From Paludibacter sp. (lineage in GTDB: Bacteria; Bacteroidota; Bacteroidia; Bacteroidales; Paludibacteraceae): a stretch of DNA of 64,000 bases. Where the stretch lies: contig JAQTTH010000004.1 in NCBI GenBank assembly GCA_028710895.1, positions 248,001-312,000 on the forward strand. Direction: 5' to 3'. Under the pieces are notes generated by a model, which saw nothing but the letters and a program-made list of their open reading frames with translations, did no database searches and was not told the DNA's origin. Position numbers and translations under genes: made by a program. This document shows, one piece after another, positions 1-64,000 of the stretch; position 1 is the stretch's first letter; each line of letters opens with the position of its first letter.

Positions 1-31
1 GCATTTCCTGTCGGAAGAACTGCAGAAATAA
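1..31 (+). CDS. possible 3' end of an upstream gene (truncated by window edge)
   Basis: Reading from base 2 gives HFLSEELQK followed by a TAA at 29-31. A convergent terminator hairpin follows at 46-90, as expected at the end of a plus-strand gene facing the minus-strand GH127. Only nine codons are visible, so this is a guess from context and no function can be given. Confidence 0.3.
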   Translation, partial: HFLSEELQK

Positions 32-45
32 GCTTTAATTATCAG

Positions 46-90
46 AAACAAAAAACCGGAATTGCAATTAGCAGTCTCCGGTTTTTGTTT
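46..90. terminator. bidirectional intrinsic terminator
   Basis: A-rich arm plus CCGGA (46-60) pairs with TCCGG plus a T-rich arm (77-90) across a 16-nt loop. The A/T tracts on both sides let it work in both directions. It lies 16 bases past the stop of the minus-strand GH127 and probably also ends a gene entering from the left. Confidence 0.75.
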
Positions 91-105
91 ACATCATATT
101 CTATA

Positions 106-2505
106 TTACTCCACTTCCCATTCGAATATGCCAGCAGCATTTTTCTCTTGTAGTTTTACTTCCAATTTGAGGGCTTTGGTAACTACGGGTTTAAATAGTA
201 CTTCGTTACCCATGCCTTTTTCTACACCGTAAGCTTTGGTGTTTTCCGCCGGTTGCCATTCGCCGTTTTTGTCTTTGTAATACACTTTCCACGATTGTGG
301 TACGCGGCAACCGCCCCAGGGAGCGTCGTCGAACCAATAAACGGTGGAGCGACTAATGGTTTTCTCGGCGGCAAAATCGTACGAAATCCATTCGGTAGTG
401 CCTTCTTTTGGCCACCAATGGTAATACGGAATGCTGCGGTCATTTTCGTCTTTGGGCAGAAGTCCGTCGTTGATAGCCGAAATAGATTTAGCTTTGTGCG
501 AAGCATTTACTTTGCTTTCCGATGCCACGGTTGGAGGCATGGCCGGACGGGTAGCACTTAAATCGACCGGTAACCAAACAGCCATATCGCCACTGCCACG
601 ATGTGCCCAGGCGTAGTAAGGAATCATTGTTAGTTTCACATCCTTGGCCACCAAACGGCCTTGAACATCGTAGCTCAACGACTGCGCATCGGTTTGAATG
701 GTGTTGATTCCGTAGAGCAATTCGGGTTTGCTTTGTACGCTGAACTCCGGTTTTTTGTTTAGAATAATGCTGAAAATATTGAAGTCATTATCAGGCCATT
801 CGGCACAATAAACAATAGGCCCACGCTCAATGGCAATTTTTCCACGGTCGGCTTCCACAGCTGGATGCGCTTTTACGGTGCGTGGCTCCATATCGAAATG
901 AACCTCTACTTTATCGCCTTTTTTCCAAGTGCGATTGATGCTGAAATAGCCTTTTTCAATGGTACTTGTCACCACTATTCCATTTACTTTTACGGTATAA
1001 GCCAATGTTTTTTTATCGGTATAACTGTAAAGATTTCCCGGAACTACATCGCCTTGCACCCAACCCGGAACGCGGATTTTTAGCGTAAAGTCCTGTTTTA
1101 CTTTTGATGAAACTTCGAGGTTCACATCACCAGTCCATGGATAGTTGGTGCTTTGTGTCAATGCCACGGCCTTGCCATTTACATTCAGGTTAGAATGGTT
1201 GGCCATAAACAGATTGACATACACATCGGCATTATGCACCGCGTAAATATAACCAGGAACGGAAGGAATAAAGCGGGCAATGTTCGACGGACAACAGGCA
1301 CAACCAAACCAGGGTTGGCGTTGGTGCTGACCGATAGATTCCAATGGATTGGGGTAGAAGAAACCACCGCCATCGAGCGAAACGCCCGCAATTAGCCCGT
1401 TGTAAAGCGTGCGTTCCAACACATCAAAGTATTTGGCATCGCCATGAAGCAGGAACAAACGGTAGTTCATATACACATTGCCAATGGCAGCACAGGTTTC
1501 GCAATAGGCCGACATGTTGGGCAATTCGTAGTTTTTGCCAAATGCTTCGCCATTGCCGGTAGCGCCAATTCCACCGGTGATATAAAGTTTTTTGTTGACT
1601 ATGTTGTCCCATATGCGGTCGATAGCATGAATGTATCCGGTGTCGCCGGTAAGCGCGGCCACGTCGGCCATGCCGGTGTACATGTAGGCAGCGCGCACGG
1701 CATGACCCACCGCTTCGTCTTGTTTCACCACCGGAATGTGCGATTGACTGTATTCTTCTTTGCGGTCGGTATATCCGCGCTTGTCGAGCAGGAATTTAGC
1801 TAAGTCGAGGTAGCGTTTTTCGCCTGTCAGTACATATAGTTTACAAAGAGCCATTTCGGCAATTTGATGACCCGAAACCACTGTAATTTGTCCCGGCTTG
1901 TCGCCAATGGCGCGTGCAGCACAGTCGGCATATTTGATGGCAATGTCCAGAAAATTACGTTTCCCGGTGGCTTGATAATGTGCGATGGCACCTTCGAGCA
2001 TATGTCCGAGGTCGTACAATTCGTGGCTCAAATCTTCTTCTTTTTCCCAACGTTTGGTGCCCGACCATTCGTGTGGATGTTTAGGATTCATGGTTCGTGC
2101 GGTGTACAAATAGCCGTCGGGTTCCTGCGCTTTGGCCACAATGGTAAGCACGCTGTCGATATATTTATGCAGTTTTTTATCGGGGAAAGTTTGCATGGAA
2201 TAGCTGGCGCCTTCGATCGTTTTATACACGTCGGTGTCGTCGAACGAGAAACCTTCCACTTTATACGATTCGCTTGGGTGGGCAGCTTTTACGAAGTTTT
2301 GGTAACGTCCGGTTTCTTCGCATTTGCTGAAAGCGAGTGGAATGGTCACTTCGCGACTGGCTTTGAGGCGTTGTCCCCAGAAAGCATCGGTAACTTTTAC
2401 GGCTGTGAATGGCACCGGCGTAATGGGATATCCTGCATTTTTCTTCACTTGCGCCTGGAAACACAAGCTCAGGCTGAGTAATACGGGTAAAAATTGTTTT
2501 CGCAT
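106..2505 (-). CDS. GH127 beta-L-arabinofuranosidase-like glycoside hydrolase, secreted
   Basis: A 799-residue DUF1680/GH127 protein with a Sec signal peptide (about residues 1-18). Characterised GH127 enzymes (Bifidobacterium HypBA1) are retaining beta-L-arabinofuranosidases that use a cysteine nucleophile held by zinc through Glu-Cys-Cys-Cys. The same set is visible here: E336 and C338 in YCETCAAIGN, and C404/C405 in WFGCACCPSN. The catalytic (alpha/alpha)6 barrel covers about 30-420, beta-sandwich domains follow to about 640, and a C-terminal module of about 150 residues (WISYDFAAEKTISRSTVYW) looks like an F5/8C-type carbohydrate-binding fold. It is the last gene of the SusCD locus and 37% or so longer than the single-domain family members because of that module. 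A second GH127 with the same architecture heads the operon at 14761-17205. It may also be read from its own promoter at 2560. Exact linkage specificity is inferred, not shown. Confidence 0.9.
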   Translation of the reverse strand: MRKQFLPVLLSLSLCFQAQVKKNAGYPITPVPFTAVKVTDAFWGQRLKASREVTIPLAFSKCEETGRYQNFVKAAHPSESYKVEGFSFDDTDVYKTIEGASYSMQTFPDKKLHKYIDSVLTIVAKAQEPDGYLYTARTMNPKHPHEWSGTKRWEKEEDLSHELYDLGHMLEGAIAHYQATGKRNFLDIAIKYADCAARAIGDKPGQITVVSGHQIAEMALCKLYVLTGEKRYLDLAKFLLDKRGYTDRKEEYSQSHIPVVKQDEAVGHAVRAAYMYTGMADVAALTGDTGYIHAIDRIWDNIVNKKLYITGGIGATGNGEAFGKNYELPNMSAYCETCAAIGNVYMNYRLFLLHGDAKYFDVLERTLYNGLIAGVSLDGGGFFYPNPLESIGQHQRQPWFGCACCPSNIARFIPSVPGYIYAVHNADVYVNLFMANHSNLNVNGKAVALTQSTNYPWTGDVNLEVSSKVKQDFTLKIRVPGWVQGDVVPGNLYSYTDKKTLAYTVKVNGIVVTSTIEKGYFSINRTWKKGDKVEVHFDMEPRTVKAHPAVEADRGKIAIERGPIVYCAEWPDNDFNIFSIILNKKPEFSVQSKPELLYGINTIQTDAQSLSYDVQGRLVAKDVKLTMIPYYAWAHRGSGDMAVWLPVDLSATRPAMPPTVASESKVNASHKAKSISAINDGLLPKDENDRSIPYYHWWPKEGTTEWISYDFAAEKTISRSTVYWFDDAPWGGCRVPQSWKVYYKDKNGEWQPAENTKAYGVEKGMGNEVLFKPVVTKALKLEVKLQEKNAAGIFEWEVE

Positions 2506-2559
2506 GATAATATAGAGTTATTGGATTTTGAGCTAGAAAATAGTTTTTGTTTGAATGGC

Positions 2560-2567
2560 CAAAAGTA
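2560..2567 (-). promoter_or_regulatory. candidate -7 box for the distal GH127
   Basis: On the minus strand this reads TACTTTTG, a full match to the Bacteroidota TAnnTTTG element, about 55 bases before the ATG at 2505. No clear -33 TTG is visible, so the promoter is tentative. Confidence 0.4.
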
Positions 2568-2620
2568 ATTATTTTAAATTTATTGAAAGGAAAAATTCGT
2601 TTTATAAAGGTGGACAAAAT

Positions 2621-2658
2621 TTTTAATTCATAATTGATAATGCACAATTCATAATGCG
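2621..2658. repeat. AT-rich interspersed intergenic repeat
   Basis: The stretch contains AATTCATAAT twice around TTGATAATGCAC. A related sequence occurs as an inverted pair at 17316-17425. It lies in the gap between the GH127 and GH43 genes and has no coding potential. Confidence 0.5.
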
Positions 2659-2672
2659 TAACTTCCGGCAAT

Positions 2673-4826
2673 TCATTTCTTCCGTAATTTCTTATTATCA
2701 GAATTCATAAGTTGAATAATTTCCTGACCAGTCATTGCTTTGTCGTACAAGCGGGCTGTGGCAATGTATCCGCTGAAGTTTTCGGTTGGCTCGCCGGATG
2801 CTCCAATCAGTATGTCGCCTTTTTCCACATAAAGCGAAATGGGCGTTTGGGTATTGAGTTTGCCATCCACATACACGTTTTCCAATGCACCGTCGAAAGT
2901 AACCACAATATGATGCCATTTTCCGGCTGCGGGAATTTCTTTGTAAGGCAAATCTACCGCACCATCGCCATGTGCCACCGCGCCATAATTGCCTTTGCCG
3001 TACATCAATGCCGCATAAGTGGCTTGCAACATGTTTTCGCGCGAGTTCCATACCAACAGGCATTCGCCCATTTCTACCGACGGATTATACACCCAAACGG
3101 AGGCGGTAAACGGCGAGTTCCAATCGAGGCTGGAAGGTGCTTTTTTCGACAGTTGTAAAAAGCTGTTGCCGTCGAAGAATGCTGCTTTTACACCATCAAT
3201 TACTTTTACCACCGGATTTCCATTTTTGATGAAATAACCGCCCAGCTTGCCTTTGTTCGGAATGTTGGAAACTGGTGAACCGACTTTCAGCGCATCCACA
3301 CTGAAATCGACCAACAGGCTTTGCGTACTTCGTGCTCCTAGTTCAGCCGTCGATGCCGAATTTTGAAAAGCAGGAGTTTCAAACAAGGTATCGTAAATTT
3401 TCAGGTTCCACACAGCAGGAATCATACCCGATTTTTCGGAACCGACAATTGTTAGCTTCACGTATCGGGCTGTTGCATCTTTATCGTCAATCATGGGGCT
3501 ACCGCAACGACGGTTGGTGGTTCTGTCGGCAAACAACGTCCAATGCTGGCCGTCGATAGAGGTTTCAAGCTTGTATTGGTAATAAAACGTTGGGTACTCA
3601 AACTGTGTCATCACCCGTTTCAGGTTTTGCACTTTGCCCAAATCCACCATTAACCATTGCGAAGCCGTACTATTGGCAGCTTTCCAAAGTGTTCCGTTGT
3701 TATCGTCCACCACATTTTCGGGCGAATAAATATAGTTGTAACCTGCAGGACTGTATGGAGTTGCATTGGAAGCCAAGTGATATGACGAACTGGTTGTTAC
3801 CCTAGCTTTGTAGGCCAAATTGGGCGCTGTGATTTGATTTTTGCCCAAATACCCAACTCCCGCGTGTGTGGGTAAAACCTTTTCGATAGTTATGCTATCT
3901 GAGAAAACCAGTTTATCGACACACACCTGACGAAACTCGCCATTGGTGCTGTGCGGATTATCATGACGGTGATAGACAATGTAATAGTCGTTGCCTTCTT
4001 TTAAAACTGAATGATGTCCCGGCCCATCAACGGATCCGTCGGTGTTTGTCACCAGTATTGGACTGTTTTTCCCGGGTTTAAAAGGGCCTTCGGGTTTATC
4101 GCTGACCGAATAATGCACGGCGTACGAACTCAGCCGGCAATCGCCCGAAGAATACATCAAAAAGTATTTGCCGTTTCTTTTTATCGGATAAGCTGCCTCA
4201 AACGCCTTGGGTACCTGAGCAATGGGGATGGTAGCCGTTTTGAGCAGGGAGTGCATATCTTTCGGGTCGATTTGGGCAAATCCCATGCCGCCAAACGAAG
4301 TGCACCAGGTGCCAAAATAGGAATAAATTGCCCCATCGTCGTCCACCAGAAATTGTGCATCCAGCGCCGGAAAATCTTTTTTGGACGTGCCGGCCGGAAT
4401 AACTGCCTGTCCGCCATTTACGGGTAAGAATGGCCCCATGGGCGAATCGGAAACGTAGCCGTAAATATTGCATCCCATTTCGCAGTTTCCCATGTAATAG
4501 TAATATTTTCCGTCGGCTGCCTGAAACACATCGGGTGCCCAGCAGTTGTTTAAACCCGCAGGTAATGCCAGTTTTATTTTATAGTTATACCAATTCACAA
4601 AATCTTTACTAACCCAAACTGTAGGCTCACCCGAGGCCAGTTTTATGCCGTCGGTGGTGGAGTAAATGTAATAGGTGTCGCCAAATTTGCGAATGGTAGG
4701 GTCGGCAAAATAGCCGGGTAGGAGAGGGTTGCCAGTGTTTGGCTTTGGTTGTGCATATCCGGCATCTAAGTTCAGAAAAGCTATCAGATATAATAGAGAA
4801 ATAAATCGTTTCATAATCAATTTCAT
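2673..4826 (-). CDS. GH43 alpha-L-arabinofuranosidase-like enzyme with F5/8C and LamG domains
   Basis: 717 residues with a signal peptide; the start may be the ATG at 4826 or the second ATG at 4814 (MKRFISLLYLIAFLNL), which gives a more usual signal sequence. The five-bladed GH43 propeller spans about 32-330 with the three expected acids: D42 in YFADPTI (base), D156 in PALDAQF (pKa modulator) and E210 in KAFEAAYP (acid). Residues about 340-480 form a discoidin-like (F5/8C, CBM32-type) domain and 500-700 a LamG/concanavalin-like domain. GH43 enzymes of this modular kind remove alpha-L-arabinofuranose side groups; the subfamily is not certain from reading alone. It sits between the CotH and GH127 genes, and pairing of GH43 with GH127 is common in loci for arabinogalactan or hydroxyproline-arabinosides. 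A perfect -7 box at 4880 suggests an internal promoter whose transcript would begin with the hairpin at 4841-4868. Confidence 0.88.
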   Translation of the reverse strand: MKLIMKRFISLLYLIAFLNLDAGYAQPKPNTGNPLLPGYFADPTIRKFGDTYYIYSTTDGIKLASGEPTVWVSKDFVNWYNYKIKLALPAGLNNCWAPDVFQAADGKYYYYMGNCEMGCNIYGYVSDSPMGPFLPVNGGQAVIPAGTSKKDFPALDAQFLVDDDGAIYSYFGTWCTSFGGMGFAQIDPKDMHSLLKTATIPIAQVPKAFEAAYPIKRNGKYFLMYSSGDCRLSSYAVHYSVSDKPEGPFKPGKNSPILVTNTDGSVDGPGHHSVLKEGNDYYIVYHRHDNPHSTNGEFRQVCVDKLVFSDSITIEKVLPTHAGVGYLGKNQITAPNLAYKARVTTSSSYHLASNATPYSPAGYNYIYSPENVVDDNNGTLWKAANSTASQWLMVDLGKVQNLKRVMTQFEYPTFYYQYKLETSIDGQHWTLFADRTTNRRCGSPMIDDKDATARYVKLTIVGSEKSGMIPAVWNLKIYDTLFETPAFQNSASTAELGARSTQSLLVDFSVDALKVGSPVSNIPNKGKLGGYFIKNGNPVVKVIDGVKAAFFDGNSFLQLSKKAPSSLDWNSPFTASVWVYNPSVEMGECLLVWNSRENMLQATYAALMYGKGNYGAVAHGDGAVDLPYKEIPAAGKWHHIVVTFDGALENVYVDGKLNTQTPISLYVEKGDILIGASGEPTENFSGYIATARLYDKAMTGQEIIQLMNSDNKKLRKK

Positions 4827-4840
4827 TTAAAAGTCAAGAG

Positions 4841-4868
4841 TATCCAACAGTACGGATACTGTTGGATA
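4841..4868 (-). promoter_or_regulatory. 12-bp stem-loop in the GH43 leader
   Basis: TATCCAACAGTA (4841-4852) and its exact reverse complement (4857-4868) flank a 4-nt loop. No T-tract follows on the minus strand, so it is a poor terminator for the CotH gene. It lies just downstream of a -7 box at 4880-4887, so it would be at the 5' end of the GH43 mRNA. A stabilising leader hairpin or an operator are both possible. Confidence 0.6.
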
Positions 4869-4879
4869 TTTTCTCGACG

Positions 4880-4887
4880 CAAATTTA
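4880..4887 (-). promoter_or_regulatory. candidate -7 box for GH43-GH127
   Basis: Minus-strand TAAATTTG matches TAnnTTTG exactly. It is 54-66 bases before the GH43 start codons, in the largest gap inside the run of minus-strand PUL genes. No good -33 element was seen. Confidence 0.45.
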
Positions 4888-4969
4888 CCTTAAAAACTAA
4901 AACCTATAATTCAAACTAACCGCAAATTATTAAAAAACAAAAATTTATTATCTATCTATTTAATTTATT

Positions 4970-6298
4970 CTATCTGATTCCTTCCGGATAATTAGCTATG
5001 ATACCCGATAGGTAGCTGACCCTGTTTGTTAGCCATAATTTCATATGCTGAATTTCGGTCGCATAATTTTTATCTATTGGCCAACGCATGGCATTGTGGG
5101 CCATGGCACTGGCAGTACCATCGGCGTAATATTGTGTTGTTTTCCAATAGTTGCTCATAATTTTATCCTTAATGGCGAGCCATCGGGTTTTATATTCAGT
5201 CACGAATCGTTTGCTTCGGAACATATCGGTGAAAAATGAAGGTACAGCATAACCTTTGGTATGATTTACCGGGTCTGTTCCAAGTACCAACTCCTTATAA
5301 CTTGTAAAATAGTTGTGTCCGGTATACATTGTCGACCAATCAAAATCGAACCCGGCATCAAAATCCCAAAGTGGCCCAAAAATCCATTTTCCGCCATTAT
5401 TTTTATATAAATAAATGCTGCGTGGAGCATCTACTTCTACATTGTAAACCAGTTCCTGAATGAGCATGTAGTCAATAAACGAATGTATATCCAATAGTTT
5501 ATCAACATCATCATAGTTTCCGGTTTTCATAGCATTCTCCAACAACGCAAAATCACTCTGAATCGTTGCAATTTGCGTGATGGAAGTAATTTCGGGGCTT
5601 TTTACACATACCGGCATTCGATAACCGGTCGACCAAAAGTTGTCTCCACCACTTGGGTTCAGTTCCGGCCCATCATCGGCATCGAGCGATAATAATACCC
5701 CTTCTTTGGAATCAATGGCTACACGATTACTACCTTGTTCTACCTGCTCTGTGAGTAAATATAATCCAATATTATCATCGTTTAAGGTTACTTCCACAAA
5801 ACGTGAATGATTTGTATATGGAAGCCCGAGTCCTTGTCCTACAGTAAACACAAAGGTATTCATCAATTGAGTCGGGTCGCGGTAGCTGGCCAGCAAAACC
5901 CAATCTTTTTCAGATTTTAAACCCAGAATCTCTGCTTTACTATCCAATTTTATCCGATACGGCTTTTTGGGGTACCATAGCCAGGTAGAGTTGCCTCTTC
6001 CCCGTATGCCGCCCGTGCCGGTATAGTTCCAGTCACTTCTTCCCGATTTCAAAGTAACTGTACATTTCACATAGGTCTCGCGCGAATCTATCGGAAGTTT
6101 ATTTTCCGTGGAAATATTCAGTTTGGCAACCAGAAAACTGTCCTTTAATGCAGCAGTCAAGGTATCAACAGGTACAACTTTCGTTGTATCTGTTGATATT
6201 TTTCCCCCGGTGTTTTTCCCTGGCTCGTCGTTTTCGGCGCAAGCTGTAAACAAAATCAGAATAGAAAAAAAGAGAATAGGTATAAAATGTGATTTCAT
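4970..6298 (-). CDS. CotH kinase family lipoprotein
   Basis: A 442-residue lipoprotein (lipobox ending LFTAC, C20), so likely outer-membrane anchored and possibly surface exposed. It has the hallmarks of the CotH family: RGRGNSTW and YPKKPYRIKL near the N-terminus, GLYLLTEQVEQ in the middle, and the acidic GPLWDFDAGFDFD segment that carries the metal/active-site aspartates. CotH of Bacillus is an atypical protein kinase that phosphorylates spore-coat proteins; in Bacteroidota the family often appears as a lipoprotein beside PULs and the substrate is unknown. The gene follows the metallopeptidase-like gene after only 7 bases and belongs to the SusCD operon. Its role in glycan or glycoprotein use here is inference from position. 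Confidence 0.85.
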   Translation of the reverse strand: MKSHFIPILFFSILILFTACAENDEPGKNTGGKISTDTTKVVPVDTLTAALKDSFLVAKLNISTENKLPIDSRETYVKCTVTLKSGRSDWNYTGTGGIRGRGNSTWLWYPKKPYRIKLDSKAEILGLKSEKDWVLLASYRDPTQLMNTFVFTVGQGLGLPYTNHSRFVEVTLNDDNIGLYLLTEQVEQGSNRVAIDSKEGVLLSLDADDGPELNPSGGDNFWSTGYRMPVCVKSPEITSITQIATIQSDFALLENAMKTGNYDDVDKLLDIHSFIDYMLIQELVYNVEVDAPRSIYLYKNNGGKWIFGPLWDFDAGFDFDWSTMYTGHNYFTSYKELVLGTDPVNHTKGYAVPSFFTDMFRSKRFVTEYKTRWLAIKDKIMSNYWKTTQYYADGTASAMAHNAMRWPIDKNYATEIQHMKLWLTNRVSYLSGIIANYPEGIR

Positions 6299-6305
6299 TA
6301 CCTGA

Positions 6306-8354
6306 TTACTTTATCGTAACATTGAATATAAATGTCACCTGATATTGTTTTGCAGCTTTGGTATATACAAATGCTTCTTTGATTGTATATTTATCGCCGG
6401 CTTTGCTTTTTCCGGGATATTGGCCTATGGTAAACTCAAAATTAGCTGGCACAAGTTCGGCAAATAATTTGCTGTCGTTTGTACCTCCCCAGCCAATTAC
6501 ATTACCCGTACTATCAAACCAGAATCCATAACCGTTTGCTGTAGTATTGTAGTTCAGTGCACCTGACGATTCTGCTGCTGCAAAGGCAATTTTACCCTCT
6601 GCAGGTAAGGCTTTTGCGGCAAGCAATGCAGCTGAAATGGCTGAAGGTTGCATAACCAGTGCCTGAGCTACTTTGGCAATATCTCCGTTTGAATTCAGAC
6701 TGACTGTGGCTCCTGAATAAGCTGCTGCATCGGCTGCAAATGACAGGTTATAGGTCAATGTCAGGTCTTTTGGAGTGTCATTAGGATTGATGGTGATATT
6801 ACCCAGTAAATCGGTATTTGTAAACTTAACCGAATAAGGCCATTGATCATCGTCACTTTCTTTTTCGTCCCAGGCGGAGGGAGTGTAGCTGGATGGTGCT
6901 CCCAGTACAACCAACCACAGATTTTTGCAATTGGCAGGTACTGTGAATTGTACATCACCAGCCGTTTTTCTGTTCATATCACCATATACCCGCTGGCCAC
7001 TGTTCAGTAATGCAACGTAGCCATATCGCCAACCGGCACGTGTAAGTGAACTGCTGTTGTATTTGGTCGTTGTAAGGGTTTTCCCATCTTCGGAATATTG
7101 TCCGGGATCACCTGCAGCCAATGCTGAACCCGGAGTCAGAGCTGTAAATGTGGTTGTAATCACGGTACCGGCAGCCGGAACGTTGAGTGGAATTACATTA
7201 TAACCGCTGGTGCCGGGACATTTACTGTAAGCTACCTGATATGTTCCATCAGCTTGTTGGTAGAATTTATAAGTGTGTTTTCCAATGTAGTTTGCTCCAT
7301 TTGCCCTAATGGCATCCAAATCCCATGTAACCAATTTTGTTGCCATCTCGTATAGCTGAGCATTTATCTGGTCTACAGAAAGTCCCTGCAAACGCATATG
7401 CGTCTGAATTGGATCTTCAGGGCTTTTGGATTCACGCCAAATCCTGCCAATGTATTCAATTCCGTATTTATCAGCCAGGTAATAGTGAATAAAATAGCTT
7501 GCATACCGTTGCCATTCGTGACCTATATGGCGATGATAGTTATCCATATAAACGCCAAAATTATAAGAATCGAATGCCTGTAATGGGTACGACTGATAAG
7601 ATTGCCACTGAGCAGTTTGCTCCCAAAAACCATTGCCTCCATTTCCACCATATCCGTATCTGAAACCGTGTGTGTAATCGTTGGTTATAGTTCCTCTGGC
7701 TAATAAATCGGCATATACCTGATATTGAAAACTATGACCGATTTCGTGAGCAATTGTTGAACCAACGGGTTTACATGTTCCCGGATTAACCCACAACGCA
7801 CCAATCACATCATCATATCCACTACCGGTTGCCAACCATTCGGTTTGGTAAAGCAGGTATATCTCCATTTTATATTTATCCAGATTTGATTTGCCAACTC
7901 CCACTTCTGCAAACTTCAGCTTGTTAACATTCATATCGTAAAATTCTTCAGCCCGCAGGAGTAAATCGTCAATATCAATGCGCATTGCATCGGGAACGGT
8001 TGTGGCATTGGGGTTGCTACCAAATCCGGCTTCCCAAAACACAATGAAGTGTGTGGATTGTTTGCTTCGTACAAACGACCATTTGCTATCGCTGCGGAGC
8101 ATATCCATCCCTTTAAATTCCTGCGGTTTATAATACTTATCGTAATCTTTAATATCGGTTGGTTTAAGAATGACCACTTTTGATGAATCTGTGGATGCTG
8201 TATCAGTTTTACCCGGTTTTATGTCTTTGTCCGACCCGCAGGCAACCAAAGTAAAAGAGGTAGCTCCCATCAGGGAGCAGAGAAAGAGGAAAGAAAAGCA
8301 TAAGCCGAAAAATCCCGGCTTATGCATTTTTGAACTATTGTGAATCATTTTCAT
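6306..8354 (-). CDS. HExxH metallopeptidase-like lipoprotein (DUF6055-type) with C-terminal DUF4859 domain
   Basis: 682 residues, lipoprotein with C39 after TLVA; ATGs at 8354, 8348 and 8327 are all possible starts. Residues about 90-420 resemble the secreted DUF6055/zincin-like family: IAHEIGHSFQYQ supplies HExxH (203-207) and GFWEQTAQW supplies a likely third ligand (E245), a gluzincin arrangement. Residues about 545-682 form a DUF4859 domain (FWFDSTGNVIGWGG ... IGQYPGKSKAGD), the same module that occurs three times in the next gene upstream. The gene lies 6 bases after that DUF4859 gene and 7 before CotH, so all three are co-transcribed with SusCD. Peptidase activity has to be tested; the HExxH is intact. 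If active it would cut the protein part of a surface-bound glycoprotein. Confidence 0.75.
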   Translation of the reverse strand: MKMIHNSSKMHKPGFFGLCFSFLFLCSLMGATSFTLVACGSDKDIKPGKTDTASTDSSKVVILKPTDIKDYDKYYKPQEFKGMDMLRSDSKWSFVRSKQSTHFIVFWEAGFGSNPNATTVPDAMRIDIDDLLLRAEEFYDMNVNKLKFAEVGVGKSNLDKYKMEIYLLYQTEWLATGSGYDDVIGALWVNPGTCKPVGSTIAHEIGHSFQYQVYADLLARGTITNDYTHGFRYGYGGNGGNGFWEQTAQWQSYQSYPLQAFDSYNFGVYMDNYHRHIGHEWQRYASYFIHYYLADKYGIEYIGRIWRESKSPEDPIQTHMRLQGLSVDQINAQLYEMATKLVTWDLDAIRANGANYIGKHTYKFYQQADGTYQVAYSKCPGTSGYNVIPLNVPAAGTVITTTFTALTPGSALAAGDPGQYSEDGKTLTTTKYNSSSLTRAGWRYGYVALLNSGQRVYGDMNRKTAGDVQFTVPANCKNLWLVVLGAPSSYTPSAWDEKESDDDQWPYSVKFTNTDLLGNITINPNDTPKDLTLTYNLSFAADAAAYSGATVSLNSNGDIAKVAQALVMQPSAISAALLAAKALPAEGKIAFAAAESSGALNYNTTANGYGFWFDSTGNVIGWGGTNDSKLFAELVPANFEFTIGQYPGKSKAGDKYTIKEAFVYTKAAKQYQVTFIFNVTIK

Positions 8355-8360
8355 GCTAAT

Positions 8361-9824
8361 TTATTGAGCTGTAACGTTGAAAGTTATGTTGAGCGTGGCA
8401 GAGCCGCCGTTGTAAGTTGCAATCAGTTTTGTTACAACGCTGCTACCAGCTACACCATTATCGGGATGATTACCACCGAATACGTATAACTCTGTTTCGC
8501 TATGTCCGATACTACACCAAACCAAACCCTGAGCCCAGGCACCAGGCGTACCGTCTGCTTTTATCCAATAACCGGGTGCATCGGCTGTATAAGCAGGTGC
8601 GGTTTCGGTTACACTACCCTCATACAATTTAAGATCGCCGGATAAAATAGCCTGATGAATCTGATAGGTTGTTTTTTTGAATGCATCGCGAAGAAAATCT
8701 TTGATATCCACTTTCACACTTGCGTAGTCGTTGCTATAAACCTTGCTCATGCTTATACTTTTCTCAACGGCTTTTGGGTCTCCCGGAAGAGGTGTTTCAG
8801 GGTCCTGATATGATTTGACATTGATTTTTATTTTCAGCATAACAATTTTGTTATTCGCCATCAAACCATACTGAATTGTAAGTGTTTGTCCACCTTTTAA
8901 GTGACTAGGAAACTGTCCAACACCAATTTTATCATCCATAAAAATACCAGTCGAAGCATATACGCTGGCACTATCTCCCCAAGCTCCAACAAATCCATTC
9001 ATATCATACCAGAATCCTTTAGGATCAGCATTGGTTTCCTGATTATAACTACCATCCGGATTTAGTCCAATAATCTTCACATCCCCGATAGAACTTACAC
9101 CCAGGTCGCTCAATGCCTGTGCCAGATTAAACTGAACCGAATCTGCATCGTAGGTACTTTTGGCTAAAACATCAAGAGTAAGGTCCTGAGTTCGAACGAT
9201 TGGTGCTGTAATTTTGCCCGGAGCTTTTGCATGAATAGTAATAATAACGGCCGCACGTTTTTCGTTGTATTTCAGGCATTCAATAATCTTCAGAGTCTGT
9301 CCATCTGTCAAATGACCCGGATACTGACCAACGCCAAAGGCACCTGTCTCTGTGTTGAATTCAGCGAATACCATAGCAGTTGTTCCCCAGGTTGTAACAT
9401 CTCCATTAGTATCCCACCAGTGTCCCCATGGAGCATTTGTGTTGGTTGCAGTTCCTAAATCTTCGTGAGTTGAGCCCTGGATAGCAAAGCCTTTAATTTC
9501 AAGTGCTCCACTTTCGCCGGCTATACCGGCTACGAGTTGTTCTTTGGTTATTCCAAAGAGTGTCGCAATTGAATCCATGCTGATAGCCACTGTTGTACCA
9601 TCATACGAACTTTGACTAATGGTTATATCGGCGTTGTATTTAAGTATCAGGTTGGCATTTACTCCGGTCAATTGAGCTTCTTTGATTGAATCCTGACGAG
9701 CCATTTCAGCTTTTTCTGCATCGGTAAGAAAATGTAGTTTGCTGAAATCGAAGTTGTCTCCGCAACTAACAAGTCCTGTCATTAGTAACGACAGAAATGT
9801 AATGTATAAATATATTTTTTTCAT
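8361..9824 (-). CDS. surface lipoprotein made of three DUF4859 domains
   Basis: 487 residues; lipobox GLVSC (C21). After a short linker the protein is three copies of a module of about 135 residues (about 62-195, 200-335 and 345-487). Each copy shows an S-x-Y-x3-T/S-V start, a W/F-Y/W-D/K-xx-G-x5-WG turn and a GQ/GxxP[GS]H-type loop; the third copy is the most diverged. It stands directly downstream of SusD, the position usually taken by a surface glycan-binding protein (SusE/SusF-like), and repeated beta modules would suit such a role. DUF4859 has no established function known to me, so glycan binding is inferred from position and architecture. Its last copy's relative is fused to the peptidase-like protein next door. 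Confidence 0.75.
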   Translation of the reverse strand: MKKIYLYITFLSLLMTGLVSCGDNFDFSKLHFLTDAEKAEMARQDSIKEAQLTGVNANLILKYNADITISQSSYDGTTVAISMDSIATLFGITKEQLVAGIAGESGALEIKGFAIQGSTHEDLGTATNTNAPWGHWWDTNGDVTTWGTTAMVFAEFNTETGAFGVGQYPGHLTDGQTLKIIECLKYNEKRAAVIITIHAKAPGKITAPIVRTQDLTLDVLAKSTYDADSVQFNLAQALSDLGVSSIGDVKIIGLNPDGSYNQETNADPKGFWYDMNGFVGAWGDSASVYASTGIFMDDKIGVGQFPSHLKGGQTLTIQYGLMANNKIVMLKIKINVKSYQDPETPLPGDPKAVEKSISMSKVYSNDYASVKVDIKDFLRDAFKKTTYQIHQAILSGDLKLYEGSVTETAPAYTADAPGYWIKADGTPGAWAQGLVWCSIGHSETELYVFGGNHPDNGVAGSSVVTKLIATYNGGSATLNITFNVTAQ

Positions 9825-9903
9825 TGTTTTTTTCTTTTTGTATTACAGGTTGTTGACCCGATTGCATTTTACCGGGCCAACTACCCGCAACTGAATTTAT
9901 GAC

Positions 9904-11607
9904 TTAATTCGAAGCACCTGAATATCCGGTGTTTTGTTTGAGCGAAATATTAGCATCTATGGCTGATTTTGGAATCGGGAAATAATTCCAGAATGTCTCT
10001 GTGGTTGCGTTTTTACAGAACCACGATTTACCATTAAATACGTTACGTCCATCATTCATTGTGAAACGTACCAAATCCTGACGACGGTGATGTTCACCGG
10101 CAAATTCCCAGGCCAAATCGTCAAGTAATCCACCCAGTTTAATATCTGCTCCTCCTTCACTGGTAGTTACATACGAAGCAGGATCCCAGTTTGCATAACC
10201 TTCAGATGTATATTCGCGATGTCCGTAGTCGTAGTGGCTACCACCTTTTAAATCGGCTACAGTTCGGATTGCTTTTGCAGCCGATGTAAATGAACGTTTG
10301 CGAACATCGGTAATCAGGTCGGCAGCAGTTTGTTCATCACGGCCAATGCGTAACAGGCATTCAGCTTTAATAAACATGGCATCAGCTAGTCGGAAGAAAG
10401 GTACATCGTCGCCATACGTTCCACCATCGCCGGCTACAACTTCGTATTTCACAAAACGATAGCCTTCCTGTTGATAGGCACCCGGATTGTCGATAGAGTG
10501 AACTTTTAACGAGTAGTTAAGTACTCCCTGTCCCGACCAGTCATCAGCGCTGAAAGGTATGGGTGCGCCCGATTGTGGAATGGTTTTACCACTTGCATCT
10601 TTGGTTGCCGCTTTTTGTACACCACCGGTCCATGTATATCCTAAGCGGTTGTCGCTGGCATCGTAGCTTTCAATAAATTGAGGTATAGCGCAGCTACCGT
10701 TCCAGGGTGAACCTGTATAACCATATGCAGCCGCTCCGGCACCAACCAAACATTTATTAACCAGGTAATTATGACTGGCATTCTTCTTGTCCAGTGGTAT
10801 TGCAAAAATGACTTCAGGCGAAGTAGATATATCTTCTTTGAAATTATCGGAATAATTTGGAGCCAGTGCATAGCCTCCATCTTTCAATACTTCTTCCACT
10901 TCGGTCAACGCTTTTTCGTAGTACTGATTATCATTGGTATTGAAGTAGGTATTATAATTCAGATAAAGCTTCGCAAGCACCATATTGGCAGCGTATCTGT
11001 TAGGATATCCAAATACTTTTTTTGTTCCCAAATCCTCTTTTACAGCATTCAACTCGCGTACACAGAAATTGAAGATTGTATCTGCAACAACCTGTTTTGG
11101 CAGGTAACCTTTTGGCAAATTTTGAGTTGTTTCAAGAGGTACATTACGGAACGCATCAAGAAGCACATAATAATTTAAAGCGCGAATAAAGCGCATTTGT
11201 GCCTGATCTCTGCCTGTTTTGGGTAATACATCGAGGCATTTGTTTGCATATCCGATTCCTACGTAAGCATAAGTCCATAAAGCATCAATATGTCCAAGAC
11301 TTGAATTCCAACTATGTTTGTGCATATTTACATACAAATCACCCCAACCAATACCAATACGTTTGGGAGTCATATAAGTATCGGTACATTCTTCATTTAA
11401 ATCGAAATAACCGTTCCAACCCCAGTATAAAAAGCGGAACTGTGCATAGGCTTCACCCATCATATAACCTACAATGGCCGGGTCTTTTACATCGATTGTT
11501 TTGTCGGTCAATACATCGTACACATTTTCCGATACATCTGTACAAGCACTGAATGTTAACATTGAGCCTGCTATAAGACCCAAAATAGAATATTTTAGTA
11601 GTTTCAT
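9904..11607 (-). CDS. SusD/RagB family nutrient-binding outer-membrane lipoprotein
   Basis: 567 residues from the ATG at 11607; an in-frame ATG further upstream (11685) would overlap the susC end and hide the signal sequence, so the MKLLKYSILG start with lipobox SAC (C22) is preferred. The sequence has the SusD pattern: N-terminal helices with TPR-like repeats (FIRALNYYVLLDAFRNVPLE), a long glycan-binding middle, and the C-terminal RagB/SusD motif (LAWEFAGEHHRRQDLVRF). SusD caps the SusC barrel on the cell surface and delivers oligosaccharide. The gene starts 13 bases after susC. The real ligand is not evident from sequence; the surrounding GH127/GH43 genes suggest arabinose-bearing glycans. 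Confidence 0.95.
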   Translation of the reverse strand: MKLLKYSILGLIAGSMLTFSACTDVSENVYDVLTDKTIDVKDPAIVGYMMGEAYAQFRFLYWGWNGYFDLNEECTDTYMTPKRIGIGWGDLYVNMHKHSWNSSLGHIDALWTYAYVGIGYANKCLDVLPKTGRDQAQMRFIRALNYYVLLDAFRNVPLETTQNLPKGYLPKQVVADTIFNFCVRELNAVKEDLGTKKVFGYPNRYAANMVLAKLYLNYNTYFNTNDNQYYEKALTEVEEVLKDGGYALAPNYSDNFKEDISTSPEVIFAIPLDKKNASHNYLVNKCLVGAGAAAYGYTGSPWNGSCAIPQFIESYDASDNRLGYTWTGGVQKAATKDASGKTIPQSGAPIPFSADDWSGQGVLNYSLKVHSIDNPGAYQQEGYRFVKYEVVAGDGGTYGDDVPFFRLADAMFIKAECLLRIGRDEQTAADLITDVRKRSFTSAAKAIRTVADLKGGSHYDYGHREYTSEGYANWDPASYVTTSEGGADIKLGGLLDDLAWEFAGEHHRRQDLVRFTMNDGRNVFNGKSWFCKNATTETFWNYFPIPKSAIDANISLKQNTGYSGASN

Positions 11608-11620
11608 AATACTCAAATTG

Positions 11621-14600
11621 TTAGAAGTTAATAGATAGTCCGACTGTGTAAGAACGGATGGTTGGATACTTATCGCGGTCGTCAATACCAGGAGCCCTGA
11701 AATAATTAGATACCTCGGGATCTAATCCTGAATACTTGGTAATACAGAATAAATTCTGACCACTTACATACAAGCGGGCAGCCTGTATATATTTATTTAT
11801 TGCCTCGGTAAGCGGGAAATTATAACCCAATGTTGCACTTGATAACTTTACAAAGTCCCCATTTTCAATGTAATCGCTCCAAACGCCCTGCGACATAGAG
11901 CTTGATAATTGTACTAACTTTTGTTTTCCGGTGTTGGCATCCATAACTGCGGCTCCTGTAGCATCTACTGCTCCATACCAGTTAGCAGCCGATTTTAGTC
12001 GGTTGTAGGCGATAGAATTATTTTCGTAGAAAGCACGTTGTGCATTTAAAATCTGGAATCCAAACTGACCGGTGAATTGTAAATTCAAGTCAAATTTTTT
12101 GTAACGGAATGTATTGTTCCAGCCGGCATACACTTGTGGAAGTCCATTGCCCAATCGTTGGCGGTTGGCTTGTTCGTTATATTTGGTATCAAACTCTTTA
12201 GCTACCCAGCCTCCGTTTCCGTCAGAAACCTGCACCAGTACAAAGCCATCTTTGCTAACACCTACTGATTTTAATCCCCAGAAATCGCCTAAACGATGAC
12301 CTACTTCCATACAGTGAGTTGCTACAGAGATAGGATCGCTAACGCCACCTTCTTCTTTAAAGTTGTCGGTAACATACAAGTCGTTTGATAAGCTTAATAA
12401 CTTGTTTTCGTTGTGTGAGAGAGTCAGCGTTGCATTCCATTCGAAGTCTTTATTTTTTACCGGAATAGCATTAACCATTACCTCAATACCATTGTTACGC
12501 ATTTGTCCGACATTTGCTGTTGTTGTTCCATACATATTTGGTGGTACTGGTACAGCATAATCGAAAAGTAAGTCTACAGTTTTCTTTGTATAAAGGTCAA
12601 GTGATCCACTCAAACGGGAATTCAATACAGCCCAGTCAAGTCCGATATTTAACTCACGTGTAGTTTCCCATTTTAAATCCGGATTTGGATTTTGAGCCAC
12701 TTTCAATGAAGGTGTCCATACGCCATCTTCGCTTAAGTGCTTTCCGTAAGAATCGTAATCAAATGTTGTCAGTGAGACATAAGATAAATCTGGAATTTCA
12801 CCTGTAATACCATATCCCGAGCGAAGTTTCAAATTATTGACCCAGGTGATGTTTTTCATAAAATTTTCGTTGCTGATAGTCCAGCCAACTGAAGCTGCCG
12901 GGAACGAGCCCCACTGATTGTTTATTCCAAACTTAGAAGAACCTTCGCGGCGCAAGCTTACCATCACATTGTATTTGTTGTCGTAAGCATAAGTTGCCCG
13001 GCCAAAGAAGCCAATGAGGGTATTATCATTTTTATAAGAGCTCATGCTGGCTGAATGATCTTTGTCAGTCAGATAGGTTCCCTGACCAAGGTTATTGTAC
13101 AGATACGATTCTGATGGGAAGTTTGAATTTCCAGCAGCAAACCCATCGTAAACGTTGTATAAATAGCTATAACCAATAAGAGCAGAAACACGATTCTTTC
13201 CCAGTGTGAAGTTGTATTTTGAAGTTAACTCCATATTATCACTGCGTCCTGTATTGGATGACTTGGATGCAGAGCCCCTTACTTTTCCAATTGCCTGACT
13301 GTAGAACTTACTGCTGTAATAATTTTCAGAAGTCGACCCGTTTTCTTTTGATGAAAGCATTAAATTGGTCTGCCATCCTTTTATTGGTTCAATAGTGATA
13401 TTCCCTGTAACACGTGCGTAATTTGAGCGTGTATCTCCAATTAATTCATTTTGGATCTCTACCGGATTATAATATTGAAAACGGCTGAATTCTTCGTAAT
13501 ACGATCCATCAGCATTGTAAATAGGGGATGATGGATTGTGAATCAGTGCCTGGCGGTAGACATAAGCATTGTTGTTATTTGTGTTTTTGTGTGTACCATA
13601 CAGTACGCTTATATTGAATTTTAAGATATCGTTCAGGGCGTATCTGCTGAAGTCAAGTTGTGCTTTCAGATTACGATTATCGCTTTTACGCATAATACCC
13701 TGTTCGTCAGAATAGGTAACATTAGCCGAATAGGTCGATGTCGAACTTCCTCCATTAAATGACAATGAATGATTCTGTGTGTAACCAGATTTACGTGTAA
13801 CAGCTTTCAACCAATCTGTATCATATCCCTCGTACGGAAAGCTTGTGCGACCATAAATAATATCGCTGGTGGTCATAAAATCTGATTTTTTATACCACTC
13901 TGATAATGACACGTAGCTACTGTAAATTACACTTGATTTGGAGTCACGTCTGCCCGATTTGGTGGTTATCAAAATTACTCCATTTGCACCTCTTGTACCA
14001 TAAATAGCTGCTGCAGAAGCATCTTTTAATACGTCGATAGACGCAATGTTGTCAGGAGCCACAGTGGTGAGTGAACCTTCTACATTATCTACCAGAACCA
14101 GCGGAGACACATTCCCTGCTATGGTTCCAATACCGCGAAGCATAATGCTGGAAGTAGCATTTGGGTCACCTGATGATTTTACAATACTAAGTCCGGCAAT
14201 TTTACCTTTTACCAGTTCGGCAGCATCACCAATTTTACCCATGGTAAAATCTTCGGCTTTTACGCTGGCAACAGCGCTTGTTACATCGCCTTTGCGTTGT
14301 GTACCGTAACCGATAACCACAACTTCGTCAACCAGTTTCGTGTCTTCCTGCAAAACAACTTTGAGAAAACTTTCTGATTCGACATTCACCTGTTGGGTTT
14401 TGTATCCGATAAAGGAAATAACCAGCACAGGATTATCTGACTTCAGGTTCAATGAGAAACTACCATCGGGTTTACTGATGGTTCCGTTTGAAGTTCCTTT
14501 TTCTTTGATGGAAGCTCCAATGATTTCTTCGCCATTGCTGCTTACAACTTTACCTTTTATAACAGAGACTTTGGGAGCCGGAAGCGCTGTCTCTACTTTT

Positions 14601-14722
14601 ATGGCATTCGCGGAGTTTGCCATTAATTGACCGAGATTACAACCGGCCAGCAACATTGTACATGCTGCGAGCTTTAACACACTGCTACTGAAATAGCAAC
14701 TTGTTCTTCGATTTTTATTCAT
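11621..14722 (-). CDS. SusC/RagA family TonB-dependent outer-membrane transporter
   Basis: 1033 residues from the ATG at 14722 (MNKNRRTSCYF); a longer frame runs into the preceding GH127 and is less likely. After the signal region there is a carboxypeptidase-D-like beta-sandwich (IKGKVVSSNGEEIIGASIK, about 50-130), a TonB-box/linker region around DEVVVIGYGTQRKGDV, the plug domain with LVLVDNVEG and DASAAAIYGTRGANGV, and a long beta-barrel that ends in aromatic F (GLSINF). There is no STN domain, so it is not tied to an anti-sigma system; control is more likely by the HTCS at 19662. It imports the oligosaccharide captured by SusD into the periplasm. It is the second gene of the operon, 38 bases after GH127. 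Confidence 0.96.
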   Translation of the reverse strand: MNKNRRTSCYFSSSVLKLAACTMLLAGCNLGQLMANSANAIKVETALPAPKVSVIKGKVVSSNGEEIIGASIKEKGTSNGTISKPDGSFSLNLKSDNPVLVISFIGYKTQQVNVESESFLKVVLQEDTKLVDEVVVIGYGTQRKGDVTSAVASVKAEDFTMGKIGDAAELVKGKIAGLSIVKSSGDPNATSSIMLRGIGTIAGNVSPLVLVDNVEGSLTTVAPDNIASIDVLKDASAAAIYGTRGANGVILITTKSGRRDSKSSVIYSSYVSLSEWYKKSDFMTTSDIIYGRTSFPYEGYDTDWLKAVTRKSGYTQNHSLSFNGGSSTSTYSANVTYSDEQGIMRKSDNRNLKAQLDFSRYALNDILKFNISVLYGTHKNTNNNNAYVYRQALIHNPSSPIYNADGSYYEEFSRFQYYNPVEIQNELIGDTRSNYARVTGNITIEPIKGWQTNLMLSSKENGSTSENYYSSKFYSQAIGKVRGSASKSSNTGRSDNMELTSKYNFTLGKNRVSALIGYSYLYNVYDGFAAGNSNFPSESYLYNNLGQGTYLTDKDHSASMSSYKNDNTLIGFFGRATYAYDNKYNVMVSLRREGSSKFGINNQWGSFPAASVGWTISNENFMKNITWVNNLKLRSGYGITGEIPDLSYVSLTTFDYDSYGKHLSEDGVWTPSLKVAQNPNPDLKWETTRELNIGLDWAVLNSRLSGSLDLYTKKTVDLLFDYAVPVPPNMYGTTTANVGQMRNNGIEVMVNAIPVKNKDFEWNATLTLSHNENKLLSLSNDLYVTDNFKEEGGVSDPISVATHCMEVGHRLGDFWGLKSVGVSKDGFVLVQVSDGNGGWVAKEFDTKYNEQANRQRLGNGLPQVYAGWNNTFRYKKFDLNLQFTGQFGFQILNAQRAFYENNSIAYNRLKSAANWYGAVDATGAAVMDANTGKQKLVQLSSSMSQGVWSDYIENGDFVKLSSATLGYNFPLTEAINKYIQAARLYVSGQNLFCITKYSGLDPEVSNYFRAPGIDDRDKYPTIRSYTVGLSINF

Positions 14723-14760
14723 ACATTTAAATTTAAGATTATATTGAGTTTTGTGATTTC

Positions 14761-17205
14761 TTATTTTACTTTCCATTCCAATACTCCGCCCGATTCACCT
14801 TTTTGGAGCTTAGCTTCAATTTTTAGTCCGGTTGTTTTCACCGGTTTGAAGTTCAGACTGTTGTAGCAGTCTTTCAGCGTAGTGTATGGCTCGGTGGTTT
14901 CTACTTGTTTCCAGTCGTTTCCGGCTTTGTAATATAGTTTCCAGCTTTCGGGTACCCGGAAATTGCCGTCGTACTGGTCAATGTCGAGCCAGTAAACCTG
15001 CACGTTCGACACCGTTTCTTCTTTTTCGAATTCGTAGGCAAGCGTTTCGGGCGTTCCCCGCTTCATCCACCAGTAATGGTATGGCTTGGATATGTCCGAC
15101 GAGCTTTGTGGTTCCCATTGGTCGTTCACTCCCCAGGTTGGTTCTTCGGGCGATGCAATAAGCGTTGCGCCGGTTTGGATGGGAGCTTTTATCACCATGG
15201 TTTGTGCTTTGGAGGCAATGGTTGGCTCGGGAGTTGGGCGTGCCGCTTCGGCTTTCACCGGAATCCAAACGGCCATTTCGTTGGCACCGCGGTTTTGCCA
15301 GGTGGAGTAAGGAATGGCGGTGAACGGTACATCTTTCTGAACAACGCTATTTCCGTCATTTTCCAATTGGCGAGCCGTTCCGCTAAGCACCATCACGCCA
15401 TTGAGCAAGTCTTTGTTGAATTGAAAACTAATAGGCGCATTTTCAGGAATAAATTTGTTGAATACATGTTTATCGGCCTGGTCGGCACCTTCGATGCAAT
15501 ACATGATAGGCCCACGTTCGATAGCCATTTTGCCTTTGTCGTCAGCCACTTTATCGTTGGCTTGTATGCGGCGCACGGGCATTGGCAGTGCCAATTCCAC
15601 GCGGTCGCCTTTTTTCCACTGGCGGTTGATGGTGATATAACCTTTGTCTTTGGTGGTGGCAACAGCTTTGCCATTTACCAATACCTGAACGGGAGTTGTA
15701 AGTTTGTCGGCAAACGCATATAAATCGGTTGGGACAGGACTATTCTCAGCCCAGCCCGGAATGCGAAGTTTGAGTGCAAATGCGATTGATTTTGCCGGAT
15801 TTACGGTGATAGCCACTTTGCCATCCCACGGATACTCCGAAACCTGTTTCAGTTCCACGTTGTTTTTCTGAACAGCAATGTTGGCTGTGCTTTGGCAGTA
15901 TAGGTTTACGAATAAATCGTTGCCCAAAACGGCATAAGTATAACTCGGAACCGAAGCCACAAAACGGGTGATATTGCCCGGGCAACAAGCGCAACCAAAC
16001 CAGGCCTGACGCTCGTGCTGACCGGAAGATTCGAGCGGATTGTCGTAGAAAAACTTATTGCCGCTCAGCGAAACGCCCGAAATCACACCGTTGTACAGTG
16101 CCCGTTCCAATACGTCGATATATTTGGCATCGCCGGTGGCCAGAAACATACGTTCGTTCCAATACACATTGGCAATGGCGGCGCAGGTTTCGCAGTACGC
16201 TTGTTGGTTGTGCAGTTCGTAGTTTGGTCCGAAGCCTTCGCCCTGAGCGCGTGAACCGATTCCGCCGGTGATGTAGAGTTTTTTCGAAGCCATATTGTCC
16301 CAAATGCGGGTCAAAGCCTCAAAATAGGCGGCGTCGTTGGTCAAAGCTGCCACATCGGCTACTCCCGAGTACAAATATCCGGCCCGCACAGCGTGACCTT
16401 TGATTTCGTCTTGTTTGAGAATGGGTATGTGATCCTGGCTGTATTCATTCAGGTGGTGACCGTCGGTTCCACGTCCGGTTTCTTCTACAAAATACTTAGC
16501 CATAGCCAGGTAGTTGGCATTGCCGGTGACTTTGTAAAGTTTTGCCAATCCCATTTCTACAATGGGGTGACCCGATGGACGGTGAATTTGTCCGGCGTTT
16601 GGCCCGAATACTTTGCAAACCAAATCGGCATTTTTGATGGCTACATTGAGCAAGGTACGTTTTCCGGTAGATTGGAAATGCGCCACAGCTGCTTCGTACA
16701 AGTGGCCTGAATTGTATAACTCGTGGCTGTTTATTTTTTCCCAACGGGCTTTTCCCCACCAACCGCTGAGGCGGGCGCATTTGTTGGTAACGCATGTGGT
16801 GATATACCCATCAGGCTCTTGTGCTTTGGCTATCAAATTAATTACGCTGTCCAGATATTGATCCAGCTTTTTGTCGTATTTAGCCGCCAACGAGTAGGAA
16901 GCACCTTCAATGATTTTATAAGGATCGGTGTCGTCGAACGGAAAATCACCTTTATGCTCGCCTTTAATAAGTCCGCCTGCAAGTGCAAAATTATCGAACC
17001 GGCCATTTTTCTCACATTCATTAAATGCTGATGGAATGGAAATGGTGCGGTTTATCTCGATGCGTGGCGACCAGAACTGATCGGTGAAATGTACCTTGTT
17101 GAAAGGCACTTGAAAGATAGTTTGTTTTTGTTGTTTTTGAGCAGAAGCAGTAAGCAGAACTGCAGATGCTAGTGCCAAAGCAGAGACGTAGAAACGGATT
17201 TTCAT
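14761..17205 (-). CDS. GH127 beta-L-arabinofuranosidase-like glycoside hydrolase, operon head
   Basis: 814 residues from the ATG at 17205; the codon two before it is TTG and is not needed. Signal peptide about 1-22 (ALASAVLLTASA). Catalytic barrel to about 425 with the zinc-cysteine set of GH127: E339 and C341 in YCETCAAIAN, C407/C408 in FGCACCPGN. The C-terminal part ends in the same extra beta module as the GH127 at 106-2505 (YHYWWMKRGTPETLAYEFE), so the two are paralogues of the same architecture but well diverged, suggesting different linkages or steps. It is the first gene of the SusCD operon, unusual since susC normally leads, and its promoter carries the operator module described at 17237-17304. 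Confidence 0.9.
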   Translation of the reverse strand: MKIRFYVSALALASAVLLTASAQKQQKQTIFQVPFNKVHFTDQFWSPRIEINRTISIPSAFNECEKNGRFDNFALAGGLIKGEHKGDFPFDDTDPYKIIEGASYSLAAKYDKKLDQYLDSVINLIAKAQEPDGYITTCVTNKCARLSGWWGKARWEKINSHELYNSGHLYEAAVAHFQSTGKRTLLNVAIKNADLVCKVFGPNAGQIHRPSGHPIVEMGLAKLYKVTGNANYLAMAKYFVEETGRGTDGHHLNEYSQDHIPILKQDEIKGHAVRAGYLYSGVADVAALTNDAAYFEALTRIWDNMASKKLYITGGIGSRAQGEGFGPNYELHNQQAYCETCAAIANVYWNERMFLATGDAKYIDVLERALYNGVISGVSLSGNKFFYDNPLESSGQHERQAWFGCACCPGNITRFVASVPSYTYAVLGNDLFVNLYCQSTANIAVQKNNVELKQVSEYPWDGKVAITVNPAKSIAFALKLRIPGWAENSPVPTDLYAFADKLTTPVQVLVNGKAVATTKDKGYITINRQWKKGDRVELALPMPVRRIQANDKVADDKGKMAIERGPIMYCIEGADQADKHVFNKFIPENAPISFQFNKDLLNGVMVLSGTARQLENDGNSVVQKDVPFTAIPYSTWQNRGANEMAVWIPVKAEAARPTPEPTIASKAQTMVIKAPIQTGATLIASPEEPTWGVNDQWEPQSSSDISKPYHYWWMKRGTPETLAYEFEKEETVSNVQVYWLDIDQYDGNFRVPESWKLYYKAGNDWKQVETTEPYTTLKDCYNSLNFKPVKTTGLKIEAKLQKGESGGVLEWKVK

Positions 17206-17236
17206 GTACAATATTTTTTAAGGGCAAAATGACGTT

Positions 17237-17304
17237 GCAAATGAACGTATTTCATTTTAGTAAGGATAAAACAATAATCTAATTAAATGGTAAAATAGTC
17301 TAAA
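17237..17304 (-). promoter_or_regulatory. promoter and candidate HTCS operator of the GH127-SusCD operon
   Basis: A -7-like element (GCAAATGAACG on the plus strand, 17237-17247; TTCATTTG in gene direction) is followed by TCTA (17278), five bases, ATG, one base, TAAAATAGTC, a pyrimidine, and AAA (ending 17304). The region before the GH27 gene (19431-19498) has the same blocks at exactly the same spacing, 40 bases from box to TCTA. AAGGATAAAACAATA (17263-17277) also recurs, with one change, at 19576-19590 in reverse. A binding site for the HTCS at 19662 is the simplest reading. Confidence 0.6.
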
Positions 17305-17315
17305 AGAGAATTCAG

Positions 17316-17425
17316 AATGCATAATTCACAATTCATAGTTATCTTGCAGTTTTTCAGATTGAATCACGAGTAAAGAATACCATAACATTTCAAGATTATG
17401 CATTATGCATTGTGAATTATGCATT
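17316..17425. repeat. inverted copies of an AT-rich interspersed repeat
   Basis: AATGCATAATTCACAA (17316-17331) and its exact reverse complement (17410-17425) are separated by 78 bases, in the gap between GH127 and GH27. The same family appears once at 2621-2658. The right copy ends just before the GH27 stop codon. It could fold as a long hairpin and act as a terminator for GH27, but no T-tract is obvious. Confidence 0.55.
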
Positions 17426-17427
17426 AA

Positions 17428-19383
17428 TCACGGGTGTATTTTATTATTTATTGGCAATTGAACTTCGGTGAAAAAGCGTAGCAGGAAAGCATACATTTCC
17501 GGGTCGTAGTTCTTTAGTTTTTCGCGGCGGTTTATTTCTCCGTGTACGCCATTCACCGGATTGGCCCAGCGGTTGCAATTGAAAAACGATTGCACACACT
17601 CCGCAAAATATTCTTCTTTGTTGGTCATGGCGTAGGTGTTTTTCCACAGTCCTTTGGCTCTGGCTTTGTCCATAAGACCCTGTGATTTTTCGTTGAAATC
17701 GGGGTATAATTTAGTCAGTGCGGCGGTATGGATGATGTGCGAAAATTCGTGTACCAATATATTTTCACCTTCGTATCTGTCACCAAGCAGGCATATCAGA
17801 TTTTCTTCGCCACAGCTCGCTGTTGGGCGGTTGATTCCGGTATCGTCGCCAAGTCCGCGTGCCCGTTTGTTCCAATACGCTATCGAGTCGGGCGACGAGC
17901 AAATGTCGGCATACTCCGGTATATCGCATGTTTGTTCGTTGGCTCCGAGAATCATTACATAGCTTTTGCGGTCGGTGAGTGCTTTCAGAATTTCTTTTTT
18001 AGCAAGCATGGCTTCTAAAATTCCGGCAGCGGTTTTTAGCGCTTCGTCGTTTACCTGTGCCGAACTAACTACCGGAATACCGCTGGCATCCACATACTTT
18101 TTATAAAACTTATTCATGTTCAATGAACCCGGCACTTCGCTCACCGTTCTGGCTTTTCGGTTCAACGCCAGGCGAACCATCAGCACGCCATGAGCCGGTA
18201 TTTTCTGATTCATTATTGCGTTGGTTGTACCAATCATTTTGTGTTTCCACAAATCACGAACAGCGTATTCGTTTTTGTTGATATTTATATCGGTGGCAAA
18301 ATACATGGTATTCTTTTTCCAATCATAATTCAAATTCCATTCTTCGTCGGTACGGTTCAGGAAGCACACAGCAATTTCGTTATTATCAAGCGGTTTGGCC
18401 CAAATTTCCCGTTCGCCCATGTCCATAAACCGAATGGCCTGTTGCCCCAGTTTGTCCTGATTGACAGCTATTACCTCTTTGTTGGTCAAAATCTCCCGTG
18501 TTTCGGCGCTCATGCTACGCAGGTCATTTCCGGCCATAAGCGGTGCGGCCAACATGCCCCACATGCTCATGTGCGTAACATATTCGTCGTAGGTCATATC
18601 GCCGTTGCCAATTTCAAGCATTTCGGCATCGTTCCAGTGTCCGGGGCCTGCGTAGGGATACAAATCGGCGACAGCATCAATAATATTCAATACACCCACG
18701 CCGCCCCAGTCGAATTTACACTGAAAACAGTCGCGAATATCGGGTGTGGTGCGCCACAAGTGGCCAATGCCTTTTCCCCATTTCCAGGGTTGGTTTTCGC
18801 CCCACTCGCAAATGCTGAACACAATAGGTCGGCCGCACACTTTCAGCGCGTCGCTCATGGTTTTGTAAGCGGCTTCGGCATTTTGACCTTCGCTGGAGCA
18901 CCAGTCGTATTTCAGGTAGTCGACGCCCCATTTGGCATACTGGCGTGCATCCTGAAACTGGTATCCGCGACTTCCCGGACGGCCCTGACAGGTAAGTGAT
19001 CCGGCGCAGGAGTAAATTCCAAGTTTAAGGCCTTTGCTGTGAATATAATCCGAGAGTACCTTGATACCGTGAGGGAAATTGGTTGAATCGGCCACAATGT
19101 TGCCGTCTTTGTCGCGATTCACCTGCCAGCAATCGTCAATAACAATGTACTCGTACCCGGCATCTTTCATTCCGGAGCTGACCATGGCATCGGCCATTTC
19201 CATGAGTAATTTTTCGTTTATGCGGCACCCGAATTTATTCCAGCTGTTCCAACCCATGGGCGGAGTGGCTGCTAATGCATAAAAAACCGAGTCGGTATGA
19301 GTTTGTTGGGGGGTGTTTTGGGCATTTAATGCTGTAGGTAGCCATGCCACAGAGAGCAATAGGATTAGAATTTTGAATTTCAT
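17428..19383 (-). CDS. GH27 alpha-galactosidase fused to a C-terminal gluzincin-type metallopeptidase domain
   Basis: 651 residues with a signal peptide (about 1-22). Residues 35-405 are a full GH27 alpha-galactosidase / beta-L-arabinopyranosidase: PPMGWNSWNKFG, nucleophile D160 in YLKYDWC, acid/base D215 in WRTTPDIRD, and a beta domain ending HGVLMVRL. A second domain (about 420-651) carries LVHEFSHIIH (HExxH at 545-549) and NKEEYFAECVQSFF, where E591 or E595 is the likely third zinc ligand. The EEYFAE helix recalls the anthrax-lethal-factor/Pro-Pro endopeptidase clan, but that link is inference. Plain GH27 enzymes end near residue 400, so the extra 230 residues are notable. The gene faces the HTCS at 19662 and shares the operator module of the SusCD operon. 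A glycosidase and a peptidase in one chain suggests a glycoprotein substrate. Confidence 0.85.
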   Translation of the reverse strand: MKFKILILLLSVAWLPTALNAQNTPQQTHTDSVFYALAATPPMGWNSWNKFGCRINEKLLMEMADAMVSSGMKDAGYEYIVIDDCWQVNRDKDGNIVADSTNFPHGIKVLSDYIHSKGLKLGIYSCAGSLTCQGRPGSRGYQFQDARQYAKWGVDYLKYDWCSSEGQNAEAAYKTMSDALKVCGRPIVFSICEWGENQPWKWGKGIGHLWRTTPDIRDCFQCKFDWGGVGVLNIIDAVADLYPYAGPGHWNDAEMLEIGNGDMTYDEYVTHMSMWGMLAAPLMAGNDLRSMSAETREILTNKEVIAVNQDKLGQQAIRFMDMGEREIWAKPLDNNEIAVCFLNRTDEEWNLNYDWKKNTMYFATDININKNEYAVRDLWKHKMIGTTNAIMNQKIPAHGVLMVRLALNRKARTVSEVPGSLNMNKFYKKYVDASGIPVVSSAQVNDEALKTAAGILEAMLAKKEILKALTDRKSYVMILGANEQTCDIPEYADICSSPDSIAYWNKRARGLGDDTGINRPTASCGEENLICLLGDRYEGENILVHEFSHIIHTAALTKLYPDFNEKSQGLMDKARAKGLWKNTYAMTNKEEYFAECVQSFFNCNRWANPVNGVHGEINRREKLKNYDPEMYAFLLRFFTEVQLPINNKIHP

Positions 19384-19430
19384 CAGAATTATGGTTACTT
19401 TTTATGATTTTCAGGTGTTTTGATTCGAAG

Positions 19431-19498
19431 GCAAATTAACGGAAAACTTTTCTGAGGAAATAACAAAGGAGTCTATTCTGATGATAAAATAGTCCAAA
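19431..19498 (-). promoter_or_regulatory. promoter and candidate HTCS operator of the GH27-peptidase gene
   Basis: GCAAATTAACG (19431-19441; TTAATTTG in gene direction, one off TAnnTTTG) is followed 40 bases on by TCTA (19472), ATG (19481) and TAAAATAGTCCAAA (19485-19498). This matches the module at 17237-17304 block for block with identical spacing, while the spacers differ, which is what a selected site looks like. Confidence 0.6.
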
Positions 19499-19557
19499 GT
19501 TGCAGATCGATTTTTTTTGTGTAATTATCGCAGAATCAGCATTAATGCCCTTTTTTC

Positions 19558-19590
19558 TGGACTATATTGTCATTTTATTGTATTATCCTT
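19558..19590 (+). promoter_or_regulatory. inverted copy of the operator in front of the HTCS
   Basis: TGGACTATATTGTCAT (19558-19573) is the reverse complement of ATGACAATATAGTCCA, a two-mismatch relative of the ATGATAAAATAGTCCA at 19481. TATTGTATTATCCTT (19576-19590) is the reverse complement of the AAGGATAATACAATA block seen near 17263. It points toward the HTCS at 19662, with a weak -7 (TGCATTTG) at 19620-19627, suggesting autoregulation. Confidence 0.5.
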
Positions 19591-19661
19591 ACGGGAGGGA
19601 GGCAGAATTATCGTAATATTGCATTTGAATTTGACCGCTGAACTTTGAATTAAAAATCAAT

Positions 19662-22600
19662 ATGGAAATGAAGAAATATACAAGGCTGATAATGTTGATA
19701 TGGATGGCTTTTGCTGTTCAGCTTATGTGGGGTGGCACGTTGAGCTTTCGTCATTATACGGTTGAAGATGGCCTGAGTTACAATACCGTATCAAGTATTA
19801 TTCAGGATCGGCACGGATTTATGTGGATTGGTACCGAGAACGGACTAAACCGCTTCGATGGATATAGTTTCAGAGAGTACCGCTCGGCACGTACCGGAAA
19901 AAACGCTATGATAACCAACCTCATAACCAGTCTGCTTGAGGATGCTTCGGGTACTATCTGGATTGGTACCGATGTAGGTATTTATACTTTCAACCCGTCG
20001 AAAGAAGAATTTGAACATTTTACAATGAAGGCCGCCGATGGTTCTGTAATTAATACAACCATAAATAATATCGTATCGGACCGGTTGGGTTGTATGTGGA
20101 TTTCGACCTACGGGCAGGGGGTTTTTTCATACAATCCCAGGTCAAAAAGGCTCGACCAGTACAATGTACTTATCGAGGGTATGAGTTCCAATCGTTTCGA
20201 CCAGGTGAATCAGGTTTATGTCGACAAAAATAACAATGTGTGGGCTGCTTCCAAAGCTCCTGAAAATCCGTTACTGCGTTTCGACAGACGGAGTGGAAGT
20301 TTCCGGTCGTTTCCGGTACAGCATAAAAACTTCACCGTATATAAATTTTTTGAGGATTCGCAGCATAATTTTTGGTTGGGTACCTGGAGCAGGGGCATTT
20401 GCAAGCTAAACACCAACACAGGCGAAGTTGTATCCTATTTGTCAGCCGATGCACCCGGAGGCATTTTACACATCCACGAAATCAACGAATATAAACCGGG
20501 GATGTTGCTTATCGGCTCCGATGATGGATTGAGTTTGTTTAATATCAACACGCTATCTCACCAACTATTCAGACCAAACGAATCGGACCCTGCATCTATT
20601 TCCGATAAATTTATCTATCCTATTTTCAAAGATCATGAAGGTGGATTCTGGATTGGAACTTACTTTGGCGGACTCAATTATTTATCCACAAACAGCGGGC
20701 TTTTCGGACGTTATTCGCACTCACGCTATGCAAATTCGGTGAGCGGAAATGTGGTGGGTAGGTTTGCCGAGGACAAGCGTGGCAATATCTGGATAGCTAC
20801 CGACGATGGAGGACTAAATGTATTGAATACGGCAACAGGGACTTTTTCGGCCTACCTGCCCGGCACCGGAAGCAATAGTCTTTCGTACCACAATGTTCAT
20901 GCATTGTGCTGGGACGACGACTTGTTGTGGATAGGTACTTACTCGGGTGGATTGAATGTGCTGAACACCAAAACAGGTAAATTTAAATTGTATAATTCCA
21001 CCGACAAAAATCCGCGTACGCTCGATGGTGGAAGTATTTATGCCATTTTTAAAGATAACGCTAACCGTATCTGGGTAACAAGTATGTCGGGGGTAAATCT
21101 TTACAACCGCACCACCGATGATTTTACCCGAATCAAAAAATTTGATGTAACAACTATCGATATCAGGCAGGATAAAAAGGGCTTTATCTGGTTTGCCACA
21201 CAGGGCAAGGGCATTTACCGGCTCGACCCCCTCAGTGGTAAATGGAAAAATTACAGCAGTGCCAACACCGAAGCCGGCAGCATCCCCAACAATCAGATTA
21301 ACTGCATTGCCTTCGACCAAACCAACACCATGTGGATAGGAACAGCCAATGGCTTGTGTCAATACAATGCTAACACCGATAAGTTCAGCACGGTTGATAT
21401 CAACATTCCGAGCCGGGTTATTTGTAGCATCATTCCGGTGGGCAATAATCTGTGGCTTACTACTTCCAAAGGACTCATTCGCTACAATGTTGCGGATAAA
21501 TCGTTCCAGATTTTCACGCGGAGCGATGGGTTGATGAGCGACCAGTTTATTGTTAATTCCGGCTTTCAAAGTTCCAATGGCACTATTTACATTGGCACTG
21601 CCTGCGGTTTTAATGCGTTTAACCCGGCCCATCTCAATCAAAATACCCATATCCCGTCGGTGGCAATTACAGGCCTCGAGATTTTCAATAAAGAGGTGGA
21701 AGTGAGTGAAGATGGTCCACTCAAAATGGCCATTGGCAACAGCAAAGAGATAAACCTCACATACAAGGATAATGTGTTCAGCCTCAGTTTTGTGGCTTTG
21801 AGCTATGTAACCCCCGAGAAAAACAAATATGCCTATAAACTCGATGGTTTCGACCACGACTGGAATGTGGTGTCGCTTCAGCACAAAGTGACTTATACCA
21901 ACCTCCCCGCTGGCGAGTACACGTTCAGGGTAAAAGCAGCCAATAACGATGGGTGCTGGAACAACGAGGGCACGCAGATTAAAATAATTATCCATCCACC
22001 GTTTTGGCTTACAATCTGGTTTAAAATTCTGTACTTCATACTTTTTGTGTTTGCGGCGGTTATGCTTGTTCGCTATTTGAAACACCGCACCGAGCAACGC
22101 CATAACGAAGAAATTAAGGAGTTGAGTCAACAAAAGGAAAAGGAGATATACAATGCCAAGATTCAGTTTTTCACCATGGTGGCCCACGAAATACGCACAC
22201 CTGTTTCGCTGATTATTGGCCCGCTCGAAAAAATACTGACGAACAATGCCCTGTTTCCGCAGGCAGTAAACAACGATTTGAATATTATCGAACGAAACAG
22301 TCAACGATTGCTCCAATTGGTCAATCAGTTACTCGATTTTCGAAAAGTAGAACAAGGATCACTTGTTTTAAATCCGTCCGCCCAGCATATCTACAGTTTG
22401 CTGAACAATGTTTGCGAACGTTTTATACCCATTTTCGAGCAAAATCATATCCGTTTCAGCTTTTTATGTCCCGATATGCATTTTCAGGCCGAAGTTGATC
22501 CGGAAGCTATTACCAAATCGGTTAGCAACCTGCTTACCAATGCACTTAAATATACCCGCGATAGCATAAAACTGACCTGTCGGAAAAGCGATATCGATAA

Positions 22601-23702
22601 TACCTTCGAAATTTGTGTACAGGACAACGGAAATGGCATTGCCGACAGCGAAAAAGAGAAAGTCTTCGATCCGTTCTACCAGATTCCGGGAAGCAGTAAA
22701 CAGGGCACTGGTATCGGACTTTCGTTGGTAAAAAGCATTGTAGAAGGTCATAAAGGCAAAGTTACAGTGTCTGACTCCCCCAATTCAGGTGCGACTTTTT
22801 GCCTCGTGCTTCCACTTACTTCCGACATAAGCCGGAGTGATGAAGGTGAGCCTGCTATCAACTTCAGTCCCGAACACGACATCCTTCCGGAAGTTGAACC
22901 CCCCCCCATACAGTCTCCGGAAAAGCTCAAACAGACTCCTGCACTGCTTATTGTGGAGGACAATGATGATATGCGTAATTTCCTGGCCGATAATTTCAGG
23001 GACGAATACAGCGTATTCACAGCCAATAATGGTTTGGAGGGGCTTGCTTGTCTGAAAAATACAGAAGTAAACCTCATTATAAGCGACCTGATGATGCCCG
23101 AAATGGATGGACTTGAGTTCTGTCAGGCTGTGCGCAGCAATTACCTCTACAGCCACATTCCATTTGTGCTGCTAACGGCTAAAACCGATCTGGACACAAA
23201 AATTGAAGGACTTAATTTTGGGGCCGATTCATATATCGAAAAGCCATTCTCGATTCATTATCTCAAGGCGCAGATAAACAACCTGATTGAATCGCGGCGT
23301 ATGCTTCGGAAGAAATATTCCCAAATGCCGGTAACGCCTATTACCACCATTGCCGGTAATGCTTCCGACGAGTTGTTCCTGACTAAAATGAATGAGATCA
23401 TTGAAAAAAATATCTCCAACGAAGCTTTCAGCATCGACCAGTTGGCCGAAGAATTATTCATCAGCCGGTCGGGTCTTTTTTCTAAGATAAAAATGTTGGC
23501 AGGCATCACGCCCAACGAACTTATCCAACTTGTGCGACTTAAAAAGGCAGCTGCTTACATCTCGCAACATGATTACCGGATTAATGAAATTGCCTATTTG
23601 GTTGGTTTCAATAATCCATCGTATTTTTCAAAGTGCTTTCAAAAACAATTTGGAATGACGCCTAAAGAATTCGAAAATCACCAAAAACAAACATTAAAAT
23701 AA
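19662..23702 (+). CDS. hybrid two-component system regulator (HTCS) of the SusCD locus
   Basis: 1346 residues. An N-terminal signal/anchor is followed by a periplasmic sensor of two seven-bladed propellers built from Reg_prop repeats (GFMWIGTENGLNRFDG and many like it, about 30-680) and a Y_Y_Y domain (about 690-775). One membrane helix (about 779-809) leads to a histidine kinase (H in VAHEIRTPVSLIIGP near 842, HATPase near 950-1060), a receiver domain with phospho-acceptor D in LIISDLMMPEMDG (about 1141), and a C-terminal AraC-type helix-turn-helix (about 1246-1346). HTCS proteins sense an oligosaccharide in the periplasm and bind the PUL promoters. It is divergent from the GH27 gene and followed by the operator copies described. 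All conserved catalytic motifs are intact. Confidence 0.95.
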   Translation: MEMKKYTRLIMLIWMAFAVQLMWGGTLSFRHYTVEDGLSYNTVSSIIQDRHGFMWIGTENGLNRFDGYSFREYRSARTGKNAMITNLITSLLEDASGTIWIGTDVGIYTFNPSKEEFEHFTMKAADGSVINTTINNIVSDRLGCMWISTYGQGVFSYNPRSKRLDQYNVLIEGMSSNRFDQVNQVYVDKNNNVWAASKAPENPLLRFDRRSGSFRSFPVQHKNFTVYKFFEDSQHNFWLGTWSRGICKLNTNTGEVVSYLSADAPGGILHIHEINEYKPGMLLIGSDDGLSLFNINTLSHQLFRPNESDPASISDKFIYPIFKDHEGGFWIGTYFGGLNYLSTNSGLFGRYSHSRYANSVSGNVVGRFAEDKRGNIWIATDDGGLNVLNTATGTFSAYLPGTGSNSLSYHNVHALCWDDDLLWIGTYSGGLNVLNTKTGKFKLYNSTDKNPRTLDGGSIYAIFKDNANRIWVTSMSGVNLYNRTTDDFTRIKKFDVTTIDIRQDKKGFIWFATQGKGIYRLDPLSGKWKNYSSANTEAGSIPNNQINCIAFDQTNTMWIGTANGLCQYNANTDKFSTVDINIPSRVICSIIPVGNNLWLTTSKGLIRYNVADKSFQIFTRSDGLMSDQFIVNSGFQSSNGTIYIGTACGFNAFNPAHLNQNTHIPSVAITGLEIFNKEVEVSEDGPLKMAIGNSKEINLTYKDNVFSLSFVALSYVTPEKNKYAYKLDGFDHDWNVVSLQHKVTYTNLPAGEYTFRVKAANNDGCWNNEGTQIKIIIHPPFWLTIWFKILYFILFVFAAVMLVRYLKHRTEQRHNEEIKELSQQKEKEIYNAKIQFFTMVAHEIRTPVSLIIGPLEKILTNNALFPQAVNNDLNIIERNSQRLLQLVNQLLDFRKVEQGSLVLNPSAQHIYSLLNNVCERFIPIFEQNHIRFSFLCPDMHFQAEVDPEAITKSVSNLLTNALKYTRDSIKLTCRKSDIDNTFEICVQDNGNGIADSEKEKVFDPFYQIPGSSKQGTGIGLSLVKSIVEGHKGKVTVSDSPNSGATFCLVLPLTSDISRSDEGEPAINFSPEHDILPEVEPPPIQSPEKLKQTPALLIVEDNDDMRNFLADNFRDEYSVFTANNGLEGLACLKNTEVNLIISDLMMPEMDGLEFCQAVRSNYLYSHIPFVLLTAKTDLDTKIEGLNFGADSYIEKPFSIHYLKAQINNLIESRRMLRKKYSQMPVTPITTIAGNASDELFLTKMNEIIEKNISNEAFSIDQLAEELFISRSGLFSKIKMLAGITPNELIQLVRLKKAAAYISQHDYRINEIAYLVGFNNPSYFSKCFQKQFGMTPKEFENHQKQTLK

Positions 23703-23794
23703 GACTTTTATAGGTTTCAACCTAACTTTTCCGGTTGCCGTTTGTTATACACATTCATAACAAATTAATCAATAATAATTTAATTGTAAAAATT

Positions 23795-24874
23795 ATGGGT
23801 AAAATTTCAGATGCAGTAAAACCGGGTGTTGTAACCGGAGCTGATCTTCAATTTGTATTTAAGGTAGCCAAAGAGAATGGTTTTGCTATTCCGGCTGTAA
23901 ACGTGGTAGGTTCTTCAACGGTTAATGCTGTACTCGAAGCTGCAAAGGTAGCCAATGCTCCTGTTATGATTCAGTTCTCAAACGGTGGAGCTGCTTTCAA
24001 TGCAGGTAAAGGGTTGAAACTTGACGGTCACGAGGCTGCTGTTTTAGGAGCTGTAGCAGGCGCAAAACACATTCACACATTGGCCGAAGCTTATGGTGTA
24101 CGTGTTGTTCTTCATACCGACCATGCTGCCAAGAAACTTCTTCCCTGGATTGATGGATTGCTGGATGCAAGTGAAAAGAACTTTGCCGAAACAGGAAAAC
24201 CACTTTTCAGCTCTCACATGCTCGATCTTTCAGAAGAGCCTCTTGATGAAAACATCGAAATCTGTGAGAAATACTTAGCTCGTATGAGTAAAATGGGTAT
24301 GACGTTGGAAATGGAACTTGGAATTACCGGTGGTGAAGAAGATGGCGTTGATAACAGTGATGTTGATAACAGCTTACTTTACACCCAACCTGAGGATGTT
24401 TACAAGGTATATGCAGCATTGAGTAAAATTTCTCCAAACTTCACCATTGCAGCCTCGTTTGGTAACGTACACGGTGTATACAAACCGGGTAATGTGAAGT
24501 TGACTCCAAAAATTCTGAAAAACTCGCAGGATTTTATCAAAGCAAAAGATGGTTTATCAACCGATCATCCGGTAAACTTTGTATTCCACGGTGGATCAGG
24601 TTCAACACACGAAGAAATTCGCGAAGCTATCAGCTATGGTGTTGTAAAAATGAATATCGATACCGATACACAGTGGGCCTATTGGGATGGAGTTCGTGGT
24701 TTCGAAGCTAAAAACCGTGACTATCTGCAAGGTCAAATCGGAAACCCTGAAGGTGCCGAAAAACCAAACAAGAAATACTACGATCCACGCGTATGGTTAC
24801 GCAAAGGTGAAGAGTCATTAATTGCCCGTCTGCAGGTTGCTTTCGAAGATTTGAACGCTATCAATAGCCTGTAA
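23795..24874 (+). CDS. fbaA: class IIA fructose-bisphosphate aldolase
   Basis: 359 residues from the ATG at 23795, the same length as E. coli FbaA; an earlier in-frame codon at 23735 would add 20 atypical residues. It carries the class II zinc and catalytic motif VVLHTDHAAKK, the NSDVDNSLLYTQPEDVY region typical of class IIA, and FVFHGGSGSTHEEI. It cleaves fructose 1,6-bisphosphate to dihydroxyacetone phosphate and glyceraldehyde 3-phosphate in the cytosol. It follows the HTCS by about 90 bases and is ended by a strong hairpin at 24934. A second, class IIB aldolase lies 1.7 kb away on the other strand. It is probably a housekeeping gene, not part of the PUL. Confidence 0.96.
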   Translation: MGKISDAVKPGVVTGADLQFVFKVAKENGFAIPAVNVVGSSTVNAVLEAAKVANAPVMIQFSNGGAAFNAGKGLKLDGHEAAVLGAVAGAKHIHTLAEAYGVRVVLHTDHAAKKLLPWIDGLLDASEKNFAETGKPLFSSHMLDLSEEPLDENIEICEKYLARMSKMGMTLEMELGITGGEEDGVDNSDVDNSLLYTQPEDVYKVYAALSKISPNFTIAASFGNVHGVYKPGNVKLTPKILKNSQDFIKAKDGLSTDHPVNFVFHGGSGSTHEEIREAISYGVVKMNIDTDTQWAYWDGVRGFEAKNRDYLQGQIGNPEGAEKPNKKYYDPRVWLRKGEESLIARLQVAFEDLNAINSL

Positions 24875-24883
24875 ATAAATGGA

Positions 24884-24908
24884 TAGTTGACAGTTAATAG
24901 TCGACAAT
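24884..24908. repeat. interspersed intergenic repeat, copy 1
   Basis: TAGTTGACAGTTAATAGTCG with five more bases. Its reverse complement matches 26539-26563 at about 21 of 25 positions, and a looser relative is at 25837-25869. It sits right after the fbaA stop. Confidence 0.5.
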
Positions 24909-24933
24909 TCATTTTCAATTTCGTAACAAATAA

Positions 24934-24972
24934 AAGCGGTCGTTTCTTAGTTGAAGCGACCGCTTGTTTTTT
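24934..24972 (+). terminator. intrinsic terminator of fbaA
   Basis: AAGCGGTCG (24934-24942) pairs with CGACCGCTT (24957-24965), followed by GTTTTTT. It lies 60 bases after the aldolase stop. The following gene is convergent, so it may serve both. Confidence 0.85.
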
Positions 24973-25039
24973 GGAATTCCAATCAAACGTACAATTGGTG
25001 ACATTTTTGTGCAGCGTACCATGACATTTGTCGGGTTTG

Positions 25040-25801
25040 TCAATTCTGCGGATAGAAACGCATTTGTTCAAAAACAATGTTTTTGTCTTTGCGCAACCGA
25101 TCAATCAGTTGCTTTAAATCAGTTTCTTCCCAACTCCGCTGAAACATTTCATCGTGTAACAGAATAACAATATTGTTCTTAGTGAATGTTTTATTTGTAT
25201 TCAGCAGTTGCATAATTTGTCGGTACATTTCATCAACACTTTGTACCGGAGTACCGTCTTCGGCGTGATGTTGCCACTCTACATCCCAACCATAAACCTT
25301 AAATCCCCGTGCAGCCAGACTGTCAGCTGTGGCTACCGCATTAATTTCACAATCATCCTGTTTTCTGTTGTTAAACCGCCAGGTATTGCAGGCCGGCATA
25401 CGTATAATCTTATACTGAATTTTCAGGAATTTCTGGTTCTTCAGAAAATCCTCCGTAGCCTTATGCGGATTGCTGTAAAACAGATTATATTGATCGTTGC
25501 CATGTGTAAAACTATGATTGTACTCATCGATATAGGGATTATCTTCGTAATATTTAAAGTAAGTCGCCATATCACGGTCTCCATCAACTTCCGAACCGAT
25601 TAAAAACACGCTTATTTTTATCTTTTCGGCCAAAATAATACTGTCAATATTCTGGCTGCCATCCAATGGTCCGTCATCAAAAGTCAGGTATACATATTGC
25701 TTTTGAGGCAGTGATGATTCCTTTTTGCTGTTTGTAGTACAGGAATAAAAGACAAACAGTACAAGCACAATGAGTGAAAAACTCAAAAAAAGACGATTCA
25801 T
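25040..25801 (-). CDS. polysaccharide deacetylase (NodB) family lipoprotein
   Basis: 253 residues from the ATG at 25801 (MNRLFLSFSLIVLVLF), with a lipobox ending FYSC; a longer frame to 25831 adds unlikely residues. The NodB motifs are present: YLTFDDGPLD (TFDDGP, metal-binding and base aspartates) and NHSFTHGND (H-S-xx-H zinc motif). Residues around WDVEWQHHAEDG and the C-terminal VILLHDEMF (leucine-histidine motif) complete the site. Such proteins remove N- or O-acetyl groups from cell-wall or capsular polysaccharide; the substrate here is unknown. It stands between short intergenic repeats and seems to be a single gene. Residue count is close to the smallest members of the family. Confidence 0.85.
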   Translation of the reverse strand: MNRLFLSFSLIVLVLFVFYSCTTNSKKESSLPQKQYVYLTFDDGPLDGSQNIDSIILAEKIKISVFLIGSEVDGDRDMATYFKYYEDNPYIDEYNHSFTHGNDQYNLFYSNPHKATEDFLKNQKFLKIQYKIIRMPACNTWRFNNRKQDDCEINAVATADSLAARGFKVYGWDVEWQHHAEDGTPVQSVDEMYRQIMQLLNTNKTFTKNNIVILLHDEMFQRSWEETDLKQLIDRLRKDKNIVFEQMRFYPQN

Positions 25802-25836
25802 AGGTTTCTGTTTTTTTATTATTATACTCAAATCCG

Positions 25837-25869
25837 GATTGTCAATTGTTAACTCTTAACTCTCAACTC
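25837..25869. repeat. interspersed intergenic repeat, copy 2
   Basis: GATTGTCAATTGTTAACTCT followed by TAACTCTCAACTC, related to the copies at 24884 and 26539. Its right end overlaps the stop codon (25863-25865) of the thioredoxin-like gene, so the last codons of that gene come from the repeat. Confidence 0.45.
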
Positions 25870-26384
25870 CGTTTTACAGGTACCCACTTTAGCAGAAACT
25901 GTTTTACCTTGTCAGGGTTGTAGCCATTCCCGGTCTCCAATATTCCGCTTTCCTGCACGCAGAGCAGTTCCCCTTTTTCCGACAGGATTATAAAAAACGG
26001 ATAACCGTATTGTTTGCCTTTTGTTACATACTTGCTGAAAACGGCTTCGTTTTTATTCTCCGGTGAATAATTCAGGTGATAGTACAGGTAGTTTTTATCC
26101 AGGATTGTTGCCAGTTCTGCCTGATTGTGAACAAAATAGTTGAAGCGTAAACACCAGCCACACCAGTTTCCGCCACACTGAATAAAGATGTTTTTATGAC
26201 TTGTCTTTGCCTGAATAATCAGTTCATTCAGTTTCTTCTGAGCATTTTCCTCCGGATGATAGGGTTTGGGCAATGCTGTTCTTTCGGGATAGCTGAATGT
26301 GTTGGTGGTGTCGGTTTGTGTTTGAGCGTTTAGTGCCGAAACCAGTAGTGAGAGGCTAAAAACAGCCATCAGTATTTTTTTCAT
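25863..26384 (-). CDS. secreted thioredoxin-like protein with a CGWC motif
   Basis: 173 residues from the ATG at 26384 (MKKILMAVFSLSLLVSALNA, signal peptide); an ATG three codons earlier (26393) is the alternative. The thioredoxin fold has the redox motif CGGNWCGWCLRFNYF, giving CxxC as CGWC, and the cis-proline region is near GYPFFIIL. Periplasmic proteins of this kind (thioredoxin_7 / DUF255-like) act in thiol-disulphide exchange or in loading of c-type cytochromes and other secreted proteins; the partner is unknown. It reads in the same direction as the class IIB aldolase gene but a strong terminator (26500) separates them, and it has its own -7 box at 26428. Confidence 0.85.
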   Translation of the reverse strand: MKKILMAVFSLSLLVSALNAQTQTDTTNTFSYPERTALPKPYHPEENAQKKLNELIIQAKTSHKNIFIQCGGNWCGWCLRFNYFVHNQAELATILDKNYLYYHLNYSPENKNEAVFSKYVTKGKQYGYPFFIILSEKGELLCVQESGILETGNGYNPDKVKQFLLKWVPVKRS

Positions 26385-26427
26385 ATGCAGCATGTGTTTG
26401 ATTTTTTTTGATAGAGATTTTCCTCCA

Positions 26428-26435
26428 CAAATGTA
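26428..26435 (-). promoter_or_regulatory. -7 box of the thioredoxin-like gene
   Basis: Minus-strand TACATTTG matches TAnnTTTG exactly, 44 bases before the ATG at 26384 and just after the aldolase terminator. Confidence 0.5.
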
Positions 26436-26499
26436 CTGATTTTTTGATCAAAAGCACGTATGCACCGGATCTGAAATGCTGCTTAGATAGTAAAAAATA

Positions 26500-26534
26500 A
26501 GCGGTAGTTTCAATATAGAAACTACCGCTCGTTT
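26500..26534. terminator. bidirectional terminator after the class IIB aldolase
   Basis: AGCGGTAGTTTC (26500-26511) pairs perfectly with GAAACTACCGCT (26518-26529) around a 6-nt loop, with T-tracts on both sides. It follows the aldolase stop at 26573. Confidence 0.85.
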
Positions 26535-26538
26535 TTTT

Positions 26539-26563
26539 ATTGTCAACTATCAACTGACAACTA
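26539..26563. repeat. interspersed intergenic repeat, copy 3
   Basis: ATTGTCAACTATCAACTGAC plus ACTA, an inverted relative of 24884-24908. It lies between the aldolase stop codon and its terminator, so it is part of the 3' untranslated region. Confidence 0.5.
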
Positions 26564-26572
26564 ATGATTGAA

Positions 26573-27565
26573 TTATGCTTTTCCAGCGCTACCCAATACA
26601 CTTACAGTTTTGTGAGCATATAATTTTTTCAATTCGTCGCGAGCTGGTCCTAAGTATTTACGAGCATCGAATTCGCCTGGTTGGTTAGCAAATACTTCGC
26701 GCACAGCGGCAGTCATTGCCAAACGACCGTCAGAGTCGATATTGATTTTACATACAGCTGAAGTAGCTGCTTTGCGCAATTGCTCTTCCGGAATACCGAT
26801 TGAATCTTTCAATACACCACCGTATTTGTTGATAGTTTCAACATACTCTTGTGGAACTGAAGAAGCACCGTGAAGTACGATAGGGAAACCAGGGATTTGT
26901 TTTTCAATTTCTTCCAAAATGTCGAAACGCAATGGAGGTGGTACTAAGTGACCGTTTTCGTCGCGTGTACATTGAGCTGGCGTAAATTTGTTAGCACCGT
27001 GAGAAGTACCAATTGAGATAGCCAATGAATCAACACCTGTGCGGGTTACAAAGTCTACAACTTCTTCCGGACGGGTATATGTGTGGTGTTCAGCAACTAC
27101 ATCGTCTTCAACACCAGCCAAAACACCCAATTCGCCTTCAACGCTTACGCCATGGGCGTGTGCATATTCAACTACTTTTTTAGTCAAAGCAATGTTATCT
27201 TCGTAAGAGTGGTGTGAACCATCGATCATAACTGAAGAGAAACCTGAATCAACACAGCTTTTGCACAATTCAAACGTATCACCGTGGTCGAGGTGCAATG
27301 CGATTGGAATGTTTAAGCCCAATTCTTTTGCATATTCAACAGCTCCCTGAGCCATGTAACGAAGCAAAGTTTGGTTAGCATATTTACGCGCACCGCTTGA
27401 TACTTGTAGAATAACAGGAGATTTTGTTTCAACACAAGCAGCAACAATTGCCTGTAATTGTTCCATGTTGTTGAAATTGAAAGCAGGAATTGCATATTTG
27501 CCTTCGATTGCTTTTTTGAATAAGTCATTGGTATTCACCAATCCTAGATCTTTGTAATTTACCAT
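26573..27565 (-). CDS. fba: class IIB fructose-bisphosphate aldolase
   Basis: 330 residues from the ATG at 27565 (MVNYKDLGLVNTNDLF); the longer frame to 27619 would include the promoter. Class II signatures: LHLDHGDTFELC with the catalytic aspartate and zinc histidine, SVMIDGSHHSYEDN, GTSHG and VLHGASSVPQEYV. It is of the class IIB (Bacillus FbaA / GatY-KbaY) branch and is distinct from the class IIA enzyme at 23795. The usual reaction is aldol cleavage of fructose 1,6-bisphosphate in glycolysis and gluconeogenesis; a tagatose-bisphosphate role is possible in this branch but there are no galactitol genes nearby. Transcribed alone, from a -7 box at 27600 to the hairpin at 26500. Confidence 0.95.
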   Translation of the reverse strand: MVNYKDLGLVNTNDLFKKAIEGKYAIPAFNFNNMEQLQAIVAACVETKSPVILQVSSGARKYANQTLLRYMAQGAVEYAKELGLNIPIALHLDHGDTFELCKSCVDSGFSSVMIDGSHHSYEDNIALTKKVVEYAHAHGVSVEGELGVLAGVEDDVVAEHHTYTRPEEVVDFVTRTGVDSLAISIGTSHGANKFTPAQCTRDENGHLVPPPLRFDILEEIEKQIPGFPIVLHGASSVPQEYVETINKYGGVLKDSIGIPEEQLRKAATSAVCKINIDSDGRLAMTAAVREVFANQPGEFDARKYLGPARDELKKLYAHKTVSVLGSAGKA

Positions 27566-27599
27566 TTTGTGTGAGTTTAATAATTTGATAATTTGAGCG

Positions 27600-27607
27600 C
27601 AAAAGTA
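27600..27607 (-). promoter_or_regulatory. -7 box of the class IIB aldolase gene
   Basis: Minus-strand TACTTTTG fits TAnnTTTG exactly, 35 bases before the ATG at 27565, the usual distance for a short leader. No -33 TTG is clear. Confidence 0.6.
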
Positions 27608-27787
27608 CGCTTTTTCCATTAATAATGAAAGAAAAACGAGCTATATTGTTTTAAATATTGATTATTAGCTCTGTTTTGGTTACGGTTTAAAATTGTAATA
27701 ATTACAAAAAGTTGTCGAAACTTCGATTAAACATACGATTTTGAACTGTATCAATGATTCAGTATCAGGTCAATCCGTTCGTGGTTG

Positions 27788-27817
27788 TTGTTTATCTGAG
27801 TCTAATTCATAACTTTG
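27788..27817 (+). promoter_or_regulatory. promoter of mscL (-33 and -7)
   Basis: TTG at 27788-27790 and TAACTTTG at 27810-27817 are 19 bases apart, the canonical Bacteroidota sigma-A layout. The ATG is 36 bases downstream. Confidence 0.65.
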
Positions 27818-27852
27818 CAATTTATTCATCTTAAATTAAAAAATCATTATTT

Positions 27853-28281
27853 ATGGGACTACTTAAAGAATTTAAAGACTTTGCTATGCGTGGCAATGTA
27901 ATTGACCTGGCTGTCGGTGTCATTATTGGGGGTGCATTTGGAAAAATTGTAGCATCATTGGTTGCTGATATTATCATGCCACCTATCGGATTATTGGTAG
28001 GAGGAGTTAACTTCACTGATTTGAAATGGGTGTTGAAAGTTCCTGAAGTTATTGGAGGAGTAAATAAAACGGCTGTAACGTTGAATTATGGAAGCTTTCT
28101 TCAGGTTACATTTGATTTTATTATCGTTGCTTTTGCAGTTTTTCTTTTTATTAAGGGCATAAACAGGGTAAGTAAGAAAAAAGAAGAGGCACCAGCACCT
28201 GCTCCTGTAAATGAGCCATCAAAAGAAGAACAACTACTGACAGAAATCAGGGATTTGTTGAAAGCTCAATCAAAGAAATAA
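27853..28281 (+). CDS. mscL: large-conductance mechanosensitive channel MscL
   Basis: 142 residues, close to the family norm of about 136. The N-terminal amphipathic helix ([20 protein letters not shown]) is followed by TM1 with the [16 protein letters not shown] pore-lining motif, a periplasmic loop, TM2 (about 85-110, [19 protein letters not shown]) and a cytoplasmic helix ([12 protein letters not shown]). It forms a homopentamer in the inner membrane that opens under membrane tension and releases solutes on hypo-osmotic shock. It is a single gene with its own promoter at 27788. Confidence 0.97.
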
Positions 28282-28400
28282 GGATAAAAGCCCAAAACCA
28301 GTATAGAAAAGTATATCTTCAACGGTATATATGTTCACTTTCGTCGGGGAAAAATGATTTCTTCATCGATTTATGCTAGGTTACAGGTGTTTTATGCCTG

Positions 28401-28408
28401 TATCTTTG
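28401..28408 (+). promoter_or_regulatory. -7 box of the LiaF-like/LytTR operon
   Basis: TATCTTTG fits TAnnTTTG exactly, 29 bases before the ATG at 28437. Confidence 0.6.
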
Positions 28409-28436
28409 CAGCATAAATTTTTAAAACAAAGTTATT

Positions 28437-29240
28437 ATGGAAAATGAAGTAAAAAACTCGTTCCGCACGGGTTACACAAAAGGTCTTGGCTTCGGACTCA
28501 TTCTTATGCTAATTGGTGTGTTGTTTTTGGGATTCAATTTCGGGCTTATCCCCGTTGCCCTTAAACACGTGATTTTTTCATGGCCAATGTTGTTGATTTT
28601 TATCGGTGTTGTACATTACTTTAAACGCCGTATTTTTTCAGCCACCATTCTGGTTCTTATTGGTAGTTTCTTTATCATTCCCAGGTTTATAGATGCTTAT
28701 CCCGATTATTTCCCGGGCATAAACGGAGGTTTTACTCATATCTATTGGCCATTGTTGCTTATTGCTGCCGGAATTTTGGTTATCACAGGTCGTATTTTCG
28801 GACCTAAATGGGGATTCGACGAATGGAATCATCACCACAATCATCACCGCCACGAACGTCACCGTTATCGTCATAACTACGATCAAAGAACCTGGACAGG
28901 TAGTGGTGAGGGATTTTCAAAAAACAGTGTATTCGGAAGTGGCGAACATATTGTGCTTGATCCTGAATTTAAAGGCGGTGAGTTGAATGCTGTTTTCGGC
29001 GGAATTACACTTGATTTGCGCAGAACGAATCTGCCGGTAGGCGAAACTCGTTTGGATGTGAATGCTGTTTTTGGAGGTGTTACAATCTTTGTTCCAAGCG
29101 ATTGGTTTGTTGAAACTCATCTGGATGCAGTATTTGGTGGATTTCAGGATAACCGTTTGCCAAAAGAGCCACTTGACACCACTAAAAAGCTGATTATTAC
29201 CGGTTCTTGTGTATTTGGTGGAGGAGAGTTGAGAAACTAA
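28437..29240 (+). CDS. LiaF-like membrane protein with a histidine-rich linker
   Basis: 267 residues. Four membrane helices (about 17-37, 45-61, 68-84 and 101-120, DUF5668-like) lead to a histidine-rich linker (130-147, including NHHHNHHRHERHRYRHN) and then a C-terminal beta-helical domain (about 165-267) like that of LiaF and other cell-wall-active antibiotic response proteins, with repeated VFGG turns. LiaF of Firmicutes is an inhibitor of an envelope-stress two-component system. The LytTR regulator starts 36 bases after the stop, so this pair likely forms an envelope-sensing unit. The linker has ten histidines in 18 residues and may bind metal; that part is inference. Confidence 0.8.
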   Translation: MENEVKNSFRTGYTKGLGFGLILMLIGVLFLGFNFGLIPVALKHVIFSWPMLLIFIGVVHYFKRRIFSATILVLIGSFFIIPRFIDAYPDYFPGINGGFTHIYWPLLLIAAGILVITGRIFGPKWGFDEWNHHHNHHRHERHRYRHNYDQRTWTGSGEGFSKNSVFGSGEHIVLDPEFKGGELNAVFGGITLDLRRTNLPVGETRLDVNAVFGGVTIFVPSDWFVETHLDAVFGGFQDNRLPKEPLDTTKKLIITGSCVFGGGELRN

Positions 29241-29275
29241 ACTGATAGAGGAATAATTATTTACTGTTCTCAGAC

Positions 29276-30100
29276 ATGATTCATCCATTCTTAGAAAATA
29301 CGGCTAAAACCATTCAATATATACTCATTTGGGTTGTATATGCACTTTTACAAACATTCGTTTTGTATTGGCTCATAGCGTTACCCACCTGGATATTGTT
29401 ATTGGATGGTTTTATCCATGCAGCATTGTTTGGCTTGTTGGGTATTTTGCTGTGGAGTGTTGTGATGTATGGAAATTATGCTGTATTATCGGTTTTTCAG
29501 CGTACAATAAATTATTTGGCTTTAGCCGTATTATCACTTGGTCTTTGGTTGGGTATTGGCTACGGTCTTTTTTATTGGATTTTCGATACTGATTTAGTAA
29601 CGCGGTTTACACCTTTACTGCCCATGCGGGGATTAACCGGCTTGTTGATTTATCTGCTAATCATTCAGCAGTTTAAATATTCAATGCAACAGCAAACTGA
29701 CGAAATAGTTGAAGAAATACAACCTGAACCGATAAAGGAGGTGTCCAAATCAAAAGCCGATGAGCATGAATTATTGGAACGTGTTGCTGTGAAATCGGGT
29801 TCAAAAATACATGTTGTGCTTGTTTCGGACATTTTGTATTTGCAGGCAGATGGCGATTATGTTCAGATATTTTCGTCGGAAGGTAAGTACCTGAAAGAGC
29901 AAACAATGAAGTATTTTGAAGAACATCTTCCTTCAAATCAGTTTGTTCGGGTGCATCGGTCGTGCATAGTGAATGTGGAAATGATTTCGCGCATAGAATT
30001 GTACGAGAAGCAAAACCAGTTGCTCACCCTAAAAAACGGCCAGCAAATTAAAACGAGTCCGGCAGGATATAAAGCATTAAGAATGGCACTGAATTTATAA
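29276..30100 (+). CDS. membrane-bound LytTR transcription regulator
   Basis: 274 residues. Four membrane helices lie within about 12-128 and resemble the sensor part of LytS/AlgZ-type kinases, but there is no HisKA or HATPase domain. A charged linker (about 135-165) leads to a LytTR DNA-binding domain (about 170-272) with KIHVVLVSDILYLQADGDYV and FVRVHRSCIVNVEMI. LytTR domains normally follow a receiver domain in response regulators and bind promoter direct repeats. Here the domain would be held at the inner membrane, a one-component form. It is co-transcribed with the LiaF-like gene. The terminator hairpin uses its last codons (30080-30092). Confidence 0.85.
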   Translation: MIHPFLENTAKTIQYILIWVVYALLQTFVLYWLIALPTWILLLDGFIHAALFGLLGILLWSVVMYGNYAVLSVFQRTINYLALAVLSLGLWLGIGYGLFYWIFDTDLVTRFTPLLPMRGLTGLLIYLLIIQQFKYSMQQQTDEIVEEIQPEPIKEVSKSKADEHELLERVAVKSGSKIHVVLVSDILYLQADGDYVQIFSSEGKYLKEQTMKYFEEHLPSNQFVRVHRSCIVNVEMISRIELYEKQNQLLTLKNGQQIKTSPAGYKALRMALNL

Positions 30101-30119
30101 TCAGTGCCATTCTTTTTTG
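30080..30119. terminator. terminator overlapping the end of the LytTR gene
   Basis: AGAATGGCACTGA (30080-30092) pairs perfectly with TCAGTGCCATTCT (30101-30113), followed by TTTTTG. The left arm is coding sequence (the last residues before the TAA at 30098-30100). The convergent kinase gene ends at 30121 and probably uses the same hairpin. Confidence 0.85.
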
Positions 30120-30120
30120 T

Positions 30121-31791
30121 TTAGTATCTGAAACTACTACCTCCCACAAATTCGCGCAACAGCGATGTTGGTGGAATTTCACGGTCGTGAATTGGCACAA
30201 AATAGTTCAGAAATTTGATCAGACGATGCGTTTCGGTATATTCGTCGCAATACTTTGGTACTTCGGCCAGAATTGGTTCAGCGTGTTTTTTCAATACAGC
30301 CAACTCAAACAATAGTGCTGAATTGAACATGACATCGGCATTTTCCTGATAGGGAAAAATCCATTTCTCTTCACCGCGGCGTACGCTTGGCCAGCGTCCG
30401 ATTGTTTCGCGGGCCGAGTAATTCCGGAAGCGATAATCGCGAATAATGCGGCGGAGCAAGCGCGTGTCGGCCGTTGGAATCCAGTTGTGATTATCGATGG
30501 AAATGGTTGTGAGTGCCGAAACGTAAATTTTGAAAGTTGTTTCTGACGGAATATCCGGTATTAATTCAGGGTTGAGAGCATGAATTCCTTCCAAAATCAA
30601 AATACTGTCTTCATTTAGTTTTAGTTTTTCGCCTTTATACTCACGTCTCCCGGCTTCGAAATTATAAAATGGAATTTCTATTTCTTCCCCATTGAGCAAC
30701 TGTTTTAATTGCTGATTAAATAATTCCAAATCGAGGGAGTGCAGGTGTTCAAAATCCCATTCGCCATTTTCATCCAGCGGTGTTTCATCACGGTTGACAA
30801 AGTAATTGTCGAGCGAAATTACCAATGGTTTTAATCCACTAACCATCAGTTGAATAGAAAGTCTTTTGCTAAAGGTGGTTTTTCCGGAGGAAGAAGGACC
30901 CGACACCAAAACGAAGCGAACTTTTTCGGCCCGTTGCGCAATCATGTCGGCAATCGAAGCTACTTTCTTTTCGTGCAAAGCCTCTGAAACTTTAATCAGA
31001 TTGAAAGACTGATTGTTGCGGCATGATACATTGAACTCACCCACATTATTGATGTTCATGATTTTATTCCAACCAACATATTCTTTAAAAATATCATATA
31101 TTTTGGGTTGGAGCACGTTCTCTTCAAGGAGTACAGGATTCTCTCTGTTAGGAATTTTCAATAAAAATCCATCGTAATACGGGATTAAATCGTAGATGCT
31201 GAGATAATTGGTGGAAGGAAGCAAAACTCCGTTGTAATAATCAATAAAATCATCAATTCGGAAAAATCGGCAATAAGGAGTACCCAGAGTTTCGAAAAGG
31301 GCGATTTTATCTTTTTGAAGTTCCTGATTGGCAAATAAATCTTTTACTTCGCGGGTTTGTTTTTCTTCGGTGTAAATGCGCTTTCCCTGCGATATTATCT
31401 GATTTACCCGTTCTTTCAGTTTGGTAGTAACTTCTTCGCTAATAGGCTGATTCAAATTATCCAGCTGACAATAATAACCTTTTGAAATTGGGTGTTGAAT
31501 GCGGAGAATGGCTTCGGGGAAGAGTTCCGAAACGGCTTTTGCCAGCACCATACTCAACGTTCTGACGTAAACCCGCATACCTGAAGGAACACTCAGGTCG
31601 ATAAATTCAATATCCTTTGGTTTGTAAACAAGGAAGTTCAGATCCTCTACTTTGTAATTTACACGGGCAGCAACAACCTGAAATTTGAGGTTGATATTGA
31701 GGTCGTTATAAATTTCTATCAGGGAAGTTCCCAGCTGATACGTGTGATAGGATAGTGTGTTTTTGCAGTATATGGTAACCAGTTTTTCCAT
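30121..31791 (-). CDS. nucleoside (uridine) kinase-like P-loop protein with N-terminal TGS/threonyl-tRNA-synthetase-like domain
   Basis: 556 residues. The N-terminal 60 residues are TGS-like and residues about 60-250 resemble the editing-side part of threonyl-tRNA synthetase; the C-terminal half is a uridine-kinase/phosphoribulokinase fold with a Walker A motif GPSSSGKTTF (298-307), a second motif SLDNYFVNRDETP and ILEGIHALNPEL. This fusion is widespread in Bacteroidota and Firmicutes and is usually annotated as nucleoside kinase. Phosphorylation of uridine or cytidine is the family expectation; the role of the synthetase-like half is unknown. It is convergent to the LytTR gene and stands alone. 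Confidence 0.88.
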   Translation of the reverse strand: MEKLVTIYCKNTLSYHTYQLGTSLIEIYNDLNINLKFQVVAARVNYKVEDLNFLVYKPKDIEFIDLSVPSGMRVYVRTLSMVLAKAVSELFPEAILRIQHPISKGYYCQLDNLNQPISEEVTTKLKERVNQIISQGKRIYTEEKQTREVKDLFANQELQKDKIALFETLGTPYCRFFRIDDFIDYYNGVLLPSTNYLSIYDLIPYYDGFLLKIPNRENPVLLEENVLQPKIYDIFKEYVGWNKIMNINNVGEFNVSCRNNQSFNLIKVSEALHEKKVASIADMIAQRAEKVRFVLVSGPSSSGKTTFSKRLSIQLMVSGLKPLVISLDNYFVNRDETPLDENGEWDFEHLHSLDLELFNQQLKQLLNGEEIEIPFYNFEAGRREYKGEKLKLNEDSILILEGIHALNPELIPDIPSETTFKIYVSALTTISIDNHNWIPTADTRLLRRIIRDYRFRNYSARETIGRWPSVRRGEEKWIFPYQENADVMFNSALLFELAVLKKHAEPILAEVPKYCDEYTETHRLIKFLNYFVPIHDREIPPTSLLREFVGGSSFRY

Positions 31792-31864
31792 GTATGTACT
31801 TATGTTTATGTGTGTTTTGCATAAAATCGGTGTAAATTTACATCAATTTTTTTAATTGCATTTG

Positions 31865-31896
31865 TTTGAGTGTCTCTAAATTTTGAATTACATTTG
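31865..31896 (+). promoter_or_regulatory. promoter of the argD-type gene
   Basis: TTTG at 31865-31868 and TACATTTG at 31889-31896 are 20 bases apart, matching the -33/-7 layout. The leader before the ATG at 31980 is about 77 bases. Confidence 0.6.
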
Positions 31897-31979
31897 CATC
31901 TAATTTTCAAATGAGTATCAAATTGTAACCGGATTTATTTTTCCGTTGTTATGTAAGTGTTTAATCAAACTATAGAATT

Positions 31980-33119
31980 ATGAATTTATTTGATGTTTAT
32001 CCACTCTTTAATATCGAAATAGCCAAAGGAATTGGCTGTCGTACCTATGATAATCATGGGATTGAGTATTTGGATTTATATGGAGGGCATGCCGTTATAT
32101 CAATAGGCCATTCACATCCGTATTACGTGCAGAAAATGACCCAGCAGTTGGAAAAAATGGTGTTTTACTCCAACTCTGTAATAAATAAATTGCAGGTTGA
32201 ATTGGCCGAAAAACTGGGAAAAATGTCAGGATACGAAGATTATTCTTTGTTTCTTGTAAACTCGGGTGCCGAGGCCAATGAAAATGCATTGAAACTGGCA
32301 TCGTTTCACAACGGTCGTACCAAAGTAATAGCTTTCGAAAAGAGTTTCCACGGTCGTACATCGGCTTCGGTTCGTGTCACAAATAATCCCAAGATTGTTG
32401 CTCCGATAAATGAAGGATTCGATGTGGAATTCTACGCCTTGAATGATATTGATGCCGTTCGCAAATCATTGGAAAACAAAGATGTTTGTGCCGTCATTAT
32501 TGAAGGAATTCAGGGCATTGGTGGAATTAAAATCCCGGATGCCGGTTTTTTACAGGAGTTAAGTGCTGCCTGTAAAGCCAACGGAACCATTCTGATTTTG
32601 GATGAGATTCAATCGGGATACGGTCGTAGTGGTAAATTCTTTGCACATCAATATGCCGGTATTCGTCCGGATTTGATTACAGTGGCAAAAGGAATGGGAA
32701 ACGGTTTTCCGATTGGTGGCGTGCTTATTAGTCCGTTGTTCGAAGCATCTCATGGCATGTTGGGAACAACATTTGGTGGAAGTCATCTGGCTTGTACGGC
32801 CGGTATTGCTGTGCTTGACGTTATGAAAGTTGAACACCTGACGGAAAATGCCGAAAAAATTGGTGATTACCTGATTGCGGAGTTAAAGCAAATTCCTCAG
32901 ATTAAAGAAGTGAGAGGATTGGGATTGATGATTGGAATTGAGTTTGAACAACCTATTAAAGAAATTCGCAGTCAACTGTTGTTTGATAAAAAAATATTCA
33001 CCGGTGTTACAGGCACTAATACCATCCGTTTATTACCTCCTTTGTGTTTATCCAAATCGGATGCTGATTCGTTCCTGAAGAGCTTCAAAGAAGTTATTCA
33101 GAATGTATTAGGAGCTTGA
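31980..33119 (+). CDS. argD: acetylornithine/succinylornithine aminotransferase (class III PLP enzyme)
   Basis: 379 residues, close to the family norm of about 400. Class III aminotransferase motifs: VNSGAEANENALKLA, FHGRTSASVRVT, LILDEIQSGYGRSG with the PLP aspartate D208, and ITVAKGMGNGFPIGG with the PLP lysine K237. It transfers an amino group between glutamate and N-acyl-glutamate semialdehyde in arginine synthesis. Bacteroides-type organisms use succinylated rather than acetylated intermediates, so succinylornithine is the likely substrate; that is knowledge of the group, not read from this sequence. No other arg genes are in view. A putative membrane protein follows 15 bases downstream and may be co-transcribed. 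Confidence 0.9.
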   Translation: MNLFDVYPLFNIEIAKGIGCRTYDNHGIEYLDLYGGHAVISIGHSHPYYVQKMTQQLEKMVFYSNSVINKLQVELAEKLGKMSGYEDYSLFLVNSGAEANENALKLASFHNGRTKVIAFEKSFHGRTSASVRVTNNPKIVAPINEGFDVEFYALNDIDAVRKSLENKDVCAVIIEGIQGIGGIKIPDAGFLQELSAACKANGTILILDEIQSGYGRSGKFFAHQYAGIRPDLITVAKGMGNGFPIGGVLISPLFEASHGMLGTTFGGSHLACTAGIAVLDVMKVEHLTENAEKIGDYLIAELKQIPQIKEVRGLGLMIGIEFEQPIKEIRSQLLFDKKIFTGVTGTNTIRLLPPLCLSKSDADSFLKSFKEVIQNVLGA

Positions 33120-33134
33120 GACAATAGCTGAAAT

Positions 33135-33905
33135 ATGAAACAATACCTGATTCTTGTTCTCTGTTTGCTTTTTTCCATTCAAACATGGGGACAGGAATCT
33201 GTTGTTTTAAGCAGAGTGACACTTAAAACCGGAGAATCGTATATTGGTGAGATTGTTGTGCAGACTGCCGATATGATCATGATTAAAACCAAACAGGATA
33301 AAAAGTATCAGTTTCAGCTCAAGGAGGTCAAAAGCATCGAAAAAATCAGTGCTTCAGATGGTATACAAAATAATTCAGACCAAATGGTATTGGATGTCAG
33401 CACTCCTTCCGGAAATTTTAGTGGAATGTTAGAGATTTCGGGTGCAGTTTCCACAGCTAAATCAGGATTTACTTCTTCACCCAATATGCAGGCAAGTTTG
33501 GCATTTGGCAATAAACAGGCCTTCGGTAAAGATTTGTTTGTGGGAGCCGGAACAGGCTATAATTTTATCGCCGACAATTCTAATTCACAGACAATTGGGT
33601 TGATTCCCGTATTCCTGCGGGTTCAGAAAATACTCACTCAGGACAAAACAGCCCCTTTTGTTGGATTTGATGCGGGTTACGCATTTTCAACGAACCAACT
33701 TTATGGTGGAGGAACTTTTGTGAAATTTTCAGCCGGTATTATACATCAGGTAAGTTTTAAAACCGCTCTTTATGCCGGATTTTATGCCGGTTTAAATTCA
33801 ATCTATTGTTCCAATTTGTCGGAAAAAATAGATGCAGGCACTTTTACCTATAGTGGCACTACTACTATGACAAGTCTTGGTGTAAAAGTTGGATTGCAAT
33901 TCTAA
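33135..33905 (+). CDS. secreted protein of unknown function, probable outer-membrane beta-barrel
   Basis: 256 residues. A signal peptide (about 1-19, YLILVLCLLFSIQTWG) precedes a small beta domain (VTLKTGESYIGEIVVQTADM, about 27-75) and a glycine- and aromatic-rich C-terminal half with alternating residues (FGKDLFVGAGTGYNFIADN, GFYAGLNSIYC) that ends in F (VKVGLQF), as outer-membrane barrel strands do. I recognise no specific family. It starts 15 bases after argD, which suggests read-through transcription but no functional link. Confidence 0.7.
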   Translation: MKQYLILVLCLLFSIQTWGQESVVLSRVTLKTGESYIGEIVVQTADMIMIKTKQDKKYQFQLKEVKSIEKISASDGIQNNSDQMVLDVSTPSGNFSGMLEISGAVSTAKSGFTSSPNMQASLAFGNKQAFGKDLFVGAGTGYNFIADNSNSQTIGLIPVFLRVQKILTQDKTAPFVGFDAGYAFSTNQLYGGGTFVKFSAGIIHQVSFKTALYAGFYAGLNSIYCSNLSEKIDAGTFTYSGTTTMTSLGVKVGLQF

Positions 33906-33955
33906 AGAAAATCTCCTTACTCAGTAAAGCACCATGCTTCCTCCACTGTTTTAGT

Positions 33956-34336
33956 TCAATTCATATTAAAATTAAACCACATGTATCCAACAGCTTTATT
34001 AAAGCTGCTTTTATATTCCTTTGGAGACATGCCATACGCTCTTTTGAAGCAACGGGTGAAGTATTTTGGGTCATTAAAACCGGATGAATAAGCTATTTCC
34101 TTGATACTTAAATCGGTTTCTTTGAATAATCTGAATGCGTAATTAAACTTGATGTTTCGAATAAACTCTGTTGGAGTTAAGCCAGTTGTAAGTTTTATTT
34201 TCTTTGTAAGTTTCGATTTACTCATAAATAAGTCATTCGCAAACATATCAAGATTATAGGTTTCAAGCATAATCTTCTTCTCGATTGTTTGTGTTGCTAA
34301 TGATACAAAATTATTTTTTGCTATATTTTGTTCCAT
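33956..34336 (-). CDS. small AraC-type helix-turn-helix protein resembling an HTCS tail
   Basis: 126 residues from the ATG at 34336 (MEQNIAKNNFVSLATQ); an open frame reaches 34456 but overlaps the GH30 end and looks non-protein. The two AraC helix-turn-helix motifs are complete (LDMFANDLFMSKSKLTKKIK and IKEIAYSSGFNDPKYFTRCF). The lead-in (FVSLATQTIEKKIMLETYNL) matches the short linker before the AraC domain of HTCS proteins, as at the ends of 19662-23702 and 36098-40135. There is no sensor, kinase or receiver domain. It lies just downstream of GH30 in the same direction. It may be a free DNA-binding protein competing with the HTCS, or the remnant of a lost one. Confidence 0.75.
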   Translation of the reverse strand: MEQNIAKNNFVSLATQTIEKKIMLETYNLDMFANDLFMSKSKLTKKIKLTTGLTPTEFIRNIKFNYAFRLFKETDLSIKEIAYSSGFNDPKYFTRCFKRAYGMSPKEYKSSFNKAVGYMWFNFNMN

Positions 34337-34388
34337 ATCTGTTTTATTATTAGTGAATTGCGTTAGATTAAAGTTAAGAAGTAATAGG

Positions 34389-35882
34389 TCATTTCGTCCT
34401 GACCAATTTATGTACAGGTACTGTAAATGTACAAACCGATTCCGGCATAGCTTCATAGCTAAATGATTTCTCGCTTATTGTAAATGTTGAAGATTGATTC
34501 AGCATATTGAGTGAAGATTGAGCACAGGTGAGAACCTTCGTTATTATTCCAATACCATCAAAAGAACTCAGATTGAAATTGAATGTCTTATTCTCTTTGT
34601 GTGAATTACTTGCAATTATGACAAGCTCTTTCTCATCCGGACTTATGGCTGTGAGTACATTGGGGGCATTATTCGGGATGATACGGTAGCCAATTTTCAG
34701 GAAACGGCTGAACTGCGCACGCAAGTAAAAATCAATGCCGGGCTCAACCGGATTAGAGGCTTCTTTATATTTGCCGACAAGCAAGCCCCATTGCGGACTA
34801 TCATCGGCAGCTAATTGCCAGTCAATCCATGCTTTGCAGTTCAACTCCTTGAAGTCGGTAATTATCCGGTCGCAAACAGTGAGCATCTGAAAGCGGGGTG
34901 AACCGCCAATAGAGAGTGGGCCTGATTCCGATTGCCATACAGGCAAATTATTGGTTGCCGCCAGCTTGGCAATTTCAGCTCTTTTCGTACCGGCATAGCT
35001 GTGTACATCAATTCTGCTTATTTTGGAAAGGATATCGCCTGCCTTTTGATAACCAATCAACCCATCATATTCTTCATCAATGGAATTGGCATCCATGGCA
35101 CTGATACGGCAGTACGACAACATATTTTTCTGCTGCATTTTTGCATATAGTACACGAATCATCTTGTGCTGGTCATCTTGTGTGAACCGGCAACCTTCCT
35201 GTCCTCCATTGGCTTTCCACCAGTTGGAAAAAGGCTCGTTGAAAGGTTCCAGGTTATTGAATGTAATTCCTAAACTGTCGTGATAGTGGCGGGTGACATC
35301 GGTCAGATAATCGGCAAAGTTATCGAACATATCGGCTTTGAGGTTGGTAGTCAGACCATCCACACTGCCGGATGCACAGCCACTGACAGTCATCCACCAG
35401 GGTGGAGAATTCGAAAAACCAATAACCGTTACATCGTTGATGCCGACATTAGCGATGCGGGCTGCAATTAATCGTTGTAATATCTTGCGTTGATTCGCAT
35501 CACTTTTCCAATTGTAGGGCGCTGTGAGAGAATCTTTGTAACCGGGCATATTTCCACCATCAGTACGCATGTGCTTGTGATCAAGAGCATCTCCACCACC
35601 TATATTAAACCGGAATATATTCATATTCAAACCCGAGACCGGACTTGTTATCCAATTGCAAATCTGTGTAATCTTTTCATCGGAATATCCACCCATAATG
35701 TTAGCCCACCAACACAGCGAACCTCCCCACCCATCAATTGATTGGTGCTTATCGAATGGATTTATTGAAACAGAGATTGTTGATGTAGAAATTACTGTAT
35801 CAGTTTTGAATACAGCTGTTTGGGTTGCAAATAGATTGCAATAAAACAATAGTCCCGTTATAGTGAAGATTAGATTTTTCAT
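34389..35882 (-). CDS. GH30 endo-beta-1,6-galactanase-like glycoside hydrolase
   Basis: 497 residues with a signal peptide (about 1-20). A (beta/alpha)8 barrel with an attached beta domain: SIDGWGGSLCWWANIMG, VIGFSNSPPWWM, acid/base E216 in LEPFNEPFSNWW and nucleophile E319 in VWQSESGPL. The GGSLCWWA start and general layout suit subfamily 5, whose known members cut beta-1,6-galactan side chains of arabinogalactan proteins; subfamily is inferred. The gene is divergent from the HTCS at 36098, and its promoter carries paired sites shared with the GH27 gene at 61418. No SusCD pair is near, so the enzyme may be secreted to the periplasm or outside by Sec alone; there is no T9SS tail. Confidence 0.88.
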   Translation of the reverse strand: MKNLIFTITGLLFYCNLFATQTAVFKTDTVISTSTISVSINPFDKHQSIDGWGGSLCWWANIMGGYSDEKITQICNWITSPVSGLNMNIFRFNIGGGDALDHKHMRTDGGNMPGYKDSLTAPYNWKSDANQRKILQRLIAARIANVGINDVTVIGFSNSPPWWMTVSGCASGSVDGLTTNLKADMFDNFADYLTDVTRHYHDSLGITFNNLEPFNEPFSNWWKANGGQEGCRFTQDDQHKMIRVLYAKMQQKNMLSYCRISAMDANSIDEEYDGLIGYQKAGDILSKISRIDVHSYAGTKRAEIAKLAATNNLPVWQSESGPLSIGGSPRFQMLTVCDRIITDFKELNCKAWIDWQLAADDSPQWGLLVGKYKEASNPVEPGIDFYLRAQFSRFLKIGYRIIPNNAPNVLTAISPDEKELVIIASNSHKENKTFNFNLSSFDGIGIITKVLTCAQSSLNMLNQSSTFTISEKSFSYEAMPESVCTFTVPVHKLVRTK

Positions 35883-35965
35883 TTACTGATTAGATTTAAA
35901 GAGAGCATTTTCTGTGTGTACCTTTTTCCTAATTAGGTTCACAGCACATACAGTTTTTCTGAATC

Positions 35966-36033
35966 CAAAAATAGACCAATTTAAGTAGATGGATAACCCA
36001 CAAATTCAGCATATATGATTGACAAATTCGTCA
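35966..36033 (-). promoter_or_regulatory. GH30 promoter with paired candidate HTCS half-sites
   Basis: In gene direction TATTTTTG (35966-35973) is a full -7 match. Upstream of it CAAATTCAGCA (36001-36011) and ACAAATTCGTCA (36022-36033) form a direct repeat with a 21-base step, two helical turns. The GH27 promoter at 61460-61527 has the same box and the same pair at the same distances (35 and 56 bases). A dimer-binding site for the HTCS at 36098 is the simplest reading. Confidence 0.6.
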
Positions 36034-36070
36034 ATACCTATTTGAAAAGCGATTGTATTCAATTTTTGTG

Positions 36071-36078
36071 TATTTTTG
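36071..36078 (+). promoter_or_regulatory. candidate -7 box of the second HTCS
   Basis: TATTTTTG fits TAnnTTTG, 20 bases before the ATG at 36098. No -33 at proper spacing. Confidence 0.45.
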
Positions 36079-36097
36079 AGAAAAAAATGGATAATAT

Positions 36098-39000
36098 ATG
36101 AGAAAATTAGTCCTTATTTTTGTTCTGATAGTTCCTTTTTTATGTAGTGCCAACGCGCTTACAATCAAGAAACTTGAAGTTGAACAAGGCCTTTCCAATA
36201 ACAATGTAAATGGAATTGTCCAGGATCGTAAAGGATTTATGTGGATTGGCACGCGTGCCGGTCTTAATCGTTTTGACGGTTATAAATTCAAGGTGTTTAA
36301 ACACTCGATGCTGGTTTCAAATACAATAAACAGTAACGAACTTAATCCTGTTTTTGCCGACAGAAAAGACAATATTATCTGGATAGCAACAGAACGAAAC
36401 GGGGTAAATGCTTATAATTATGATGAAAATACATTCACATATTACACCCTTGATAATAGCAAAAATTGTATCAGTAGTAACGGTGTGACAGGTATTTCGG
36501 ATGATAACGAAGGGAATCTCTGGTTTGCAACATACAATGCAGGTGTAGATCATCTGGATAAGAAAACGGGTAAGTTTACAAACTACAATCAGTCGAATGT
36601 AAAAGGGCTTGGAAGCGATTACAACTGGTGTGCAACGGATGACAGAAAAGGGCATCTTTATGTCGGACACGTTTTTTCGGGGATGAGTATAATTTCGCTG
36701 AAAGATCGCACAGCTGTAAACTACATGGCTAATCCGAACGATCCTAACTCGATACCGAACAATTTTATAAATTGTATTTTCATTGACAGCAAAGAAAGGA
36801 TATGGGTTGGCACCAATGAAGGGTTAGCCTTATTCAATCCAAGATTAAAGAAGTTTACGATCTTCCGTAAAAATCCGAAGAATCCTTATTCTCTGTCAGG
36901 AAACGTAGTGCTCAGCATTGCCGAAATAAATGGAAATAGTTTGTGGATTGGTACCAGTACAGGTGGGATATGCACGCTCAATTACGATGATGAGATTTTT
37001 AATACGCCTGAAAAAGTCTCATTCCAGCATATTCCGGTTTCTGATAGTCCAAGTGGGCTATCAAACGCTTATATCGCGGCTATAAAACAAGATTCTTATG
37101 GTAATATATGGATTGGTACAGCAGGTGGAGGTATCAATTTCATTCAAAACAAACCTGATTTCTTCAATAAAATATCCTGCCTTCCAAATCAAAGTAGTCA
37201 GGTAAGTCTGAGCAATAAACTCGTTTCGGGATTATGTCTTGACAAGGAAGGTAATTTGTGGGTAGGTACCGAAGAGAAAGGAATTGATGTTTTTAAAAAC
37301 AATGTTCGGGTTCACAACTTCAATCACCAAAACAGCATAGTTCCAGATAATATATCCTGTGCCTTTACCGATTCGGAACAGAACCTGTGGTTTGGCGATG
37401 TAGATGGTGGCATAACTGTTTATAATTCGAAAACAAACAAGTTTGTACCATTATCCGGATTTAAAACCGTTGGTGCCCGCATACGATGTTTCTACGAAGA
37501 CTCAAAACAAAATGTCTGGGTATGTTCGGATAACGGACTTTTCAGTTATAACCTGAAAAGTAAAGAAATTAAATCGCACCATCTGGAAGATCGTACCGGA
37601 CTGACAGATAATGTTGTGCGCAGTGTTGTAGAAGATAAGAACGGAAATTTATGGGTGGGAACACTTGGAGGCGGACTCAGTATTTTCAATTCATCCTTTA
37701 AGCGTATTCATCATTATCCACCGGGGGATGTTATCTATGGAATCAACCATATCTATAAAGATTCCAAAAACAGAATCTGGATAGGAACACGTTACAACTT
37801 GTTGCTTTTCAAAACATGCACCGACACAGTTTACGCGAAATTTGGGTTGAAAGAGGGATTTACGGATTGCTACTTTCATGCAATTACCGAAGGAGCTACA
37901 GCAAACGACATTTGGGTGAGTACTACCAACGGAATAAGCTATTTGGATGTAGTGCATACAAAAGTGCGTAACTTCAATAAGTTGGATGGGATTCCATTGG
38001 GAGATTACATGAATGCTACTGTCACCAAATCGGCTGATGGAACAATTTATTTTGGGTCGCAGAATGGTGTTTGCTGGTTTAATGCATACACAGCTTTTCC
38101 TGAGTTGAAGCTACCGGGCATCGTTATCAGTAATATTGCTGTAGCCGACAAAAAATACGCCTACTCGGGCGATCTGATTGATATTCCGGTAAAAGAAACC
38201 ATCGAGCTTAATCACGACCAGAACACATTTAGTGTATCGTTCAATATCCCCGATTATTCGCTAAACGAGAAAGTTGAATTCTCGTATCAGTTGCAGGGAC
38301 TTGATGATAACTGGTTTAATGTGCTGAATAACAAAGAACTTACTTTCAGGAACCTACGTCCAGGAACGTATGCACTCAACATAAAATCGCGTTTGCGTAA
38401 CCAGGAATGGCCGGACACGTACAGCAGCATGACAATTGTTATTCAGCCACCCTTCTGGTTTTCGTGGTGGGCAAAGCTGATTTACGGCATTGGTCTTATT
38501 ATTAGCGCTTATTACATTACCCGTTTCTATAAACGAAAACTCGACCTGGAAAACTCATATTATCTTGAGAAGAAAAACCACTTGCAGGAGCAGGAGATGA
38601 ACGATGAACGTCTACGGTTCTTTACAAATATTACTCATGAGCTACGCACTCCGCTCACATTGATTATTGGACCATTGGAAGACCTGACAGCAGATACCAG
38701 CTTACAGGCGCAACAGCTAAAGAAAGTCAACTCCATTTATCGGAGTGCTAAGCGGCTACTCGATTTGATAAATCAGATTCTGGAATTCAGAAAATCAGAA
38801 ACGCGCAACAGACGACTTAGCGTTCATAAAGGCAATATTGCTGAACTTGTAAAAGAGATTGGGCTGAAATACAAAGAACTTAATCAGAATTCAAAGATTG
38901 GTTTTTCGATAAATCTTCCCGAAACACCTTTGGAAGTCTATTTTGATACGGAAGTAATTACAATTATTCTTGATAATTTGCTTTCGAATGCCATGAAATA

Positions 39001-40135
39001 TACAACTAAAGGCAAAATTACACTTCAGTTGAGGGAGCAAGGGGAGGGTGATAATCCCTATGTTGAAATTCTGGTATCCGACACCGGTTTTGGAATCCCG
39101 ACAGAAGCATTGCCACGCATTTTCGACCGGTATTATCAGGTGAAAGGTGAACATCAAATGTCGGGTACCGGCATTGGTCTTTCGTTGGTAAAAAATATGG
39201 TCGACTTGCACGAAGGGGAGATTCTTGTAAACAGTATACCGGATAAAGGAACAACGTTCGCTATTCGTTTGCAGCTGAACAATACTTATCCGGAAGCAAT
39301 TCAGGCTGAGCAAAAAGCCGTGGAAATGGAAGAAGCCGAACTTGAAATACACAGCGATACCCGCCAGTTGATGCTTGTGGTTGAGGATAACGCCGAAATA
39401 AACGAATATATACGCGATAATTTTACCGGATCGTTCGATGTATTGGTTGCCGATAATGGTAAAACAGGCCTTGAAATTGCGTTGGATAAAATACCCGATA
39501 TCATTATCAGTGATATCATGATGCCCGTAATGGATGGTATTGAACTCTGCAAAAGATTGAAAGAAGATGTAAGAACCTGCCACATTCCGATTGTCCTGCT
39601 CACAGCCAAAGACTCGCTGCAGGACAAGGCCGAAGGCTACAATGTGGGTGCCGATTCCTATCTAACCAAACCATTTAGCGGTAATCTGCTACGGAGTCGT
39701 GTAAGTAATTTATTGGAAACCCGCAGAAAAATAGCACAGTTATTCTCATCGGCTATTGTAAGTAAACAATCTATTGTACAGGAGTCAATCGGGAAGCTCG
39801 ACAATGAGTTTATCGACAAGCTTACACATATTATTGAGGAAAATATTGAGATAGAACAGCTCAATATTGCTCATATAGCCGACCTGATGAATATGAGCCA
39901 CTCAACACTTTACCGCAAGATAAAAACACTTACAGGACTTTCGGCTAACGAATTTATCCGTAAAATACGTATGCGAAATGCCGAAAAGCTATTGCTGGGG
40001 CGGAAATACAGTATTGCTGAAATTATTTACAAGGTAGGAATCAGTACTCCTGCCTATTTCCGGCAATGTTTTAAAGAAGAATTCGGCGTTACGCCGACTG
40101 AATACATGAAGAATTTAATGTCCGATCAGGAGTAA
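36098..40135 (+). CDS. hybrid two-component system regulator (HTCS), second
   Basis: 1345 residues, similar in build to the HTCS at 19662. Signal peptide (about 1-20), Reg_prop double propeller (about 25-690, e.g. GFMWIGTRAGLNRFDGYKF), Y_Y_Y domain, one membrane helix (about 786-808), histidine kinase (H in TNITHELRTPLTLIIG near 845; HATPase about 950-1057), receiver with D in IIISDIMMPVMDGIEL (about 1137), and AraC domain (about 1235-1344). All catalytic motifs are intact. It is divergent from GH30 and, by the shared promoter sites, likely controls also the genes to the right of the RHS block. It ends at a strong hairpin (40157). Confidence 0.95.
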   Translation: MRKLVLIFVLIVPFLCSANALTIKKLEVEQGLSNNNVNGIVQDRKGFMWIGTRAGLNRFDGYKFKVFKHSMLVSNTINSNELNPVFADRKDNIIWIATERNGVNAYNYDENTFTYYTLDNSKNCISSNGVTGISDDNEGNLWFATYNAGVDHLDKKTGKFTNYNQSNVKGLGSDYNWCATDDRKGHLYVGHVFSGMSIISLKDRTAVNYMANPNDPNSIPNNFINCIFIDSKERIWVGTNEGLALFNPRLKKFTIFRKNPKNPYSLSGNVVLSIAEINGNSLWIGTSTGGICTLNYDDEIFNTPEKVSFQHIPVSDSPSGLSNAYIAAIKQDSYGNIWIGTAGGGINFIQNKPDFFNKISCLPNQSSQVSLSNKLVSGLCLDKEGNLWVGTEEKGIDVFKNNVRVHNFNHQNSIVPDNISCAFTDSEQNLWFGDVDGGITVYNSKTNKFVPLSGFKTVGARIRCFYEDSKQNVWVCSDNGLFSYNLKSKEIKSHHLEDRTGLTDNVVRSVVEDKNGNLWVGTLGGGLSIFNSSFKRIHHYPPGDVIYGINHIYKDSKNRIWIGTRYNLLLFKTCTDTVYAKFGLKEGFTDCYFHAITEGATANDIWVSTTNGISYLDVVHTKVRNFNKLDGIPLGDYMNATVTKSADGTIYFGSQNGVCWFNAYTAFPELKLPGIVISNIAVADKKYAYSGDLIDIPVKETIELNHDQNTFSVSFNIPDYSLNEKVEFSYQLQGLDDNWFNVLNNKELTFRNLRPGTYALNIKSRLRNQEWPDTYSSMTIVIQPPFWFSWWAKLIYGIGLIISAYYITRFYKRKLDLENSYYLEKKNHLQEQEMNDERLRFFTNITHELRTPLTLIIGPLEDLTADTSLQAQQLKKVNSIYRSAKRLLDLINQILEFRKSETRNRRLSVHKGNIAELVKEIGLKYKELNQNSKIGFSINLPETPLEVYFDTEVITIILDNLLSNAMKYTTKGKITLQLREQGEGDNPYVEILVSDTGFGIPTEALPRIFDRYYQVKGEHQMSGTGIGLSLVKNMVDLHEGEILVNSIPDKGTTFAIRLQLNNTYPEAIQAEQKAVEMEEAELEIHSDTRQLMLVVEDNAEINEYIRDNFTGSFDVLVADNGKTGLEIALDKIPDIIISDIMMPVMDGIELCKRLKEDVRTCHIPIVLLTAKDSLQDKAEGYNVGADSYLTKPFSGNLLRSRVSNLLETRRKIAQLFSSAIVSKQSIVQESIGKLDNEFIDKLTHIIEENIEIEQLNIAHIADLMNMSHSTLYRKIKTLTGLSANEFIRKIRMRNAEKLLLGRKYSIAEIIYKVGISTPAYFRQCFKEEFGVTPTEYMKNLMSDQE

Positions 40136-40156
40136 ATCAATTTCCGGATATAAAAA

Positions 40157-40194
40157 ACAAACAGCCCCAACACATATTTGTGTTGGGGCTGTTT
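40157..40194 (+). terminator. terminator of the second HTCS; identical to the hairpin at 51658
   Basis: AAACAGCCCCAACACA (40159-40174) pairs perfectly with 40179-40194 around TATT. All 38 bases from 40157 recur without change at 51658-51695. It lies 22 bases after the HTCS stop; the T-tract is short (TTTATTAT). Confidence 0.8.
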
Positions 40195-40283
40195 ATTATG
40201 CACCAGAGACTGTGTTTACTCCTATTTCGTCTAAGTCTGTAGCTTTTCAGTCGGTGTTTACGTAAGTCTGATTGAAAGGGAAA

Positions 40284-40577
40284 CTTCCCGACATATCGGG
40301 ATAAGTTGTAAAATTTCTATAACAAGTTGCCTTCTGACTGAACCAAGTTGCAATATTTCTATAACAAGTTGCTTTCTGACTCAACCAAGTTGTAATATTT
40401 CTATAACAAGTTGGCTCCTGACTCAACCGAGTTGTGAAATTACTCAGTCATGTTGGCTTCTGACAAAGTCAAGTTACAATATTCCTATAACAAGTTGCCT
40501 TCTGACAAAGTCAAGTAGTAAAATTACTCAACCAAGTAGGTCTCTGACTCAACCCGGAAGGTTTCTGACAACTTCGG
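40284..40577. repeat. imperfect tandem array, 42-bp unit built of two 21-bp halves
   Basis: Units begin at 40326, 40368, 40410, 40452 and 40494, with degenerate units at 40284 and 40536. Each unit has an A half (AAGTTGCYTTCTGACT plus SAACC) and a B half (AAGTTGYAATATTTCTATAA plus C), both 21 bases with a shared AAGTTG start. Both periods are multiples of three and of two DNA turns. Confidence 0.85.
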
Positions 40578-40675
40578 GTGCGAAAAATACATTCATTGCC
40601 CAACTACTGACAGGGTTTTCAACCGCTATCGGAGTTGTATGTATTGATATTTCTTCTCTGGAAACAACTAGGAAC

Positions 40676-40710
40676 AACAAGCGCAACTCATTTTTTGAAT
40701 TGCGCTTGTT
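40676..40710. terminator. hairpin after the 40743-41486 gene
   Basis: AACAAGCGCAA (40676-40686) pairs perfectly with TTGCGCTTGTT (40700-40710) around a 13-nt loop. It lies 33 bases past the stop of the minus-strand gene. The T-tract in that direction is weak, so its use as terminator is moderate. Confidence 0.6.
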
Positions 40711-40742
40711 TCCGGGAAAGTAGTGATAGTGGATATAGTGAA

Positions 40743-41486
40743 TTATTTTATTTTGACAAAAGCAATGCTACTGATTTGTTTGTATTGCGGACTTGTGGCA
40801 CCAAAAGCTGATTTTACATATAGTTTTGCGTCGTTGGCCGTATCAACTAATCCCGTGTTGTCGGTATTCATAAGCGTGTTACGCGAAATACGGGCTGCTT
40901 CCAAAGCTGCTTCGGCCGTCTTAGTATCTGTGTTTTTTGCTTTGATTGCATCTAATTTTGCCTGCAATCCTTCCACTTTGAGCTCTGCTTCGTTTGGTTT
41001 GTAATCGGGAATAGCAACCAAAAACAACACATACTTACCCAGGTTTTCAATCTTACTGTCGATTGTTGAGTTATGAACTTTTACCTGAGTTATATTATTC
41101 CCCTTTGCTTTTTCGGCTGCCAGCTCTTCTTCCGAAAGAAGACCGGAAGCCCGTTTGCCACGCAAATCGCGAACAATGGCTTCGGCTTGTGCGAGGGTTT
41201 GAGCAGATACGCCTGCAATCCGCAAGGAATTAATGCTACGTGTAATTAATTTGTCGAAATCGTCGAATTCTACTGCGCGTGCAGAACCGGCATTTTGGAA
41301 TACAACTCCGGCGGCATTTACGGCATTAATTTCTAATTTTCCCTTTTGCAGCAAGTCGGTGAGTGCCGGAATTGTAAGTGCCGGTTTGGGTGGATTGTAG
41401 CCCTCGCCAAAGGTTGGAAAGATTGTTAGTAGTAATTCTAAGTTGGTAACATTTTGTTCGTGGCCAGTTCCATTAGGTGTTTTCAT
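40743..41486 (-). CDS. uncharacterised 247-residue protein
   Basis: Complete frame with ATG at 41486. No signal peptide or membrane helix, so cytoplasmic by appearance. It begins with a polar stretch (MKTPNGTGHEQNVTNLELLL), has a YNPP turn, and is mainly helical, with a coiled-coil-like Ala/Lys/Glu segment (AELKVEGLQAKLDAIKAKNT, about 170-205) and a conserved-looking RSINSLRIAGVSAQTLAQAE region. Proteins with a similar start (NGTGHxxNVxN ... YNP) occur in many Bacteroidota as unnamed proteins, by memory only. It is alone on this strand, between the repeat array and an AT-rich gap, inside the hairpin-bracketed block. I can give no function. Confidence 0.75.
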   Translation of the reverse strand: MKTPNGTGHEQNVTNLELLLTIFPTFGEGYNPPKPALTIPALTDLLQKGKLEINAVNAAGVVFQNAGSARAVEFDDFDKLITRSINSLRIAGVSAQTLAQAEAIVRDLRGKRASGLLSEEELAAEKAKGNNITQVKVHNSTIDSKIENLGKYVLFLVAIPDYKPNEAELKVEGLQAKLDAIKAKNTDTKTAEAALEAARISRNTLMNTDNTGLVDTANDAKLYVKSAFGATSPQYKQISSIAFVKIK

Positions 41487-42023
41487 ACGTAAATAAGTTT
41501 AAAGGGTTCTGAAAATTTTGTTGATTATTATTTTGATTAAAGAGCTAACAATCTGTAAACAATGACTTCGTATTATGTTAACCGAATCGTCGACAAATAT
41601 AAAAACTTTTTTTTTGAATAAAAATACCCCAAGATAGAAAATTAACGTTATTTAAATTTTATGATATCCGGACAATCAATTTTGAATCAAAAATATTCGG
41701 GGGAAAAGTATGATTTTGAATCTTCCTCCTCCTTTCATTTTTACAAAATATTGGATTTGTACTTTGCTCAAAAGAGGTATTATTTATACATTTTTTGTGT
41801 AAATAATTATCATGTCCTAAAAATATTTGCTACACGCATATTAACTGTTTGATTTTTAGGAATGTAAAATTTGTGATGTCCTAAATGTTTTTGTACATAT
41901 ATTTTAGTATAAAATACGAAATGTTTAACTTAGTCCATCGTAAATATTACATTTCGTAACGATAATTAATTCAAATGCAATTATTTTAAATACAGACTAC
42001 AAATCAACAAATATACATACTTT
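41487..42023. other. AT-rich 537-base gap with promoter-like sites
   Basis: No gene is supported; a 63-codon frame at 41661-41852 has no homology I recognise and poor start context. Minus-strand TATATTTG (41594-41601) is an exact -7 match for the 40743-41486 gene. ATGTCCTAAA occurs at 41812 and 41876. An inverted repeat at 41915-41958 precedes the T9SS gene. The stretch is much more AT-rich than its surroundings. Confidence 0.6.
41915..41958 (+). promoter_or_regulatory. 10-bp inverted repeat before the T9SS/RHS cassette
   Basis: TACGAAATGT (41915-41924) and ACATTTCGTA (41949-41958) are perfect complements with a 24-base gap. The right arm includes TACATTTC, one off the -7 consensus, so the arm could be an operator overlapping a promoter about 65 bases before the ATG at 42024. 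Confidence 0.4.
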
Positions 42024-42470
42024 ATGAAACATTTACATTTTAAAACATTTTGTGTTATTCTTATTATGTTGTCAATTCTTAGTCAACTAGGAGTAGCTCA
42101 GAATGTCGTTAGCTATGCTTACGACAATGCTGGAAATCGCATATCGCGGAAAGTAGTCGTTTATAATACGAATCTTACTCACGCAAAAAAGACTGTTGAC
42201 CCTCCTCCAGTTGAAGAGCAATTGGGCGAACGAACTATTAAAGTATTTCCCAACCCAACGAAAGGAGCTTTGGCTGTAGACATTAGCGGTGGAAGTGATA
42301 AGGATCAACTACGCATCATACTGTACAATGCCGACGGCAAACAACTACTTAACAAGCAAGTACAACAAGGTACAACGCCTGTGAATATGACTGCCTATCC
42401 GGCAGCCTATTATATACTCAGGGTACAGGCAGGGGAGAAGGTTACTGAGTTTAAAATAATCAAACAATGA
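42024..42470 (+). CDS. small T9SS-sorted protein with an RHS-like motif
   Basis: 148 residues. Signal peptide (about 1-25), then NVVSYAYDNAGNRISRKVV, which matches the YD-repeat consensus of RHS proteins (YxYDxxGNRxxR), a short linker with KKTVDPPPVEEQ, and a type A T9SS sorting domain (about 70-148: IKVFPNPTKGALAVDISGG ... YYILRVQAGEKVTEFKIIKQ). So it would be exported by Sec, moved across the outer membrane by T9SS and attached to the surface. It is first in a run that ends with the giant RHS protein. The single YD unit may let it join or cap an RHS shell; that is inference. Confidence 0.8.
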   Translation: MKHLHFKTFCVILIMLSILSQLGVAQNVVSYAYDNAGNRISRKVVVYNTNLTHAKKTVDPPPVEEQLGERTIKVFPNPTKGALAVDISGGSDKDQLRIILYNADGKQLLNKQVQQGTTPVNMTAYPAAYYILRVQAGEKVTEFKIIKQ

Positions 42471-42491
42471 CCCTCGAAACCCTTTAAGACG

Positions 42492-42516
42492 CTGTCAGGG
42501 GCAAGCCCGCTGACAG
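42492..42516 (+). terminator. hairpin between the T9SS and LTxxQ genes
   Basis: CTGTCAG (42492-42498) pairs with CTGACAG (42510-42516), with an inner GGC/GCC pair. No T-tract follows, so it may be an attenuator or mRNA processing site rather than a full terminator. Confidence 0.45.
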
Positions 42517-42603
42517 GTCTGATAATATAACCCAGTACGATGTTGAAAGATCTGACTGTGGTTGCAAAATATAAAATCAAACAATATAAAATACAAAACA
42601 ATT

Positions 42604-42957
42604 ATGAAAACTCTAAAATTGATTACGGCAGTAATTGCCATTCTATTTCTCTCGAATCTGACTTATGCAGGTAGCCCTAAAGTAACTAGCCCGGAAGATA
42701 ATCTGGCCGATTTGCTGATTGAAAAAATGGGAAAAGATGTAACGCTGACCGACAGTCAGAAAGTGGTAGTGAAACAGAAGCTAACGAAATATATCGTGAA
42801 AGTGCAGAATGCACATGCATTGAGCAATAGCAATGAAAAATTCACGAAAAAGGCTCAAGCAAGCAATGAATATCAATTGTCGTTGGATAGTATCCTGACT
42901 AATACTCAACGCGAACAACTAAATATAAAGATCAAAGAACGTGAGGAGGCAAAATAA
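42604..42957 (+). CDS. small periplasmic protein with two LTxxQ motifs (Spy/CpxP-like in pattern)
   Basis: 117 residues from the ATG at 42604 (MKTLKLITAVIAILFLSNLT); the upstream in-frame start at 42562 is less likely. After a signal peptide of about 22 residues the mature part is helical and charged. It has LTDSQ (near 48-52) and LTNTQ (near 99-103) about 50 residues apart, as in the Spy/CpxP chaperone family, where LTxxQ marks the helix turns. Family membership is a guess from that pattern; overall similarity is low. A chaperone beside a large exported RHS protein would make sense. Confidence 0.6.
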   Translation: MKTLKLITAVIAILFLSNLTYAGSPKVTSPEDNLADLLIEKMGKDVTLTDSQKVVVKQKLTKYIVKVQNAHALSNSNEKFTKKAQASNEYQLSLDSILTNTQREQLNIKIKEREEAK

Positions 42958-43000
42958 AGTTAGAACAGATTATTCATTTAAAACAATAAAGAAACAAAAT

Positions 43001-44473
43001 ATGAAAACAAAATATATACTTATATCAATCCTTATTTCGATTTTTTGTGTGACTTTGACTGCTGCAAATACATATACAATAAATCAAAATCAACCAATTT
43101 CTATAACATCTCTCTATACAAACAATGCATCAGAGACTTACAATGTAATAAGTACAGTTACTGACAAACCCTTGTTAATTAACTATACTATCGGCACAGA
43201 GTATAGTTTTGATTTTCTTACAATCAACAATGTGGATAATAATGGAAATGTCACGTCGCAGTTAATGAAAATAAGTGGAACCAAAAGTGGAACAATAGCA
43301 GCAGTGTCACCTAATGGGCGTGTCCAGATAGTATTTACATCTGATGGGAGTGTTTGTTATGCAAACAATACTAGCCTTTACAGCGGGGTAAGCATAACGT
43401 TTGGTGTTGATAACATCAGCGTTTCCGGCAACTCAATACAAGTTGGAGGTAATGGTTATTTTAATGGAAGAGTCGGAATTGGGACAGTAAGTCCCAACAA
43501 AAAACTTGAAGTATGGGATAATGGCGGATTATTCTCTTTCTCAGGAAGCAACAATACTTCGGGTTATGAAATAGCCCAAACAATTGATAATACAGGATAC
43601 AAGTTGAATGTGGGTTCATCTGTGAGAGACTACCGAATTGCGATGAATGGTACAGATAGGTTTACAATTTTACCGGATGGCACTGTAGGTATTGGCACAA
43701 CTGTAACACCTACAAAACTGAATGTAACGGGTGTATTACGAGCCAATAGTGATATTTATGGAACTGACAAAGTTACATTTCAAAATGATGCCCGATTTAC
43801 TGTTACCAATACAGCAGTCCCAAACCTAAGAGATGCTTCTTTTTCAATGCCACAATACGGTATTGCTGCACCACTTACTACTTCGTCGGCCGATTTATGG
43901 TTATCTGGGAACAGTGGTATACGCATGTTTACCGGAAGTAATGTAAATCCTGCCGTAAACATATTGACGAATGGAAATGTGGGAATAGGGACAGCTGCTC
44001 CAAATGCAAAATTGGAAGTGCATGGAACAACAACCATTGGCCAATATACTAATGGGACTGCAGTAATTGATGCCTATAATTCTTATGCATACTTTGGTTG
44101 TAACACCACACCCAATGGTATTGCGATAGGACCAACAGGTAGCGTAGGTATTGGAACTGCTACGCCAAATCCGCTATATTTACTTGATGTAAAAGGAACT
44201 ATCAGAGCCACAGAAGTAAAAATTGTATCAGTAGATAATTTTCCAGACTTTGTTTTTGATCCGGAATATAAACTACCATCATTAGGTCAGGTAAGTAGCT
44301 TTATTCAAACAAACAAACACCTTCCAAATATTCCGTCAGCATCCGATGTAAAAGAAAATGGCATAAACATGATTGAAATGCAAAACAAACTGCTTCAAAA
44401 AGTGGAAGAATTGACGCTGTATGTGATTGAACAACAAAAACAGATTGATGAGTTGAAGAAAAATCAAAAATAA
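43001..44473 (+). CDS. tail-fibre-like exported protein
   Basis: 490 residues from the ATG at 43001 (MKTKYILISILISIFCVTLT); the frame before it overlaps the previous gene. After a signal peptide there is a beta-rich N-terminal part, then several copies of a VGIGT-x-xPN/T-xKLEV/NV unit (near 162, 228, 327 and 384) typical of phage-tail-fibre-like proteins in Bacteroidota, and a C-terminal part (PSLGQVSSFIQTNKHLPNIP ... then a coiled coil KLLQKVEELTLYVIEQQKQI). This C-terminal pattern is the intramolecular trimer-end common to such proteins. The role is unknown; it may be an adhesin. It lies in the RHS cassette and ends in a perfect palindrome (44483). Confidence 0.8.
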   Translation: MKTKYILISILISIFCVTLTAANTYTINQNQPISITSLYTNNASETYNVISTVTDKPLLINYTIGTEYSFDFLTINNVDNNGNVTSQLMKISGTKSGTIAAVSPNGRVQIVFTSDGSVCYANNTSLYSGVSITFGVDNISVSGNSIQVGGNGYFNGRVGIGTVSPNKKLEVWDNGGLFSFSGSNNTSGYEIAQTIDNTGYKLNVGSSVRDYRIAMNGTDRFTILPDGTVGIGTTVTPTKLNVTGVLRANSDIYGTDKVTFQNDARFTVTNTAVPNLRDASFSMPQYGIAAPLTTSSADLWLSGNSGIRMFTGSNVNPAVNILTNGNVGIGTAAPNAKLEVHGTTTIGQYTNGTAVIDAYNSYAYFGCNTTPNGIAIGPTGSVGIGTATPNPLYLLDVKGTIRATEVKIVSVDNFPDFVFDPEYKLPSLGQVSSFIQTNKHLPNIPSASDVKENGINMIEMQNKLLQKVEELTLYVIEQQKQIDELKKNQK

Positions 44474-44482
44474 CTTATCCAG

Positions 44483-44506
44483 CTTCTCCGCCAATTGGCG
44501 GAGAAG
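44483..44506 (+). terminator. 24-base perfect palindrome after the fibre gene
   Basis: CTTCTCCGCCAA and its reverse complement meet without a gap at 44494/44495. It follows the stop by 9 bases and is followed by a T-rich stretch. It separates the fibre gene from the RHS gene, which then needs its own promoter. Confidence 0.7.
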
Positions 44507-44537
44507 AAATAGTTCTTTTATTTAAATACAACTATTT

Positions 44538-44577
44538 TACTTTTGCTCAACTCCCTTACAAATTTAGTTAGAGCAAA
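44538..44577 (+). promoter_or_regulatory. promoter of the RHS gene with an overlapping inverted repeat
   Basis: TACTTTTG (44538-44545) fits TAnnTTTG. TTTGCTC (44542-44548), overlapping it, is complementary to GAGCAAA (44571-44577). The repeat could be an operator or a leader hairpin. ATG is at 44601. Confidence 0.5.
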
Positions 44578-44600
44578 GGTAAAATGCAATTCTAAACACT

Positions 44601-47600
44601 ATGCAAATCAACTATAAATACTATATATTATCCATACTACTTAGTTTATGGACTGCAGAAGGGTGGGGACAAAACATACAACCGACATATACTCTCACAA
44701 ACAATGAAACGGGAGAAAATGTAAATTATGTAGCCAGACAATCCATTACTTTATCACCTAATTTTGGATATACAGCAACGCAAGAGGAAAGTTTCAGCGC
44801 TAAAATTGATCCCATGCTGCTTTTTATACCCTCCGTTAATTATGCGAAGCAAGATGGAACAAGCACTGATGCAGCTCATGGTGGTGTTGTGGGAAGCATA
44901 CCCGGTCAGGTTTCTGTAAGTTCGGGTGGTGCTGCTACCTATAGTTTTCCCATTGAATGTCCAAAAGGTATTATGGGGATGGAACCTAATATATCACTCA
45001 ATTATAACAGCCAGGGAGGTGATGGCCCATTTGGGGTGGGCTGGGGCCTAGGAGGATTGTCTACTATTGGTAAGTCGATAAAAAGCATATTCAGCGATGG
45101 GGCTATAACAGGTATTGAAGACAATAGCGAGATCTTTACTTTAGATGGCCAACGAATGGTTGTTAAAGATGTAGTTGCACATGATGCATCATATAACATT
45201 CCAATAACTACTGATGACGAATTGTCAACAAGCCTTATTGAAACGCAACAAGGTTCCACCTATCAGCTACAAAATAAAGATTATTCAAAGATTGAATCTT
45301 TTGGGATGGCCGGATATTTAAGCGATGTAGGTGGAGGCCGCTGGACAATTATCTATAAAGGGCCAAGAACGTTTAAAGTGACGTCAAAGGATGGGTATAT
45401 CAGGGAATATGCTGTAAGTCAGGATGTGTATGGAGAAATAGGTTCGCACCCATTGACATGGTATTTACAAAAGGTTATAGATACAAATGGTAATTACATG
45501 ACATATACCTATGTGACGGATGAAGGGCAAACTGTATTAAAAAGCATTGATTATACAGGAAATGGCACCAAGCAACCTTTTGAAAGTATTGTGTTTACAT
45601 ACATCAGCAAAACTGCTAATTACACCTATATTGGAGGTACTAAAATAGCAAACAAAGTTCTGTTATCTAACATTCAAATAAAATATAATAATACAACTTT
45701 ACTTAAACGATATGATTTGAGCTACTTAACAAGAGGCGATAAATACTATTTACAAAACGTAACTCTAACCGGACAGGACAATTTGAAGCTGAATGCCACA
45801 ACTTTTGAATGGGGTGACGACAACACAGTAATAGCTGTCAATAAGTTAACCGTACCCACCCTACCACAGACAGTTAATAAAGAGGATAGGCATTGGCTTT
45901 CGGCCGATGTAAATGGAGATGGATTGAGCGATGCTATCAACATCTATCCAGTAACAAGTATGGTGAATGGAGTGTCACAGACAAAAAACTATTTACAGGT
46001 ATTCAATGCAACGCAAACGAACGGTCAGGTGTCTTTTGTTATGGATGCAAATGCCAATTATGATGTGGGTGATAATTTTTCGTATGCTAATCTGAAATCA
46101 TTTAACCCAAGTATTCAGTTTGCCGATTTATATGGAACCAATCAGGAGAAAATAATTGTTCCACAACTCATCCAATCGGGAGGAAACACGATTAGTTTTA
46201 AAATTCTAGGTACAGGAACTGTTCAACAGCCCCTACAAACAGGTAATCAAATACCAATTTACAGTATTGGTGATATAAATAATGATGGAAAAGATGAGAT
46301 TATATATATTGAAAAGGGGAAGGTGAGTGGAGGATATTATCCCGGAAAAATATGTTATAATATTAATGGACAAGCTGTTTGGGAAGATATGCAATTTACA
46401 TTACCCGATTCTCCAACTTCCATTATTATCTCCGACTTGAATGCCGATGGGCTAAAAGATTTGATGGTACTTACCTATGATAGTCATCAAGCCTTTAGTA
46501 ACAATGGCGGATTAAAACAAACTGATGGTATTGTGCATCCATCATTTACTACAGTCACAGTGAACAACACCTCAATAAAGTCGAAATGTAATGTTGTGAA
46601 AACTGGTGATTTTAATGGTGATGGCCTAATGGATTTCATTATAAATCAGCTTAATTCAGCTGTTTGGTTATTAGCAATAAATGATGGTAATTGGAATTTT
46701 AATAATTTATATGACATTACCATATCTACCTCATCTCCAAATGAAATTAGTTCCTATTTTGACAAACAAAAAGACTGTATCATTACTGATTTTAATCATG
46801 ATGGAAAATCGGATGTAATCTTAATTGATCCTACCTATAATTATTCATCTACTCCTGTTGTATTTGATGGTGACGTACAAACACAGCATTTATATGCAAA
46901 CACAAGTTCAACATGGTATAGATCTACCGGGTCAAATTTTGTTTCAGTAAAAACAAATACGATTGCAATAGCGCAAAGTTCCGATCCCTATACTCCGAAT
47001 TCATATACTCCTGATTTTACTATAACTGGAGATTTTGATGGTGACGGACGAGAAGATTTATTGACTCATGGTTGGGATATTTTCAACGGGAATGATAGTT
47101 CGGATAAATTGTATTTACACAATGCATATAATACAAATTTTGTAGGAAACCTATTAAAATCGGTAACAAACGGAATTGGTAAAACCATCCAACTGTCTTA
47201 CCAACCGCTTACTTATACTACCACTTCGGATAATAAAACCTTTTACACCAAAGGCAGTAGCTCGACATATCCTGTAACCGATATTCAGATGCCACTTTAT
47301 TGTGTAAAGAACATTGCAGTACCTGACGGACAAGGAGGATTATTAACCACGGATTTTGCGTATGCCGAAGCGCGTGCACAACTTACAGGTGTCGGGTATT
47401 TGGATTTCAAAAATCAGACAATTAGCAATACTACTTCAAACAAGAAAATTGTTTCTACCACTGATTTGAATCTCAATAGTTATCTGCCAGAAAAGATAAC
47501 GGAGGAAGTGTCGACAATAAGCAATAGTCCGATTTCTAAAACAGAAAACTTTATCACGAATACACAAACAGGGAACATTTACGAATCGTTACAGAGCAAA

Positions 47601-50600
47601 ACCGTTGGAACCGATTATCTGACCGGATTATCACAAACCACCGAGTATCTGACCTATGATGGATATGGTAATCCTACTTCAATAAAAACAACACAAGGAA
47701 ATGTTACAAGTACCCAAACCATATCCTACGTGCAACGGGGATCGTGGTGTCCGAATAAACCCGAGAATATCTCGGTAAAGAAAGTATTGGCTAACGGTGA
47801 CAGCAATACACGCTCGGTTGGATATACTTACGACACGACTACGGGCAATTTGCTAAGCGAAACGGTGGATGCAGGAGATAGAAACCAACGAACAATTGTA
47901 TATTCATTACCCAACCAATTCGGACAGCCGACGAAAGTGGAGACAACAGCTAATGGAGCTACCCGCACAGCAACCATATCTATAACTCCTTCGGGACGAT
48001 TTATACAAAGTAAAACCGATGTGTTGGGGCAAACAACTACTTACAATTGGGGAGATACGGACGAATCGCGGGGACTCTTGTTTAGCCAAACCGATCGACT
48101 AGGGACAATATCCTACAGTTATAACGGATTAGGGCAGTTGACCCTTACCACCTACCCGAACGGCATGAAATCTGCCACGGCACCTCGTTGGGCCGATACG
48201 GGTAATGCGTATAACGCCAAATTCTATGTATATAACGAAACATCGGGTTCGGCACCGCAATATACCTGGTACGATGCACTCGGGCGCGAAGTGGTAAAGG
48301 AAACCACGGGTTTGAATGGGAACACAGTCAGGGCATTTACCCAGTATTACTCAACCGGACAACTTTACCGTGTTTCGGAACCTACATTTGCTACGGCTGC
48401 GGACAAGTGGGCTATGACCTATACGGAATATGATCCGTACGGAAGACCAAAAACCATAAATACCCCTATGGGGCAAACCAGTTTTGCATACGATGGTACT
48501 TCAACAACAATTACTTCGCCAACCGGAACGAAACAAACTGTATTAAATTCGGCAGGGCAAGTGTACACCAGCACAGTGAACGGCAAAACAGTGACATATG
48601 ATTATTACGCTTCGGGACTGACCAAGTCGGCTACTCCGGCAGGTGGACAGGCCTTGTTGATGGAATATGACCTGCAAGGACACCGGACAAAACTGACCGA
48701 CCCCGATGCCGGAATAGTGGATAACACCTATAATGGTTTTGGCGAGTTGCTTACTGAAAATCAAAAGGTACGAAATGCAACTGATTATGTGACTACTACA
48801 AATACCTACGACGGACCAACGGGATTGTTACAAACCGTGTTGCGGGGTACAGAGACCACATCGTACGGGTATGATGGAATTAAGCGATTAAGTACAATTG
48901 AAATTACAGGGAAGAACAAACAAACATTTACTTACGGCGATTATGACCGTGTGACCAAGGTAAAAGAAGAAATAGGTACCCGGGTATATAACAAGCAAGT
49001 AGAGTATGACGTGTTTGGTCGGTCCAAAAAAGAAATATTTCCTTCGGGCTACTATACTACCAACAGTTATGACCCTTATGGCAATATGACTGAAGTAAAA
49101 GATTATGCCGGCCGTTCTATATGGAAAGCAGTGAACGCCAATGCGCGCGGGCAGTTGCTCAAAGAAAGCAAAGGAGGAAAAGAAACTACTTTTGGGTATG
49201 ATGACCGTGGATTTACCACTTCGATACAAGCTGCGGGGGTTGTGGATTTGGCTTATGTGTTTAATGACCAGGGTAATATGTTCTCGCGTACCGACAACCG
49301 CATAAATCAGCAGGAACAATTTGCTTACGACGAATTGAACCGGCTTACCAACTGGGATATACACCAGACAAGTACGAATAGCTTACTTAAACCGAACAGT
49401 CTAACTTATGATGCTACGACAGGTAATATCAGTAGTAAAAAAGACTTGGGATTGGATGCTTTGGGGCAGCCTTTTCAGATGAAATATGCCGAGAAAAAAG
49501 CCGATGGGTCAAATTGTGGTCCTCACGCACTCACTACCATTATGGGTCAACCGAGTACGGATTTAGTTCCTACAACGGATTTGAATGTAACGTACACCGA
49601 CTTCAAGAAGATTGCCACGTTGACCGAGGGCTCGAAAAACTATACTATTAGCTATGGTGTAGACCAGCAACGCCGGAAATCCGTACAGACCGTTAACGGC
49701 ATAACAACTACCCGTTATTATCTTGGCGATTACGAGGAGGAAGTAAACTCACTTGGCAATGTACGAAAAATCCATTACCTTAGCGGTGCTATTTTTATAC
49801 AGAATAACGGCAGGGATAGCTTGCTTTATACGTATGCAGATAATCAGGGTTCTTTGATAGCGCTAACGGATGAGAGCGGAAATGTGGTTCAACGTTATGC
49901 TTACGATCCCTGGGGAGCAAGGCGTAATCCGGATGACTGGAAGGAAAAAGACAACAGAGCATCGTGGCTCATCAATAGGGGTTATACCGGACATGAACAC
50001 TTGGATGCATTTGGCATTATTAATATGAACGGGCGCGTTTATGATCCTGTTACCGCCATGTTTTTCTCGCCTGATCCATTTGTGCAAGCACCTGAAAATT
50101 GGGTGAACTATAACCGGTATTCATATTGTATGAATAATCCGTTGATTTATACTGATCCGAGTGGATATAATAATCAACCAGTTAATGAGCAATACAAATA
50201 TGACCCTGCATTAAGTACCAGACCTGATAATCCTTGTACACCATCTATAGCGAGGGATTATCTGAGTAGCTTAAGAAATGGCGGAGGTGGAGGTGGAATT
50301 CCAGGACTATTTAGCTCGTGGTTAAATGCATCCATAAGCGGATATGGAAATGATTTTAGTAGCTTTGTTAGTGAGGTTTCGAACAAAGCATATCGTGGTG
50401 AATCATCTAATGGCATAGTTACTATACGCTTTAAAATGGGATATAGCGTTGATGGAAAATCGCATCAGGGGTCAGCAGGTGAGGGATTAATTTTACCTGA
50501 ATTGACTACAATTTGGGGACATATTGATGTTAATATTGGGGAAGACAAGAAGACTAGAAGTTGGACTGATGATATATCTACAATTATTGGATTCTATGGC

Positions 50601-50975
50601 ACATTAGCAACTATCGCAGAACGAAATTGGAAGTTAATGTCAAATGCTGCTCGAGCCAAGTATTTATATGACCTACAAAAATCGCTCAAAGCTCCTGGTG
50701 TACGTAATCTAACTAAGAATCTTGAAGCTGGCATTAATGGTAGTTTTAAAAGCCTAAACATTAAGTTGGGGATAGCCAGTGAAGCATTAGTTGTTGCTAA
50801 TGTTGCCATTAATGGTGAAATAAGACCTTCAGATGTGATGAATACTGTAATGACCGGGGTTGGTATGACCGGTTGGGGAGCTCCTATTGCCGCTGGATAT
50901 TTTATAGCCGATATGGTCTTTAATATCTCCGACTCCATGGATCAATATGGACCAATTTATGATTTTAAAAAATAA
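44601..50975 (+). CDS. giant SpvB/RHS-repeat protein, possible polymorphic toxin
   Basis: 2124 residues with a signal peptide (about 1-23). In order: a SpvB-type domain (about 90-330, GGAATYSFPIECPKGIMGME, NYNSQGGDGPFGVGWGLGG), FG-GAP/VCBS-like calcium motifs (e.g. GDINNDGKDE, GDFNGDGLMD, GDFDGDGRED, about 420-830), a long set of YD/RHS repeats (about 1040-1720), and the RHS core (about 1740-1855) with NQGSLIALTDESGNVVQRYA, AYDPWGARR and MFFSPDPF-type ending YTDPSGY. The last 272 residues vary from the core and end with a glycine-rich hydrophobic stretch (VMTGVGMTGWGAPIAAGYF). RHS shells encase a C-terminal effector released after core cleavage. Here export is by Sec, with no T9SS tail or VgrG/PAAR partner. 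The small gene 6 bases on is a candidate immunity gene. No frameshift. Confidence 0.92.
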   Translation: MQINYKYYILSILLSLWTAEGWGQNIQPTYTLTNNETGENVNYVARQSITLSPNFGYTATQEESFSAKIDPMLLFIPSVNYAKQDGTSTDAAHGGVVGSIPGQVSVSSGGAATYSFPIECPKGIMGMEPNISLNYNSQGGDGPFGVGWGLGGLSTIGKSIKSIFSDGAITGIEDNSEIFTLDGQRMVVKDVVAHDASYNIPITTDDELSTSLIETQQGSTYQLQNKDYSKIESFGMAGYLSDVGGGRWTIIYKGPRTFKVTSKDGYIREYAVSQDVYGEIGSHPLTWYLQKVIDTNGNYMTYTYVTDEGQTVLKSIDYTGNGTKQPFESIVFTYISKTANYTYIGGTKIANKVLLSNIQIKYNNTTLLKRYDLSYLTRGDKYYLQNVTLTGQDNLKLNATTFEWGDDNTVIAVNKLTVPTLPQTVNKEDRHWLSADVNGDGLSDAINIYPVTSMVNGVSQTKNYLQVFNATQTNGQVSFVMDANANYDVGDNFSYANLKSFNPSIQFADLYGTNQEKIIVPQLIQSGGNTISFKILGTGTVQQPLQTGNQIPIYSIGDINNDGKDEIIYIEKGKVSGGYYPGKICYNINGQAVWEDMQFTLPDSPTSIIISDLNADGLKDLMVLTYDSHQAFSNNGGLKQTDGIVHPSFTTVTVNNTSIKSKCNVVKTGDFNGDGLMDFIINQLNSAVWLLAINDGNWNFNNLYDITISTSSPNEISSYFDKQKDCIITDFNHDGKSDVILIDPTYNYSSTPVVFDGDVQTQHLYANTSSTWYRSTGSNFVSVKTNTIAIAQSSDPYTPNSYTPDFTITGDFDGDGREDLLTHGWDIFNGNDSSDKLYLHNAYNTNFVGNLLKSVTNGIGKTIQLSYQPLTYTTTSDNKTFYTKGSSSTYPVTDIQMPLYCVKNIAVPDGQGGLLTTDFAYAEARAQLTGVGYLDFKNQTISNTTSNKKIVSTTDLNLNSYLPEKITEEVSTISNSPISKTENFITNTQTGNIYESLQSKTVGTDYLTGLSQTTEYLTYDGYGNPTSIKTTQGNVTSTQTISYVQRGSWCPNKPENISVKKVLANGDSNTRSVGYTYDTTTGNLLSETVDAGDRNQRTIVYSLPNQFGQPTKVETTANGATRTATISITPSGRFIQSKTDVLGQTTTYNWGDTDESRGLLFSQTDRLGTISYSYNGLGQLTLTTYPNGMKSATAPRWADTGNAYNAKFYVYNETSGSAPQYTWYDALGREVVKETTGLNGNTVRAFTQYYSTGQLYRVSEPTFATAADKWAMTYTEYDPYGRPKTINTPMGQTSFAYDGTSTTITSPTGTKQTVLNSAGQVYTSTVNGKTVTYDYYASGLTKSATPAGGQALLMEYDLQGHRTKLTDPDAGIVDNTYNGFGELLTENQKVRNATDYVTTTNTYDGPTGLLQTVLRGTETTSYGYDGIKRLSTIEITGKNKQTFTYGDYDRVTKVKEEIGTRVYNKQVEYDVFGRSKKEIFPSGYYTTNSYDPYGNMTEVKDYAGRSIWKAVNANARGQLLKESKGGKETTFGYDDRGFTTSIQAAGVVDLAYVFNDQGNMFSRTDNRINQQEQFAYDELNRLTNWDIHQTSTNSLLKPNSLTYDATTGNISSKKDLGLDALGQPFQMKYAEKKADGSNCGPHALTTIMGQPSTDLVPTTDLNVTYTDFKKIATLTEGSKNYTISYGVDQQRRKSVQTVNGITTTRYYLGDYEEEVNSLGNVRKIHYLSGAIFIQNNGRDSLLYTYADNQGSLIALTDESGNVVQRYAYDPWGARRNPDDWKEKDNRASWLINRGYTGHEHLDAFGIINMNGRVYDPVTAMFFSPDPFVQAPENWVNYNRYSYCMNNPLIYTDPSGYNNQPVNEQYKYDPALSTRPDNPCTPSIARDYLSSLRNGGGGGGIPGLFSSWLNASISGYGNDFSSFVSEVSNKAYRGESSNGIVTIRFKMGYSVDGKSHQGSAGEGLILPELTTIWGHIDVNIGEDKKTRSWTDDISTIIGFYGTLATIAERNWKLMSNAARAKYLYDLQKSLKAPGVRNLTKNLEAGINGSFKSLNIKLGIASEALVVANVAINGEIRPSDVMNTVMTGVGMTGWGAPIAAGYFIADMVFNISDSMDQYGPIYDFKK

Positions 50976-50981
50976 AACACT

Positions 50982-51380
50982 ATGATATTCCTTGATTATA
51001 TCTTCTATCGTTCTTATATTAATTTATATAAGACAAAGCATAAGGATTACGCAGAGCCAAGATCCATTGGATTTGTATTCTTATACTCAGTAATGATTTT
51101 ATTCGCTATTGTTATAATAATGAATAATATATTTGACATATATGAATATGGACACTCTGTTAGTCGGCGCACCTTGGCAATATTTGTGATTCCAATAACT
51201 TGGATAGCTTGGCATTTCATAGAAAAACATTATAAAAAGTACAGCAAAGACAATTATCAGATTTTGAGAAATCGATTTGATAAAAGTAAGTACAATAAAA
51301 TAATACCTTTTGGGTTCATTTTTATATTTCCATTTGTTTTGTTGCTTGGTATCCCATTAATATTGTCATTATTGAAGTGA
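50982..51380 (+). CDS. small three-helix membrane protein; candidate immunity protein for the RHS tip
   Basis: 132 residues, six bases after the RHS stop, so translationally coupled. Membrane helices at about 28-48 (GFVFLYSVMILFAIVIIMNN), 61-79 (RTLAIFVIPITWIAWHFIE) and 108-131 (IPFGFIFIFPFVLLLGIPLI), with basic loops. The sequence is more AT-rich than the RHS gene. I recognise no named family. Small genes directly after RHS tips usually code immunity proteins, and membrane immunity proteins fit membrane-acting toxins; the RHS tip ends in a hydrophobic segment. The link is by position and so is inference. Confidence 0.7.
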   Translation: MIFLDYIFYRSYINLYKTKHKDYAEPRSIGFVFLYSVMILFAIVIIMNNIFDIYEYGHSVSRRTLAIFVIPITWIAWHFIEKHYKKYSKDNYQILRNRFDKSKYNKIIPFGFIFIFPFVLLLGIPLILSLLK

Positions 51381-51721
51381 CATAAGGTTGCGTAATGATT
51401 ACATGCTGATGGCGTTACGTTATAGAAATGAAATCGAGAAACGCTACCACTCGTTTTCAACGAGTGGGCGTTTGTTCAACGTTTGTAACGTTGTAATAAA
51501 AGAAAAAATTGAAATTACAAAATCAATTCAATCTTTTTTGCCACATTACTAGTAATGCGGTAGTCTGGTTAATTTGTCAGATTTGGCGTTAGTCCTACAT
51601 GTCCAATATGCAAATCAGATAAATTGACAAAAAAATGAAAGACAGCGCTATTGTTGTACAAACAGCCCCAACACATATTTGTGTTGGGGCTGTTTGTTTT
51701 AAAACAATTACGGAATAGTAT
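51381..51721. other. 341-base gap: hairpins and a palindrome
   Basis: No gene seen. A hairpin at 51448-51466 (CACTCGTT, TTC, AACGAGTG) with outer ACGC/GCGT pairs may end the RHS operon. CATTACTAGTAATG (51544-51557) is a perfect 14-base palindrome. The hairpin identical to the one at 40157 follows at 51658. Confidence 0.6.
51658..51697. terminator. terminator hairpin, identical to that at 40157
   Basis: An 18-bp perfect stem (51658-51675 with 51680-51697) around TATT, followed by TTTT. It lies 25 bases past the stop of the minus-strand GH146, with A/T tracts for both directions. 38 of its bases equal 40157-40194. Confidence 0.8.
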
Positions 51722-54700
51722 TTATTCGATAATCAATTTACTTACCTGTACATTTCCGTCGGAAACAACTTTCACTATTCGTATACCTTTTGATTTATCG
51801 GGGATAGACACCATATTACTTGTCGATTTTACAGCCGTTAGCATATGTCCGCATGAATCATAAACAAATACGGCAGCAGGTTTAACCAAGCCGTTTATTC
51901 TAATTTCGTTTCTGCGAGCGAATATGTTATATGAAACATTATCCTTTACAGTTTTCACATCGGTTGCACTGACAGGCATTAAAAGTCGCACATAGAATAA
52001 CCCTCCTGCAAAGTTACTGGCATTGATAGCTTCAAACTTCACCGTGATTGTGTCTTTTCCGGCTGTCAGAGCATTTGGAATAGGATATTCAACATTTTTA
52101 AACTGGTTTTGATTCCATTTTCCAACAATATTCTCGGTGGCAATAACTGTTCCGTCTACCAGAATATTAAATGAGCGACTTCCTGTTTCATTGCCCCAGT
52201 AACGGGCCATTACGGATAAATCCGACTTCTTCTTTGTCAGCATACTATAACTGATATAACCTCCCGAACGGGCATCGCGCCAGAATTCGTTCATATAGTT
52301 TCCGGTATAAGAATTTATTGTCGACAGTTTGTGATCAACTTCCGGTTGCTGTTCGCCCGGAGCCACTTTATCTATAGTGCGTAATTCAAGTTCAAGCGCT
52401 GCTTTTTGTACGGCTGCAACACTATCAACTACTGTTTGATATTGCGCCTGACTCAATGCCATCCAATACATCATATAACGTGAATCATGAATTTTATAGA
52501 AAGGTTGTAGCACTAAGGTTGAATCGGCTTTGTTGGCAAAAAGCGAAGGTGCTTTAAAGTTAAGCGGTTTGCCTGCTATCGGTTTTATTTGTGACAGCAG
52601 CGTAGAACGGTCGCTTACCATAATAGGAGCTTGGTCGAGCGAAAGCATAGCTCCATTGGCAATATGCCCCCAACGGCTGTCATCGGCAACCAACCCGGCA
52701 AGATCTTCGGTTCCTGTTTTAGCACCAAGCAAAACCGGACCATGCATAATGGCTATATACGACGGTACGTTAGGCAGTTGTTCGTAGGTATTTTCCATGG
52801 GCAATAATACCCGAACTGAATCGCCATTGTTCCAGGTGCGGTTGATGGCTATGTACGACTGAGGCGTTGATTGAACAGCCAATGTATCAGTATTGACAAG
52901 TATCTTCAACGCTCCGGCTTTCACCCATTTGGGCGAACGAATCATTAGTTTAAAGGCTGAAGGAGCATTGGCAGTAATGATAAGCTTTGTTTTTTCTTCT
53001 TCAGGGAAGTTTGTCACCTGACGAATTTTAACGCCTTTATCTTTCCAGTTTAGTTCTGAAGCAATAAAGAGGTTCAGGTACACTGAATCGTTCTGATGGG
53101 TATAAATAAACTCGCCGTATTTGCCATGATTTTCCATTCCTGTACCAACGCAGCACCACATAGCCTGATTGGGGGCTGAATAAACCCGGTAATGACGCGG
53201 ACGGGCAGGTGTAAAATAAACATATCCGCCATGGTCGGGATGTTGTGTTGAGAGGATATGGTTGAGCAATGCACGTTCGTAATAATCGGCATATTTAGCC
53301 AGAGGACTAACACGGAAAAGATCTTCGGTGAGTTTCAGCATGTTGTTTGTGTTGCACGATTCAGGTCCTTCCACCACATTCACATAGTCGCTGCTGGCAG
53401 AGGCCTGCGGGAAGTACTCTTTACGACTGTTACCCCCTGAAGCCAGACTACGTGTTCCGGTGACAGTTTGCCAGAAGAATTGTGCTGCTTTTACATAAGT
53501 TGCGTCTTTTGACACCTCGGCAATGCGTTGAAAACCAACGGCCTTTGGTACCTGGGTGTTGGCATGTACATTGTCCAGGTTATCGCTGCTAACAGCCATG
53601 CTGTTCAGAAGTGTTTTATGCGAGAATCGCTTGGCTGCAGTCAGGTACTTTGTCAACCCGGTCATTTGATACGCATCGGCAAAAATCTCGTTCATACCGC
53701 CATGTTCAATGGCAAGCATTGTTTCCATTTGCGCGTCGGTAAGTGCCGATGTGATATTCACTCCCCAATCGCAAAAGGCAAGAAAGACTGTTTTAGCTGT
53801 TGCATTACCTCCGTATAACCAGGCATCGCGCAATCCGGCATAGGTTTTATGCAGGTTGTACCAGGGCACCCAGGCGGCATTGAAGTTTGTAAATGTCCCA
53901 ACCTTAAAGGTAGACCACACAGCACTGCTGGAAGGAACCCCACCGGTATAACCCACACCCCACGATGCGTTGTTTGTGGCATTGGCATCCTGACAGGCTT
54001 TCAGCTCGGTTACCATATAATCCATAAGGCGCTTACAAGCTGTATCGGCTGTGGCTGCATAGTTGATGGCTAAAGCCGTGAGATAATGTCCTCCAATGTG
54101 ACCGTCAAGTCCTGCCCAGTTGGCATAACTTGTTCCTTTTGTTGCTAGCCCGGCTTCTTTACGGTAAGGTGCAAGCAATCGGTTTACATCGTATTTCAAT
54201 AATGTTTGAATATTCAGATCTCGGGCATGTTTAAACGGACCATCCAATAAAGTGACATCGCTCAGTGGAAATTCATTTGGATACAATTTATCCTGTTGTG
54301 TTCCGGGTGTCAGATTGGCCGTTTTGTAATTGATTGTATAGGTTTTCTGAGTAGTTCCATCGAGTGCTGTTACAACAATTGTGGAAGTTCCGCTTCCCGA
54401 CGATACATCCACTGCCCCGGTTCCGGTAACTGTGGTGCCATCTATTGAAGGAATAACAGTTGGAGTTACAGTTGTAATACCCTGGGGTATGGTGGCTGTA
54501 TAAGTGGTTGTTGCTGAACTGAAAGCTGCATCTAAAATTCCATTGCTTAATGTCACATTGTCGAGAGTGGCTACATTGGAAACTTCGGTCAGTGTAAATC
54601 CATCGAATTTGAAAAAACCGGCATCTGCTTTGGTGGTATAGGCAAAATTATAGCCTTTGGTGGTAGATTTTCCACTCACGCGAATACCAATTGTCATGGT

Positions 54701-55219
54701 GCCGTCAGTGACTTGTTTTACCACGGATAATTTCTGAAACGGCCCATTTTCGGCAGCTGATTCGGCATATCCGCCAAATGCGTAGGTTTCGGTAGCACCA
54801 AGAATCGTTAGATTGGCGGCAATATAAGCCGAGTGCGAAGCCATTCCAAACAAAGTTGATTTTGTTGTTCCGCCCGAAGTGGCAAAAAGTCGTTGATTGG
54901 TTAAGCGGCCGGTGCTTACTGTAACAAGCGCAGTCACTTTGTAAAATCCTGTTGGCAATCCGGTGATAGTTTGCGAGCATTCCGCGTCGCCAATGGAGGC
55001 ATTCCAAAGTCCGTTGATGTATGTGCCATCTTTGCTGGCATCACCATCAGTGTTCGGGCCTAACCAGGTATAACCGGTTGCTCCGGTCCAGGTCCAACCA
55101 GTTGCATTTCCGGTTTCGAAGCTTGGATTCGTAATTTTGTTTGTGTAACTTGTTTGCGCATTAGTCGTAAAGAACAAACTAATGAAGCAAGCACAAGTCA
55201 GAATTGCGGTTTTTCTCAT
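51722..55219 (-). CDS. GH146 beta-L-arabinofuranosidase-like enzyme with N-terminal beta modules and T9SS tail
   Basis: 1165 residues with a signal peptide (about 1-21). An N-terminal carbohydrate-binding-like module (about 22-215) and a small beta-sandwich (about 220-305) lead to the DUF1680-type (alpha/alpha)6 barrel (about 310-800). The zinc-cysteine set is E620 and C622 in VEGPESCNTNNML and C689/C690 in MWCCVGTGMENHGK; the WCCVGTG form and the LYPNEFPLSDVTLLDGPF lead-in are of the GH146 branch rather than GH127. GH146 members are beta-L-arabinofuranosidases. Later beta domains (about 810-1090) precede a type A T9SS sorting domain (about 1095-1165). So it would be released or anchored on the surface by T9SS. 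It reads alone between two terminators; a weak -7 (TTATTTTG) is at 55306. Confidence 0.88.
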   Translation of the reverse strand: MRKTAILTCACFISLFFTTNAQTSYTNKITNPSFETGNATGWTWTGATGYTWLGPNTDGDASKDGTYINGLWNASIGDAECSQTITGLPTGFYKVTALVTVSTGRLTNQRLFATSGGTTKSTLFGMASHSAYIAANLTILGATETYAFGGYAESAAENGPFQKLSVVKQVTDGTMTIGIRVSGKSTTKGYNFAYTTKADAGFFKFDGFTLTEVSNVATLDNVTLSNGILDAAFSSATTTYTATIPQGITTVTPTVIPSIDGTTVTGTGAVDVSSGSGTSTIVVTALDGTTQKTYTINYKTANLTPGTQQDKLYPNEFPLSDVTLLDGPFKHARDLNIQTLLKYDVNRLLAPYRKEAGLATKGTSYANWAGLDGHIGGHYLTALAINYAATADTACKRLMDYMVTELKACQDANATNNASWGVGYTGGVPSSSAVWSTFKVGTFTNFNAAWVPWYNLHKTYAGLRDAWLYGGNATAKTVFLAFCDWGVNITSALTDAQMETMLAIEHGGMNEIFADAYQMTGLTKYLTAAKRFSHKTLLNSMAVSSDNLDNVHANTQVPKAVGFQRIAEVSKDATYVKAAQFFWQTVTGTRSLASGGNSRKEYFPQASASSDYVNVVEGPESCNTNNMLKLTEDLFRVSPLAKYADYYERALLNHILSTQHPDHGGYVYFTPARPRHYRVYSAPNQAMWCCVGTGMENHGKYGEFIYTHQNDSVYLNLFIASELNWKDKGVKIRQVTNFPEEEKTKLIITANAPSAFKLMIRSPKWVKAGALKILVNTDTLAVQSTPQSYIAINRTWNNGDSVRVLLPMENTYEQLPNVPSYIAIMHGPVLLGAKTGTEDLAGLVADDSRWGHIANGAMLSLDQAPIMVSDRSTLLSQIKPIAGKPLNFKAPSLFANKADSTLVLQPFYKIHDSRYMMYWMALSQAQYQTVVDSVAAVQKAALELELRTIDKVAPGEQQPEVDHKLSTINSYTGNYMNEFWRDARSGGYISYSMLTKKKSDLSVMARYWGNETGSRSFNILVDGTVIATENIVGKWNQNQFKNVEYPIPNALTAGKDTITVKFEAINASNFAGGLFYVRLLMPVSATDVKTVKDNVSYNIFARRNEIRINGLVKPAAVFVYDSCGHMLTAVKSTSNMVSIPDKSKGIRIVKVVSDGNVQVSKLIIE

Positions 55220-55421
55220 AACAGTACTATAAATAGATTTAATGTTTTCAGTGTAGAATAATTCACACTACAAATTAAATCATTAAATTAGAATTTTTGT
55301 TGGACAAAATAAACCAAAAAGGTTCACAAAATACTCAATTCTGTTTGTTTTTGAATCTGTGTGGCTTTATTAGCATAAATCGCTGATAGGGAGATTTTTC
55401 AATTAGTTTATAAAAGGAAAA

Positions 55422-55454
55422 AAGGGTAGCCATCTCTTTTAGATGATTACCCTT
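55422..55454 (-). terminator. terminator of the MarR-DoxX operon
   Basis: AAGGGTA (55422-55428) pairs with TACCCTT (55448-55454) and an inner CATCT/AGATG stem. On the minus strand a T-rich tract follows. It lies 56 bases past the MarR stop. Confidence 0.7.
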
Positions 55455-55509
55455 CTTAATTAAACTGTCTGATATCAATTATATCATTGCTTGTACTATT
55501 TTCCCAAGA

Positions 55510-55959
55510 CTAAGTCCTGATTTTGTCCAAAATCCGGTTAAGTTCAAGAACCTCATCATCAGTCAGATTATGTAACAAGTTATCGGCCTTTTTTTCGAAA
55601 TCGTCCATATTACTTAGCAGCTGTAAGCCACTTTCAGTAATTTCAACATCTTTCTGACGGCGATCTGAACCGTTTTCTTTTCTGTCAACCAAGCCTTTCT
55701 CGAAAAGTTTGTCAATCAGTCGGCTGACATCCGAACTCCGGTCGAGCATTCGTTCTTTCAGGAAACTAATTGAAGATGTGCCCTGCGAACGAAAACCACG
55801 CAATACCCGCAGGATATTATATTGCGGCTCAGTGAGACCGTATTTTTTCAATAATTGAAAAAAACTGTATGTCAACTGCTTTTCTGTAAATGTCAGATTG
55901 ATAAGCGCTTTATGACGCTCGTTCCGAAACCGACCTTTTAGTTCATCTTCAATTTTCAT
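55510..55959 (-). CDS. MarR family transcriptional regulator
   Basis: 149 residues. A winged helix-turn-helix with flanking dimer helices: YGLTEPQYNILRVLRGF (recognition side entry), SISFLKERMLDRSSDVSRLI (helix-turn-helix) and the wing VDRKENGSDRRQKDVEITE with the conserved D-x-R. MarR proteins repress efflux, stress or catabolic genes and release DNA on ligand binding. It is second in a two-gene operon with a DoxX-like membrane protein (7-base gap), a common pair. No palindromic operator was clear in the gap before DoxX. Confidence 0.92.
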   Translation of the reverse strand: MKIEDELKGRFRNERHKALINLTFTEKQLTYSFFQLLKKYGLTEPQYNILRVLRGFRSQGTSSISFLKERMLDRSSDVSRLIDKLFEKGLVDRKENGSDRRQKDVEITESGLQLLSNMDDFEKKADNLLHNLTDDEVLELNRILDKIRT

Positions 55960-55966
55960 GGGTTTA

Positions 55967-56320
55967 TTATTTCAGTTTCAATAATTCAGGATTACGTAAA
56001 ACGGCAGTAATCCATACCAGAATTAAAATTACTGAAGGCATAGTAATCGGCATTCCACCAGTCATGTGAATGATGATGGCACCACCCAAATACGAACTTA
56101 ATAAGATAGTTCCGAATTTATTTGTTTTAGGAACAAGGAATAACAATGCCGATACAATTTCGCCTATTGCAATAATAATACGCCAGTCGGCTAATTTCAT
56201 TTGAATCATTTGTTCAGGGTGCATAAATTTACCTGATGCGCTGAATAAAAATAAAGCAGTCAATAGTCCTGATATTACCCAGGCAATAATTTTGTTTGTT
56301 TTACTTACTTCTGTACTCAT
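55967..56320 (-). CDS. DoxX-like small membrane protein
   Basis: 117 residues with four membrane helices (about 11-29, 45-62, 70-88 and 93-111) and the DoxX-like pattern KIIAWVISGLLTALFLFSAS, GKFMHPEQM and GEIVSALLFLVPKTNKFG. Members of this family are linked to thiol stress or quinone reactions in some bacteria; function here is not known. It is first in the operon with MarR, which may control it. Confidence 0.88.
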   Translation of the reverse strand: MSTEVSKTNKIIAWVISGLLTALFLFSASGKFMHPEQMIQMKLADWRIIIAIGEIVSALLFLVPKTNKFGTILLSSYLGGAIIIHMTGGMPITMPSVILILVWITAVLRNPELLKLK

Positions 56321-56519
56321 AATCTTTGTTTTTAATGTTTAAACTAGTTATCAAAATTCATTTGTTTGAACTTTATGTGTTACAACACACAATCATTCTA
56401 AATGTTCAAATAGGAGTGAAGCATAGAGAAAAAATAAGTTGGATAATAGTAATACCTCCGCGTTTTTATGAGATAAAAAGGTGATCTGAAGTCTTATAGT
56501 GGCAACATTGGATAAAAAC

Positions 56520-56556
56520 AAACAACCCTCCCCGAATTGACCGGAGAGGGTTGTTT
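56520..56556 (-). terminator. terminator of the LamG gene
   Basis: AAACAACCCTC (56520-56530) pairs with GAGGGTTGTTT (56546-56556), with inner CCG/CGG. In the minus direction TGTTTTTATC follows. It lies 20 bases past the stop at 56576. Confidence 0.85.
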
Positions 56557-56575
56557 TAATATCTAAAAATAGGAC

Positions 56576-58393
56576 TTAGAGTATAATCTTACTGATTATA
56601 AACTTACCATAAATTGTTGTTCGTACCAGATAGACGCCGGATGAAAGATTTGTATTAAATATCCTTTCGTTGTCACCTGCCTGACCCATTGATTTTTTAG
56701 ATTCAATCAACATACCGTTTGTATTGTATAACGAAACAGTAACTTCAGTTGCATTATCAAGTGTGAAATTTGAAACGATTTTGTTATTGCGAACAAAAGT
56801 AGATACTTTATTTCCGTTTATAGTATTTAATCCGGTTGCTACATTTGGAATTTTATAAAGCTCGTAGTTGTCGATAAAGCAAGTATCAGTAATTAATGGA
56901 GCGTTAGTACATGAATTGAAATAAATACCTTTTCCTGCTGTAACAGTTGCAGCAGTAGTGAAGGTAGTATCAATTTGTTTCCAACCATTTGTATTTGGTA
57001 GTTGGAAATAGATGCTTGCACCACCATTAACACCTTCAATCTGGAATTGGAAAGATTTACCTGCTGTAGCTTTCGAATTTACCATAGCACGAAGGCGATA
57101 TGTACTGTTTGCAACCAATGCGTTACCATTAGCATCAGACAATGTTCTGTCGATTGAACCGCCATCAGGCCAGCAAGTACCACGAATATAAGCACTACCT
57201 CTACCAGAGTATGCTTTGGTATATGTAATAGCTGTTGGTCCCCAGCCTCCAAATCCACCGGCAGCAAGACTTGCAGCACTGAATGTTGGATCGGCAATCA
57301 TGTTTCCGGTAGCATAAGCCGGAGTATAAGAATTTACGGATGTTTTTACAGGCATAGTTACAGATAAAGTTCCGCTAGTTAACGATACATTTCCTGTTAC
57401 AACTGTTGTTCCATCCCATGTTGCACTAACTTTTACATCTGCTGCTGCTGTTTTAAGAATGCTTGTTTTGCCAAGTGTAATACCTGCAGGTGCAGTAAGT
57501 GTAATGTCGCTTCCAAGGTTTGCACCATTGACAACGATAGTATCAGATTTAAATTTATCATCGAAGTATAAAGCCGATTTACTTGCAGTCAATACAGGAG
57601 CAGCTAAACCATCGGTAGTCATAAGTGAACTCAATTGAGCTCCGGTTAATGCGCCTGCATATATTTTCAATTTATCAAACGAAAAAGCAGGGTCTGGATC
57701 ATTCCAGTTCCATGCCTGGTTTCCACCAAGGGCGATATATTTTAATTCTGAAGCAACATTGAATAGTCCTGTTACATTACTGTTTGCAGTGCTTGTAAAT
57801 GACCATGAATTTTTTTCTACTCCATCAATAATCACTTTAGCAGTGGTAGGTGTGATTGTAAATGCATAGAAGTGCCATCCCGCAGCATCAATCCACGTAG
57901 TAGCAGCAGTACCACTACCCGAAAAATCGGCATAGCTATAATTAGTACTATTAACGGTATTGACATAATCAAAGTTTACCAATCCTGTTTGACGAGTCAT
58001 AAGCGTCAAGGCAGGTTTTCCGTTTGTAGGATTTGGAGCAATGCCATAAGCACCAAATAAGGCTGACCAATAATAATTAGTAGCATTACTTTTATTTACC
58101 CAAAAAGAAATAGTCAATCCCTGTGAACCTGATGTTTGAAAATCGGAGAAAATAGTTTCCGGTAGCTTCAAATAATTAGTACGAACTGCATTTGTTACTG
58201 CTGGGTCGTTGTGAAAAACCTGTCCGTGAGCAGCATCACCTGAAGCTTCAATAACTCCGTTACCTACAATGGTTGCGGTTCCAACTCCGCTTTCAAAATC
58301 ATTTGAATAAAGTAAGGTTTGTGCCTTCGCACCTGTACTGCAAAGCAATGCTGCAGCGACAATAAAACTAATTGATAGTAGTTTTCTTTTCAT
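56576..58393 (-). CDS. secreted LamG-domain protein with carbohydrate-binding module and T9SS tail
   Basis: 605 residues with a signal peptide (about 1-24). Residues about 28-255 form a LamG/concanavalin-like beta-sandwich (GLTISFWVNKSNATNYYWSA, GWHFYAFTITPTTAKVIIDG); about 260-350 an Ig-like domain; about 355-515 a carbohydrate-binding jelly roll (NMIADPTFSAASLAAGGFGG, AMVNSKATAGKSFQFQIEG); and about 520-605 a type A T9SS sorting domain (FNTNLSSGVYLVRTTIYGKF). No catalytic domain is recognised, so it may be a binding or adhesion protein that holds substrate at the surface. It lies between DoxX and GH27 genes in the second glycan locus. I could not assign the substrate. Confidence 0.8.
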   Translation of the reverse strand: MKRKLLSISFIVAAALLCSTGAKAQTLLYSNDFESGVGTATIVGNGVIEASGDAAHGQVFHNDPAVTNAVRTNYLKLPETIFSDFQTSGSQGLTISFWVNKSNATNYYWSALFGAYGIAPNPTNGKPALTLMTRQTGLVNFDYVNTVNSTNYSYADFSGSGTAATTWIDAAGWHFYAFTITPTTAKVIIDGVEKNSWSFTSTANSNVTGLFNVASELKYIALGGNQAWNWNDPDPAFSFDKLKIYAGALTGAQLSSLMTTDGLAAPVLTASKSALYFDDKFKSDTIVVNGANLGSDITLTAPAGITLGKTSILKTAAADVKVSATWDGTTVVTGNVSLTSGTLSVTMPVKTSVNSYTPAYATGNMIADPTFSAASLAAGGFGGWGPTAITYTKAYSGRGSAYIRGTCWPDGGSIDRTLSDANGNALVANSTYRLRAMVNSKATAGKSFQFQIEGVNGGASIYFQLPNTNGWKQIDTTFTTAATVTAGKGIYFNSCTNAPLITDTCFIDNYELYKIPNVATGLNTINGNKVSTFVRNNKIVSNFTLDNATEVTVSLYNTNGMLIESKKSMGQAGDNERIFNTNLSSGVYLVRTTIYGKFIISKIIL

Positions 58394-58583
58394 GATAATT
58401 AAATTTAAATTGTTGTTTTTATGGTATAAAGAAAAAAATTAAGTTCAATGTAATACCCACAGATCAATAAATCATTGCAGGTTGTTTAATAGATATCGCA
58501 AATTAAGCGAATAATCAGGTGCTAGTGGAGCACTAAATCGTATAATAGGGGCACAAATATCTTTTCTGGAATATTCTTCCCAA

Positions 58584-61418
58584 TTAATTAAAGACTGATT
58601 TTATAATGGTAATGTTGTTTTTCGATAATACTTTTACAACTCCAACTCCATGCAGGTTCAACGGCATTGAATCGGATTGAGCTGTTTTTGAGAACATTAA
58701 TTTACCCGAACAATCGAATACGGCAACTTCATCGCCACTTTTCAATCCTTTCAGGTATTGTTTATGATTAGCGTTTATTATGCTTATTTCGGAGTTGCCC
58801 GGCACTACCGACGTGGCTGTTTCTTTTTTTTTTACTTCTACAGTTACCGAATTACCTGTTTGAGGTGCATACACTGTGTTTCCACTGTATTTAAAGCTAA
58901 ATGTATGCGTACCCACTGCCAGATTACATGCCGTATATACAGCATTTCCCGAGCTATTCACCGGTAATACTCCCACCACTGTATCGTTGTGTGATACTAC
59001 AAACGAACCTGTTGGTTCAACTGTTGCAGCACCTGTTTTCTGAACCGAAATATTCAACAATACCGTATCACCCAAATTTGCCTGAGGCGAAGCAGCCGAC
59101 ATATTTACGGAAGTGAGCGAAGAACGGTTTTGAGCTGATAAGCGATATAATTTGGCACCATGCGTTTTCACTGAAGGAACGAACTGTGTTCCTGCAAATG
59201 TTCCTGTGTCTTTTTTTGCCCATAAGTCACGCACAAGGCAATTGCCCGTAAATCCAAGACTTGCCATATCAACCGACATGGCTGCTGAAGAAGTGATGGA
59301 AGGGTCTTGTGTGAAAGCCATAAACTCAACTGTAACGCCTCCCGAGGCTGAAAGCACTTCGTCATCGAAACCGCAATAAGCCTTGAAGGTATTGTAACCG
59401 GCCGGTAGATTGAACTGAATGGTAGAATAAGAGTTTACACCATACCCATTTGTATAGGTTTTGCCGTTCACAGTAAGCGTTCCATTGTTCAGGCTTTTAT
59501 TTGTATGCACCACATCCCAGCCACTAGTACTACTTACAGGAGTGAGCGTGGTGAGTCTGAGCGAGTCGCCATTGGCATTGTAAATAGTTGGGTTAATCCA
59601 GTCGGCGTGGTCGTAGTTGAAATTATCACCTGCATCCGTTACTACCAAGTAAAGCTTGGTAGCAGCTGTAATGTCGCCCGTAATGTATTTACCCGGACGT
59701 TGGCAGGTACGACTTATTAGTCCTGAATTGGCAATGGCTTTGTTTACATCTACCTTGCGCAGGGTAGGATCTTGCGTAGCAACACAAAATTCCACCGTAG
59801 CTCCTCCGGCCTGACTTGTGCCACCATTATCTAATCCGGCAAACGCTTTGAAACGGGTGTAACCCGTTGGAATTTGGTAAGATATAACCGATTTAGCATG
59901 TGTGCCTATTCCGTTTGCAAATGTTACTCCCTTTACATTGAGTGCTGCACCCGATATGCTTTTATTATTTGTAATTGTTCCCCATCCGGCGGTGGCCGAA
60001 ATCCAGGTAAGGCTTGTCAATTTGAGTGAATCGCCGTTTGCTTTGTATAAGGTAGGGTTAATCCAGTCCGCATGGTCATTCGTAAATCCATCGCCACCAT
60101 CGTTTACAACCAGATACAGCAAGGTACTTTCGGGTGCAATGTTTATGTCGATGTTTACGCCGTAATTATCGGTAAGGCGCGATACGGTTCCGCTACGATA
60201 CAGCAAGTTTTTGGTAGATATAAATCCATCACCCCCATTGTTGAAAAGGGCAACAAACTTATCACCGTTGTTCGGATCATCGGCAGTCCAGGCAACCTGG
60301 TCGTTGGCATTGAACCATTGTTTGTTGTTTACAGCCGTTTTGTGCATGGCAAGCACTTCGTCGTTTGTAATAAGCGATTTTGTAAATGCGTTGTTATCCG
60401 GTAAATGTCCGCCAAACATCAAAGGCGATTTGAATATACTCCAAAGGGTCATCAAGGTGTATTGTTCGTCCTGAGTAAAAAGCGTTTGACGATCTACACC
60501 ACGTTCACCGCGAATAGCAATGTGTCCCAAAGGCAACATATCGGCATCGGGCCACGTACCCGGAGCAATGTAAGGCACCCATTTGTTGCACACTGTAAAC
60601 GAGTAGTTGAGCTGACTCCAGTTATCCCAGAAATCGTCGACAGTTCGCCACATATTGGCATGTGTGCGGGCGTGTTGGTAGTTATCGACAGGTGTCTCGC
60701 CCGGCGACATACTCAATACAATAGCACGTCCACATTGATCAATGGCATTGCGAAGCATCGTAATTTCGTCGGTATGGTATGGGCGCGAAAGATCATCGCA
60801 CTTTACAAAGTCGACACCCCACGAAGCGTACAAATTAAATATTGAGTTATAATATTCCTGTGCTCCTGCTTTTGGTAACACGGTATAGTTGTCCTGTAAC
60901 CAGGTACATTGGTCGGCAGTGGTATAAATGTCAGCGGCCGTTTTGCCATTCGCATCTTTAATAGGCAGGTTGTTGGTCACAGCCACTTTAGGTACACCAC
61001 GCATGATATGAATACCAAATTTGAGTCCTTTGCTGTGAATGTAATCGGCCAGTGGTTTAAATCCGGCACCGTTTACCGACGAAGGGAAACGGGTTGGAGA
61101 AGGCAAGTACCGACCGTATTGGTCGTAAACGAAAGTGGAGTTAGCGTAAGCATTGTAGGTTCCGGTTGTCTGGTTGTCGATATACCAACGTATATCCACC
61201 ACTATGTATTCCCAACCGTATTGTTTCAGGTTGGCAGCCATATAATCGGCATTGGCTTTTACTTCCGATTCCACAACTGATGGTCCGAAGCAGTCCCAAC
61301 TGTTCCAACCCATAGGAGGTGTGATTGCCCAGGTTTGGAACTTGAGTTCTTTGCCTGTTTGCGCAAAACCGAGAATACTAAACACAGATAATAGAGCTAC
61401 AATGTAATTTTTTTTCAT
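58584..61418 (-). CDS. GH27 alpha-galactosidase/beta-L-arabinopyranosidase with inserted NPCBM-like modules and T9SS tail
   Basis: 944 residues with a signal peptide (about 1-19). The GH27 barrel (about 30-385) has PPMGWNSWDCFG, nucleophile D208 in VDFVKCDDL and acid/base D261 in WRTVDDFWDNW. The beta domain begins at DKFVALFNNGG (about 387) but is broken by two NPCBM-like modules (about 430-550 and 585-705, each with LYLVV-D-GD and DHADWINPT), then resumes at MSVDMASLGF ... LVRDLWAKKD (about 714-762). An Ig-like repeat (about 765-860) and a type A T9SS domain (about 868-944) follow. The shape differs from the GH27 at 17428. It is transcribed from a promoter with paired sites like those of GH30. 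The likely substrate is a galactose- or arabinopyranose-capped arabinogalactan; that is inference. Confidence 0.88.
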   Translation of the reverse strand: MKKNYIVALLSVFSILGFAQTGKELKFQTWAITPPMGWNSWDCFGPSVVESEVKANADYMAANLKQYGWEYIVVDIRWYIDNQTTGTYNAYANSTFVYDQYGRYLPSPTRFPSSVNGAGFKPLADYIHSKGLKFGIHIMRGVPKVAVTNNLPIKDANGKTAADIYTTADQCTWLQDNYTVLPKAGAQEYYNSIFNLYASWGVDFVKCDDLSRPYHTDEITMLRNAIDQCGRAIVLSMSPGETPVDNYQHARTHANMWRTVDDFWDNWSQLNYSFTVCNKWVPYIAPGTWPDADMLPLGHIAIRGERGVDRQTLFTQDEQYTLMTLWSIFKSPLMFGGHLPDNNAFTKSLITNDEVLAMHKTAVNNKQWFNANDQVAWTADDPNNGDKFVALFNNGGDGFISTKNLLYRSGTVSRLTDNYGVNIDINIAPESTLLYLVVNDGGDGFTNDHADWINPTLYKANGDSLKLTSLTWISATAGWGTITNNKSISGAALNVKGVTFANGIGTHAKSVISYQIPTGYTRFKAFAGLDNGGTSQAGGATVEFCVATQDPTLRKVDVNKAIANSGLISRTCQRPGKYITGDITAATKLYLVVTDAGDNFNYDHADWINPTIYNANGDSLRLTTLTPVSSTSGWDVVHTNKSLNNGTLTVNGKTYTNGYGVNSYSTIQFNLPAGYNTFKAYCGFDDEVLSASGGVTVEFMAFTQDPSITSSAAMSVDMASLGFTGNCLVRDLWAKKDTGTFAGTQFVPSVKTHGAKLYRLSAQNRSSLTSVNMSAASPQANLGDTVLLNISVQKTGAATVEPTGSFVVSHNDTVVGVLPVNSSGNAVYTACNLAVGTHTFSFKYSGNTVYAPQTGNSVTVEVKKKETATSVVPGNSEISIINANHKQYLKGLKSGDEVAVFDCSGKLMFSKTAQSDSMPLNLHGVGVVKVLSKNNITIIKSVFN

Positions 61419-61459
61419 GCCTGATAGTAATATTTTAAGATTGTACTTTTTTGTAGTGT

Positions 61460-61527
61460 CAAAAATAGAGTAATATACTATGCAGTGTGATATAGTAATT
61501 CGTCAGAGATGGGTAACAAATTCGTCA
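61460..61527 (-). promoter_or_regulatory. GH27 promoter with paired candidate HTCS half-sites
   Basis: In gene direction TATTTTTG (61460-61467) is a full -7 match. GTAATTCGTCA (61495-61505) and ACAAATTCGTCA (61516-61527) repeat with a 21-base step. Box-to-site distances (35 and 56 bases) equal those before GH30 at 35966-36033. The bases between are not conserved. Confidence 0.6.
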
Positions 61528-61589
61528 GATGGGTTAAGAGCTGATTATTCCTGTTATTTGTAATTTAATGGTTGTAAATACATCAACGT

Positions 61590-63341
61590 TTAGTTGGTGG
61601 ATGATAGCTGAGTAGCGCTTCCTAGAGGAATGTAAATAAACTCAATACCTTTTCCGGATTTCGGATTCAGATTACGGGAATAACGCATGGTGAGATCATT
61701 GTCCCAGTGCTCGTGTACTCCCAGGCTTTTTACAGGTTTTCCATTTTGCATGTATTTTATGCCGGAAGGTGCATGATCGGGTGTTGCCATTTCGAACAGA
61801 AAATCATCGGCATTGTCGCGTATCAGAATGCGTGGTACGTTATGATAAGTTGGTTCTGTATTGTTTTTGGCCTGTGCCTGGAGGATATCTATTCCGACCG
61901 ATTCGATAGCTACCTCGTCGAGTGAAGCAAGCACACATGCCGGCCATTCGGGATTTTCGTACGGGGTTGTTTTGTTGTTGAAAGGTGGATTAGGGAAATG
62001 GATAGGATACGAATGCCATTTACGACCACTATACAAACCATCCAAAATAAATAATATGGTTTTCCCACCCAAATTTGGCGATGCAGCTAAATCGACCAAT
62101 GGCGAATAGGCATTTTTGGTAGCTTCGCGTGTTGGGTTTATCTTATTGTGTAGTTCCCATGGTGCTCTTATTGAACCAAAATGATTTTTGGCACTCAGGG
62201 TAAATGCAGTTTCTCCTTCGCCCATTCCTTCCATGTAATTATAAGGGTAGGAGTGAACTTTCAACAAGGCCAGGTTGACAAGGTAAGTTGCTTCAATAAT
62301 CTGACGGGGAATTTGTTTCGCTTCGTTGTAAGTGCCGAACGAATAAGCTACGCCTTCTTTCCAGTCGGACATTTCAATTCCCTGGTGGTTGCCATAAGCC
62401 GGGTTGATGGGTTGGTCGGGAGCTGCTTCACGTTCCTGAACAAAGCGTACATCTTTAAATTCTTTCCACACCTCGGTGAGTATGGCAGGAGCAATTGTGC
62501 GTCGGGCATCGTAAACTATAATCTTGTTTTGAGGAACATGGGCATTATGGACTAACTGACGCACCATGGCCAGCACCATTTGTGGAGTGGCATCGGTCAG
62601 ATTATCTGCTTTGTTTCCACTGCTGTTATTGAGGTTTATTTTTACAGCAACTGTCTCTGTGGGTTTATACCCAAGGTTATTTAATCCACGCGTATTCTTG
62701 TTGTAATACTTAAATATCTTATCCCAGGCTTCGTTGTCATTTCTTCCTCCGGTTATCTTTTGCAGCGTTACCGATAACAGTTCACAGACCTTGTCAATAT
62801 CCGTGTTTTTATCCAACCACCATTGATCTTCTCTCAACCGCCAGTTACCAGCCCAACGGGTTGCTTCGGGATTACGGGCCATCACTACCCTTCCAGGAAA
62901 TATTCCACGTGCGACACCAACGGGTTTGTTCGATTCACCGGGTTGCCAGCTATAACCTTTTGCTGGTATAAAAGTGCTATCGGCAGCTGCTTCTGCTCCC
63001 AAAGCATTGTGTATACCGTAAGGCATTATTGTGAAAAAGCCTATAAGAAGTGCCACTGAAAATACTCCTACCAACGATGCAGCCAAAGGATGTTTGGCCA
63101 ATTTCAATCGCAAACGCTTCAAAGCAAACATGCTGCTCAGTGTGACAGTAATCCAAATCACGAATGCACTGGCAAGCGGGAAAGCTGCCCGTTGACAAGG
63201 ATACGTAGCACGTGATGGTTTGGGGATTACCCGTATCAGGAACCAGATTAACGCACCTAAACCTATCAGGAATGTAACCACTTTACTCCATTGTATGCCG
63301 ACTTTTTGTGACTTGTCATTTGAAAAATCCTCTGTTTTCAT
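61590..63341 (-). CDS. DUF362 domain protein with N-terminal membrane helices
   Basis: 583 residues. Membrane helices at about 20-38, 52-72 and 88-110 precede a large soluble domain with DUF362 features: VAVKINLNNSSGNKADNLTD, TPQMVLAMVRQLVHNAHVP, VYDARRTIAP and LKVHSYPYNYMEGMGEGETA. No clustered cysteines for iron-sulphur centres are seen, which many DUF362 proteins have. DUF362 has no settled function known to me. It lies between GH27 and GH2, in the same direction, so it is probably part of the second glycan locus. The soluble part should be on the periplasmic side if the three-helix topology holds. Confidence 0.8.
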   Translation of the reverse strand: MKTEDFSNDKSQKVGIQWSKVVTFLIGLGALIWFLIRVIPKPSRATYPCQRAAFPLASAFVIWITVTLSSMFALKRLRLKLAKHPLAASLVGVFSVALLIGFFTIMPYGIHNALGAEAAADSTFIPAKGYSWQPGESNKPVGVARGIFPGRVVMARNPEATRWAGNWRLREDQWWLDKNTDIDKVCELLSVTLQKITGGRNDNEAWDKIFKYYNKNTRGLNNLGYKPTETVAVKINLNNSSGNKADNLTDATPQMVLAMVRQLVHNAHVPQNKIIVYDARRTIAPAILTEVWKEFKDVRFVQEREAAPDQPINPAYGNHQGIEMSDWKEGVAYSFGTYNEAKQIPRQIIEATYLVNLALLKVHSYPYNYMEGMGEGETAFTLSAKNHFGSIRAPWELHNKINPTREATKNAYSPLVDLAASPNLGGKTILFILDGLYSGRKWHSYPIHFPNPPFNNKTTPYENPEWPACVLASLDEVAIESVGIDILQAQAKNNTEPTYHNVPRILIRDNADDFLFEMATPDHAPSGIKYMQNGKPVKSLGVHEHWDNDLTMRYSRNLNPKSGKGIEFIYIPLGSATQLSSTN

Positions 63342-63529
63342 ACTCGTAAAATTTTACCTGTTATCAATAATCGTTTTTCAACTTAGTTCAACGATTAGTA
63401 CCACCTTTTACTGTGTTGTCTGTTTGAAACAAAATCATTGTCCTGTAAGTTTATGATGCAGCACGCTATTTCCAAATTAGTGTACTGAACCCTATCAATC
63501 TTTCAACATATTGAAGAATGTAACATACA

Positions 63530-64000
63530 TTAATTTGTTGATTTAATGTTGATAGCCGATTCTTTCAAGCCATCGGTAGTCACTGTCAATCGTATATTTC
63601 CCGCATTGTGTGTACTTTTAATCACCACCATGGCACGACCTTTCCATGCTTTACGGGTATTGCTCACATACATGTCAGGATCGTTCAGACGGGCATTGTC
63701 TACCCCGGCAATTACTCCCGGGCCTTCTACTTTGAAATGAAGTTTGTTTTCAGCATTGGGTTGTAAATTGCCATTGGCATCGGTCAATTCAACAATGACA
63801 AATGCCAAATCCTGTCCGTTGGCCTTAAGTTGTTTTTGTTCTGCTTTTAAGCGTATTTTGGAAAGCTCTCCCGCCGTTTTTAGTACTGTTGATTCCACTT
63901 CTTTGTTGTCAACAACTCCCACTGCTTTCAATGTTCCTTCGGCGTAAGGCACTGCAAATACCGCTTTGAACTCCTGTGCTTTGGTAGTTGATTTTTCTCC
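63530..64000 (-). CDS. C-terminal part of a GH2-type glycoside hydrolase (truncated by window edge)
   Basis: 157 codons are open to the last base of the window and the gene continues beyond. The visible sequence (FKAVFAVPYAEGTLKAVGV, DLAFVIVELTDANGNLQPNA, VIAGVDNARLNDPDMY) is the beta-sandwich region (DUF4982 plus Ig-like) found at the C-terminus of many Bacteroidota GH2 beta-galactosidases. The catalytic domain is outside the window, so activity cannot be judged. There is no T9SS tail. An internal GTG is not the start. It reads toward the DUF362 gene. Confidence 0.8.
   Translation of the reverse strand, partial: GEKSTTKAQEFKAVFAVPYAEGTLKAVGVVDNKEVESTVLKTAGELSKIRLKAEQKQLKANGQDLAFVIVELTDANGNLQPNAENKLHFKVEGPGVIAGVDNARLNDPDMYVSNTRKAWKGRAMVVIKSTHNAGNIRLTVTTDGLKESAINIKSTN

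Follow-up and report, generated by a model that had tools for sequence, protein, structure and literature searches.

A SusCD locus of Paludibacter predicted to act on the sugar and protein of extensin-type glycoproteins

We propose that a SusCD locus of Paludibacter sp. uses extensin-type hydroxyproline-rich glycoproteins, sugar and protein both, a reading to which we assign a probability of about 70%. The locus lies in a 64,000-nucleotide stretch of DNA (hereafter the window, positions 248001-312000 of its contig) from a 4.9 Mb host genome in 41 contigs. Activities, cellular locations and the substrate are deduced below from gene content, predicted folds, conserved catalytic residues and synteny. 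A preliminary description had suggested an extensin-like or arabinogalactan-protein (AGP) target with peptidases for the protein part, a suggestion that gains inferential support from the kinship of one peptidase with Svx, from a domain resembling Pro-Pro endopeptidases (PPEPs), and from genes for DPP IV, aminopeptidase P (APP) and hydroxyproline (Hyp) catabolism in relatives.

Open reading frames and domain searches delineate nine genes on the reverse strand (106-19383) and a divergent regulator gene (Table 1). In order of transcription, the operon encodes the GH27-gluzincin fusion, GH127b, SusC, SusD, the triple-DUF4859 lipoprotein, the DUF6055-DUF4859 lipoprotein, CotH, the GH43 protein and GH127a, with gaps of only 6-13 bp in three gene pairs. 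Because the next genes downstream on the contig look like housekeeping genes (L088, judged by eye), we place the end of the locus near position 106. With its SusC/SusD pair, HTCS, two GH127, one GH43 and one GH27, the locus is a SusCD-type PUL. Pfam matches bear out the glycosidases and the GH27-gluzincin fusion of the preliminary description, and the lipoprotein said to hold HExxH and a third-ligand glutamate has H203-E204-x-x-H207 and E245; to these parts we add CotH, the triple-DUF4859 lipoprotein, the DUF6055 family name and the fold of the GH27 C-domain. By eye, the DUF6055, triple-DUF4859, CotH and SusD proteins have lipobox-like N-termini and the glycosidases ordinary Sec signals.

Table 1. 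Genes of the SusCD locus, with positions in the window
Feature	Position	Strand	Supporting matches
GH127a, predicted beta-L-arabinofuranosidase, F5/8 C-like tail, Sec signal	106..2505	-	PF07944 425 bits; YCETCA/GCACCP at 334/401
GH43 + F5/8 type C + LamG, predicted alpha-L-arabinofuranosidase	2673..4826	-	PF04616 148 bits
CotH-like lipoprotein	4970..6298	-	PF08757 152 bits; lipobox-like FTAC
DUF6055 gluzincin + DUF4859 lipoprotein, predicted surface endopeptidase for hydroxyproline-rich glycoprotein	6306..8354	-	PF19527
Triple-DUF4859 lipoprotein, predicted surface glycan-binding protein	8361..9824	-	PF16151 170 bits, 3 stretches; lipobox-like LVSC
SusD-like lipoprotein	9904..11607	-	PF07980 81 bits; start = ATG at 11607
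SusC-like TonB-dependent transporter	11621..14722	-	PF00593, PF07715, PF13715; start = ATG at 14722
GH127b, predicted second beta-L-arabinofuranosidase, Sec signal	14761..about 17205	-	PF07944 373 bits; YCETCA/GCACCP at 337/404
Predicted GH27 alpha-galactosidase (~36-405) fused to PPEP-like gluzincin domain (~420-651)	17428..19383	-	PF16499 260 bits
Hybrid two-component sensor/regulator (HTCS)	19662..23702	+	Reg_prop, Y_Y_Y, HisKA, HATPase_c, Response_reg, HTH_18

The predicted glycosidases correspond to the linkages of a glycosylated extensin. Ara4-Hyp is Araf-alpha1,3-Araf-beta1,2-Araf-beta1,2-Araf-beta-Hyp; the breakdown of Hyp-arabinosides by Xanthomonas starts with a GH43 (PMC6085000), and extensin serine bears alpha-Gal (PMC13164431). 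One GH43, two GH127 and one GH27 would match these Ara4-Hyp and Ser-Gal linkages. GH127a and GH127b both carry the Pfam catalytic domain and the conserved Glu/Cys motifs, and the GH43 finds its best PDB matches in 5msx (159 bits) and 3qz4 (112 bits). The top match of the GH27 part is the alpha-galactosidase 6f4c (350 bits), and it carries YLKYDWC and RTTPDIRD, which we take to be its catalytic motifs. The domain scan of the ten locus proteins reported no GH121 (HypBA2) domain; GH127a reaches 28 bits against NF041578 (HypBA2; cut-off 3200), in a match confined to its F5/8 tail.

HypBA1, the comparator chosen in the preliminary description, turned out not to be the nearest one: among solved structures, GH127a is most similar to PDB 6ex6 (1133 bits), whereas HypBA1 (3wkw) scores only 339 bits; GH127b scores 668 bits against 6ex6. 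We take 6ex6 to be BT3674, an enzyme of the arabinogalactan PUL of B. thetaiotaomicron. This proximity counts against extensin as the target and therefore makes an AGP (of gum arabic or wood) a real rival, with GH127 and GH43 trimming Araf caps, GH27 removing alpha-Gal on Araf and the peptidases opening an AGP core in which Hyp is present too. The BT3674-87 system is indeed listed with arabinogalactan as its primary substrate (PMC3243724), which likewise speaks against extensin. We nevertheless judge an AGP target unlikely. GH127a is very close to 6ex6, yet the window locus differs from the BT3674-87 PUL in having peptidases and a single GH43; among the ten proteins scanned, no other galactanase and no glucuronidase or rhamnosidase family for galactan backbone, glucuronate or rhamnose was recognised. 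Hyp is contiguous in extensins and spaced in AGPs, and a Pro-Pro-endopeptidase-like domain suits the contiguous arrangement better. Extensin is also what Svx degrades (PMC13164431).

The first of the two gluzincins, the DUF6055 lipoprotein, matches PF19527 at 537.8 bits (cut-off 27), and its HExxH and E245 positions are invariant across a 56-row DUF6055 alignment. Judged by its sequence, it is a distant relative of the Svx/AvrXca peptidases of Pectobacterium, Dickeya and Xanthomonas, likewise sequence-related gluzincins, and not a member of that group: it scores 80 bits against the equivalog model NF040510, far under the cut-off of 625, and the best stretch stops at model position 458 of 601, so missing the acyltransferase-like C-terminal part of Svx, both of which weigh against extensin. 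In recombinant form, Svx of Pectobacterium breaks down carrot extensin, for which it requires its second domain; docking led to the proposal that this domain recognises arabinan chains (PMC13164431). The window protein differs from Svx in being a lipoprotein within a SusCD locus, in having DUF4859 (by Pfam) after the peptidase part, and in its HExxH-to-Glu spacing (37 residues, vs 22 in Pba Svx). Among the Svx carbohydrate-site residues considered (W136, G137, N171), W136 and N171 would correspond to Ser and Gln in the window protein, in an approximate register set simply by HExxH and the Glu.

The second gluzincin is the C-domain of the GH27 protein, which shares the predicted fold and the catalytic residues of Pro-Pro endopeptidases and may cleave as they do. 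Residues H545, E546, H549, Y584 and E591 (HExxH, oxyanion Tyr, Zn Glu) are invariant in 17 of 17 sequences. The score against ATLF PF07737 is 21.9 bits, under the cut-off of 27.4, and we therefore call the domain PPEP-like and not PPEP, a shortfall that also tells against extensin. Identity to PPEP-1, -2 and -3 (ATLF, M34-like) is 17-23% over the aligned part, and, unlike them, the window domain is fused to an alpha-galactosidase. In relatives, it is joined to GH97 in P. plebeius (L023), B. mediterraneensis (L045), P. vulgatus ATCC 8482 (L069) and genomes G238 (L104) and G512 (L130), and to DPP IV in L019; most of the remaining loci encode it as a separate protein of ~265-300 aa. The GH97 of P. 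vulgatus, the one protein to which this assignment applies, belongs with the retaining alpha-galactosidases (3a24 664 bits, 5e1q 662 bits; best alpha-glucosidase 191). A Ser(Gal)-Hyp4 substrate could be expected to favour such separate joining of a proline-type endopeptidase to two glycosidase families, each with alpha-galactosidases among its members.

Of 296 genomes, 13 gave a match (E<=0.001) to a single GH27 C-domain query, four of them (the host included) below 1e-20. As bait against 393 genomes of the order (E<=1e-20), the PPEP-like domain matched 15 genomes, the host included, giving 16 non-own places in 14 genomes that were mapped as 15 loci (L140 comprises two places). Eight of these 15 have at least one of GH127, DUF6055, DPP IV and APP nearby and seven have none, with some neighbour labels at 27-31% identity and several contigs ending early. 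The domain therefore also occurs outside this system, and the seven loci lacking partners are a point against an extensin substrate.

Turning to gene neighbourhoods, we searched 296 genomes of the phylum and found ten places matching DUF6055 above 300 bits. Six of the ten have a PF07944 match (E<=1e-20) no more than 15 kb away, as do six of the seven above 440 bits. This colocalisation of GH127 with DUF6055 exceeds chance: six cases were observed against 0.17 expected, and 20,000 simulations of random placement never gave as many as six. Three of the six genomes share one genus and are therefore not independent. The places lacking a nearby GH127 are the host's second DUF6055 copy and those in three congeneric genomes of 2.4-2.6 Mb (G113, G136, G144), whose DUF6055 protein is distant; in G136 and G144 (L109/L110) it has 24-26% identity and lies near a DNA polymerase III alpha-like gene (by eye), outside a PUL.

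A wider census covered the best 80 of 184 DUF6055 relatives (66 of the 80 loci spanning at least 21 kb), with labels assigned by tblastn at E<=1e-15 and 30% query cover (E 1e-8 in an earlier round). Among these best 80 of 184, SusC occurs in 62, any GH127 in 36, GH43 in 28, GH27 or GH97 in nine, and DPP IV or APP in 20, several DPP IV labels resting on 21-22% identity (L062, L070). The PPEP-like domain is present in 12 of the same 80, all 12 with GH127, and at least two Hyp-catabolism genes in five. GH127, DPP IV/APP and Hyp genes are all absent from 37 of these best 80 of 184, which counts against extensin. DUF5695 (PF18951, ~900 aa) adjoins DUF6055 in 19 of them (e.g., L009:13998-16700), though not in the window, and is a candidate for a new enzyme in this system.

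Some related loci add DPP IV, APP and hydroxyproline breakdown genes, namely 4-hydroxyproline epimerase, a DadA-like dehydrogenase, a DapA-like protein and an aldehyde dehydrogenase. The epimerase is above the NF010578 cut-off in all seven proteins tested (L064, L105, L106, L108, L071, L030, L062); the other three labels come from general models, under their cut-offs, together with gene order. In L105 and in L106-L108 (three genomes, one genus), Hyp genes accompany DPP IV, APP-like proteins and DUF6055. L105 further holds an M1-type peptidase and GH97; L106 and L107 hold a long GH127, GH43 and DUF5695, with a DUF885 protein in L106 as well. An amino-acid permease between the Hyp-catabolism genes and DPP IV (L106:4003-5418) is a possible hydroxyproline importer. 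The link back to the window is qualified in ways that argue against extensin: DUF6055 in the Hyp-gene loci has 52-59% identity to the window's (L030, L062, L064, L070, L071) or only 23-32% (L105-L107), and GH127 there is unlabelled within the fetched stretch or only remotely similar, sharing 24-25% identity with GH127a and 31% with the long GH127 of L019. Two absences point the same way, as no Pro_racemase match occurs across the host genome and neither DPP IV nor APP in the window operon. Given the former, the host may use the sugars and peptides and not degrade Hyp by that route. Its glycyl-radical enzyme (L112:1072-3426; C3:191396-193180) scores 261 bits against the HypD model (cut-off 1100) and has a Sec-signal-like N-terminus, an unexpected feature in a radical enzyme of the cytosol.

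A protein-free pectic glycan (arabinan or RG-I side chains), with peptidases that are incidental or serve wall protein generally, is quite improbable. Related GH146 beta-L-arabinofuranosidases do act on arabinan-derived glycans (PMC10850190), and the host's second DUF6055 copy adjoins GH28 and a pectic acid lyase (L102). Against this, two unlike gluzincins share one operon and each recurs with GH127, the PPEP-like domain is fused to alpha-galactosidase types, and relatives have Hyp-catabolism neighbours. Another hydroxyproline protein, such as a green-algal wall HRGP or an animal collagen-like protein, is the least probable substrate: many of the best 80 of 184 DUF6055 loci come from marine or soil Bacteroidota genera and GH127 was not seen in 44 of them, but the window and the other 36 have GH127, useless on collagen, and an algal HRGP would merely be a variant of an extensin target.

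For extensin, we envisage the following sequence. The surface DUF6055 lipoprotein would cut the glycosylated rod while the DUF4859 domains and the triple-DUF4859 lipoprotein hold its arabinosides, and SusCD would take in the glycopeptides. In the periplasm, GH43 would take off the terminal alpha-1,3-Araf, the GH127 pair would remove beta-1,2-Araf and the Hyp-bound beta-Araf, and GH27 would free alpha-Gal from Ser. The fused PPEP-like domain would then cleave Pro/Hyp-Pro/Hyp bonds in the bared Ser-Hyp4 core, and the HTCS may sense a released sugar.

HypBA1/HypBA2/HypAA of B. longum and their Xanthomonas homologues likewise pair a beta-L-arabinofuranosidase with GH43 for Hyp-linked arabinosides (PMC6085000). 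The window locus differs in having two GH127 where no GH121 was found, a GH127a nearer to 6ex6 than to HypBA1, and, in addition, peptidases, GH27 and SusCD. An in silico account of Latescibacteria also ties GH127 to extensin and general peptidases (S9, M24) to wall protein (PMC4454575); in the parts consulted, it consists of whole-genome inventories, and neither a locus nor a PPEP or DUF6055 peptidase nor linkage to Hyp catabolism appears there. Among the matches listed from open-licence PMC papers, none joins these sugar and peptide activities in a Bacteroidota locus or has extensin protein-part breakdown by gut or soil Bacteroidota as its subject, and none of the open-licence PMC papers names both "Pro-Pro endopeptidase" and "extensin", while DUF6055 is mentioned in one of them.

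More tentatively, and at somewhat less than even odds, a family of hydroxyproline-rich-glycoprotein loci may extend across Bacteroidota to the human gut, where P. vulgatus ATCC 8482 has a locus of similar gene content (L069). In such a family, the PPEP-like/alpha-galactosidase fusions (GH27, GH97) would join Ser-Gal removal and Ser-Hyp4 cutting (Hyp-Hyp/Pro-Pro) in one enzyme, DUF6055 would be a surface extensin glycopeptidase, and a single locus would, in some lineages, carry the pathways for sugar, peptide and hydroxyproline alike. The walls of food plants contain extensins as cross-linked proteins; if the proposal is true, it suggests functions for DUF6055 and DUF4859, supplies enzymes for a wall component that resists breakdown, and points to P. 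vulgatus ATCC 8482 as a type strain in which the reading is directly testable.

Several further features of the host genome were recorded. The second DUF6055 copy (L102:11579-14887, C14:373376; 1102 aa) has a weak type IX secretion tail match and, with its GH28 and lyase neighbours, probably belongs to another wall-degrading cluster. Elsewhere in the window, 51722-55219 encodes a GH127-type match with DUF4986 and DUF6805, one of five strong ones in the genome, near an NPCBM-melibiase protein (58584-61418), and 44601-50975 encodes a 2124-aa RHS-repeat/SpvB-like protein with FG-GAP repeats and a polymorphic-toxin-like architecture.
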